Shown here in pieces: positions 1 to 64,000 of a stretch of DNA of 64,000 bases (position 1 is its first letter; the number at the start of each line of letters is the position of its first letter). The notes beneath the pieces are model-generated. The model ran no database searches and was not told the DNA's origin. It saw nothing but the letters and a program-made list of their open reading frames with translations. The position numbers and the translations under genes were made by a program. Source of the stretch: Orientallactaga sibirica (lineage: Eukaryota; Chordata; Mammalia; Rodentia; Dipodidae); NCBI GenBank assembly GCA_036365145.1, contig JAEOAD010001848.1:62001-126000 (forward strand). Reading direction: 5' to 3'.

Positions 1-3000
1 CACCTTCATTGCTGAAGAGTGTACTGTGTAAAATAAGCTAGTTCTGTTCTCGGAATGAGTTGCTTTTTATGAAGAGTCTTCAGTGCAGCAAGATCAAACT
101 TTCCTAGTTTGTGTAATCAAACAAGATGTACAACTTAGTAGATTAGCTTCATTTCTAACGTAGTTTGTTTTGAAAACAAACACCTTCATTTTCTTCATTA
201 AGACTGTACTGTGTGAAATAAGCTAGTTCTGTGTTCTCAGAATGAGTTGCTTTCTTATGAAGAGTCTTCAGTGCAGCAAGATCAAACTTTGCTAGTTTGT
301 GTAATCTATTGAAAGATGAACAACTTGGTAGATTAGCTTCATTTCTAACGTATTTTGTTTAGAAAACAAACACCTTCATTGCCAAGATGTTGTACTGTGT
401 GAAATAAGCTAGTTTCTGTTCTTGGAATGAGTGATAAATTTCTTTGAAGAGTCTTCAGTGCAGCAAGATCAAACTTTCCTAGTTTGTGTAATCTAACAAG
501 ATGAACAACTTGGTAGATTAGCTTCATTTCTAACATAGTTTGTTTAGAAAACAAACACCTTCATTGCCGAAGATTGTACTGTGTGAAATAAGCTAGTTCT
601 GTTCTCAGAATGAGTTGCTTTTTCTTATGAAGAGTCTTCAGTGCAGCAAGATCAAACTTTGCTAGTTTGTGTAATCTAACAAGATGAACAACTTAGTAGA
701 TTAGCTTCATTTCTAACGTAGTTTGTTTAGAAAACAAACACCTTCATTGCCAAAGACTGTACTGTGTGAAATAAGCTAGTTCTGTTCTAGGAATGAGTTG
801 CTTTCTTATGAAGAGTCTTCAGTGCAGCAAGATCAAACTTTGCTAGTTTGTGTAATCTAACAAGATGAACAACTTGGTAGATTAGCTTCATTTCTAACGT
901 AGTTTGTTTAGAAAACAAACACCTTCATTGCCAAACACTGTACTGTGTGAAATAAGCTAGTTCTGTTCTTGGAATGAGTTGCTTTCTTTATGAAGAGTCT
1001 TCAGTGCAGCAAGATCAAACTTTGCTAGTTTGTGTAATCAAACAAGATGAACAACTTAGTAGATTAGCTTCATTTCTAACGTAGTTTGTTTAGAAAACAA
1101 ACACCTTCATTGCAGAACACTGTACTGTGTGAAATAAGCTAGTTCTGTTCTTGGAATGAGTTGCTTTCTTATGAAGAGTCTTCAGTGCAGCAAGATCAAA
1201 CTTTGCTAGTTTGTGTAATCTAACAAGATGAACAACTTAGTAGATTAGCTTCATTTCTAACGTAGTTTGTTTTGAAAACAAACACCTTCATTGCCTAAGA
1301 CTGTACTGTGTGAAATAAGCTAGTTCTGTTCTTGGAATGAGTTGCTTTCTTATGAAGAGTCTTCAGTGCAGCAAGTTCAAACTTTCCTAGTTTGTGTAAT
1401 CAAACAAGATGAACAACTTGGTAGATTAGCTTCATTTCTAACGTAGTTTGTTTAGAAAACAAACACCTTCATTGCGAAAGACTGTACTGTGTGAAATAAG
1501 CTAGTTCTGTTCTTGGAATGAGTTGCTTTCTTATGAAGAGTCTTCAGTGCAGCAAGATCAAACTTTGCTAGTTTGTGTAATCTAACAAGATGTACAACTT
1601 AGTAGATTAGCTTCATTTCTAAAGTAGTTTGTTTAGAAAACAAACACCTTCATTGCTGAAGACTGTACTGTGTCAAATAAGCTAGTTCTGTTCTCAGAAT
1701 GAGTTGCTTTCTTATGAAGAGTCTTCAGTGCAGCAAGATCAAACTTTCCTAGTTTGTGTAATCTAACAAGATGAACAACTTGGTAGATTAGCTTCATTTC
1801 TAACGTAGTTTGTTTAGAAAACAAACACCTTCATTGCCGAAGATTGTACTGTGTGAAATAAGCTAGTTCTGTTCTCGGAATGAGTTGCTTTCTTATGAAG
1901 AGTCTTCAGTGCAGCAAGATCAAACTTTCCTAGTTTGTGTAATCTAACAAGATGAACAACTTGGTAGATTAGCTTCATTTCTAAGATAGTTTGTTTAGAA
2001 AACAAACACCTTCATTGCCTAAGACTGTGCTGTGTGAAATAAGCTAGTTCTGTTCTTGGAATGAGTTGCTTTCTTATGAAGAGTCTTCAGTGCAGCAAGT
2101 TCAAACTTTCCTAGTTTGTGTAATCAAACAAGATGAACAACCTAGTAGATTAGCTTCCTTTCTAATGTAGTTTGTTTAGAACACAAACACCTTCATTGCT
2201 GAACACTGTACTGTGTGAAATAAGCTAGTTCTGTTCTCGGAATGAGTTGCTTTCTTATGAAGAGTCTTCAGTGCAGCAAGTTCAAACTTTCCTAGTTTGT
2301 GTAATCTAACAAGATGAACAACTTAGTAGATTAGCTTCATTTCTAACGTAGTTTGTTTAGAAAACAAACACCTTCATTGCCAAACACTGTACTGTGTGAA
2401 ATAGGCTAGTTCTGTTCTCCAAATGAGTTGATTAATTATGAAGAGTCTTCAGTGCAGCAAGATCAAACTTTCCTTCTTTGTGTAATCTAGCAAGATGTAC
2501 AACTTAGTAGATTAGCTTCATTTCTAACGTAGTTTGTTTAGAAAACAAACACTTTAATTTCTGAACACTGTACTGTGTGAAATAAGCTAGTTCTGTTCTC
2601 GGAATGAGTTGCTTTCTTATGAAGAGTCTTCAGTGCAGCAAGATCAAACTTTCCTAGTTTGTGTAATCTAACAAGATGAACAACTTAGTAGATTAGCTTC
2701 ATTTCTAACGTAGTTTGTTTAGAAAACAAACACCTTCATTTGTGAACACTGTACTGTGTGAAATAAGCTAGTTCTGTTCTCAGAATGAGTTGCTTTCTTA
2801 CGAAGAGTCTTCAGTGCAGCAAGATCAAACTTTCCTAGTTTGTGTAATCTAACAAGATGAACAACTTAGTAGATTAGCTTCATTTCTAACGTAGTTTGTT
2901 TAGAAAACAAACACCTTCATTGGTGAAGACTGTACTGTGTGTGTGAAATAAGCTAGTTCTGTTCTTGGAATGAGTTGCTTTCTTATGAAGAGTCTTCAGT

Positions 3001-6000
3001 GCAGCAAGATCAAACTTTGCTAGTTTGTGTAATCTAACAAGATGAACAACTTAGTAGATTAGTTTCATTTCTAACGTAGTTTGTTTAGAAAACAAACACC
3101 TTCATTTCTGAACACTGTACTGTGTGAAATAAGCTAGTTCTGTTCTTGGAATGAGTTGCTTTCTTATGAAGAGTCTTCAGTGCAGCAAGATCAAACTTTG
3201 CTAGTTTGTGTAATCTAACAAGATGAACAACTTAGTAGATTAGCTTCATTTCTAACGTAGTTTGTTTAGAAAACAAACACCTTCATTGCAGAACACTGTA
3301 CTGTGTGAAATAAGCTAGTTCTGTTCTTGGAATGAGTTGCTTTCTTATGAAGAGTCTTCAGTGCAGCAAGATCAAACTTTCCTAGTTTGTGTAATCTAAC
3401 AAGATGAACAACTTAGTAGATTAGCTTCATTTCTAACGTAGTTTGTTTAGAAAACAAACACCTTCATTGCCGAAAACACTGTACTGTGAAATAAGCTAGT
3501 TCTGTTCTCAGAATGAGTTGCTTTCTTACAAAGAGTCTTCAGTGCAGCAAGATCAAACTTTGCTAGTTTGTGTAATCTAACAAGATGAACAACTTGGTAG
3601 ATTAGCTTCATTTCTAACGTAGTTTGTTTTGAAAACAAACACCTTCATTGCTGAAGACTGTACTGTGTGAAATAAGCTAGTTCTGTTCTCGGAATGAGTT
3701 GCTTTCTTATGAAGAGTCTTCAGTGCAGCAAGATCAAACTTTCCTAGTTTGTGTAATCTAACAAGATGAACAACTTAGTAGATTCGCTTCATTTCTAACG
3801 TAGTTTGTTTAGAAAACAAACACCTTCATTGCCGAACACTGTACTGTGTGAAATAAGCTAGTTCTGTTCTCGGAATGAGTTGCTTTCTTATGAAGAGTCT
3901 TCAGTGCAGCAAGATCAAACTTTGCTAGTTTGTGTAATCTAACAAGATGAACAACTTGGTAGATTAGCTTCATTTCTAATGTAGTTTGTTTTGAAAACAA
4001 ACACCTTCATTGCTGAAGACTGTACTGTGTGAAATAAGCTAGTTCTGTTCTCGGAATGAGTTGCTTTCTTATGAAGAGTCTTCAGTGCAGCAAGATCAAA
4101 CTTTCCTAGTTTGTGTAATCTAACAAGATGTACAACTTAGTAGATTCTCTTCATTTCTAACGTAGTTTGTTTAGAAAACAAACACCTTCATTGCTGAACA
4201 CTGTACTGTGTGAAATAAGCTAGTTCTGTTCTCGGAATGAGTTGCTCTTCTTATGAAGAGTCTTCAGTGCAGCAAGATCAAACTTTGCTAGTTTGTGTAA
4301 TCTAACAAGATGAACAACTTGGTAGATTAGCTTCATTTCTAACGTAGTTTGTTTTGAAAACAAACACCTTCATTGCCGAAGACTGTACTGTGTGAAATAA
4401 GCTAGTTCTGTTCTTGGAATGAGTTGCTTTTCTTTGAAAGTCTTCAGTGCAGCAAGATCAAACTTTGCTAGTTTGTGTAATCTAACAAGATGAACAACTT
4501 AGTAGATTAGCTTCATTTCTAACGTAGTTTGTTTAGAAAACAAACACCTTCATTGCTAAACACTGTACTGTGTGAAATAAGCTAGTTCTGTTCTTGGAAT
4601 GAGTTGCTTTCTTATGAAGAGTCTTCAGTGCAGCAAGATCAAACTTTCCTAGTTTGTGTAATCTAACAAGATGTACAACTTAGTAGATTAGCTTCATTTC
4701 TAACGTAGTTTGTTTAGAAAACAAACACCTTCATTGCCTAAACACTGTACTGTGTGAAATAAGCTAGTTCTGTTCTTGGAATGAGTTGCTTTCTTAGAAG
4801 AGTCTTCAGTGCAGCAAGATCAAACTTTGCTAGTTTGTGTAATCTAACAAGATGAACAACTTAGTAGATTAGCTTCATTTCTAACGTAGTTTGTTTGAAA
4901 ACAAACACCTTCATTGCGAAGACTGTACTGTGTGAAATAAGCTAGTTCTGTTCTTGGAATGAGTTGCTTTCTTATGAAGAGTCTTCAGTGCAGCAAGATC
5001 AAACTTTCTAGTTTGTGTAATCTAACAAGATGAACAACTTAGTAGATTAGCTTCATTTCTAAAGTAGTTTGTTTAGAAAACAAACACCTTCATTGCGAAC
5101 ACTGTACTGTGTGAAATAAGCTAGTTCTGTTCTCAGAATGAGTTGCTTTCTTATGAAGAGTCTTCAGTGCAGCAAGATCAAACTTTGCTAGTTTGTGTAA
5201 TCTAACAAGATGAACAACTTGGTAGATTAGCTTCATTTCTAACGTAGTTTGTTTAGAAAACAAACACCTTCATTGCCAAAGACTGTACTGTGTGAAATAA
5301 GCTAGTTCTGTTCTCGGAATGAGTTGCTTTCTTATGAAGAGTCTTCAGTGCAGCAAGATCAAACTTTCCTAGTTTGTGTAATCTAACAAGATGAACAACT
5401 TAGTAGATTAGCTTCATTTCTAACGTAGTTTGTTTAGAAAACAAACACCTTCATTGCAGAAGACTGTACTGTGTGAAATAAGCTAGTTCTGTTCTTGGAA
5501 TGAGTTGCTTTCTTATGAAGAGTCTTCAGTGCAGCAAGATCAAACTTTGCTAGTTTGTGTAATCTAACAAGATGTACAACTTAGTAGATTAGCTTCATTT
5601 CTAACGTAGTTTGTTTAGAAAACAAACACCTTCATTGCTGAAGACTGTACTGTGTGAAATAAGCTAGTTCTGTTCTGGAATGAGTTGCTTTCTTATGAAG
5701 AGTCTTCAGTGCAGCAAGATCAAACTTTGCTAGTTTGTGTAATCTAACAAGATGAACAACTTAGTAGATTAGCTTCATTTCTAACGTAGTTTGTTTTGAA
5801 AACAAACACCTTCATTGCTGAAGACTGTACTGTGTGAAATAAGCTAGTTCTGTTCTTGGAATGAGTTGCTTTCTTACAAAAGAGTCTTCAGTGCAGCAAG
5901 ATCAAACTTTCCTAGTTTGTGTAATCTAACAAGATGTACAACTTAGTAGATTAGCTTCATTTCTAACGTAGTTTGTTTAGAAAACAAACACCTTCATTGC

Positions 6001-7583
6001 CAAACACTGTACTGTGTGAAATAAGCTAGTTCTGTTCTCGGAATGAGTTGCTTTCTTATGAAGAGTCTTCAGTGCAGCAAGATCAAACTTTTCTAGTTTG
6101 TGTAATCTAACAAGATGTACAACTTAGTAGATTAGCTTCATTTCTAACGTAGTTTGTTTAGAAAACAAACACCTTCATTGCTAAAGATTGTACTGTGTGA
6201 AATAAGCTAGTTCTGTTCTTGGAATGAGTTGCTTTCTTATGAAGAGTCTTCAGTGTGCAGCAAGATCAAACTTTCCTAGTTTGTGTAATCTAACAAGATG
6301 TACAACTTAGTAGATTAGCTTCATTTCTAACGTAGTTTGTTTTGAAAACAAACACCTTCATTGCCTAAGACTGTACTGTGTGAAATAAGCTAGTTCTGTT
6401 CTCGAATGAGTTGCTTTCTTATGAAGAGTCTTCAGTGCAGCAAGATCAAACTTTCCTAGTTTTTGTAATCAAAAAGATGTACAACTTAGTAGATTAACTT
6501 CATTTCTAATGTAGTTTGTTTAGAAAACAAACACATTCATTGCTGAACACTGTACTGTGTGAAATAAGCTAGTTCTGTTCTCGGAATGAGTTGCTTTCTT
6601 ATGAAGAGTCTTCAGTGCAGCAAGATCAAACTTTGCTAGTTTGTGTAATCTAACAAGATGAACAACTTAGTAGATTAGCTTCATTTCTAACGTAGTTTGT
6701 TTAGAAAACAAACACCTTCATTGCTGAACACTGTACTGTGTGAAATAAGCTAGTTCTGTTCTCGGAATGAGTTGCTTTCTTATGAAGAGTCTTCAGTGCA
6801 GCAAGATCAAACTTTCCTAGTTTGTGTAATCAAACAAGATGAACAACTTAGTAGATTAGCTTCATTTCTAACGTAGTTTGTTTAGAAAACAAACACCTTC
6901 ATTGCCAAACACTGTACTGTGTGAAATAAGCTAGTTCTGTTCTCGGAATGAGTTGCTTTCTTATGAAGAGTCTTCAGTGCAGCAAGATCAAACTTTCCTA
7001 GTTTGTGTAATCAAACAAGATGAACAACTTAGTAGATTAGCTTCATTTCTAATGTAGTTTGTTTAGAAAACAAACACCTTCATTGCCAAAACACTGTACT
7101 GTGTGAAATAAGCTAGTTCTGTTCTTGGAATGAGTTGCTTTCTTATGAAGAGTCTTCAGTGCAGCAAGATCAAACTTTCCTAGTTTGTGTAATCTAACAA
7201 GATGAACAACTTAGTAGATTAGCTTCGTCATTTCTAACGTAGTTTGTTTAGAAAACAAACACCTTCATTGCAGAAACACTGTACTGTGTGAAATAAGCTA
7301 GTTCTGTTCTTGGAATGAGTTGCTTTCTTATGAAGAGTCTTCAGTGCAGCAAGATCAAACTTTGCTAGTTTGTGTAATCTAACAAGATGAACAACTTAGT
7401 AGATTAGCTTCATTTCTAAGGTAGTTTGTTTAGAAAACAAACACCTTCATTGCCGAACACTGTACTGTGTGAAATAAGCTAGTTCTGTTCTCAGAATGAG
7501 TTGCTTTCTTATGAAGAGTCTTCAGTGCAGCAAGATCAAACTTTGCTAGTTTGTGTAATCTAACAAGATGAACAACTTAGTAG

Positions 7584-8048
7584 ATTACCTTCATTTCTAA
7601 CGTAGTTTGTTTTAGAAAACAAACACCTTTTTTGCAAGAATATTATTTTGTGTTAATTTAAGCTAGTTCTGTTTCTTGGAATGAGTTGCTTTCTTTCAAA
7701 GAGGACCCTTGTCAATGGCGCTTGTTAGAAAACAAACACCTTCAATCTCAAAATTGCAGTTAGATCAAGTTCTTGCTTGTTGTGTTTCTAACATAATGTT
7801 CAACTCTAACTGTAGATTAGCTAGTTCTTTCTAATGAGTAGTTTGTTTTGAAAACACAACACCTTCATTTGCTTGTTCTGTATTCTAACAAGATGTAAGT
7901 TAAGCTCATTTCTGTTCTTTGAAAATGAGTTGCTTCATTTGGAAAGATGAAATCTTGTTGTGCATCAAGATCAGCCTTTTTCATGAAGAGTAGTTTCAAA
8001 CTTTGTAATCTAACAAGATTAACAACTTAGTAGATTACCTTCATTTCT
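7584..8048 (-). mobile_element. Scrambled 'ghost' of the LINE-1 insertion inside block 1
   Basis: This stretch breaks the monomer rhythm and is a mix of satellite words and LINE-1 words. It begins and ends with ATTACCTTCATTTCT (7,584-7,598 and 8,034-8,048), the exact 15-bp target-site duplication of the LINE-1 at 24,471-24,886. Between them, in the same order and nearly the same spacing as in the LINE-1, are ATATTATTTTG (7,640; LINE-1 24,500), a 29-base stretch at 7,692-7,720 that matches 24,559-24,586 with a one-base indel, CATAATG (7,792; 24,649), ACTCTAACT (7,803; 24,667) and TCAGCCTTTTTCA (7,971; 24,819). The rest reads as broken satellite fragments such as TTAGAAAACAAACACC. The following A-run variant at about 8,064 is also shared with about 24,917. 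It is either a degraded paralogous copy or a consensus artefact; a fresh independent insertion would not share flanks. Confidence 0.7.
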
Positions 8049-11000
8049 AACGTAGTTTGTTTAGAAAAAAAAACACCTTCATTGCCGAAGACTGTACTGT
8101 GTGAAATAAGCTAGTTCTGTTCTTGGAATGAGTTGCTTTCTTACAGAAGAGTCTTCAGTGCAGCAAGATCAAACTTTGCTAGTTTGTGTAATCTAACAAG
8201 ATGTACAACTTAGTAGATTAGCTTCATTTCTAACGTAGTTTGTTTAGAAAACAAACACATTCATTGGAGAACACTGTACTGTGTGAAATAAGCTAGTTCT
8301 GTTCTCAGAATGAGTTGCTTTCTTATGAAAAGTCTTCAGTGCAGCAAGATCAAACTTTGCTAGTTTGTGTAATCTAACAAGATGAACAACTTAGTAGATT
8401 AGCTTCATTTCTAACGTAGTTTGTTTAGAAAACAAACACCTTCATTGCCAAAAACACTGTACTGTGTGAAATAAGCTAGTTCTGTTCTTGGAATGAGTTG
8501 CTTTTTCTTGAAGAGTCTTCAGTGCAGCAAGTTCAAACTTTGCTAGTTTGTGTAATCTAACAAGATGAACAACTTAGTAGATTAGCTTCATTTCTAACGT
8601 AGTTTGTTTAGAAAACAAACACCTTCATTGCCAAACACTGTACTGTGTGAAATAAGCTAGTTCTGTTCTTGGAATGAGTTGCTTTCTTATGAAGAGTCTT
8701 CAGTGCAGCAAGATCAAACTTTGCTAGTTTGTGTAATCTAACAAGATGAACAACTTAGTAGATTAGCTTCATTTCTAACGTAGTTTGTTTAGAAAACAAA
8801 CACCTTCATTGCCTGAACACTGTACTGTGTGAAATAAGCTAGTTCTGTTCTCTTGGAATGAGTTGCTTTCTTATGAAGAGTCTTCAGTGCAGCAAGATCA
8901 AACTTTCCTAGTTTGTGTAATCTAACAAGATGAACAACTTAGTAGATTAGCTTCATTTCTAACGTAGTTTGTTTAGAAAACAAACACCTTCATTGCTGAA
9001 GACTGTACTGTGTGAAATAAGCTAGTTCTGTTCTTGGAATGAGTTGTTTTCTTATGAAGAGTCTTCAGTGCAGCAAGATCAAACTTTGCTACTTTGTGTA
9101 ATCTAACAAGATGAACAACTTAGTAGATTAGCTTCATTTCTAACGTAGTTTGTTTAGAAAACAAACACCTTCATTGCTGAAGACTGTACTGTGTGAAATA
9201 AGCTAGTTCTGTTCTTGGAATGAGTTGCTTTCTTATGAAGAGTCTTCAGTGCAGCAAGATCAAACTTTTCTAGTTTGTGTAATCTAACAAGATGAACAAC
9301 TTAGTAGATTAGCTTCATTTCTAACGTAGTTTGTTTAGAAAACAAACACCTTCATTGCTGAACACTGTACTGTGTGAAATAAGCTAGTTCTGTTCTTGGA
9401 ATGAGTTGCTTTCTTATGAAGAGTCTTCAGTGCAGCAAGATCAAACTTTGCTAGTTTGTGTAATCTAACAAGATGAACAACTTGGTAGATTAGCTTCATT
9501 TCTAACGTAGTTTGTTTTGAAAACAAACACCTTCATTGCCAAACACTGTACTGTGTGAAATAAGCTAGTTCTGTTCTTTGAATGAGTTGCTTTCTTCTGA
9601 AGAGTCTTCAGTGCAGCAAGATCAAAACTTTGCTAGTTTGTGTAATCTAACAAGATGAACAACTTGGTAGATTAGCTTCATTTCTAACGTAGTTTGTTTA
9701 GAAAACAAACACCTTCATTGCCTGAACACTGTACTGTGTGAAATAAGCTAGTTCTGTTCTTGGAATGAGTTGCTTTCTTGAAGAGTCTTCAGTGCAGCAA
9801 GATCAAACTTTGCTAGTTTGTGTAATCTAACAAGATGAACAACTTGGTAGATTAGCTTCATTTCTAACGTAGTTTGTTTAGAAAACAAACACCTTCATTG
9901 CTGAACACTGTACTGTGTGAAATAAGCTAGTTCTGTTCTCTGGAATGAGTTGCTTTCTTATGAAGAGTCTTCAGTGCAGCAAGATCAAACTTTCCTAGTT
10001 TGTGTAATCTAACAAGATGAACAACTTGGTAGATTAGCTTCATTTCTAACGTAGTTTGTTTTAGAAAACAAACACCTTCATTGCCAAAGACTGTACTGTG
10101 TGAAATAAGCTAGTTCTGTTCATGGAATGAGTTGCTTTCTTATGAAGAGTCTTCAGTGCAGCAAGATCAAACTTTCCTAGTTTGTGTAATCAAACAAGAT
10201 AAACAACTTAGTAGATTAGCTTCATTTCTAACGTAGTTTGTTTAGAAAACAAACACCTTCATTGCCAAAGATTGTACTGTGTGAAATAAGCTAGTTCTGT
10301 TCTGGAATGAGTTGCTTTCTTATGAAGAGTCTTCAGTGCAGCAAGATCAAACTTTCCTAGTTTGTGTAATCTAACAAGATGTACAACTTAGTAGATTAGC
10401 TTCATTTCTAACGTAGTTTGTTTAGAAAACAAACACCTTCATTGCTGAAAACTGTACTGTGTGAAATAAGCTAGTTCTGTTCTCTGGAATGAGTTGCTTT
10501 ATTATGAAGAGTCTTCAGTGCAGCAAGATCAAACTTTCCTAGTTTGTGTAATCTAACAAGATGAACAACTTAGTAGATTAGCTTCATTTCTAACGTAGTT
10601 TGTTTAGAAAACAAACACCTTCATTGCTGAACACTGTACTGTGTGAAATAAGCTAGTTCTGTTCTTGGAATGAGTTGCTTTCTTAAAAAGAGTCTTCAGT
10701 GCAGCAAGATCAAACTTTGCTAGTTTGTGTAATCTAACAAGATGAACAACTTAGTAGATTAGCTTCATTTCTAAAGTAGTTTGTTTAGAAAACAAACACC
10801 TTCATTGCCGAACACTGTACTGTGTGAAATAAGCTAGTTCTGTTCTCAGAATGAGTTGCTTTCTTATGAAGAGTCTTCAGTGCAGCAAGATCAAACTTTG
10901 CTAGTTTGTGTAATCTAACAAGATGAACAACTTAGTAGATTAGCTTCATTTCTAACGTAGTTTGTTTAGAAAACAAACACCTTCATTGCCGAAGATTGTA

Positions 11001-12414
11001 CTGTGTGAAATAAGCTAGTTCTGTTCTTGGAATGAGTTGCTTTCTTATGAAGAGTCTTCAGTGCAGCAAGATCAAACTTTGCTAGTTTGTGTAATCTAAC
11101 AAGATGAACAACTTAGTAGATTAGCTTCATTTCTAACGTAGTTTGTTTAGAAAACAAACACCTTCATTGCCGAACACTGTACTGTGTGAAATAAGCTAGT
11201 TCTGTTCTCAGAATGAGTTGCTTTCTTATGAAAAGAGTCTTCAGTGCAGCAAGATCAAACTTTGCTAGTTTGTGTAATCTAACAAGATGAACAACTTAGT
11301 AGATTAGCTTCATTTCTAACGTAGTTTGTTTAGAAAACAAACACCTTCATTGCCAAACACTGTACTGTGAAATAAGCTAGTTCTGTTCTCTGGAATGAGT
11401 TGCTTTCTTATGAAGAGTCTTCAGTGCAGCAAGATCAAACTTTTGCTAGTTTGTGTAATCTAACAAGATGAACAACTTAGTAGATTAGCTTCATTTCTAA
11501 CATAGTTTTGTTTAGAAAACAAACACCTTCATTGCTGAACACTGTACTGTGTGAAATAAGCTAGTTCTGTTCTTGGAATGAGTTGCTTTCTTATGAAGAG
11601 TCTTCAGTGCAGCAAGATCAAACTTTGCTAGTTTGTGTAATCTAACAAGATGAACAACTTGGTAGATTAGCTTCATTTCTAACGTAGTTTGTTTAGAAAA
11701 CAAACACCTTCATTGCTGAACACTGTACTGTGTGAAATAAGCTAGTTCTGTTTGTTCTCAGAATGAGTTGCTTTTTACGAAGAGTCTTCAGTGCAGCAAG
11801 ATCAAACTTTGCTAGTTTGTGTAATCTAACAAGATGAACAACTTAGTAGATTAGCTTCATTTCTAACATAGTTTGTTTAGAAAACAAACACCTTCATTGC
11901 AGAAGACTGTACTGTGTGAAATAAGCTAGTTCTGTTCTCGGAATGAGTTGCTTTCTTACAAAGAGTCTTCAGTGCAGCAAGATCAAACTTTGCTAGTTTG
12001 TGTAATCTAACAAGATGTACAACTTAGTAGATTAGCTTCATTTTTTAGTTTTGTTTGAAAACAAACACCTTCATTGCCAAAAGACTGTACTGTGTGAAAT
12101 AAGCTAGTTCTGTTCTCGGAATGAGTTGCTTTCTTACGAAGAGTCTTCAGTGCAGCAAGATCAAACTTTGCTAGTTTGTGTAATCTAACAAGATGAACAA
12201 CTTAGTAGATTAGCTTCATTTCTAACGTAGTTTGTTTAGAAAACAAACACCTTCATTGCTGAACACTGTACTGTGTGAAATAAGCTAGTTCTGTTCTTGG
12301 AATGAGTTGCTTTCTTACGAAGAGTCTTCAGTGCAGCAAGATCAAACTTTGCTAGTTTGTGTAATCTAACAAGATGTACAACTTAGTAGGTTACCATCAT
12401 TTTTAACGTAGTTT

Positions 12415-12595
12415 GTTTAGAAAACAAACCCCTTCATTGCCGAACACTGTACTGTGTGAAATAAGCTAGTTCTGTTCTCGGAATGAGTTGCTTTCTTATG
12501 AAGAGTCTTCAGTGCAGCAAGATCAAACTTTGCTAGTTTGTGTAATCTAACAAGATGTACAACTTAGTAGATTAGCTTCATTTCTAACGTAGTTT
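12415..12595. repeat. Representative family A monomer (181 bp)
   Basis: A single unit chosen as the reference for family A. With the G of GTTTAGAAAA as base 1, the landmarks are a CpG at 27-28, a CpG at 65-66, a CpG or TpG at 85-86 (TpG here), an inverted repeat around the GAAGAGTCTTC word at 86-96, a second inverted repeat CAAACT-TTGCT-AGTTTG at 110-126, and a CpG at 174-175. The main dyad spans the junction with the previous monomer. Since 181 is 1 modulo 3, any reading frame shifts on entering the next unit, so this repeat cannot encode a continuous tandem protein. Confidence 0.95.
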
Positions 12596-15500
12596 GTTTA
12601 GAAAACAAACACCTTCATTGCCAAACACTGTACTCTGTGTGAAATAAGCTAGTTCTGTTCTCGGAATGAGTTGCTTTCTTATGAAGAGTCTTCAGTGCAG
12701 CAAGATCAAACTTTGCTAGTTTGTGTAATCTAACAAGATGTACAACTTAGTAGATTAGCTTCATTTCTAACGTAGTTTTTTTTAGAAAACAAACACCTTC
12801 ATTGCTGAACACTGTACTGTGTGAAATAAGCTAGTTCTGTTCTTGGAATGAGTTGCTTTCTTATGAAGAGTCTTCAGTGCAGCAAGATCAAACTTTGCTA
12901 GTTTGTGTAATCTAACAAGATGTACAACTTAGTAGATTAGCTTCATTTCTAATGTAGTTTGTTTTGAAAACAAACACCTTCATTGCCAAACACTGTACTG
13001 TGTGAAATAAGCTAGTTCTGTTCTTGGAATGAGTTGCTTTTCTTATGAAGAGTCTTCAGTGCAGCAAGTTCAAACTTTCCTAGTTTGTGTAATCTAACAA
13101 GATGTAACAACTTAGTAGATTAGCTTCATTTCTAACGTAGTTTGTTTAGAAAACAAACACCTTCATTGCCAAACACTGTACTCTGTGAAATAAGCTAGTT
13201 CTGTTCTTGGAATGAGTTGCTTTCTTATGAAGAGTCTTCAGTGCAGCAAGATCAAACTTTCCTAGTTTGTGTAATCAAACAAGATGTACAACTTAGTAGA
13301 TTAGCTTCATTTCTAAAGTAGTTTGTTTTGAAAACAAACACCTTCATTGCCAAACACTGTACTGTGTGAAATAAGCTAGTTCTGTTCTTGGAATGAGTTG
13401 CTTTCTTATAAAGAGTCTTCAGTGCAGCAAGATCAAACTTTGCTAGTTTGTGTAATCTAACAAGATGAACAACTTAGTAGATTAGCTTCATTTCTAACGT
13501 AGTTTGTTTAGAAAACAAACACCTTCATTGCGAAGACTGTACTGTGTGAAATAAGCTAGTTCTGTTCTCAGAATGAGTTGCTTTCTTAAAAGAGTCTTCA
13601 GTGCAGCAAGATCAAACTTTCCTAGTTTGTGTAATCTAACAAGATGAACAACTTAGTAGATTAGCTTCATTTATAACGTAGTTTGTTTAGAAAACAAACA
13701 CCTTCATTGCCAAAGACTGTACTGTGTGAAATAAGCTAGTTCTGTTCTTGGAATGAGTTGCTTTCTTATGAAGAGTCTTCAGTGCAGCAAGATCAAACTT
13801 TCTAGTTTGTGTAATCTAACAAGATGTACAACTTAGTAGATTAGCTTCATTTCTAACGTAGTTTGTTTAGAAAACAAACACCTTCATTGCTGAAGACTGT
13901 ACTGTGTGAAATAAGCTTGTTCTATTCTCAGAATGAGTTGCTTTCTTAAGAAGAGTCTTCAGTGCAGCAAGATCAAACTTTGCTAGTTTGTGTAATCTAA
14001 CAAGATGAACAACTTAGTAGATTAGCTTCATTTCTAAACGTAGTTTGTTTAGAAAACAAACACCTTCATTGCCAAAAGACTGTACTGTGTGAAATAAGCT
14101 AGTTCTGTTCTTGGAATGAGTTGCTTTCTTAGAAGAGTCTTCAGTGCAGCAAGATCAAACTTTGCTAGTTTGTGTAATCTAACAAGATGTAAAAACTTAG
14201 TAGATTAGCTTCATTTCTAAAGTAGTTTGTTTAGAAAACAAACACCTTCATTGCAGAAGACTGTACTGTGTGAAATAAGCTAGTTCTGTTCTCGGAATGA
14301 GTTGCTTTCTTATGAAGAGTCTTTCAGTGCAGCAAGATCAAACTTTGCTAGTTTGTGTAATCTAACAAGATGTACAACTTAGTAGATTAGCTTCATTTCT
14401 AACGTAGTTTGTTTTGAAAACAAACACCTTCATTGCTTAAGACTGTACTGTGTGAAATAAGCTAGTTCTGTTCTCGGAATGAGTTGCTTTCTTATGAAGA
14501 GTCTTCAGTGCAGCAAGATCAAACTTTGCTAGTTTGTGTAATCTAACAAGATGAACAACTTAGTAGATTAGCTTCATTTCTAACGTAGTTTGTTTAGAAA
14601 ACAAACACCTTCATTGCCGAACACTGTACTGTGTGAAATAAGCTAGTTCTGTTCTTGGAATGAGTTGCTTTCTTATGAAGAGTCTTCAGTGCAGCAAGAT
14701 CAAACTTTGCTAGTTTGTGTAATCTAACAAGATGAACAACTTAGTAGATTAGCTTCATTTCTAACGTAGTTTGTTTTGAAAACAAACACCTTCATTGCTG
14801 AACACTGTACTGTGTGAAATAAGCTAGTTCTGTTCTTGGAATGAGTTGCTTTCTTATGAAGAGTCTTCAGTGCAGCAAGATCAAACTTTCTAGTTTGTGT
14901 AATCTAACAAGATGAACAACTTAGTAGATTAGCTTCATTTCTAACGTAGTTTGTTTAGAAAACAAACACCTTCATTGCATAAGACTGTACTGTGTGAAAT
15001 AAGCTAGTTCTGTTCTCAGAATGAGTTGCTTTCTTATGAAGAGTCTTCAGTGCAGCAAGATCAAACTTTGCTAGTTTGTGTAATCTAACAAGATGAACAA
15101 CTTAGTAGATTAGCTTCATTTCTAACGTAGTTTGTTTAGAAAACAAACACCTTCATTGCCGAAGATTGTACTGTGTGAAATAAGCTAGTTCTGTTCTCAG
15201 AATGAGTTGCTTTCTTATGAAGAGTCTTCAGTGCAGCAAGATCAAACTTTGCTAGTTTGTGTAATCTAACAAGATGTACAACTTAGTAGATTAGCTTCAT
15301 TTCTAATGTAGTTTGTTTAGAAAACAAACACCTTCATTGCCGAACACTGTACTGTGTGAAATAAGCTGGTTCTGTTCTCAGAATGAGTTGCTTTCTTACG
15401 AAGAGTCTTCAGTGCAGCAAGATCAAACTTTGCTAGTTTGTGTAATCTAACAAGATGTACAACTTAGTAGATTAGCTTCATTTCTAATATAGTTTGTTTA

Positions 15501-17799
15501 GAAAACAAACACCTTCATTGAAGAACACTGTACTGTGTGAAATAAGCTAGTTCTGTTCTTGGAATGAGTTGCTTTCTTACGAAGAGTCTTCAGTGCAGCA
15601 AGATCAAACTTTGCTAATTTGTGTAATCTAACAAGATGTACAACTTAGTAGATTAGCTTCATTTCTAACGTAGTTTGTTTAGAAAACAAAAACCTTCATT
15701 TTAGAAGACTGTACTGTGTGAAATAAGCTAGTTCTGTTCTTGGAATGAGTTGCTTTCTTATGAAGAGTCTTCAGTGCAGCAAGATCAAACTTTGCTAGTT
15801 TTGTGTAATCTAACAAGATGAACAACTTGGTAGATTAGCTTCATTTCTAATGTAGTTTGTTTAGAAAACAAACACCTTCATTGCCGAAAGATTGTACTGT
15901 GTGAAATAAGCTAGTTCTGTTCTTGGAATGAGTTGCTTTATTTGAAGAGTCTTCAGTGCAGCAAGATCAAACTTTGCTAGTTTTTATAATCTAACAAGAT
16001 GTACAATTTATTAGATTAGCATTCATTTCACGTAGTTTGTTTAGAAAACAAACACCTTAATTGCCGAACACTGTACTGTGTGAAATAAGCTAGTTCTGTT
16101 CTTGGAATGAGTTGCTTTATTTGAAGAGTCTTCAGTGCAGCAAGATCAAACTTTGCTAGTTTTTGTAATCTAACAAGATGTACAACTTAGTAGATTAGCT
16201 TCATTTCTAAACGTAGTTTGTTTAGAAAACAAACACCTTCATTGCCAAACACTGTACTGTGTGAAATAAGCTAGTTCTGTTCTCGGAATGAGTTGCTTTA
16301 TAACGAAGAGTCTTCAGTGCAGCAAGATCAAACTTTCCTAGTTTGTGTAATCTAACAAGATGAACAACTTGGTAGATTAGCTTCATTTCTAACATAGTTT
16401 GTTTAGAAAACAAACACCTTCATTGCCAAAGATTGTACTGTGTGAAATAAGCTAGTTCTGTTCTTGGAATGAGTTGCTTTCTTATGAAGAGTTTTCAGTG
16501 CAGCAAGATCAAAGTTTGATAGTTTGCCTAATCTAACAAGATGACAACTTGGTAGATTAGCTTCATTTCTAACGTACTTTTGTTTGAATACAAACACCTT
16601 CATTGCCGAACACTGTACTGTGTGAAATAAGGTAACAAGAAGATCAAACTTTGCTAGTTTGTGTATTCTAACAAACAATTAGCAGATTAGCGTCATTTCT
16701 AACGTAGTTTGTTGAGAAGAAAAACACCTTCTTTTACAAAGATTGTACTGTGTGAAATAAACTAGTTCTGTTCTCGGAATGAGTTGCTTTCTTACGAAGA
16801 GTCTTCAGTGCAACAAGATCAAACTTTGGTAGTTTGTGTACTCTAACAAGATGTACAAATTAGCAGATTAGCTTCATTTCTAACGTAGTTTGTTGAGAAG
16901 AGAAACACCTTCATTTCTGAAGATTGTACTGTGTGAAATAAGCTAGTTCTTTTCTCGGAATGAGGTGCTTTCTTACGAAGAGTCTTTACTGCAGCAAGTC
17001 CAAACTTTCCTAGTTTGTGTAATCTAACAAGATGTACAATTTAGTAGATTAGCATCATTTCTCACGTAGTTTGTTTAGAAAACAAACACCTTCATTGCCG
17101 AACACTGTACTGTGTGAAATAAGCTAGTTCTGTTCTCAGAATGAGTTGCTTTCCTGTGAAGAGTCTTCAGTGCAGCAAGATCAAACTTTGCTATTTTGTC
17201 TAATCTAACACAATGAACAACTTGTTAGATTAGCTTCATTTCTAACGTAGTTGGTTTAGAATACAAACACCTTCATTTCAAAGATTGTACTGTGAGCAAT
17301 AAGCTAGTTCTGTTCTCGGCATGAGTTGCTTTCTTATGAAGAGTCTTCATTGCAGCAAGATCAAACTTTGCTAGGTTGTGTAATCTAAAAACAAGTACAA
17401 CTTAGTAGATTAGCTTCGTTTCTAACTTAGTTTGTTTTGAAAACAAACACCTTCATTACCAAAGACTGTGCTGTGTCAATTAAGCTCGTTCTCTTCTCAG
17501 AATGAGTTGTTTTCTTATGAAGAGTCTTGAGTGCAGGAAGGTCAAACTTCGCTAGTTTGTCTAATCTAACAGGATCAACAACATGGTACATTAGTTTCAT
17601 TTCTAACGTAGTTTGTTTAGAAAACAAACACCTTCATTGCAGAAGATTGTACTGTGTGAAATAAGCAAGTTCTGTTCTCGGAATTAGATGCTTTCTTGTG
17701 AAGAGTCTTCGGTATAGCAAGATCAAACTTTGCTTGTTTTTGTACTCTAACAAGATGTACAACTGAGTAGATTAGCTACATTTCTAACGTAATTTGTTT

Positions 17800-20700
17800 A
17801 GAAAACAAACACCTTCATTGCCGAACACTGTACTGTGTTAAATAAGCTTGTTCAGTTCTTGGAATGAGTAGATTTCTCACAAAAATTCTTCAGCTCAGCA
17901 AAATCAAACTTTGCTAGTTTTTGCACTCTAACAAGATGTACAGCTTTGTAGATTAGCTTCATTTCTAGCGTAGTTTGTTTAGAAAAGAAAGAACTTCATT
18001 GCCGAACACTGTACTGTTTGATAGAAGCTAGTTCTGTTCTTGGAATGAGTTGCTTAATTATGAAGAGTCTTCAGTGTAGCAAGATCAAACTTTCCTAGTT
18101 TGTGAAATCTAACAAGATATGCAACTTTGTAGATTAGCTTCATTTCTAACTTATTTTGTTTTGAAAACAAACACCTTCTTTGCCTAAGACTATACTGTGT
18201 CAAATAGCTAGTTCTGTTCTCGGAATGAGTTGCTTTCTTACGAAGAGTCTTCAGTGCAGCAAGATCAAACATTCCTAGTTTCTGTAATCTAACAAGATGT
18301 ACAACGTGGTAGATTAGCTTCATATGTAATGTAGGTTTTTTAGAAAACAAATACTTTCATTGCCGAAGGTTGTACTGTGTGAAATAAGCTAGTTCTGTTC
18401 TCGGAATGAGTTGCTTTTTACGAAGTGTCTTCAGTGCAGCAAGTTCAAACTTTCCTAGTTTGTATAATCAAACAAGATGAACAAGTTCATACATTAGCTT
18501 CATTTCTAAAGTAGTTTGTTGAGAAAACAAACCCCTTCATTGCCGAAGACTGTGCTGTGTCAAATAAGCTAGTTCTGTCTCCGCCTGAGTTGCTTTCTTA
18601 TGAAGAGTCTTCAGTGCAGCAAGATCAAACATTCCTAGTTTATGTAATCTAAAAAGATGTTCAACTTGGTAGATTAGCTTCATATCTAATGTAGTTTGTT
18701 TCGAAAACAAACACCTTCATTTCCGAAGATTGTACTGTGTGAAATAAGCTAGTTCTATTCTTGGAATTAGTTGCTTTCTTAGGAAGACTTTTCAGTGCAG
18801 CAAGATCAAACTTTGCTAGTTTGTGTAATCTAACCAGATAAACCACTTGGTAGATTAGCTTCATTTCTAACGTAGATTGTTTAGAAAACAAACACCTTCA
18901 TTGACAAAGATTGTACTGTGTGAAATAAGCTAGTTCTGTTCTTTGAATGAGTTGCTTTCTTATGAAGTGTTTTCAGTGCAGCAATATCAAACTTTGCTAG
19001 TTTGTGTAATCTAACAAGATGAACAACTTGTTAGTTTAGCTACATTTCTAACCTAGTTTGTTTAGAAAACATACACCTTCATTTCCGAAGATTGTACTGT
19101 GTGAAATAAGGTAGTCTGTTTTCGAAATGAGTTGCTTTCTTATGAAGAGTTTTCAGTGCAGCAAGATCAAACTTTGCTAGTTTGTGTACTCTAACAAGAT
19201 GTACAACGTAGTAGATTAGCTTCATTTCTAACGTAGTTTGTTTAGAAAACAAACACCTTCATTGCCAAAGACTGTACTGTGTGAAATAAGGTATTTCTGT
19301 TCTTGGAATGAGTTGCTTTCTTACAAAGAGTCTTCAGTGCAGCAAGATCAAACTTTGCTAGGTTGTGTAATCTAACAACATGTACAATTTAGTAAATTAG
19401 GTTCTTTTCTAACGTAGTTTCTATTGAAAACAAACACGTTCATTGCCGAAGACTGTACTGTGTAAAATAAGCTAATTCTGTTCTCGGAATGAGTTGCTTT
19501 CTTACGAAGAGTCTTCAGTGCAGCAAGTTCAAACTTTCCTAGTTTGTGTAATCAAACAAGATGAACAACTTGGTAGATTACCTTCATTTTTAACATAGTT
19601 GGTTTAGAAAACAAACACCTTCATTGCCGAACACTGTACTGTTTGAAATAATCTAGTTGAATACTCGGAATGCGTTGCTTTCTTACGAAGAGTCTTCAGT
19701 ACAGCAAGATCAAACTTTGCTTGTTTGTGTAATCTAACAAGATGAACAACTTATTAGATGAGCTTCATTTCTAACATCGTTTTTTTAGAAAACAAAAACC
19801 TTCATTGCCCAAGATTGTACTGTGTGAAATAAGCTAGTTCTATTCTCGGAATGAGTTGCTTTCTTACGAAGAGTCTTCAGTGCAGCAACTTCAAACTTTC
19901 CTAGTTTGTGTAACAACAAGTTGAACAACATGGTTCATGAGCTTCATTTCTAACATAGTTTGTTTAGAAAAAAAACACCTTCATTGCCAAACACTGTACT
20001 GTGTGAAATAAGCTTGTTAAGTTCTTGGAATGAGTAGCTTTCTCACGAAGAGTCTTCAGTGCAGCAAAATGAGACTTTGCTAGTTTTTGTACTCTAACAA
20101 GATGTACAACTTAGTATATTAGCTTCATTTCTAACGTAGTTTGTTTATAAAACAAACACCTTCATTGCTGAACACTGTACTGTTTGAAATAAGTTAGTTA
20201 TGTTCTTGGAATGAGTTGCTTAATTATGAAGAATCTTCAGTGCAGCAAGATCAAACTTTCCTAGTTTGTGTAATCTAACAAGATGTAAAACTTTGTAGAT
20301 TAGCTTCATTTCTAACGTATTTTGTTTGGAAAACGAACCCCTTCATTGCCTAAGACTATACTGTGTCAAATAGCTAGTTCTGTTCTCGGAATGAGTTGCT
20401 TTCATACGAAGAGTCTTCAGCGCAGCAAGATCAAACATTCCCAGTTTGTGTAATCTAACAAGATGAACAACTTGGTAGATTAACTTCATTTCTAACGTAG
20501 TTTGTTTAAAAAACAAACACCTTCATTTCCGAAGATTGTACTGTGTGAAATAATCTAGTTCTATAATTGGAATCAGTTGCTTTGTAGGAAGAGATTTCAG
20601 TGTAGCAAGATCAAACTATGCTAGTTTGTGTAATCTAACAAGATGAACCACTTTGTATATTAGCTTCATTTCTAACGTACTTTGTTTAGAAAACAAACAC

Positions 20701-20900
20701 CTTCATTGACGAAGATTGTACTGTGTGAAATAAACCATTTCTGTTCTTGGAATGAGTTGCTTTCTTATGAAGTGTTTTCAGTGCAGCAAGATCAAAATTT
20801 GATAGTTTGTGTAATCTAACAAGATGAACAACTTTGTAGATTACCTTCAATTCTAACGTAGTTTGTTTAGAAAACCAACACCTTCATTGCCGAAGATTGT
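17800..20900. repeat. Decayed higher-order repeat, about 10-12 monomers
   Basis: Successive variant monomers recur in order. AAGCTTGTT with GAGTAG..TTTCTCAC occurs at about 17,845 and 20,010. The next monomer has CTTAATTATGAAGA, at 18,054 and 20,218. The next has CCTAAGACTATACTGTGTCAAATAG, at 18,184 and 20,348. After a two-monomer difference there is TCCGAAGATTG with GAYGAACCACTT-like endings at 18,720 and 20,527, then TGACRAAGATTG with GAAGTGTTTTCAG at 18,901 and 20,708. Spacing is about 2,164 bp for the first three markers (12 monomers) and about 1,807 bp for the last two (10 monomers), so one copy gained or lost a dimer. Confidence 0.7.
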
Positions 20901-23900
20901 ACTGTGTGAAATAAGCTAGTGCTGTTCTCAGAAGAAGTTGCTTTATAACGAAGAGTCTTCAGTGCAGGAAGATCAACCTTTACTAATTTGTGTAATCTAA
21001 CAACATGAACAACTTGGTAGATTAGCTTCATTTATAATGTAGTTTGTTTAGAAAACATACACCTTCATTTCCAAAGATTGTATTGTGTGAAATAAGCTAG
21101 TTCTGTACTCGGAATGAGTTGCTTTCTTATGAAGAGGTTTTTGTGCAGCAAGATCAAACTTTGCTAGTTTGTGTAATCTAACAAGATGAACAACTTGGCA
21201 GATTATCTTCATTTCTAACGTAGTTTGTTTAGAAAACAAACACATTCATTGCCGAAGCCTGTACTGTGGGAAATAAGCTAGTTCTGTTCTTGGAATGAGT
21301 TGCTTTGTTGTGAAGAGTCTTCAGTGCAGCAAGATCAAACTTTGCTAATTTGTGTAATCTGAAAACATGAACAACTTGGTAGATTAGCTTCATTTCTAAC
21401 GTAGTTGGTTTAGAAAACAAACACATTCATTGCCGAAGATTGTACTGTGTGAAATAAGCTAGTTCTATTTTCGGAAGGAGTTGCTTAACTATGAAGAGTC
21501 TTCAGTGCAGCAACATCAAACTTTCCTAGTTTGTGTAATCTAACAAGATGTACAACTTGGTAGATTTGCTTGATATGTAATGTAGTAGTTTTAGAAAACA
21601 AACACCTTCATTGCCGAAGATTGTACTGTGTGAAATAAACTAGTTCTGTTTTCGGAATGAGTTGCTTTCTTACAAAGAGTCTTCAGTGCAGCGAGTTTAA
21701 TATTTCCTAGTTTGTGTAATCAAACAAGATGAACAACTTAGTCGATTAGCTTCACTTCTAACGTACTTTGTTTAGAAAAAAAACACATTCATTGACGAAG
21801 TTTGTACTGTGTGAAATAAGCTAGTTCTGTTCTTGGAATGAGTTGCTTTCTTACGAAGAGTCTTCAGTGCAACAAGATCAAACGTTGCTAGTTTGTGTAA
21901 TCTATACTAGATGTACAACTTAGTAGATTAGCTTAGTTTCTAAAGTATTTTGTTTAGAAAACAAACACCTTCATTGCTGAAGACTGTGCTGTGTCAAATA
22001 ATCTAGCTATGTTCTCAGAATGAGTTGCTTTCTTTTGAAGAGTCTTCAATGCAGCAAGATCAAAATTTGCTAGTTTATCTAATCTAACAGGATGAACAAC
22101 TTGGTATATTAGCTTCATTTCTAACGTAGTTTGTTTAGAAAACAAACATCTTCATTGACGAATATTGAACTGTGTGAAATAAGCTAGTTCTCTTCTCGGA
22201 ATGAGTTGCTTTCTTACGAAGAGACTTCAGTAAAGCAAGTTCAAACTTTCCTAGATTGTGTAATCAAACAAGATGAACAACTTAGTAGATTAGCTTCATT
22301 TCTAACTTAGTTTGTTTGGAAAACAAACACCTTCATTACAGAACACTGTCTGTGTGAAATAAGCTAGTTCTGTTCTCGGAATGAGTTGCTTTCTTACGAA
22401 GAGTCTTCAGTGCAGTAAGATCAAACTTTCCTAGTTTGTGTAATCAAACAAGATGAACAACTTAATAGATTACCTTCATTTCTAAAGTAGTTTGTATAGA
22501 ACACAAATACCTTCATTGGTGAACACTGTACTGTGTGAAATAAGCTACTTCTGTTCACGGAATGAGTTGCCTTCTTATGAAGAGTTTTCAGTGCAGCAAG
22601 ATAAAACTTTGCTAGTTTGTGTAATCTAACAAGATGAACAACTTGGTAGATTAGCTTCGTTTCTAACATAGTTTGTTTTGAAAACAAACACCGTCATTGC
22701 CGAAGAGTGTACTGCGTGAAATAAGCTAGTTCTGCTCTCCGAGTGAGTTGCTTTCTTACAAAAAGTCTTCAGTGCAGCCAGATCAAACTTTCCTAATTTG
22801 TGTAATCTAAGTAGATGTAGAACTTAGTAGATTAACTTCATTTCTAACGTAGTTCGTTTAGAAAACAAACACATTCATTGCCGAAGCTTGTACTGTGGGA
22901 AATAAGCAAGTTCTGTGCTCTGAATAAGTGGCTTTGTTACGAAGAGTCTTCAGTGCAGCAAGATCAGACTTTGCTAGTTTGTCTAATCTAAGAAGATGAA
23001 CACCTTGGTAGATTAGCTTCATTTCTAACGTAGTTTGTTTAGAAAACAAACACCTTCATTTGTAAAGATTGTAGTGTGTGAAATAAGCTATTTCTGTTCT
23101 TGGAATGAGTTGCTTTCTTACGAAGAGTCTTCAGTGCTGCAAGTTCTAAATTTCCTAGTTTCTGCAATCTAACAAGATGTAAAACTTAGTAGTTTAGCTT
23201 TATTTCTACCGTAGTTTCTTTTGAAAACAAACACCTTCATTGCCTAAGACTGTACCGTGTCAAATAGCTAGATGTGTTCTCGAAATGAGTTGCTTTCTTA
23301 CGAAGAGTCTTCAGTGCAGCAAGATCAAACTTTCCTAGTTTTTGTAATCTAAAAAGATGTAGAACTTAGTAGATTAACTTCATTTCTAATGTAGTTTGTT
23401 TAGAAAACAAACACATTCATTGCCAAAGCCTGTACTATGGGAAATAAGCTAGTTCTGTACTCGGAATTAGTTGCTTTCTTACGAAGAGTCTTCAGTGCAG
23501 CAAGATCAAACTTTGCTTGTTTGTGTAATCTAACAAGATGAACAACTTGGTATATTAGCTTCATTTCTAAAGTAGTTTGTTTAGAAAACAAACATTAGCA
23601 TTACTGAACACTGTACTGTGTGAAATAAGCTAGTTCTGTTCTCGGAATGAGTTGGTTTCTTACGAAGAGTCTTCAGTGTAGCAACTTCATACTTTCCTAA
23701 TTTGTGTAATCCAACAAGATGAACTAATTAGTAGATTAGCTTCATTTCTCACGTACTTTGTTTAGAAAACAAACACCTTCATTACCAAACACTGTACAGT
23801 GTGAAATAAGCTAGATCTGTTCTCGGAATGAGTTGCTTAATTATTAAGAGTTTAAGTGCAGCAAGATCAAACTTTCCTAGTTTGTGTAATCAAACAAGAT

Positions 23901-24455
23901 GTGCAACTTAGTAGATTAGCTTCATTTCTAATGCAGTTTGTTTTGAAAACAAACACCTTCATTGCCTAAGACTGTACTGTGTCAAATAGCTAGTTCTGTT
24001 CTTGGAATGAGTTGCTTTCTCACGAAGAGTCTTCAGTGCAGCAAGATCAAACTTTCCTAGTTTGTGTAATCTTACAAGATGGAAAACTAGGTAGATTAGC
24101 TTCATTTCTAACGTAGTTTGTGTAGAACACTAACACTTTCATTGCAGAAAACTGTACTGTGTGAAATAAGCTAGTTCTGTTCTTGGAATGAGTTGCTTTC
24201 TTTACGAAGAGTCTTCAGACAGTAAGATCAAGCTTTGCTAGTTTGTGTAATCTAACAAGATGAACAACTTTTTAGATTACTTCATTTCTAAGGTAGTTCG
24301 TTTAGAAAACAATCACCTTCATTTTCGAAGATTATAATGTGTGAAATAAGCTTGTTCTGTTCTCGGAATCAGTTGCTTTCTTACGAAGAGTCTTCAGTAC
24401 AGCAAGATCAAACTTTGCTAGTTAGTGTACTCTAACAAGATATACAGCTTAGTAG

Positions 24456-24470
24456 ATTACCTTCATTTCT
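24456..24470. repeat. Target-site duplication, left copy
   Basis: ATTACCTTCATTTCT, 15 bp, lies directly before the T-rich end of the inserted element and matches 24,887-24,901 exactly. It is satellite sequence, a variant of the usual ATTAGCTTCATTTCT. Removing the insert and one copy restores a normal monomer running on into AACGTAG. Confidence 0.92.
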
Positions 24471-24886
24471 TTTTGTTATATATAGATATATTTTTATTTA
24501 TATTATTTTGATTTTACATTTATAGTAAAGGTTCCATTGTCCTCCTCCCTGTCCTCCCTCTTTCAAAGGGACCCTTGTCAATGGCGAATGTGGGTCAAGC
24601 ATTGTGAGGTTAGTTAAGAGTTCTGGGGGGTTGTCCCCAGTCTCTGTGCATAATGCCCCAACTATGACTCTAACTTTCTTTCCGCCCCCTCTTCCGCAAG
24701 TTTCCCTGAGCCACATTGGGGTCATTTTAGTTCTGCTTCAGTGAAGTGGTTTTGGGAGCCTCTGTGTCTCTGGATATCTGGCTTAGTTGGAGTTGGATGA
24801 TCTCTGTGTTTATCTCCTTCAGCCTTTTTCAGGTGTCATGACCGCCATGAAAGCTGAACTCTTGCCCTTCCCCTGCGTTGTTCTAT
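24471..24886 (-). mobile_element. LINE-1 (L1) 3' end, 5'-truncated, antisense to window
   Basis: A 416-bp non-satellite insert flanked by a perfect 15-bp duplication. Read on the minus strand it ends in a purine-rich tract (24,540-24,568), then an AATAAA signal at 24,493-24,498 and an A-rich tail up to 24,471. These are hallmarks of an L1 3' UTR with poly(A). The implied nick, TTTCT/AA on the plus strand, is close to the L1 endonuclease consensus TTTT/AA. Words such as CCAATGTGGCTCAGGG and CCAGAGACACAGAGGC (minus strand) recall muroid-rodent L1 3' UTRs from memory, so the rodent call is tentative. Only non-coding 3' sequence seems present; the 75-codon open frame within it is not an L1 protein. 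Because it is present once in clean form, this part of the array has not been amplified since insertion. Confidence 0.8.
24493..24498 (-). promoter_or_regulatory. Polyadenylation signal AATAAA of the LINE-1
   Basis: Minus-strand AATAAA lies about 20 bases before the 3' end of the insert, where an L1 poly(A) signal belongs. The surrounding sequence is an A-rich, slightly decayed tail with TATATA motifs, suggesting the tail has mutated since insertion. Confidence 0.65.
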
Positions 24887-24901
24887 ATTACCTTCATTTC
24901 T
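24887..24901. repeat. Target-site duplication, right copy
   Basis: ATTACCTTCATTTCT, identical to 24,456-24,470. It marks the 5' (truncated) end of the LINE-1, after which the satellite resumes in the correct phase with AACGTAGTTT. Confidence 0.92.
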
Positions 24902-27900
24902 AACGTAGTTTCTTTAGAAAAAAAACACCTTCATTGCCGTACACTGTACTGTGTGAAATAAGCTAGTTCTCTTCTCAGAATGAATTGCTTTCTTATGAAG
25001 AGTCTTCAGTGAAGCAAGATAAAACTTTGCTAGTTTTTGTACTCTGACAAGATGTACAACATAGTAGATGAGCCTCGTTTCTAAAGTAGTTTGTTTAGAA
25101 AACAAACACATTCATTGCCGAACAGTGTACTGTGTGAAATAAGCTAGTTCTGTTCTCAGAATGAGTTGCTTTCTTATGAAGAGTCATCAGTAAAGCAAGT
25201 TCAAACTTTGCTAGTTTGTGTAATCAAACAAGTTGAACAACTTAGTAGATTAGCTTCATTTCTAACGTAGTTTGTTTAGAAAAGGAACACCTTCATTGCC
25301 GAACACTGTATTGTGTGAAATAAGATAGGTCTCTTCTTGGAATGAGTTGCTTTCTCACGAAGATTCTTCAGTGCAGCAAGTTCAAACGTTCCTAATTTGT
25401 GTCATCAAACAAGATAAACAACTTAGTAGATTAGCTTCATTTCTAATGTAGTTTGTTTAGAAAACAAACACATTCATTGCCCAAGATTGAACTGTGTGAA
25501 ATAAGCTAGTTCTGTTCTTGGAATGAGTTGCTTTCTTATGAAGAGTCTTCAGTGCAGCAAGATCAAATTTTGCTAGCTTGTGTACTTTAACAAGATGTAC
25601 AACTTACTATATTAGCTTCATTTCTAACGTAGTTTGTTTAGAAAACAAATACATTCATTGCTGAACACTGTACTGTGTGAAATAAGCTAGTTCTGTTCTC
25701 GGAATGAGTTGCTTTCTTACGAAGAGCCTTCAGTGCAGCAAGATCAAACTTTCCCAGTTTGTGTAATCTAACAAGATGAACAACTTTGTAGTTTAGCTTC
25801 ATTTCTGACGTGGTTGATTTAGAAAACAAACACCTTCATATGCGAAGATTGTACTATGTGAAATAAGCTAGTTCTGATCTCGGAATGAGTTGCTTTTTTA
25901 TGAAGAGTTTCCATTGCAGCAAGATCAAACTTTTCTACTTTGTGTAATTTAACAAGATGAACAACTTCTTAGATTAGCTTCACTTCTAACGTAGTTTGTT
26001 TAGAAAACAAACACTTTCATTCCCGAAGATTGTACTGTGTGAAATAGCCTAGTTCTGTTTTCGGAATGAGTTGCTTTCTAAAGAAGAGTCTTCAGTGCAG
26101 CAAGATCAAACTTTTCTAGTTTGTGTAATCTAACAAGATGAATAACTTTGTAGATTAGCTTCATTTCTAACGTAGTTTGTAGAGAAAACCAACCCCTTCA
26201 TTGCCGAACACTGTAATGTGTGAAATAAGCTAGTTCTGTTCTTGGAATGAATTGCTTTCTTACGAAAAGTCTTCAGTGCAGCAAGATCTAACTTTGCTAG
26301 TTTGTGTAATCTAACAAGATGAACAAAATGGTAGATTAGCTTCGTTTATAACGTAGTTTGTTTTGAAAGGAAACACCTTCATTGCCAAAGATTGTACTGT
26401 TTGAAATAAGCTAGTTCTGTTCTCTGAATGAATTGCTTTCTTCTGAACAGTCTTCAGTGCAGCAAGATCAAACATTGCTAGTATGTGTAATCTAAAACGA
26501 TGAACAACTTGATAGATTAGCTTCATTTCTAACGTAGTTTGTTTAGAAAAGAAATACCTTCATTGCCCAAGATTGTACTGTGTGTTATAAACTAGTTCTG
26601 TTCTCGGAATGAGTTGCTTTCTTACAAAGAGTCTTCAGTGCAGCCAGATCAAACATTCCTAGTTTGTGTAATCTAAAAAGATGTAGTACTTAGTAGATTA
26701 ACTTCATTTCTAACATAGTTTGTTTAGAAAACAAACCCATTCATTACGGAAGCCTGTACTGTGGGAAATAAGCTAGTTCTGTTCTCGGAATGAGTTGCTT
26801 TCTTACTAAGAGTCTTCAGTGCAGCAAGATCAAACTTTGATAGTTTGTGTAATCTAACAAGATGAACAACTTGGTAGATTAGCTTCATTTCTAACGTAGT
26901 GTGTTTGGAAAAGAAACACCTTCATTTGCAAATACTGTACTGTGTGAAATAAGCTAGTTCTGTTCATGGAATGAGTTGCTTTCTCCTGAAGAGTCTTCAG
27001 TGCAGCAAGTTCAAACTTTCCTAGTTTGTGTCATCAAACATGATAAACAACTTAGTACATTAGTTTCATTTCTAACGTTGTTTGTTTAGAAAACAAACAC
27101 CTTCATTGCCAAAGATTGAACTGTGTGAAACAAGCTGGTTCTGTTCTCGGAATGAGTTGCTTTCTTACGAAGAGTCTTCAGTGCAGAAAGATCAAACATT
27201 CCCAGTTGATGTAATCTAAAAAGATGTAGAACTTCATAGATTAACTTCATTTCTAACGTATTTTTTTTTTTAGAAAACAAACACATTCATTGCAGAAGCC
27301 TGTACTGTGGGAAATAAGCTAGTTCTGTTCTCTGAATGAGTTGCTTTATAGCGAAGAGTCTTCAGTGCAGCAAGTTCAAACTTTCCTAGTTTCTGTAATC
27401 AAACAAGATGAACAACTTAGTAGATTTCCTTCATTTACAACATAGTTTGTTTATAACACAAGCACCTTCATTGCTGAACACTGTACTGTGTGAAATAAGC
27501 TGGTTCTGTTCTTGGATGAGTTGCTTTCTTAGGAAGAGCCTTCAGGGCAGAAAGTTCAAACTTTGCTAGTTTTTGTACTGTAGCAAGATGTACGACTTAG
27601 TATATTAGCTTCATTTCTAAAGTATTTTGTTTAGAAAACAAACACCTTCATTGCCGAACACCTTACTGTGTGAAATAAGCTAGTTCTGTTCTCAGAATGA
27701 GTTGATTTCTTTTGAACAGTCTTCAGTACAGCAAGATTAAACTTTGCTAGTTTGGTTAATATGACAAGATGAACAACTTGGTAGATTAGCTTCATTTCTA
27801 ACGTAGTTTGTTTAGAAAACAAACACCTTCATTGCCGAAGATTGAACTGTGTGAAATAAGCTAGTTCTGTTCTTGGAATGAGTTGCTTTCTTATGAAGAA

Positions 27901-28902
27901 TCTTCAGTGAGGCAAGATCAAACTTTGATAGTTTGTGTACTCTAACAACATGTACAGCTTAGTTGATTAGATTCATTTCTAACGTACTTTGTTTAGAAAA
28001 CAAACACCTTCATTGCCTAACACTGTACTGTGTGAAATAAGCTAGTGCTCTTCATAGAATCAGTTGCTTTCTTACGAAGTTTCTCAGTGCAGCAAGATCA
28101 AACTTTCCTAGTTTATGTAATCTAACAAGATGAACAACTTGTTAGATTAGCTACTTTTCTAACGTAGTTCGTTTCAAAAACAAACACCTTCATTGCCGAA
28201 CACTGTACTGTATGAAATAAGCTAGTTCTGTTCTCGGTATGAGTTGCTTTCTTATGAATAGTCTTCAGTACAGCATGATCAAACTTTTCTAGTTTGTGTA
28301 ATCTAACAAGATGAACAAGTTTGTAGATTAGGTTCACTTCTAACATAGTTTTTTGGAAAAAAAAAAAAACACCGTCATTGCCGAAGATTATACTGTGTAA
28401 AATAAGCTAGTTCTGTTCTCGGTATGAGTTGCTTTCTTATGAAGAGTCTTCAGTGTAGCAACTTCAAATTTTTCGAGTTTGCATAATCTGATAAGATGAA
28501 CAACTTGGTAGATTAGCTTCATTTCTAACGTCGTTTGTTTAGAAAACAAACATCTTCATTGCCGAACACTGTACTGTGTCAAATAAGCTAGTTCTGTTCT
28601 GTTCTCAGAATGATTTGATTTCTTACGAAGAGTCTTCAGTGCAGCAAGATCAATCTTTGCTAGTTTGTCTAATCTAACAAGATGAACCACTGGTAGATTA
28701 GCCTCATTTCTAACATAGTTTCTTTAGAAAACAAACACCTTGATTGCAGAAGACTGTACTATGTGAAATAAGCTAGATCTATTCTCAGAATGAGTTGCTT
28801 TCTTATGAAGAGTCTTCAGTGCAGCAAGATCAAACTTCCTAGTTTGTGTAATCTAACAAGATGTACAACTTAGTAGATGAGCTTCATTTTTAACGTAGTT
28901 TT

Positions 28903-29443
28903 GTTTGAAAACAAACACCTTCATTGCCAAAGACTGTTCTGTGTCAAATAAGCTAGTTCTGTTCTCGGAATGATTTGCTCTCTTACGAAGAGTTTTCAGT
29001 GCATCAAGATCAAACTTTGCTACTTTGTGTAATCTAACAAGATGTTCAATTTAGTAGATTACCTTCATTTCTAACACAGTTTGTTTAGAAAAAAAAACAC
29101 CTTCATTACTGAACACTGTACTGTGTGAAATAAGCTAGTTCTGTTCTTGGAATTAGTTGCTTTCTTCCGAAGAGTCTTCAGTGCAGGGAGATCAAATTTT
29201 GCTAGGTTGTGTAATGTAACAAGATGAACAACTTAGTCTACCAGCTTCATTTCTAACATAGTTTGTTTTGAAAAAAACATCTTCATTGCCGAACACTGTA
29301 CTATGTGAAATAAGCTAGTTATTTCTCGGAATGATTTGCTTTCTTACGAAGAGATGTCAGTGCATCAATTTCAAACTTTGCTAGCTTGTGTAATCTAACA
29401 AGATGTACAACTTAGAAGATTAGCTTCATTTCTATCGTAGTTT
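28903..29443. repeat. Three-monomer tandem duplication, copy 1
   Basis: Three monomers with private variants: first GACTGTTCTGTGTC with GAATGATTTGCTCTC; second GGAATTAGTTGC with GCAGGGAGATC and AGTCTACCAGC; third ACTATGTGAAA with GAAGAGATGTCAGTG and TCTATCGTAG. The same three follow immediately in the same order, so this is a 541-bp unit duplicated in tandem after the surrounding monomers had diverged. Confidence 0.88.
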
Positions 29444-29983
29444 GTTTAGAAAAAAAACACCTTCATTGCCAAAGACTGTTCTGTGTCAAATAAGCTAGTT
29501 CTGTTCTCGGAATGATTTGCTCTCTTACGAAGAGTTTTCAGTGCATCAAGATCAAACTTTGCTACTTTGTGTAATCTAACAAGATGTACAATTTAGTAGA
29601 TTACCTTCATTTCTAACACAGTTTGTTTAGAATAAAAACACCTTCATTACCAAACACTGTACTGTGTGAAATAAGCTAGTTCTGTTCTTGGAATTAGTTG
29701 CTTTCTTCCAAAGAGTCTTCAGTGCAGGGAGATCAAATTTTGCTAGGTTGTGTAATGTAACAAGATGAACAACTTAGTCTACCAGCTTCATTTCTAGCAT
29801 AGTTTGTTTTGAAAAAAACATCTTCATTGCCGAACACTGTACTATGTGAAATAAGCTAGTTCTTTCTTGGAATGATTTGCTTTCTTACGAAGAGATGTCA
29901 GTGCAGCAATTTCAAACTTTGCTAGCTTGTGTAATCTAACAAGATGACGACTTAGAAGATTAGCTTCATTTCTATCGTAGTTT
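29444..29983. repeat. Three-monomer tandem duplication, copy 2
   Basis: A 540-bp second copy of the unit at 28,903-29,443, carrying all three private variant sets with only scattered differences, many of them CpG changes such as CCGAAGAG to CCAAAGAG. Much more similar to each other than to neighbouring monomers, the two copies reflect a recent unequal exchange. Confidence 0.88.
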
Positions 29984-30184
29984 GTTTAGAAAAAAACACC
30001 TTCATTGCCAAAGACTGTACTGTGTGATATAAGCTAGTTCTGTTATTGGAATGAGATGTTTACGAAGAGTCTTCAGTGCATCAAGATCAAACTTTGGTAG
30101 ATTGTGTAATCTAACAAGATTAACAACTTGGTACATTAGCTTCATTTCTAACGTAGTTTGTTTACAAAACAAACACCTTCATTG

Positions 30185-33100
30185 CCGAACACTGTAGTAT
30201 GGGAAATAACCTAGTCCTCTTCTTGGAATGAGTTGCTTTCTTACAAACAGTCTTCAGTACAGCAAGATCAAACTTTCCTAGTTAGTTTAATCTAACAAGA
30301 TGTCCAACTTAGTAGATTCGCCACATTTCTAAAGTAGTTTTTTTTAGAAAACAAACATCTTCATTTCTGAACACTGTACTGTATGATATAAGCCACTTCT
30401 GTTCTCAAAATGAGTTACTTTCTTACAAAGGGTCTTCAGTGCAGCAAGATCAAACTTTGGAAGTTTGTGTAATCTAACAAGATGTACAATTTAGTAGATT
30501 AGCTTCATTTATAATGCAGTTTGTTTAGAAAAAAAACACCTTCATTGCCGAAGACTGTACTATGTGAAATAAGCTAGTTCTGTTCTTGGAATTAGTTGCT
30601 TTCTTACGAAGAGTCTTCAGTGCAGCAAGATCAAACTTTCGTAGTTTGTATAATCTAACAAGATTTACAACGTAGTAGATTAGCTTCATTTCTAACTTAG
30701 TTTGTTTAGAAAACAAACACCTTCATTGCTGAACACTGTACTGTGTGAAATAAGCTAGTTCTGTTCTCAGATTGAGTTGCTTTCTTACGAAGAGTCTTCA
30801 GTGCAGCAAGATCAAACTTTTCTAGTTTGTATAATCTAACAAGATATACAACTTAGTATATTCTCCACATTTCTAAAGTAGTTTGTCTAGAAAACAAACG
30901 TCTTCATTGCCTCTACTGTGTGAAACGAGCTAGTTCTGTTCTCAGAATGGTTTGATTTCTTACAAAGAGTCTTCAGTGCAGCAAGATCAAACCTTGGTAG
31001 TTTGGTTAATCTAACAAGATGAAAAACTTCATAGATAAGCTTCATTTCTAAATTAGTTTGTTTAGAAAACAAACACCATTGTTGCCAAAGACGGTACTTT
31101 GTGAAATAAGCTAGTTCTTTCTGAGAATGAGTTGCTTTCTTAAGAAGAGTCTTCAGTGCAGCAAGATGAAACTTTTCTAGTTTGTGTAATCTAACAAGAT
31201 GAACAACTTTGTAGATTAGCTTCATTTGTAACGTAGTTTATTTAGAAAACAAACACCTTCATTGCCGAAGACTGTACTGTGTGAAATAACCTAGTTCTTT
31301 CTTGGAATGATTTGCTTTCTTGTGAAGAGACCTCAGTGCAGCAAGATCAAACTTTGCTAGGTTGTGTAATCTAACAAGATGAACAACTTGGTTGATTAGC
31401 TTCATTTCTAACGTAGTTTTTTTTTTTTTAGAAAACAAACACCTTCATTGGTGAACACTGTAGTATGAGAAATACGCTAGTTCTCTTCTCAGAATGAGTT
31501 GTTTTCTTACTAACAGTCTTCAGTGCAGGAAGATCAAACTTTCCTATTTGGTGTAATCTAACAAGAAGTCCAACTTAGTAGAATCGCCACATTTCTAAAG
31601 TAGTTTGTTTAGAAAACAAACAACTTCACTGCCGAACACTGTACTGTGTGAAATAAGCTAGTTCTGTTCTAACATAAGTTGCTTTCTTACGAACAGTCGT
31701 CAGTGCAGCAAGATCAAATTTCCTAGTTTGTGTAATCTAAGCATATGAACAAGTTGGCAGATTAGCTCCATTTCTAACATAGTTTGTTTATAAAACAAAC
31801 ACCTTCATTGCCTAAGACTGTACTGTGTGAAATAAGCTAGTACTTTCTCAGAATGATTTCCTTTCTCACGAAGACCTGTCAGTGCAGCAAGATCAAACTT
31901 TGTAAGTTTGGGTAATCTAAAAAGATGAACAACTTGGTAGCTGAGCTTCATTTCTAACGTAGTTTGTTTAGAAAACAAACACCTTCATAGCCGAAGACTG
32001 TACTGTGTGAAATAAGCTAGTTCTTTTCTCAGAATGAATTGCTTTCTTACGAAGAGTCTTCAGAGCAGCAAGATCAAACTTTGCAAGTTTGTGTAATCTA
32101 ACAATTTGTACAACTGAGTAGATTAGCTTCATTTCTAAAGTAGTTTGATGAGAAAACAAAAACCTTCATTGCCGAACACTGTACTGTGTGAAATAAGCTA
32201 ATTCTATTTTAGGAATGAGTTGCTTTCTTACAAGGAGTCTTCAGTGCAGCAAGATCAATCTTTCCTAGTTTGTGTATTCTAACAAAATGTAGAACTTAGT
32301 AGATTAGCTTCATTTCAAACTAGTTTGATTAGAATCAAACACCTTCATTGTCGAAGACTGTGCTGCATAAAATGAGCTAGTTCTGTTCTCGAATGTGTTG
32401 CTTTCTTACGAAGAGACTTCAGTGCAGCAAGATCAAACTTTCCTAGTTTGTGTAATCTAAGAAGATGTACAATTTAGTAGATTAACTTCATTTCTAACTT
32501 AGTTTGTTTAGAAAACAAACACCTTCATTGCCGAACACTGTACTGTGTGAAATAAGTTAGCTCTTTCTCGGAATGAGTGACTTTCTAATGTGGAGTCTTC
32601 AGCTGAGCAACATCAAACTTTCCTGATTTGTGTAATCTAACAAGATGAACAACTGCGTAGATTATCTTCATTTCTAATGTAGTTTGATTAGAAAAGAAAC
32701 ACCTTCATTGCCGAACACTGTATTGTGTGAAGTAAGCTAGTTCTGTTTTTGGAATGAGTTACTTTCTTAAGAATAGTTTTCAGTGCAGCAAGATCCAACT
32801 TTCCTAGTTTGATTAATCAAACAAGATGTCCAACTTAGTAGATTCGGCACATTTCTAAAGTAGTTTGTTTAGAAAAAAAAACATCTTCATTGCCGAACAT
32901 GGTACTGTGTGAAATAAGGTAGTTCTGTTCTCGAAATGAGTTGTTTTCTTATGAAGAGTATTAAGAGCAGCAAGATCAAACTCGGCTAGTTTGTGTAATA
33001 TAAGAAGATCAACAACTTGGTAGATTAGCTTCATTTCTAACATAGTTTGTTTCGAAAACAAACACCTTCATTGCCGAACACTGTACTGTGTCAAAAAAGC

Positions 33101-33610
33101 TAGTTCTGTTCTTGGAATGAGTTCCTTTCTTACGAAGAGGCTTCAGTGAAGCAAGATCAAACTTTGCTAGTTAGTGTAATCTAAGAAGATGTACAACTTA
33201 GTAGATTAGCTTCATTTCTAACGTAGTTTGTTTAGAAAACAAACATGTTCATTGCCGAATACTGTACTGTGTGAAGTAAGATAGTTCTATTCTCGGAATG
33301 ATTTGATTTCTCACGAAGAGTCTTCAGTGCAGCAAGTTCAAAATTTGCTGGTTTGTGTAATCTAACAAAATGTACAACTTATTAGATTCTCTACATTTCT
33401 AAAGTATTTTGTTTAGAAAACAAACATCTTCATTGCTGAACACTGTACTGTGTGAAATAAGCTAGTTCTGTTCTCGGAATGATTTGATTTCTTACGAAGA
33501 GTCTTCAGTGCAGGTAGATCAAACTTTGCTAGTTTTTGTAATCTAAGAATATGAACAACTTGGTAGATTAGCTCCATTTCTAATGCAGTTTGTTTAGAAA
33601 ACAAACACCT
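30185..33610. repeat. A/B mosaic monomers in a roughly 7-monomer higher-order pattern
   Basis: Five junctions carry family-B-like ends within an otherwise family A region: ATTCGCCACATTTCTAAAG at about 30,316, and similar at 30,857, 31,580, 32,840 and 33,386, each followed by B-like ACATCTTC or a near relative. The rest of these monomers, such as the GTCTTCAGTGCAG part, is family A. The rare TCCAACTTAGTAG form occurs at about 30,303, 31,569 and 32,829, about 1,263 bp (7 monomers) apart, and the preceding monomers at 30,185 and 31,450 share GTAGTATGRGAAATA. A further marker, AGCTCCATTTCTAA then CCTAAGACTGTA, recurs at about 31,766 and 33,566 (10 monomers). Confidence 0.7.
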
Positions 33611-36600
33611 TCGTTACCTAAGACTGTACCATGTGAAATAAGCTAGTTCTTTCTCAGGATGATTTCCTTTCTTACGAAGACTCGTCAGTGCAGTAAGATC
33701 AAACTTTGCAAGTTTGTGTAATCAAACAAGATGAACACCTTGGTAGAAGAGCTTCATTGCTAACGTAGTTTGTTGAGAACACAAACACCTTCATAGCCAA
33801 AGACTGTACTGTGTGAAATAAGCTAGTTCTTTTTCAGAATGAGTTGCTTTCTTACGAACAGTCTTCAATGCAGCAAGATCAAACTTTGCTAGTTTGTGTA
33901 ATCTAAAAAGATGCACAATTTCGTAGATTACCTTCATTTCTAATGCATTTTGTTTAAAAAACAAACACCTTCATTGCCGAAGACTGTACTGTGTGAAATA
34001 AGCTAGTTATGTTATTGGAATTAGTTGCTTTCTTCCGAAGAGTCTTCAGTGCAGAAAGATCAAACTTTCCTAGTTTATGTAATCTCACAAGATGTACAAC
34101 ATAGTATATTAGCTTCATTTCTAATGTAGTTAGTTTAGAAAACAAACTCCTTCATTGCCAAACACTGTACAGTGTGAAATAAGCTAGTTCTGTTCTCAGA
34201 ATGACTTGCTTTCTTACGAAGAGTCTTCAGTACAGCAAGATCAAACTTTCCTAGTTTGTGTAATGTAACAAGATGTACAACTTAGTTGATTAGCTTCATT
34301 TCTAATGTAGTTTGTTTAGAAAACAAACATCTTCATTGCAGAACACTGTACTGTGTGAAATAAGCTAGTTCTGTTCTCGAAATGAGTTGCTTTATTACAA
34401 AAAGTCTTCAGTTGAGCAAGATCAAACTCTGCTAGTTTGTGTAATCAGACAAGATGATCAACTTGGTAGGTTAGCTTCATTTCTAACGTAGTTTGTTTAG
34501 AAAAAAAACACCTTCATTGGCAAAGACTGTACTGTGTGATATAAGCTAGTTCTGTTATCGGAATGAGTTGCTTTCTCACAAACAGTCTTCAGTGCAGCAA
34601 GATCAAACTTTGCTAGTTTGTGTAACCTAACAATATGTACAACTTAGTAGATTAGTTTCGTTTCTAAACTAGTTTGTTTAGAAAACAAACACCTTCATTG
34701 CCTAAGAGTGTACTCTGTCAAATGAATAGTTCTGTTCTCAGAATGAGTTGCTTTCTTACGAAGAGTCTTCAGTGCAGCAAGATCAAACATTCCTAGTTGA
34801 TGTAATCTAAAAAGATGTAGAACTTTGTAGATTAACCTCATTTCTAACACAGGTTTTTAAGATAACAAACACATTCATTGCCAAAGCCTGTTCTGTGGGA
34901 AATAAGCTAGTTCTCTTCTTGGAATGAGTTGCTTTATAAAGAAGAGTCTTCAGTGTAGCAAGATCAAACTTTGCTAGTTTGTGTACTCTAACACGATATA
35001 CAACTTAGTAGATTAGCTTCATTTTTAACGTAGTTTGCTTAGAAAACAAACACCTTCATTTCCGAATTTTGTACTGTGTGAAATAAGCTAGTTCTGTCTT
35101 AGGAATGAGTTGCTTTCTTATGAAGAGTTTTCAATGCAGCAAGATCAAACTTTCCTAGTTTGTGTAATCTCACAAGATGTACAACTTGGTATATTAGCTT
35201 CATTTCTAACGTAGTTTGTTTACAAAACAAAGACCTTCATTGGGAAGATTGTACTGTGAGATATAAGCTAGTTCTGTTCTCGGAATGAGTTGCTTTCTTA
35301 CGAAGGGTATTCAAAGGAGCAAGTTCGAACTTTCCTAGTTTGTGTAATCTAACAAGATATACAGTTTAGTAGATTAGCTTCATTTATATCATAGTTTGTT
35401 CAGAAAAAAAAAAACACCTTCATTTCCAAACACTGTACTGTGTGAAATAAGCTGGTTCTGTTCTTGGAATGAGTTGCTTTCTTATGAAGAGTCTTCAGTG
35501 CAGCCAGATCAAACTTTGAGAGTTTGTGTAATTTAACAAGATGTACAACATAGTACATTAGCTTCGTTTGTAACAAAGTTTGTTGTGAAAACAAACACCT
35601 TCATTTCCGAAGACTGTGCTGTGTCAAATAAGCTAATTCTATTCTCGGAATGAGTTGCTTTCTTATGAAGAATCTTCAGTGCAGCAAGATCAAACTTTTC
35701 TAGTTTGTATAATTGAACAAGATGAACAACTTGGTGGACTTGCTTCATTAATAACGTAGTTTGTTTAGAAAACAAACAACTTCATTGCCGAAGATTGTGC
35801 TGTGTGAATTAAGGTAGTTCTGTTCTCAGAATGGGTTGCTTTCTTATGAAGAATCTTCAGTGCTGCAAGTTCAAACGTTCCTAGCTTGTGTAATATAACA
35901 GGATGAACAACTTGGTAGATGAGCGTCATTTCTAACCTTATTTGTTTAGAAAACAAACACCTTCATTGCCGAAGATTGTACTGTGTGCAATAAGCTAGTT
36001 CTGTTCTCGGAATGATTTGCTTTCTGACGAAGAGTCTTCAGTGCAGCAAGATCAAAATTTGCTAGTTTGTGTAATCTAACAAGGTGTACAACATAGTAGA
36101 TTAGCTTCATTTCTAAGGTAGTTTTTTTCGGAAAAAAACACCTTCATTACCGAACACAGTACTGTATGAAATAAGCTAGTTCTGTCTCGGAATGATTTGC
36201 TTTCTTACGAAGAGTCTTCAGTATAGCAAGTTCAATCGTTCCTAGTTTGTGTAATCAAACAAGATGAACAACTTAGTACATTAGCTTTTCCAACCTAGTT
36301 TGTTTAGAAAACAAACAACTTCATTGCCGAACACTGTACTGTGGAAAGAAGCTAGTTCTCTTCTGGGACTGAATTGCTTTCTTAAGAAGAGTCTTCAGTG
36401 CAGCAAGATCAAACTTTGCTAATTTGTGTACTCTAATACAATGTACAACATAGTAGATTAGCTCCGTTTCTCAAGTAGTTTCTTTAGAAAACAAACACCT
36501 TCATTGCCGAAGACTGTGCTGTGTGAAATAAGCTAGTTCTGTTCTCGGAATGAGTTGCTTTCCTATGAAGAGTCTTCAGTTCAGCAAGATCAAATTTTAC

Positions 36601-39600
36601 TAGTTTGTCTAATGGAACAGGATGAACAACTTGGTCGATTGGCTTCATTTGTAACGTAGTTTGTTTAGAAAACAAACCCCTTCATTGCCGAAGATTGTAC
36701 TGTGTGAAATAAGCTAGTTCTGTTCTCAGAATGAGTTGCTTTCTTATGAAGAGTCTTTAGTGCAGCAAGATCAAACTTTCTTAGTTTGTGTAATCTAACA
36801 AGATGAACAACTTGGTTGATGAGCTTCATTTCTAAAATAGTTTATTTAGAAAACAAACACATTCATTGCGGAAGCCTATATTGTGGGAAATAAGCTAGTT
36901 CTCTTCTAGGAATGAGTTGCTTTCTTACGAAAGGTCTTCAGTGCAGCAAGATCAAACTTTGCTAGTTTGTGTACTCTAACAAGATGTACAACTTAGTAGA
37001 TTAGCTTTGTTTCTAAAGTAGTTTGTTTTGAAAACAAACACCTTCATTGCCAAAGACTGTACTGTGTCAAATAAGCTAGTTTTGTTCTCGGAACGAGTTG
37101 CGTTCTTATGAAGAGTCTTCAGTGCAGCATGACCAAACATTCTTGTTTGTCTAATCTAACAGGATGAACAACTTGTAGATTACCTTCATTTCTAACGTAG
37201 TTTGTTTAAAAAACAAATACATTCATTGCCGAAGATTGTACTGCGTGAAATAAGCTAGTTCTGTTCTCAGAATGAGTTGCTTTCTTACGAAGAGTCTTCA
37301 GTACAGCAAGTTCAAACTTTCCTAGTTTATGTAATCAAACAAGATGAACAACTTAGTAGATTAGCTTCATTTATAACGTAGTTTGTTGAGAAACCAAACA
37401 CCTTCATTGCCAAAGTTTGAAATGTGTGAAATAAGTTAGTTCTGTTCTAGGGAATGAGTTGCTTTCTTAAGAAGAGTCTTCAGTGCAGCAAGATCAAACT
37501 TTGCTAGTTTGTGTAATCAAAGAAGATGTGCAACTTAGAAGATCAGCTTCATTTCTAACGTAGTTTGTTTTGAAGACAAGCACCTTCATTGCCTAAGACT
37601 GTGCTGTGTCTAATAAGCTAGTTCTGTTCTCGGAATGAGTTGCTTTCTTACGAAGAGTCTTCAGTGCAGCGAGTTGAAATGTTCCTAGTTTGTGTAATCA
37701 AACAAGATGAACAACTTTGTAGATTAGCTTCATTTCTAACGTAGTTTGTTTAAGAAACAAACACCTTCATTGCTGAATACTGTACTGTGTGAAATAAGCT
37801 AGTTCTGTTCTTGGAATGAGCTGATTTCTTATGAAGAGTCGCAAATGCAACCAGAACAAACGTTGCTAATTTGTGTACTCTAACAAGATGTACAACTTAG
37901 TAGATTAGCTTCGTTTCTAAACTAGTTTGTTTAGAAAACAAACACCTTCATTGGCGAAGAATGTGCTGTGTCAAATAGCTAGTTCTGTTCTCAGAATGAG
38001 TTGCTTTCTTTCGAACAGTTTTCAGTGCCGCCAGATTAAACTTTCCTAGTTTGTGTAATCAAACAAGTTGAACAACTTAATAGATTACCTTCATTACTAA
38101 AATAGTTTGTTTAGAACACAAACACCCTCATTGCCGAAGATTGTACTGTGTGAAATAAGGTAGTTCTGTTCTCGGAATGAGTTGCTTCCTTACGAAGAGT
38201 CTTCAGGGAAGCGAGATCAAACTTTGCTAGTTTGTGTACTCTAACAAGATGTACAACTTAGTAGATTAGCTTCATTTCTAACGTAGTTTGTTTAGAAAAC
38301 AAACACCTTCATTGCTGAACACGGTACTGTGTGAAATAAGCTAGTTTTGTTCTCGGATTGATTTTATTTATAACTAAGAGTCTTCAGTGCAGCAAGATCA
38401 AACTTTCCTAATTTGTGTAATTTAACAAGATCAACAATGTGGTAGATTAGCTTCATTTCTAGCTTATTTTGTTTAGAAAAGAAACACCTTCATTTCCGAA
38501 AATTGTACTTTGTGAAATAAGCTGGTTCTGCTGTCGGAATGAGTTGCTTTCATATAAAGAGTTTTCAGTACAGCAAGATCACACTGCTAGTTTGTGTACT
38601 CTAACAAGATGTACAAAGTAGTAGATTAGCTTCATTTCTAACGTAGTTTGTTTAGAAAAAACAAAACACCTTCATTGCCGAACACTGCACTGTGTGAAAT
38701 AAGCCAGTTAAGTTCTTGGAATGAATTGCTTTCTTACGAAGAGTCTTCAGTGCTGCAAGATCAAATTTTACTAGTTTGTGTACTCTAACAAGATATACAA
38801 CAATTTAGATTAGCTTCATTTCTAACGTAATTAGTTTAAAAAACAGACACCTTCATTGCCAGAGACTGTCCTGTGTGAAATAAGCTAGTTCTGTTTTCGT
38901 AATGAGGTGCTTTCTTATGAAGAGTCTTCAGTGCAGCAAGATATAACTTTGCTAGGTTGTGTAATCTAACAACATGTTCAATTTAGTAGATTAGCTTCTT
39001 TTCTAATGTAGTTTGTTTTCAAAACAAACACATTCATTGCCGAAGACTGTACTTTGACAAATAAGCTAGTTCTGTTCTCGGAATGAGTTGCTTTCTTATG
39101 AAGAGTTTTCAGTGCAGCAAGACCAAACTTTGCTAGTTTGTGTAATCTAACAAGATGAACAACATGGAAGATTAGCTTCATTTCTAACGTAGTTTGTTTA
39201 GAAAACAAACACCTTCATTGCCACAGATTGTACTGTGTGAAATAAGCTAGTTCTGTTCTCGGAGTGAGTTGTTTTCTCATTAAGAGTTTTCAGTTCAGCA
39301 AGATCAAACTTTGATAGTTTGTGTAATCTAACAAGATGAACAATTTGGCAGATTAGCTTCATTTCTAATGTAGGTTGTTTAGAAAAAAAAAAAATCTTTA
39401 TTGCCTAACAAGGTTCTCTGTGAAATAATCTAGTTCTGTTCTCAGAATCAGTTGCTTTATAACGAAGAGTCTTCAGTGCAGCAAGATCAAACTTTTCTAG
39501 TTTGTGTAATCTAAGAAGATGAAGAACTTGGTAGATTAGCTTCATTATTAACGTAGTTTGTTTTAAAAACAAACACATTCATTTACGATAATTGTACTGT

Positions 39601-41159
39601 GTAAAATAAGCTAGTTCTGTTCTCCGAATGAGTTGCTTTCTTATGAAGAGTTTTCAGTGCAGCAAGATCAAACTCCTAGTTTGTGTAATCTAACAAGATG
39701 AACAACTTGGTTGATTAGCTTCATTTCTTAGGTATTTTGTTTAGAAAACAAACACCTTCATTGCCGAACACTGTACTGTGTGAAATAAGCCAGTTATGTT
39801 CTTGGAATGAGTTGCTTTCTTATGAAGAGTCTTCAGTGCAGCAAGATCAATCTTTGCTAGTTTGTACACTATAACAAGATGTACAACGTAGTAGATTAGC
39901 TTCATTTCTAACGTAGTTTGTTTAGAAAACAAACACTTTCATTGCCAAATACGGTACTGTGTGAAGTAAGCTAGTTCGGTTCTTGGAATGAGTTGCTTTC
40001 TTACAAAGAGTCTTCAGTGCAGCAAGTTCAAACTTTCCTATTTTGTACAATCAAACAAGATGAATAACTTAGTAGATGTGCTTCATATCTAACGTAGTTG
40101 TTTACAAAACAAACACCGTCATTACTGAACACTGTACTGTGTGAAATAAGCTAGTTCTGTTCTGGGAATTAGTAGCTTTCTCACGAAGTCTTAAGTGCAG
40201 CAAAATCAAACTTTGCTAGTTTGTGTACTCTAACAAGATGTACAGCTTAGTAGATTAGCTTCATTTCTAACGTAGTTTGTTTAGAAAACAAACACCTTCA
40301 TTGCCGAACACTGTATTGTGTGAAATAAGCTAGTTCTGTTCTCTGAATGAGCTGCTTAATTATGAAGAGTCTTCAGTACAGCAAGATAAAACTTTCCTAG
40401 TTTGTGTAATCTAACAAGATGTTCAACTTAGTAGATTTGCTTCATTTCTAACGTAGTCTTTTTTGAAAACAAACACCTTCATAGCCTAAGACTGTACTGT
40501 GTCAAATACCTAAATCTGTTTTCGGAATGAGTTGATTTCTTATGAATAGTCTTCAGTGCAGCAAGATCAAACGTTCCTTGTTTGTGTAATATAACAAGAT
40601 GTACAACTTGGTTGATTAGTTTCGTAGCTAATGTACTTTGTTTAGAAAACAAATACCTTCATTGCCGAAGATTGTACTGTGTGAAATAAGGTAGTTCTGT
40701 TCTCGGAATGAGTTGCTTTCTTACGAAGAGTCTTCATTGCAGCATGTTGAAACTTTGCTAGTTTCTGTAATCATACAAGATGAACAATTTAGTAGATTAG
40801 CTTCACTTCTAACATAGTTTGTTTAGAAAACAACCACATTCATTGCCAAAGATTGTACTCTGTGAAATAAGCTAGTTCTGTTATTGGAATGAGTTGCTTT
40901 CTTATGAAGAGTCTTCAGTGAAGCAAGATCAAACTTTCTAGTTTTTCAAATCTAACAAGTTGAACAACTTAGTAGATTAGCTTCATTTCTAATGTAGTTT
41001 GTTTAGAAAACAAACACCTTCATTGCCAAAGATTGTACTGTGTGAAATAAGCTAGTTCTGTTCTTGGAATGAGTTGCTTTCTTCTGAAGAGTCTTCAGTG
41101 CAGCAAGATCAAACTTTGCTAGTTTGTGTAATCTAACAAGATGAACAACTTAGTAGATT

Positions 41160-42100
41160 AGCTTCAACTTTAGTTTGTTTAGAAAACAACCTTCATTGCC
41201 AAACTACTGTACTGTGTGAAAATAAGCTAGTTTTGTTCTAGGAATGAGTTGCTTTTACTGAACTGTGCAGCAAGATCAAACTTTGCTAGTTTGTGTAATT
41301 AACAAGATGAACAACTTAGTAGATTAGCTTCATTTCTAATGTAGTTTGTTTAGAAAACAAACACCTTCATTGCCAAAGATTGAACTGTGTGAAATAAGCT
41401 AGTTCTGTGTAATCTAACAAGATGTACAATTGTAGATTAGCTTCATTTCTAATGTAGTTTTTTAGAAAACAAACACCTTCATTGCCAAAGAGAAATCTTC
41501 TCAGAATGAGTTGCTTTATATGAAGAGTCTTCAGTGCAGCAAGATCTTTGCTAGTTTGTGTAATCTAACAAGATGTAACACTTAGTAGATTAGCTTCATT
41601 TCTAACGTAGTTTGTTTAGAAAACAAACACCTTCATTGCCAAAGATTGTACTGTGTGAAATAAGCTAGTTCTGTTCTAGAATGAGTTGCTTTCTTATGAA
41701 GAGTCTTCAGTGCAGCAAGATCAAATTTTTACTAGTTTGTGTAATCTAACAAGATTAACAACTTGGTAGATTAGCTTCATTTCTAATGTAGTTTGTTTAG
41801 AAAACAAACACCTTCATTGCCAAAGATTGTACTGTGTGAAATAAGCTAGTTCTGTTCTCGGAATGAGTTGCTTTTGAAGAGTCTTCAGTGCAGCAAGATC
41901 AAACTTTGCTAGTTTGTGTTGTAACAAGATAATAGTAGATTAGCTTCATTTCTAATGAGTTTGTTTAGAAAACAAACACCTTCATTAGTAGATTAGGTTC
42001 ATTTCTAACAAGTTGCTTTCTTAGGAAGAGTCTTCAGTAGTTTGTTAAAACAAACAAACAAACACCATTTGTTAATTGCCAAAGATTCATTTAACTAGTG
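41160..42100. repeat. Scrambled patch of truncated family A monomers
   Basis: The monomer sequence returns to near-consensus from about 41,000 but the lengths collapse. At 41,404-41,412 GTTCTGT joins directly to GTAATCTAAC (about 70 bp lost). At about 41,490 CCAAAGAG joins AAATCTTCTCAG. At 41,980-42,060 short satellite words are out of order (ATTAGTAGATTAGG, AACAAGTTGC, CAGTAGTTTG), ending in a small (CAAA)n run at 42,050-42,065. Normal 181-bp units resume by about 42,100. No foreign sequence is recognisable. Confidence 0.75.
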
Positions 42101-45100
42101 TGAAATAAGCTAGTTCTGTTCTCAGAATGAGTTGCTTTCTTGTGAAGAGTCTTCAGTGCAGTAAGATCAAACTTTGCTAGTTTGTCTAATCAAACAAGAT
42201 GAAGAAGTTGGTAGATTAGGTTCATTTCTAACGTAGTTTGTTTAGAAAACAAACACCTTCATTGCCAAACACTGTACTGTGTGAAATAAGCTAGTTCTGT
42301 TCTTGGAATGAGTTGCTTTCTCCTAAAGAGTCTTCAGTGCAGCAAGATCAAACTTTCCTAGTTTGTGTAATCTGACAAGATAAACAACTTGGTAGATTAG
42401 CTTCATTTGCAACGTAGTTTGTTTAGAAAACAAACTCCTTCATTTCCGAAGATTGTACTGTGTCAAATAAGTTAGTTCTGTTCTCCGAAGCAGTTGTTTC
42501 TTAGGATGTGTTTTCAGTGCAGGAAGATCAAACCTTACTAGTTTGTGTAAACTAACAAGATGAACAACTTAGTAGATTAGCTTTGTTTCTAAAGTAGTTT
42601 CTTTTGAAAACAAACACCTTCATTGCTGAATACTGTGCTGGGACAAATAAGCTACTTCTGTTCTCGGAATGAGTTGCTTTCTTACGAAGAATCTTCAGTG
42701 CAGCAAGTTCAATCTTTCTTAGTTTGTGTAATCAAACACGATGAACAACTTAGTATATTAGCTTCATTTCTAACTTAGTTTGTTTAGAAAACAAACACCT
42801 TTATTGCCGAACACTGTACTTTGTGAAATAAGCTAGTTCTGTTCTTGGAATGAGTTGCTTTCTTACGAAGAGTCTTCAGTGCAGCAAGATCAAACTTTGC
42901 TAGTTTGTGTAATCTCACAAGATGTATAACTTAGTAGATTAGCATCATTTCTAACGGAGTTTGTTTAGAAAACAAACACCTTCATTACCGAACACTGTAC
43001 TCTGTGAAATAAGCTAGTTCTGTGCTCAGAATGAGTTGCTTTTTTATGAATAGTTTTCAGTGCAGCAAGATCATCCTTTGCTAGTTTGTGTAATCTCACA
43101 AGATGAGCAACTTGGTAAATTAGCTTCATTTCTAACGTAGATTGTTTCAAAATCAAACACCTTCATGGCCGAAGATTGTACTGTGTGAAATAAGCTAGTT
43201 CTGTTTTCGGAATGAGTTGCTTTCTTACGAAGAGTCTTCAGTGAAACAAGTTCAAACTTTCCTATATTGTGTAATCAAAAAAGATGAACAACTTAGTAGA
43301 TTACCTTCATTTCCTACGTAGTTTGTTTAGAAAACAAACGCCTTCATTTCAGAAGATTGTACTGTGTCAAATAAGCTAGTTCTCTTCTCAGAACTAGTTG
43401 CTTTCTTATGAAGAGTTTTCAGTGCAGAAAGATCAAACTTTCCTAGTTTGTGTAATCTAACGAGATGAACAACTTAGTAGATTAGCTTTGTTTCTAAAGT
43501 AGTTTCTTTTGAAAACAAACACCTTCATTGCTGAAGACTGTGCTGGGTCAAATAAGCTAGTTCTGTGCTCGGAATGAGTTGCTTTTTTACGAAGAGTCTT
43601 CAGTGCAGCAAGTTCAATCTTTCTTATGTTGTGTATTCAAACAAGATGAACAAATTGGAAGAATAGCTTCGTTTCTAAGGTTGTTTGTTTAGAAAACAAA
43701 CACCTTCATTTCCGAAGATTGTGCGGTGTCAAATATGCTACTTCTGATCTTGGAATGAGTTATTTTCTCATGAAGAGTTTTCATTGCAGCAAGACCAAAC
43801 ATTGCCAGTTTGTGTAATCTAACAAGATGTACAACCTAGTATATTAACTTCATTTGTAACGTCCTTTGTTTTGAAAACAAACACATTCACTGCTAAAGAC
43901 TGTACTGTGTAAAATAACCTAGTTCTGTTCTCGGAGTGAGTTGCTTTCTTACGAAGAGACTTCAGTGCAGCAAGGTCAAACTTTGCTAGTTTCTGTAATC
44001 TAAGAAGATGAACAACTTGGTAGATTAGTTTCTTTTCTAATGTAGTTTGTTCAGAAAACAAACACCTTCATTGCCAAACACTGTACTGTGTGAAATAAGC
44101 TAGTTCTGTTCTGGGAATGAGTTGCTTTCTTACAAAGAGTCTACAGTTCAGCAAGATCAAAATTTGCTAGTTTGTCTAATGTAACAGGATGAACAACTTG
44201 GTAGATTAGCTTCATATGTAACTTAGTTTTTTAGAAAACAAACATCTTAATTATGCAAGATTGTACTGTGTGAAATAAGGTAGTTCTGTTCTTGGAATGA
44301 GTTGCTTTCTGACGAAGAGTCTTCAGTGCAGTAAGATCAAACTTTGCTAGTTTGCGTAATCTTACAAGATGAACAACTTGGTAAATTAGCTTCATTTCTA
44401 ACGCAGTTTGTTTAGAAAACAAACACCTTCATTGCTGAAGATTGCACTGTGTGAAATAAGCTACTTCTGTTGTCAGAATGAGTTGCTTTCTTACGAAGAG
44501 TCTTCAGTGCAGCAAGACCAAACTTTCCTAGTTTCTGTAGTCTAAGGATATGTACAACTTAGTAGATTAGCTTCGTTTCTAACATAGTCTGTTTTGAAAA
44601 CAAACACCTTTATTACTGAAGACTGTACTGTGTCAAATAAGCTAGTTCTGCTCTCCGAAAGAGTTGATTTCTTAAGAAGATTCTTCAGTGCAGTAATATC
44701 AAACTTTGCTAGTTTGTGTAATCTAACCAGATGAACAACTTGCTAGATTAGCTTCATTTCTATCATAGTTCGTTTACAAAACACACACCTTCATTGCCGG
44801 AGATTGTTCTCTTTGAAATAAGCTAGTTCTGGTCTCAGGATGAGTTGTTTTCTTACGAAGAGTCTTCAGTGCAGCAAGTTCAAACTTTCCTAGTTTGTAT
44901 AATCAAATAAGATGAACAACTTAGTAGATTAGCTTCATTTATAACGTACTTTGTTTAGAAAACAAGCACCTTCATTACCGAAGATTGTAGTTTGTGAAAT
45001 AAGCTAGTTCTATTCTCAAAATGAGTTGCTTTCTTACGAACAGTCTTGACTGCAGCAAGTTCAAACTTTCCTGGTTTGTGTAATCAAACAAGATGAACAA

Positions 45101-45494
45101 CTTAGAGGATTACCTTCATTTCTAACGTAGTTTGTTTAGAAACCAAACACCTTCATTGGCGAACACTGTACTGTGTGAAATAAGCTAGTTCTGTTCTCGT
45201 TATGAGTTGCTTCTTACGAAGAGTGTTCAGTGCAGCAAGATCAAACTTTGCCAGTTTGTGTACTCTAACAAGATGTACGACTTCGTAGATTAGCTTCATT
45301 TTTAACGTATTTTGTTTAGAAAACAAACACCTTCATTGCCAAACACTGTACTGTGTGAAATAAGCTAGTTCTGTTCTCGTAATGAGTTGCTTTCTTATGA
45401 AGAGTTTTCAGTGCACCAAGGTCAAACTTTGCTAGTTTGTGTAATCTCACAAGATTAACAACTTGGTAGATTAGTTTCATTTCTAATGTAGTTT

Positions 45495-45675
45495 GTTTAG
45501 AAAACAAACACCTTCATTACCAAAGATTGTACTGTGTGAAAGAAGCTAGTTCTGTTCTCAGAATGAGTTAATTTCTTATGAAGAGACTTCAGTGAAGCAA
45601 GTTCAAACTTTCCTAGTTTGTGTAATCTAACAAGATGTACAACTTAGTAGGTTCTTTTCATTTCTAAAGTAGTTT
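45495..45675. repeat. Chimeric monomer at the family A to family B switch
   Basis: The first half has family A words (ACACCTTCATTAC, GAAGAGACTTCAGTG) and the second half family B words (AAGTTCAAACTTTCCTAG, TTCTTTTCATTTCTAAAGTAG). All later monomers are family B. The crossover lies inside the unit, between about 45,600 and 45,650, as expected for recombination between aligned monomers of two families. Confidence 0.8.
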
Positions 45676-45857
45676 TTTTTACAAAACAAATATCTTCATT
45701 GCCGAACACTGCTCTGGCTGAAATAAGCTACTTCTGTTCTGGGAATGAGTGGCTTTCCTACAAAGAAGGTTGAGTGAAGCAAGTTCAAACTCTCGTAGTT
45801 TGTGTAATCTAACAAGATATACAACTTAGTAGATTCCCCTCATTTCTAAAGTAGTTT

Positions 45858-47301
45858 GTTTAGAAAACAAACGTCTTCCTTGCTGAACACTTACTGTGCG
45901 AAATAAGCTAGTTCTGTTCTCCGAATCAATTGCTTTCCAATGAACAAGGTTGAGTGCAGCAAGTTCAAAGTGTCCTTGTTTGTGTAATCTGAAAAGATGT
46001 ACAACTTAGTAGATTCAGCCCATTTCTAAAGTAGTTTGTTCAGAAAACAAACATCTTCATTGCCTAACACTGTATTGTGTGAAATAAGCTAGATCTCTAC
46101 TCGGAATGAGTTGCTTTCATACCAAGAAGGTTCATTGTAGCAAGTTCAAACTTCCCTAGTTTGCAAAATGTAACAAGATGTGCAACTTAGTAGATTCGCC
46201 TCATTTCTTACTAGTTTGTTTAGAAAACAAACATCTTCATTGCCGACCACTGTAGTGTTGAAATAAGCTAGTTCTGTTCTTGGAATGAGTTGCTATCCTA
46301 TGAACACGGTTGAGTGTAGCCATTTGAAACTTTCCTGGGTTGTGTACTATGACAAGATGTACAACTTAGTAGATTCTTTTCATTCCTAAAGCAGTTGTTT
46401 TTTAGAAAATAAACATCTTCATTGCCGAACAGTATACTGTGTGAAATAAGCTTGTTCTACTCTCTGAATGAGTTGCATTCCTAGGAAGACGATTGAGTGA
46501 AGCAAGTTGAAACTTTCCCGATTTGTGTAATCTAACAAGATGTACAACTTAGTAGATTCGTTTCATTTCTAAAGTAGTTTGTTTAGAAAACAAACATCTT
46601 CATTGCCTAACACTGTACTGTGTGAAATAAGCTAATTCTGTTCTCGGAATGAGTAGCTTTCCTACCAAGCCGGTTGAGTGCAGCCAGTTGAAACTTTCCT
46701 GGTTTATGAAATCTAACAAGATGTAGAACTTAGTAGTTTCATTTCATTTCTAAAGTAGTTTGTTTAGAAAACAAACATCTTCATTGCTGAACACAGTATT
46801 TTGTGAAATATGCTAGTTCTGCTCTTCGAATGAGTTGCTTTCCTACGAAGACGTTTCAGTGCAGAAAGTTGAAACTTTGCTGGTTTGTGAAATCTATCAA
46901 GATGTACAACTTAGTAGATTCTTTTCATTTCTAAAGTAGTTTGTTTAGAAAACAAACATCTTCATTGCCAAACACTGTACTGTGTGAAATAAGCTAGTTC
47001 TGTCCATGGAATGACTTGCTTACCTACGAAGACGGTTTAGTGCAGCAAGTTGAAACTTTCCTGGTTGGTGCAATCTGACAAGATGTACAACTTAGTAGAT
47101 TCGCCTCATTTCTAAAGTAGTTATTTGAAATTAAACATCTTTATTGCCAAACAGAGTACTGTGTGAAATAACCCGGTTCTGTTTTCAGAATGAGTTGTTT
47201 CCTACAAACAAGGTTGAGTGCAGCAAGTTCAAACTTTCCTGGTTTGTGTAACCTAACAAGATGTAAAACTTAGTCAATTCCCCTCATTTCTAATGTAGTT
47301 T
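45858..47301. repeat. Higher-order repeat of 8 family B monomers, copy 1
   Basis: A 1,444-bp unit of eight distinguishable monomers. Order of markers: GTTCAGAAAAC end; GATGTGCAAC with AACTAGT; GACCACTGTAGTGTTGAAAT with TGTACTATGA; AAGCTTGTTCT with CCTAGGAAGA; ACCAAGCCG; ACAGTATT with GAAATATGC; GGAATGACTTGC with TTTAGTGCAGC; and a last one with CCTACAAA. The same order is repeated in the next copy. Confidence 0.82.
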
Positions 47302-49104
47302 GTTTAGAAAACAAATACCTTGATTGCTGAACACTGTACTGTGTGAAATAAGCTAGTTCTGTTCTCGGAATCAGTTGCTTTCCTACAAACAAGGTTGAGT
47401 GCAGCAAGTTCAAACTTTCCTTGTTGGTGTAATCTAAAAAGATGTACAACTTAGTAGATTCACCTCATTTCTAAAGTAGTTTGTTCAGAAAACAAACATC
47501 TCCATTGCCGAACTCTGTATTGTGTGAAATAAGCTAGATCTGTACTCGGAATGAGTTGCTTTCCTAACAAGAAGGTTCAGTGTAGCAAGTTCAAACTCTC
47601 CTAGTTTGCGTAATGTAACAAGATGTGCAACTTAGTAGATTCGCCTCATTAATAACTAGTCTGTTTAGAAAACAAACATCTTCATTGCCGACCACTGTAG
47701 TGTTGAAATAAGCTGGTTCTGTTCTCAGAATGAGTTGCTATCCTACGAAGACGGTTGAGTGCAGCAATTTGAATCTTTCCTGGGTTGTGTACTATGAGAA
47801 GATGTACAACTTAGTAGATTCTTTTCATTCCTAAAGTAGTTTGTTTAGGAAATGAACATATTCATTGCCAAACACTATACTGTGTGAAATAAGCTTGTTC
47901 TGCTCTCTGAATGAGTTGCTTTCCTAGGAAGATGGCTGAGTGAAGCAAGTTGAAACTTTCCCAGTTAGTGAAATCTAACAAGATGTACAACTTAGTAGAT
48001 TCTTTTCATGCCTAAAGTAGTTTGTTTAGAAAACAAAAATCTTCATTGCCGAACACTGTAATGTGTGAAATAAGCTAATTCTGTTCTCAAAATGACTTGC
48101 TTTCCTACCAAGCCGATTGAGTGCAGCAAGTTGAAACTCCTGGTTTGTGTAATCTATCAAGATGTAAAACCTAGTAGATTCGTGTCATTTCTAAAGTAGT
48201 TTGTTTAGAAAACAACCATCTTCATTGCCAAACACAGTATTGTGTGAAATATGCTAGTTCTGCTCTTCAAATGAGTTGCTTTCCTATGAAGACGCTTGAA
48301 TGCAGAAAGTTGAAACTTTCCTGGTTTGTGAAATCTAACAAGAAGTAGAACTTAGTAGTTTCATTTCATTTCTAAAGTAGTTTGTTTAGAAAACAAACAT
48401 CTTCATTGCCGAACACAGTATTTTGTGAAATATGCTAGTTCTGCTCTTTGAATGAGTTGCTTTCCTACGAAGACGCTTGAATGCAGAAAGTTGAAACTTT
48501 CCTGGTTTGTGAAATCTAACAAGACGTACAACTTAGTAGATTCTTTTCATTTCTAAAGTAGTTTGTTTAGAAAACAAACATCTTCATTGCCGAACACTGT
48601 ATGGTGTGATTTAAGCTAGTTCTATTCTCGCAATGAGTTGCTTTCCTAAGAAGACGTTTGAGTGCAGCAAGTTGAAACTTTCCTGGTTTGTGAAATCGAA
48701 CAATATATACAACTTAGTAGATTCACTTCTTTCTAAAGTAGTTTGTTTAGAATACGAACATCTTCATTGCTGAAAACTGTACTTTATGAAATAAGCTAGT
48801 TCTGTTCTCGGAATGACTTGCTTTCCTACGAAGGCGGTATAGTGCAGCAAGTTGAAACTTTCCTGGTTTGTGTAATCTGACAATATGTACAACTTAGCAC
48901 ATTCTTGTCATTTCTGAAATAGTTTGTTTAGAAAAAAAACATATTCAATGCCAAACACTGTACTGTCTGAAATAAGCTTTTTGTTCTCAGAATGAGTTGC
49001 TTTCCTACAAAAACGGTTGAGTGCAGCAAGTTCAAATTTTCCTGGGTTGTGTAATCTGACAAGATGTACAACTTAGTAGATTCTTTTCATTTCTAAAGTA
49101 GTTT
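47302..49104. repeat. Higher-order repeat of family B monomers, copy 2 (10 monomers)
   Basis: Repeats the marker order of 45,858-47,301: GTTCAGAAAAC, GATGTGCAAC with AACTAGT (47,626-47,665), GACCACTGTAGTGTTG (47,693), AAGCTTGTTCT with CCTAGGAAGA (47,891), ACCAAGCCG (48,106), GAAATATGC (48,247). It is two monomers longer. The GAAATATGC type is present twice in a row (48,247 and 48,427) and one more unit (about 48,590) follows before the GGAATGACTTGC type at 48,810. This is a local duplication within the higher-order unit. Confidence 0.8.
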
Positions 49105-52100
49105 GTTTAGACAACAAACATCTTCATTGCCAAAAACTATACTGTATGAAATAAGCATGTTCTGCTCTCTGAATGAGTTGCTCTCCTAGGAAAATGGTTG
49201 AGTGCAGCAAGTTGAAACTATCCTGGTCTGTGTAATCTAAAAAGTTGTACAACTTAGTAGATACATTTCATTTCTAAAGTAGTTTGTTTAGAAAACAAAC
49301 ATCTTCTTGCCAAACACTGTACTGGGTGAAATAAGGTAGTTCTGTTCTTGGAATGAGTTGCTTTCCTACAAAGACGGTTTAGTGCAGCAAATTGAAACTT
49401 TCCTGGTTTGTGTAATCTGACAAGATGAACCACTTAGTAGATTCTTTTCATTTCTGAAGTAGTTTGTTCAGAAAACAAACATCTTCATTGTGGAACACTG
49501 TACTGTGTGAAATAAGCTTGTTCTGCTCTCTGAATGAGTTGCTTTCCTAGGAATACGGTTGAGTGCAGCAAGTTGAAACTTTCTTGGTTTGTGTAATCTA
49601 ACAAGATGTACAACTTAGTAGATTCGCTTCATTTCTAAACTAGTTTGTTCAGAAAACAAACATCTTCATTGCTGAACACTGTACTGTGTGAAATAAGCCA
49701 GATCTCGAAATGAGTTCCTTTCCTATGAAAAGGATAAGTGCAGCAATTGAAACTTTCCTAGTCTGTGTAATTTAACAAGATGTACAACTTAGCAGATTCA
49801 CCTCACTTCTAAAGTAGTTTTTTTTAGAAAACGAATATCTTCATTGCCTAAAGCTACTGTGTGAAGTAAGCTAGTTCTCTTGTAGGAATGAGGTGCATTC
49901 CTACGAAGAAGGTAGAATGAACTAGGTTCAAACTTTCGTAGTTTGTGCCATCTAACAAGAAGTACAACTTAGTAGATTCCTCCCATTTCTAAAGTAGTTT
50001 CTTTAGAAAACAAACATCTTCACTGCCGAAAACTGAACTGTGTGAAATAAGCTAGTTCTGTTCTCAGAATGAGTTGCTTTCCTACGAACAAGATTGAGTG
50101 CAGCAAGTTCAAACTTTCCTGGTTTGTGTAACCTAAAAAGATGTACAACTTAGCGGATTCGTTTCATTTCTAAGGTAGTTTGTTTAGAAAACAAACATCT
50201 TCATTGCCGAATGCAGTATTGTGTGAAATAGGCTAGTTCTGCTCTTTGAATGAGTGGGTTTCCTATGAAAACGGTTTAGTACAGCAAGTTCAAACTTTCC
50301 TGATTTGTGTAACCTGAAAAGATGTACAACTTAGTAGATTAGCTTCATTTCTAAAGTAGTTTGTTTAGAAAACAAACATCTTCATTGCCGAACACTGTAC
50401 AGTGTGAAATAAGCTAAATCTGTTCTCGGAATGAGTTGCTTTCCCACCAAGACGGTTGAGTGCAGCAAGTTCAAACTTTCCTTGTTTGTGTAATCTAACA
50501 AAAGGTACAACTTAGTAGATTCATCTCATTTCTAAAGTAGTTTTTTTAGAAAACAAAACATCTTCATTGCCGAACACTGTCCTGTGTGAGATAAGCTAGT
50601 TCTGTTCTCTGAATGAGTTGCTTTCCTACGATCAAGGTTAAGTGCAGCAAGTTCAAACTTTCCTTGTTTGTGTAATCTATCAAGATGCACAACTTAGTAG
50701 ATTCGCTTCATTTCTAAAGTAGTTTGTTTAGAAAACAAACATCTTCATTGCCGAATACTTTACTGTGTGAAATAAGCTAGTTCTGTTCTCAGAATTAGTT
50801 GCTTTCCCATGACGAAGTTTGAGTGCAGCAAGTTCAAACTTTTCTAGTTTGTGTAATCTAACAAGATGTACAACTTTGCAGATTCACTTCATTTCTAAAA
50901 TAGTTTGTTTAGAAAACAAACATCTTCATTGCCGAACACTATATTTTCGGAAACAAGGGATATCTGTTCTCATAATGAGTTGCTCTCCTACGAAGAAGGT
51001 TGAGTGCAGCAAGTTCAAACTTTGCTCGTTTGTGTAATCTAACAAGATTTACAACTTAGCTGATTCTCCTCATTTCTAAAGTAGTTTGTATAAAAAATAC
51101 ATCTTCATTGCCGAAAACTGTATTGTGTGAAAGAAGCTAGAAGTGTTCTCAGAATGAGTTGCTTTCCTACCAACAAGGTTGAGCGCAGCAAGTTCAGACT
51201 TTCATTTTTTTTTGTAATCTCAAAAGGTATACAACTTAGTAGATTAGCCTCATTTCTAAAGTAGTTTGTTTACAAAACAAACATCTTCATTGCTGAACAC
51301 TGTACTGTGTGAAATAAGGTAGACATGTTCTCAGAATGAGTTGCTTTCCAACGACAAGGTTGAGCGCAGCCAGTTCAAACTTTTCTTGTCTGTGTAATCT
51401 AACAAGTTGTACAACTTATTATATTCGCTTCATTTCTAAAGTAGTTTGTTTACAAAACAAACATCTTCATTGCTTAACACTGTACTGTGTGAAAGGAGCT
51501 AGTTCCATTCTTGGAATGATTTTTTTCCTACGAACAAGGTTGAATGCAGCAAGTTCAAGCTTTCCGAGTTTATGTAATCTAACAGGTTGTACAACTTAGT
51601 AGATTTACCTCATTTCTAGAGTAGTTTTTTTTAGAAAACAAACATCTTCATTGCCAAACACTGTACTGTGTGAAATAAGGTAGATCTGTTCTCAGAATGA
51701 GTTGCTTACCTATGAACAAGGTTGAGTGGAGCAAGTTCAAACTTTTCTTGTCTGTGTAATCTAACAAGATGTACAACTTAGTAGTTCCCCTCATTTCTAA
51801 AGTAGTTTGTTTAGAAAACAAACATCTTCATTGCCCAACACTGTACTGTGTGAAAGGAGCTAGTTCCATTACCGGAATGATTTATTTCATATGAACATTG
51901 TTGAGTGCAGCAAGTTCAAAGTTTCCTAGTTTGTGTAATCTAACAAGTTGTACAACTTAGTAGATTCGCTTCATTTCTAAAGTAGTTTGTTTAGAAAAGA
52001 AACATCTTTATTGCCCAACACTGTACTGTATGAAATAAGCTAGTTGTGTTCTCTGAATGAGTTGCTTTCTTACGAACAAGGTTGGGTGCAGCAAGGTCAA

Positions 52101-53970
52101 ACTTTCCTACTTTATGTAATCTAACAAGATGTACAACTTAGTAGATTAGCCTCATTTCTAAAGTAGTTTGTATAGAAAACAAACATCTTCATTGCCGAAC
52201 ACTGTACTGTGTGAAATAAGCTAGGTGTGTTTTGGAATGAGTTGCTTTCCTACGAGCATGGTTGAGTGCAGCATGTTCAAACTTTCTTGGTTTGTGTAAT
52301 CTAAGAAGATGTACAATTTAGTAGATTCAACTCATTTCTAAAGTAGTGTGTTTAGAAAACAAACATCTTCATTGCTGAACACTGTATTGTTTGAAATAAG
52401 CTAGATCTGTTCTCGGAATGAATTGCTCTCTGACGAAGAAGGTTGAGTGCAGCAAGTTCAAACTTTCCTAGATTGTGTGATCTAACAAGATGTACAACTT
52501 AGTACATTCAACTCATTTCTAAAGTAGTTTGTTTAGAAAACAAACATCTTCATTGTCAGCCTCTGTACTGTGTGAAATAAGGTAGAGCTGTTCTCAGAAT
52601 GAGTTGCTTTCCTACGAACAAGGTTGAGTAAAGCAAGTTCAAGCTTATCTTGTCTGTGTAATCTAAGAAGATGTACAACTTAGTAGATTCGCTTCATTTC
52701 TAAACTAGTTTGTTTAGAAAACAAACATCTTCATTGCCTAACACTATATTGTGTGAAATAAGCTAGATCTCTTCTCGGAATGAGTTGCTTTCCTACGAAA
52801 AAGTTGAGTGCAGCAAGTTCAAACTTTCCTCGTTTGTGTAATCTAACAAGATGTACAACTTAGTACATTCACTTCATTTCTAAAGTCCTTTGTTTCGAAA
52901 ACAAACATCTTCATTGCCGAACACTGTACTGTGTGAAATAAGCTAGTCCTGTTCTCGGAATGAGTTGGTTATTACAAAGACGGTTGATTGCAGCAAGTTC
53001 AAATTCTCCTGGGTTGTGCATATTGACAATATATACAACTAAGTAGATTCTTTCCATCCCTGAAGTATGTCGTTTAGAAAATAAGCATCTTCATTGCCAA
53101 ACACTGTACTGTGTGAAATAAGCTAGTTCTGTTTTCAGAATGAGTTGCTATCCTATGACCAAGGTTGAGTGAAGCAAGTTCAACCTTTCCTAATTTGTGG
53201 AATCTAACAAGATGTACAACTTAGTAGATTTGCCTCATTTCTAAAGTAGTTAGTTTAGAAAACAAACATTTTCATTGATTAACACTGTACTGTGTGAAAT
53301 AAGGTAGACCTGTTCTCGGAATGAGTTGCTTTCCTAGTAATAAGGTTGACTGCAGCAAGTTCCAACTTTTCTTGTCTGTGTAATGTAACAAGATGTAAAA
53401 CTTAGTAGATTCCCCTCATTTCTAAAGTAGTTTTTTACAAAACAAACATCTTCATTGCCGAACACAGTACTGTGTGAAATAAGCTAGTTCTGTTCTCGGA
53501 ATCAGTTGCTTTCTTAAGAACAAGGTTGAGTGCAGAAAGTTCAAACTTTCCTTGTTTCTGTAATCTTAAAAGATGTACAACTTAGTAGATTCACCTCATT
53601 TCTAAAGTAGTTTGTTTAGAAAATAAACATCTTCATTGCCGTGCACTGTACTGTGTGAAATAAGCTAGATCTCGAAATGAGTTGCTTTCCTATGAAGAAG
53701 GATGAGTGCAACAAGTTCAAACTTTCCTAATTTGTGTACTTTAACAAGATGTACAACTTAGTAGATTCGCCTCATTTCTAAAGTAGTTTGTTTAGAAAAC
53801 AAACATCTTCATTGCAGAAAACTGTACTGTGTGAAATAAGCTAGTTCTCTTCTGGGAATGAGTTGCTTTCCTACAAAGAAGGTTGAATGCACCAAGTTGA
53901 AACTTTCCTAGTTTGTGTAATCTAACAAGGTGTACAACTTAGTAGATTCCCTTCACTTCTACAGTAGTTT

Positions 53971-54125
53971 GTTCAGAAAACTTTACTGTGTGAACTAAGC
54001 TAGTTGTCTTCTCCGAATGAGAAGCTTTTCTACGAAGAAGATTAAGTTCAGCAAGTTCAAACTTTCCTTCTTTGTGCAATCTAACAAGATGTACAACTTA
54101 GTAGATTCTTTTCCTTTCTAAACTA
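53971..54125. repeat. Shortened family B monomer (internal deletion)
   Basis: GTTCAGAAAAC runs straight into TTTACTGTGTGAAC, so about 25 bp covering the usual AAACATCTTCATTGCCGAAC word is missing. The remainder of the unit is normal. Confidence 0.75.
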
Positions 54126-55395
54126 GTTTGTTTAGAAAACAAATATCTTCATTGCCGAACACTGTACTGGGTGAAATAAACTAATTCTGTTCTCGGAATC
54201 AGTTGCTTTCCTCCTAAGAAGGTTGAGTGCAGCAAGTTCAAACTTTCCTTGTTTTTGTAATCTGACAAGATGTACAACTTAGTAAATTCACCTCATTTCT
54301 AAAGTAGTTTGTTTAGAAAACAAACATCTTCATTGCCGAACACTGTATTGTGTGAAATAAGCTAGATGTGTTCTCAGAATGAGTTGCTTTCCTACGATGA
54401 AGGTTCAGTGTAGCAAGTTCAAACTTTCCTAGTTTGGGTAATGTAACAATATGTACAACTTAGTAGATTCGCCTCATTTCTAAAGTAGTTTGTTTAGAAA
54501 ACAAACATCTTCATTGCTGATCATTGTACTGTGTGAAATAAGCTAGTTCTCTTCTCAGAATGAGTTCATTTCCTACGAAGACGGTTGAGTGCAGCAAGTT
54601 GAAACTTTATTGGATTGTGTAATCTGACAAGATATACAACTTAGTAGATTCTTTTCATTCAGAAAGTAGTTTGTTTATAAAATAAACATCTTCATTGCCG
54701 AACACTGTACTGCATGAAATAAGCTTGTTCTGCTCTCCGAATGAGTTGCTTTCCTAGAATGACGGTTGAGTGCAGCAAGTTGAAACTTTCCTGGTTTGTG
54801 TAACCTAACAAGATGGACAACTTAGTATATTCGTTTCATTTCTAAAGTAGTTTTTTTAGAAAATAAACATCTTCAATGCCCAACAAAGTTTTGTGTGAAA
54901 TACGCAAGTTCTGCTTTTCCAATGAGTTCCTTTCCTATGAAGACGCTTGAGTGCAGCAAGGTGAAACTTTCTTGGTTTGTGAAATCTAACAAGATGTACA
55001 ACTTAGTAGATTCTTTTCATTTTTAAAGTAGTTTGTTTAGAAAACAAACATCTTCATTGCCAAACACTGTAGTGTGTGAAAAAAGCTATTTCTGTTCTCA
55101 GAATGAATTGCTTTCCTACGAAGATGGTTTAGTGCAGTAAGTTGAAGCTTTCCTGGTTTCTGGAATCTGACAAAATGTACAACTTAGTAGATTCTTTTTA
55201 TTTCTAAAGTAGTTTGTTTAGAAAACAAACATCTTCATTGCTGAACACTGTACTGTGTGAAATAAGCTAGTTCTGTTCTCGGAATGAGTTGCTTTCCAAG
55301 CAGACGGTTGAGTGCAGCAAGTTGAAACTTACCTGGGTTGTGTACTCTAACAAGATGTACAGTTTAGTAGATTTGTTTCATTTCTAAAGTAGTTT

Positions 55396-55458
55396 CTTTA
55401 GAAAACAAACATCTTCATTGCCGAACACTGTAGATTCTTTTCATTTCTGAAGTAGTTT
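55396..55458. repeat. 63-bp truncated monomer, microhomology deletion
   Basis: The unit begins normally and reaches AACACTGTA, then jumps to GATTCTTTTC, the last part of the monomer. About 118 bp are missing. The trinucleotide GTA is present at both ends of the missing piece in an intact monomer (CTGTACTG and TTAGTAGATT), so the join uses at least 3 bp of microhomology. Confidence 0.85.
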
Positions 55459-58400
55459 GGTTAGAAAAACAAACATATTCAATGCCAAACACTGTACTGT
55501 GTGAAATAAGCTAGATCTGTTCTCGGAATGAGTTCCTTTCCTACGAACAAGGTTGATTGCACCAAGTTCAAACTTTTCTTGTCTGTGTAATCTAACAAAA
55601 TGTACAATTTAGTAAATTCCCCTCATTTCTAAAGTAGTTTGTTTAGAAAACAAACATCTTCATTGCCAAACACTGTATTGTGTGAAATAAGCTACATCTG
55701 TTCTCGGATTCAGTTGCTTTCCTACGAACAAGGTTGAGTGCAGCAAGTTCAAACTTTCCTTGTCTGTGTAATCTAACAAGATATACAACTTAGTAGATTT
55801 GCCTCATTTCTAAAGTAGTTTGTTTAGAAAAAAAAAATTTAATGCCAATCACTATACTGTGTGAAATAAGCTAGTTGTGTTATTGGAATGAGTTGCTTTC
55901 CTACAAAGACCGTTGAGTGCAACAAGGTGAAACTTCCTGGGTTGTGTAATCTGACAAGATGTACAACTTAGTAGATTCTTTTCATTTCTAAAGTGGTTTG
56001 TTTAGAAAACAATCATCTTCATTGATGAACGCTATACTGTGTCAAATAAGCATGTTCTGCTCTCCGAATGAGTTGCTTCCCTAGGAAGACGGTTGAGTGC
56101 ATCAAGTAGAAACTACCCTGGTTTGTGTAACCTAACAAGATATACAATTTAGTACATTCGTTTCATTTGTAAAGTACTTTGTTTAGAAAACAAACATCTT
56201 CATTGCCGAACACTGTACTGTGTGAAAAAAGTTAGTTCTGTTCTCACAATGAGTTGCTTTCCTAAGAAGAAGGTGAGTGCACCAAGTTCAAACTTTCCTA
56301 GTTTGCGTAATCTAACAAGACGTACAACTTAGTAGATTCGTGTCATTACTAAAGTAGTTTTTTTAAAAACCCAACATCTTCATTGCTGAAAACTGTACTG
56401 TGTGAAATAAGCTAGTCCTGTTCTCAGAATGAGTTGCTTTCCCCTGAAGAAGGTTGAGTGCATGAAGTTCAAACTTTCCTAGTTTGTGTAATCTAACAAG
56501 ATGTACAACTTAGTAGATTCACTTCATTTCTAAAGTAGTTTGTTTAGAAAACAAACATCTTCATTGCTGAACACTGTGTTGTGTTAAATAAGCTAGATCT
56601 CTTCAGAATGAGTTGCTTTCCTACTAAGAATGTTGAGTGCAGCAAGTTCAAACTTTCCTAGTTTGTGTAATCTGTCAAGATATATAACTTAGTAGATTTG
56701 CCTCATTTCTGAAGTAGTTTGTTTAGAAAACAAATATCTTCATTGCAGAACACTCTACTGTGTGAAATAACCTAGGTCTGTTTTGGAATGAGTTGCTTTC
56801 CTACGATCAAGGTTGAGTGCAGCAAGTTCAAACTTTTCTTGGTTTGTGTAATCTAACAAGATGTACAACCTAGTAGATTCCCTTCATTTCTAAAATAGTT
56901 TGTTTAGAAAACCAACATCTTCATTGCTGAACACTGTACTGTGTGAAATAAGCTAGTTCTGTTCTCTGAATGAGTTGCTTTCTTATGAACAAGGTTGAGT
57001 GCAGCAAGTTCAAACTTTCCTAGTTTTTGTAATCTAACAAGATGTACAACTGAGTAGATTCATTTAATTTCTAAAGTAGTTTGTTTAGAAAACAAACATC
57101 TTCATTTGCTGAACACTGTACTGTGTGAAATAAGCTAGTTCTGTTCTTTTGAATGAGTTGCTTTCCTATGAAGACTGTTGAGTGCAGCAAGTTCAAACTT
57201 TCCTGGTTTGTGAATTCTAACAAGATGTACAACTTAGTAGATTCGCTTCATTTCTAAAGTAGTTTGTTTAGAAAACAAACATCTTCATTGCCCAACACTG
57301 TACTTTGTGAAATAAGCTAGTTCTGTTTTCTGAATGACTTGCTTTCTTACGAAAAAGTTGAGTGGAGAAAGTTCAAAGCTTTCCTACTTTGTGTAATCTA
57401 ACAAGATGTACAACTTAGTAGATTAGCCTCATTTCTAAAGTAGTTTTTTTAGAAAACAAACATCTTCATTGCCCTGCACTGTACTGTGTGAAATAAGCTA
57501 GTTCTCGGAATGAGTTGCTTTCCTACGAAGAAGGTTGAGTGCAGCAAGTTCAAACTTTCCTAGTTTGTGTAATTTAACAAGATGTACAACTTAGTAGATT
57601 TGCCTCATTTCTAAAGTAGTTTGTTCAGAAAACAAACATCTTCATTGCAGAAAACTGTACTGTGTGAAATAAGCTAGTTCTCTTCTTGAATGAGTTGCTT
57701 TCCTACAAAGAAGGTTGAATGCACCAAGTTCAAACTTTCCTAGTTTGTGTAATCTAACAAGATGTACAACTTAGTAGATTCCCCTCATTTCTAAAGTAGT
57801 TTGTTTAGAAAACAAACATCTTCATTTCCGAACACTGTACTGTGTGAAATAAGGTAGATCTGATCTCGGAATGAGTTGCTTTCCTGAAAAAGGTTGAGTG
57901 CAGCAAGTTCAAACTTTTCTTGTCTGTGTAATCTAACAAAATGTACAATTTAGTAGATTCCTCATTTCTAAAGTAGTTTGTTGAGAAAACAAACATCTTC
58001 ATTGCTGAACACTGTATTGTGTGAAATAAGCTAGATCTGTTCTCGGAATGAGTTGCTTTCCTATGAACAAGGTTGAGTGCAGCAAGTTCAAACTTTCCTG
58101 GTTTGTGTAATGTAACAAGATGTACAACTTAGTAGATTCCCTGATTTCTAAAGTAGTTTGTTTAGAAAACAAACATCTTCATTGCTGAACACTGTATTGT
58201 GTGAAATAAGCTAGATCTGTTCTCTGAATGAGTTGCCTTCTAACAAAAAGGCAGAGTGCAGCAAGGTCAAAGTTTCCTCGTTTTGTGTAGTGTAACAAGA
58301 TGTACAAATTAGTCAATTCTTCATTTTATAAAGTAGTTTGTTTAGAAAACAAACTTCTTCATTGCCGACCACTGTACTGTGTGAAATAAGCTAGTTTGGT

Positions 58401-60695
58401 TCTAGAAATTAGTTGCTTTCCTACGAAAAAGGTTAAGTGCAGCAAGTTCAAAGTTTCCTTTTTTTTTTTGTAATCTAACAAGATGTACAACTTAGCAGAT
58501 TCTTTTCATTTCTAAAGTAGTTTGTTTAGAAAACAAACATCTTCATTGCCAAACACTGTACTGTGTGAAATAAGCTAATTCTGTTCTCGAAATGAGTTGC
58601 TTTCCCTACAAAGAAGGTTGAGTGCAACAAGTTCAAACTTTCCTGGGTTGTGTAATATAACAAGATTTACAACTTAGTAGATTCTCTTCATTTCTAAAGT
58701 AGTTTGTTTACAAAACAAACATCTTCATTGCTGAAAACTGTGCTGTGTGAAATAAAGTAGATCTGTTGTCGGAATGAGTTGCTTTCCTACTAACAAGGTT
58801 GAGTGCAGCAAAGTTCAAACTTTTCTTCTCTGTGTAATCTAACAAGATATACAATTCACTAGATTCGCATCATTTCTAAAGTAGTTTGTTTAGAAAACAA
58901 ACATCTTCATTGCACACATTGTACTGTGTGAAATAAGATAGTTCTGTACTCAGAATGACCTGCTTTCCTATGAAGGCGGTTTAGTGCAGCAAGTTGAAAC
59001 TTTCCTGGTTTGTGTAATGTGACAAGATGTACAACTTAGTAGATTGTTTTCATTTCTAAAGTACTTTGTTTAGAAAACAAACATCTTCATTGCTGACCAC
59101 TGTACTGGGTGAAATAAGCTAGCTCTGTTCTCGGAATGAGTTGCTTTCCTCTGAAGAAGAAGGTTGAATTCAGAAAATTCAAACTTTCCTAGTTTTTGAA
59201 ATGTAACAAGATATACAACTTAGTAGAGTCACCTCAATTCTAAAGTAATTTGTTTAGAAAAGAAACATCTTCATTGCTGAACACTGTATTTTGTGAAATA
59301 AGCTAGATCTGTTCTCGGAATGAGTTGCTCTCCTATGAAGAAGGTTGAGTGCAGCAAGTTCAAACTTTCCTAGTTTGTGTAATCTAACAAGATGTACAAC
59401 TTAGCTGATTTCACTTCATTTCTAAAGTAGTTTGTTTAGAAAAGAAACATCTTCATTACTTAACACTGTATTTTGTGAAATTACCTAGATGTGTTCTCGG
59501 AATGAGTTGCTTTTCATAAGAAGAAGGTTGAGTGCAACAAGTTCAAACTTTCCTTGTTTGTGTAATCTAACAAGATGTACAACTTAGTAGATTCGCCTCA
59601 TTTCTAAAGTAGTTTGTTTAGAAAACAAACATCTTCATTGCCAAACACTGTATTGTGTGAAATAAGCTACATCTGTTCTCGGAATGAGTTGCTTTCCTAC
59701 GAATAAAGGTTGAGTCCAGCAAGTTCAAACTTTCCTAGTTTGTGTAATGTAACAAGATGTACAACTTAGTAGATTCGCCTCATTTCTAAAGTAGTTTGTT
59801 TAGAAAACAAACATCTTCATTGTCAGACACTGTACTGTGTGTGAGATAAGCTAGTTCTGTTCTCAGAATGAGTTGCTTTCCCTGAACAAGGTTGAGTGCA
59901 GCAAGTTCAAGCTTATCTTGTCTGTGTATTCTAAGAAGATGTACAACTTAGTAGATTTGCTTCATTTCTAAACTAGTTTGTTTAGAAAACAAACATCTTC
60001 ATTGCCTAACACTGTATTGTGTGAAATAAGCTAGATCTCTTCTCGGAATGAGTTGCTTTCCTCTGAAAAAGGTTGAGTGCAGCAAGTTCAAACTTTCCTT
60101 GTTTGTGTAATAACAAGATGTACAACTTAGTAGATTAGCTTCATTTCTAAAGTAGTTTGTTTAGAAAACAAACATCTTCATTGCTGAACACTGTACTGTG
60201 TGAAATAAGCTAGTTCTTTCTCAGAATGAGTTGCTTTCTTAAGAACAAGGTTCAGTGCAGCAAGTTCAAACTTTCCTAGTTTGTGTAATCTAACAAGATG
60301 TACAATTTAGTAGATTAGCTTCATTTCTAAAGTAGTTTGTTTTGAAAACAAACATCTTCATTGCCAAACACTGTACTGTGTGAAATAAGCTAGTTCTGTT
60401 TCTGGAATGAGTTGCTTCCTATGAAGAAGGTTGAGTGCAGCAAGTTCAAACTTTCCTAGTTTGTGTCATCTAAAAAGATGTAAAACTTAGGAGATTCACC
60501 TCATTTCTAAAGTAGTTTGTTTAGAAAACAAACATCTTCATTGCTGAACACTGTACTGTGTCAAATAAGCTAGTTCTGTTCTTGAAATGACTTGCTTTCC
60601 TATGAAAAAGGTTGAGTGCAGCAAGTTCAAACTTTCCTAGTTTGTGTAATCTAACAAGATGTACAACTTAGTAGATTCATTTCATTTCTAAAGTA

Positions 60696-60714
60696 GTTTG
60701 TTTAGAAAACAAAC
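60696..60714. repeat. Perfect dyad present in most monomers (example)
   Basis: GTTTGTTTAGAAAACAAAC is a perfect 8-bp inverted repeat with a 3-base centre (AGA). It spans the monomer junction and is present in both families. A frequent variant reads GTTTGTTTTGAAAACAAAC, which lengthens the stem to 9 bp with a 1-base centre. It could form a cruciform or hairpin, or be a protein recognition dyad; neither is shown by sequence alone. Confidence 0.85.
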
Positions 60715-60771
60715 ATCTTCATTGCTGAACACTGTACTGTGTGAAATAAGCTAGTTCTGTTCTTGGAATGA

Positions 60772-60788
60772 GTTGCTTTCCTACGAAG
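60772..60788 (-). other. CENP-B-box-like half site (example, probably non-functional)
   Basis: The minus strand reads CTTCGTAGGAAAGCAAC. Against the known core pattern NTTCGNNNNANNCGGGN it keeps TTCG and the A, but has GCAA where CGGG is required. It recurs in family B monomers that retain the CpG. In family A the same place reads CTTCGTAAGAAAGC, and in most of block 1 the CpG is lost. The half-match may be chance; full box activity is not expected. Confidence 0.35.
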
Positions 60789-60808
60789 AAGGTTGAGTGC
60801 AGCAAGTT

Positions 60809-60825
60809 CAAACTTTCCTAGTTTG
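60809..60825. repeat. Second inverted repeat per monomer (example)
   Basis: CAAACT-TTCCT-AGTTTG: 6-bp arms with a 5-base spacer, at monomer bases 110-126. Family A has the same arms with spacer TTGCT or TTCCT, so arms are kept while the spacer varies. Confidence 0.75.
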
Positions 60826-63800
60826 TGTAATCTAACAAGATGTACAACTTAGTAGATTCACCTCATTTCTAAAGTAGTTTGTTTAGAAAACAAACATCTT
60901 CATTGCCGAACACTGTACTGTGTGAAATAAGCTAGTTCTGTTCTTGGAATGAGTTGCTTTCCTATGAAAAAGGTTGAGTGCAGCAAGTTCAAACTTTCCT
61001 TGTTTGTGTAATCTAACAAGATGTACAACTTAGTAGATTTGTTTCATTTCTAAAGTAGTTTGTTTAGAAAACAAACATCTTCATTGCCAAACACTGTACT
61101 GTGTGAAATAAGCTAGTTCTGTTCTTGGAATGAGTTGCTTTCCTATGAAGAAGGTTGAGTGCAGCAAGTTCAAACTTTCCCTAGTTTGTGTAATCTAACA
61201 AGATGTACAACTTAGTAGATTCACTTCATTTCTAAAGTAGTTTGTTTGAAAACAAACATCTTCATTGCCAAACACTGTACTGTGTGAAATAAGCTAGTTC
61301 TGTTCAGGAATGAGTTGCTTTCCTATAGAAACAAGGTTGAGTGCAGCAAGTTCAAACTTTCCTAGTTTTGTGTAATCTAACAAGATGTACAACTTAGTAG
61401 ATTCACCTCATTTCTAAAGTAGTTTGTTTAGAAAACAAACATCTTCATTGCCAAACACTGTACTGTGTGAAATAAGCTAGTTCTGTTCTTGGAATGAGTT
61501 GCTTTCCTATGAAAAGGTTGAGTGCAGCAAGTTCAAACTTTCTAGTTTTGTGTAATCTAACAAGATGTACAACTTAGTAGATTTGCCTCATTTCTAAAGT
61601 AGTTTGTTTAGAAAACAAACATCTTCATTGCCAAACACTGTACTGTGTGAAATAAGCTAGTTCTGTTCTCGGAATGAGTTGCTTTCTAGAAAAGAAGGTT
61701 GAGTGCAGCAAGTTCAAACTTTCCTAGTTTGTGTCATCTAACAAGATGTACAACTTAGTAGATTCACCTCATTTCTAAAGTAGTTTGTTTAGAAAACAAA
61801 CATCTTCATTGCTGAACACTGTACTGTGTGAAATAAGCTAGTTCTGTTCTTGGAATGAGTTGCTTTCCTAGAAAAAGGTTGAGTGCAGCAAGTTCAAACT
61901 TTCCTTGTTTGTGTAATCTAACAAGATGTACAACTTAGTAGATTCACCCTCATTTCTAAAGTAGTTTGTTTAGAAAACAAACATCTTCATTGCCAAACAC
62001 TGTACTGTGTGAAATAAGCTAGTTCTGTTCTAGGAATGAGTTGCTTTCCTACAAAAAGGTTGAGTGCAGCAAGTTCAAACTTCTTGTTTGTGTAATCTAA
62101 CTAGATGTACAACTTAGTAGATTCACCTCATTTCTAAAGTAGTTTGTTTAGAAAACGAACATCTTCATTGCTGCACACTGTACTGTGTGAAATAAGCTAG
62201 TTCTGTTCTCGGAATGAGTTGCTTTCCTAAGAAGAAAGGTTGAGTGCAGCAAGTTCAAACTTTTCTAGTTTGTGTAATCTAACAAGATGTACAACTTAGT
62301 AGATTCGCTTCCCTTCTAAACTAGTTGTTTTTGAAAACAAACATCTTCATTGCTGAACAGTGTATTGTGTGAAATAAGCTAGATCTGTTCTCGGAATGAG
62401 TGGCTTTCCTAGGAAGAAGGTTGAATCCAGAAAGTTCAAACTTTCCTAGTTTTTCTAATCTAACAAGATGTACAATTTAGTAGATTCACCTCATTTCTAA
62501 AGTGGTTTGTTTAGAAAACAAACATCTTCATTGCCGAACACTGTACTGTGTGAAATAAGCTAGTTCTCTTCTGGGAATAAGTTGCTTTCCTAGAAAAAGG
62601 TTGAGTGCAGCAAATTCAAACTTTCCTTGTTTGTGTAATCTAACAAGATGTACAACTTAGTAGATTCGTTTTCATTTCTAAAGTAGTTTGTTTAGAAAAC
62701 AAACATCTTCATTGCTGAACACTGTACTGTGTGAAATAAGCTAGTTCTGTTCTCAGGAATGAGTTGCTTTCCTACAAAAGAAGGTTGAGTGCAGCAAGTT
62801 CAAACTTTTCCTAGTTTGTGTAATCTAACAAGATGTACAACTTAGTAGATTTGCTTCATTTCTAAAGTAGTTTGTTTAGAAAACAAACATCTTCATTGCC
62901 AAACACTGTACTGTGTGAAATAAGCTAGTTCTGTTCTAGGAATGAGTTGCTTTCCTAGAACAAGGTTGAGTGCAGCAAGTTCAAACTTTCCTGTTTGTGT
63001 AATCTAACAAGATGTACAACTTAGTAGATTCACCTCATTTCTAAAGTAGTTTGTTTAGAAAACAAACATCTTCATTGCCAAACACTGTACTGTGTGAAAT
63101 AAGCTAGTTCTGTTCTGGAATGAGTTGCTTTCCTACGAAGAAGGTTGAGTGCAGCAAGTTCAAACTTTCTAGTTTGTGTAATCTAACAAGATGTACAACT
63201 TAGTAGATTCACTTCATTTCTAAAGTAGTTTGTTTAGAAAACAAACATCTTCATTGCCAAACACTGTACTGTGTGAAATAAGCTAGTTCTGTTTAGGAAT
63301 GAGTTGCTTTCCTATGAAGAAGGTTGAGTGCAGCAAGTTCAAACTTTCCTTGTTTGTGTAATCTAACAAGATGTACAACTTAGTAGATTCACCTCATTTC
63401 TAAAGTAGTTTGTTTAGAAAACAAACATCTTCATTGCCAAACACTGTACTGTGTGAAATAAGCTAGTTCTGTTCTCGGAATGAGTTGCTTTCCTCTGAAA
63501 AGGTTGAGTGCAGCAAGTTCAAACTTTCCTTGTCTTTGTAATCTAACAAGATGTACAACTTAGTAGATTCAACACATTTCTAAAGTTGTTTGTTTAGAAA
63601 ACAAACATCTTCATTGCCAAACACTGTACTGTGTGAAATAAGCTGGTTCTCTTCTAGGAATGAGTTGCTTTCCTACAAACAAGGTTGAGTGCAGCAAGTT
63701 CAAACTTTTCCTTGTTTGTGTAATCTAACAAGATGTACAACTTAGTAGATTCATTTCATTTCTAAAGTAGTTTGTTTAGAAAACAAACATCTTCATTGCC

Positions 63801-64000
63801 AAACACTGTACTGTGTGAAATAAGCTAGTTCTGTTCTTGGAATGAGTTGCTTTCCTATGAACAAGGTTGAGTGCAGCAAGTTCAAACTTTTCTAGTTTGT
63901 GTAATCTAACAAGATGTACAACTTAGTAGATTCACCTCATTTCTAAAGTAGTTTGTTTAGAAAACAAACATCTTCATTGCTGAACACTGTACTGTGTGAA

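Follow-up and report, generated by a model that had tools for sequence, protein, structure and literature searches.

Overcorrection of repeats is a described hazard of long-read assembly, and one report names centromeric satellite arrays as a cause (PMC12016036). A second paper describes a nuclear mitochondrial piece that long-read polishing rewrote as full mitochondrial sequence (PMC8081667). It also describes homotype false duplications, which arise at contig boundaries and are about one read length in size.

In this report, we describe a probable comparable case inside a satellite array. The first 16.6 kb of the window that we analysed (64,000 nucleotides), hereafter block 1, is very probably a consensus that was over-corrected, blurring a repeat segment of which sharp versions stand elsewhere in the assembly, rather than the true chromosome sequence or an ancient duplication; this judgement comes from comparing sequences. 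An earlier note on this DNA had held a homogenised duplication of the adjoining 16.5 kb and a consensus or imputed rendering of it to be equal alternatives. Our results favour a rendering, but the adjoining 16.5 kb is not clearly what was rendered.

The satellite array and its smoothed first block

The window (C1355:62001-126000, forward strand) is a tandem array of a 181-bp satellite, which alignment to a consensus divides into 355 monomers. Block 1 (1..16630, plus strand, ~92 monomers) differs from that consensus by 1.6-4.3% substitutions per kb, its insertion site and right edge excluded; the consensus was built from block-1 monomers, which lowers the divergence of block 1 and favours it in this comparison. 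The left flank (C1355:56-62k) stands at 8.3-10.7% per kb, and divergence drops from 8.8% to 2.4% between C1355:61,751 and 62,501, within ~750 bp at the start of the window. To the right, the values are 7.9-10.4% per kb at 17-41 kb, outside the insertion described below, and 8.1-15.8% at 42-64 kb. The smoothness reported in the earlier note is thus borne out, at 1.6-4.3% per kb versus 8-11% in both flanks. The change is abrupt on both sides, and both edges are corrupted: the left (1..620, plus strand) has 16 inserted and 2 missing bases relative to the consensus, and the right (16627..16640, plus strand) lacks consensus positions in runs of 10, 8 and 5.

Contig C1355 seems to mix accurate and degraded stretches. 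A second, deletion-rich patch (41150..42110, plus strand) has 213 missing and 4 inserted positions relative to the consensus, with register jumps and few substitutions (33 in 41,281-42,100). By 20-mers it is not unusual, as 508 of its 942 are present elsewhere and four controls gave 430-586. Upstream of the window, C1355:36,000-56,000 is low-divergence satellite (2.4-6.0% per kb) that matches rough segments one-sidedly: 44,982-46,794 against 60,555-62,371 shares 34 variants of 75 and of 151 (uncalibrated z threshold). We take this stretch for a possible milder case of smoothing, though it could be of natural origin.

Elsewhere the array has structure of its own. The region after block 1 has no outstanding long-range period, its best lags being short (1-13; z <=2.7). 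A three-monomer duplication at 28,913-29,862 (spacing 541-542; exact matches of 133, 86 and 64 bp) speaks for the accuracy of the rough sequence. The stretch 42,111-64,000 is a distinct satellite subfamily, in which 13 monomer positions depart from the block-1 consensus in at least 80 of the 122 monomers, and 60,682-63,904 is a local young block with many exact inter-monomer matches of 89-125 bp. Among substitutions below 10% frequency in 16,761-64,000, transitions and transversions number 948 and 1,863 (~0.5), a low ratio for a mammal-sized genome. A 25-base satellite word had no match in the viral_contigs or genome_contigs collections, and four 16-base words were found in none of the papers searched. 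Nor did a literature search for a "181 bp" centromeric satellite of a rodent find one; the sole match to a 181-bp centromeric satellite monomer appears to concern sugarcane.

Collinearity and the source of block 1

Block 1 had been said to be collinear with the whole of the next ~16.5 kb (block 2). Exact k-mers with two occurrences in the window failed to show such an offset; rare-variant sharing by monomer was needed to reveal it. Using substitutions only, windows of 13 block-1 monomers were compared with the other 263 monomers, excluding the two insertion sites, the patch at 41-42 kb and the right edge of block 1. Significance was taken from 300 permutations of monomer order (95% family-wise threshold z 5.5, maximum 6.9). 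A lag of 93 monomers (offset ~16.85-16.88 kb) reached z 9.3 and was the sole lag above the threshold. Across a 54-monomer core, 122 of 197 block-1 substitutions are common at this lag (other lags: mean 54.8, sd 7.0, maximum 73). The mean number of differences per monomer is 14.7, versus 17.85 (sd 0.84, minimum 16.56) for the remaining lags between 70 and 180, so that the offset of ~16,870 proposed earlier does prove better than other whole-monomer offsets. Two further lags, 137 and 141, stood beside or above 93 in a first score and were dropped once only substitutions outside the patches were counted.

This collinearity holds for part of the proposed span. The windows above threshold cover 4183..14242 (plus strand), the counterpart of which at lag 93 is 21060..31100 (plus strand, end approximate). 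It was not detected in monomers 0-22 (1 to ~4.2 kb), where lag 93 ranks 13th of 170 lags with 45 of 134 substitutions shared, or in monomers 77-91 (the last ~2.4 kb of block 1), where it ranks 38th of 170 with 20 of 76 shared. The sharing of indels stays at background level (1 of 95 at lag 93, with an average of 0.44 across lags). A Viterbi path assigned lag 112 to block-1 positions 556-2,912 and other lags to other end pieces, none of which exceeded the permutation threshold.

The anchor words on which the collinearity had been based fare less well. For each, we counted the places in 16,641-64,000 that match at least as well, partner included. The pair 12,047/28,897 is specific (1 place), and 6,481/23,361 does agree at 59 of 60 bases, but 2 places are equally good. 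Neither 6,342/23,221 (4 places), 1,661/18,548 (7) nor 8,255/25,106 (8) is specific. The pair 1,272/18,171 is misaligned at those coordinates (4/30), the word lying ~12 bases earlier (18,159, by eye), and the 30-mer at 1,272 matches 30/30 at both 23,221 and 23,943. Most anchors, taken singly, are matched as well elsewhere in the window.

Block 2 contains an intact LINE-like insertion (24476..24887) with a 15-bp target-site duplication, recognised from its sequence and its matches in the genome; its T-rich end is on the left, which places it on the minus strand. Presumably it is a LINE-1, the name that the earlier note gave it. A search of the assembly (2.82 Gb, 2,163 contigs) with this insertion gave at least 41 matches (40 of 2,201 candidates scored). 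The matches listed comprise the window's own place, at least six further satellite places bearing the insertion, namely C102, C153, C1355:347.5k, C385, C1536 and C1346, and 34 others. The same insertion with an identical target site in at least six other satellite places is a natural tag of recent satellite copying.

These copies allow the source of block 1 to be considered. C102 is a 44-kb contig with non-satellite sequence at ~7-11.5 kb and from ~38 kb (reverse-complement coordinates). BLAST of the block-1 core against it gave several registers at nearly equal score, so that plain alignment is unable to place block 1; the insertion-anchored register was absent among the six listed. By variants, in counts uncorrected for variant frequency, block 1 carries 28 of 222 C102-only versus 11 of 276 block-2-only variants in monomers 11-30 on the left side, and shows no preference in monomers 31-41 (8 of 115 versus 13 of 162). 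In the nearest monomers the two candidates are indistinguishable (0/16 versus 1/19). To the right of monomer 30, block 1 has 16 of 219 block-2-only versus 6 of 216 C153-only variants, and block 2 and C102 tie. Collinearity with C102 seemingly starts at ~2,188 (z 3.9-4.8, uncalibrated), earlier than with block 2. A C102-like source seems to fit both sides of the insertion, and the adjoining 16.5 kb is no clear candidate for the source.

These comparisons bear on the most serious rival, a false duplication, in which blocks 1 and 2 would be two renderings of one segment, over-corrected in one and accurate in the other, whose contig ends were joined unmerged. It would account for lag 93 being the only significant lag within the window, and PMC8081667 describes false duplications of about read length where contigs meet. 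The lean toward C102 on the left and the apparently earlier start of collinearity with that contig speak against it. The monomers near the insertion favour neither C102 nor block 2. We regard this rival as possible but unlikely.

Sister copies and the patchwork insertion site

The other insertion-bearing copies serve as a control for the loss of variants from block 1. Over the ten monomers closest to the insertion, the copies in block 2, C102, C153 and C385 agree at 159-166 of 169-176 variants to its left and at 118-130 of 130-147 to its right, and the block-2 core is 98.2% identical to C102 over 9.3 kb. Together these facts indicate that the insertion-tagged segment really was copied. We measured one-sidedness by counting variants found only in the copy (own-only) or missing from it relative to block 2, in a span of 10 monomers to the left of the insertion and 15 to its right, a two-way comparison that depends less on the choice of consensus. 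Four sister copies differ from block 2 in both directions, with own-only/missing counts of 33/29 (C102), 37/16 (C153), 44/27 (C385) and 184/186 (C1355:347.5k), and their inserts are almost intact. Block 1, by contrast, shares 67 variants with block 2, has 31 of its own and is missing 340. Relative to its sisters it has lost private variants one-sidedly, as expected of an over-corrected consensus.

The loss also depends on variant frequency, again as such a consensus would have it. Block 1 retains 6 of 207 block-2 variants below 5% frequency, 16 of 81 at 5-10%, 23 of 55 at 10-35% and 22 of 64 above 35%; in the core it retains 10 of 416 private variants and 36 of 85 at 20-35%. C102, C153 and C385 keep 191-196 of the same 207 private variants. 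The claim that block 1 has lost most private variants was therefore well founded (6/207 kept).

Two copies are less simple. The right flank of C1346 is not satellite, as is true also of parts of the C385 flanks, and C1346 was therefore compared on the left only. There it has 13 own-only and 48 missing variants relative to block 2 and, over 30 monomers, 30 own-only and 233 missing relative to C153; its insert is intact (411 matches, 4 substitutions). We take this one-sided loss for a milder case of smoothing, but it could be natural; if natural, one-sided loss alone is no proof, and the argument for an artefact rests on the insert. C1536 is a distant copy that keeps 12 of 207 private variants, with 349 own-only and 334 missing (left side misregistered by one monomer). 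It shares variants weakly in every register tried, except that the nearest monomer is alike by eye. An apparent 596-bp insert there was an artefact of a boundary placed one monomer back.

At the insertion site of block 1 (7600..8030, plus strand), path segmentation and 20-mer counts find a patchwork of satellite and insert words. The stretch 7,590-8,040 breaks into 25 path segments in 451 bases, of which ~101 bases are assigned to the insert, and the satellite words jump register. Both sides keep the target site in its rare ATTACC form. Among the satellite words, insert words of 11, 10, 18, 9 and 13 bp that are absent elsewhere in the window stand in the correct order at offsets of 16,848-16,867; three out-of-order pieces assigned to the insert (7,896, 7,942 and 7,991) may be chance. 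Insert words of at least 8 bp number 7, where shuffled inserts gave 4.3 on average, and the 18-mer alone exceeds the longest shuffled-insert word (13, in 100 shuffles). The site aligns to the insert with a score of 139 (200 shuffled inserts: mean 56, maximum 95) and scores more against satellite (317, best register). Of its 412 20-mers, 41 are present elsewhere in the sequence compared, versus 308-412 for 36 other block-1 stretches; the intact insert has 378 of 399 present elsewhere. Aligned to the block-2 insert, the site matches at 280 positions, with 92 substitutions and 117 gap columns, and the inserts of C102, C153, C385, C1355:347.5k and C1346 have 411-417 matches and 3-7 substitutions. 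Its length is nearly preserved (440 versus 421 bases). In block 1, then, a non-satellite insert has been rewritten into satellite-like sequence, as an over-corrected consensus would leave it.

A real duplication of a ~93-monomer insertion-bearing segment, with one copy homogenised by gene conversion or unequal exchange, is very improbable on this evidence. It can appeal to the true copying of the segment several times, to the milder one-sided loss with intact insert in C1346 and to the possible greater age of common variants, by which retention could rise with frequency unaided. Conversion tracts, however, should leave runs of retained partner variants and an insertion that is intact or replaced as a block, and block 1 has neither. 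Its longest retained run is 4 (121 of 838 variants retained), a length matched or exceeded in 424 of 2,000 frequency-matched shuffles, with private variants kept at the 10/416 given above; retained variants are only slightly clustered (z 3.3 at neighbour distance 1). Further, real copies at similar or greater distance differ both ways, and a length-preserving patchwork of satellite and insert is not expected from conversion between satellite copies. A somewhat more doubtful thought is that block 1 is a real young copy, in which templated copying from the dominant satellite overwrote the insert and private variants in steps of tens of bases; if true, this would be a repair process that erases inserts from a satellite array. 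That block 1 is merely a more homogeneous stretch unrelated to block 2, sharing variants as any satellite would, is almost certainly wrong: most anchors do match equally well elsewhere, and low-divergence satellite occurs at C1355:36-56k and in C102, but the permutation test contradicts it for 4,183-14,242, and the rare target-site variant that flanks the insertion site at either end and the order of the insert words also speak against it.

Possible origin of block 1 and comparison with known systems

An over-corrected consensus would account jointly for the one-sided, frequency-dependent loss of variants and for the rewritten insert, since a column-wise vote among reads would produce both. 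We propose that long reads from an insertion-bearing, C102-like copy, to which block 2 is a sister, were used to bridge an interval between two accurate stretches, one ending near C1355:62,000 and the other starting near 78,640. Reads from satellite at many other places would have piled onto the bridging reads, and the vote would have swapped private variants for common bases; at the insertion, misaligned satellite would have outvoted the true reads. The step responsible could be read correction, gap filling or polishing, both stage and tool being our inference, and block 1 is perhaps a gap fill. Several points tell against an artefact: the one-sided loss with intact insert in C1346, the low divergence of C1355:36-56k, the small number of insert words, the higher score of the insertion site against satellite than against the insert, the slight clustering of retained variants and the building of the consensus from block-1 monomers.

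Patches like block 1 would be mistaken for "young" satellite that was homogenised recently, and estimates of the age, divergence and duplication of an array would be biased by them. Where sister copies carry a common insertion as a tag, comparing them for two-sided versus one-sided loss of variants provides a read-free flag for such patches in published assemblies.

The copying of the insertion-tagged segment is itself real biology of this region, and we saw nothing unusual in it: block 2, C102, C153 and C385 have the insertion in common, along with most variants in its flanks, as in recent copying of a retrotransposon-tagged satellite. Block 1 resembles homotype false duplication, as described in PMC8081667, in what would be two tandem renderings of one sequence about one read length in size (16.6 kb); it differs in that C102, rather than the neighbouring segment, seems the best source, and in that no gap lies between the two. 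It is like the overcorrection in PMC12016036 and PMC8081667 in that locus-specific bases seem to have been swapped for those of more abundant related reads and an insert to have been rewritten. Unlike those cases, block 1 was recognised from sister copies, without reads, and a second rendering of a related segment adjoins it.
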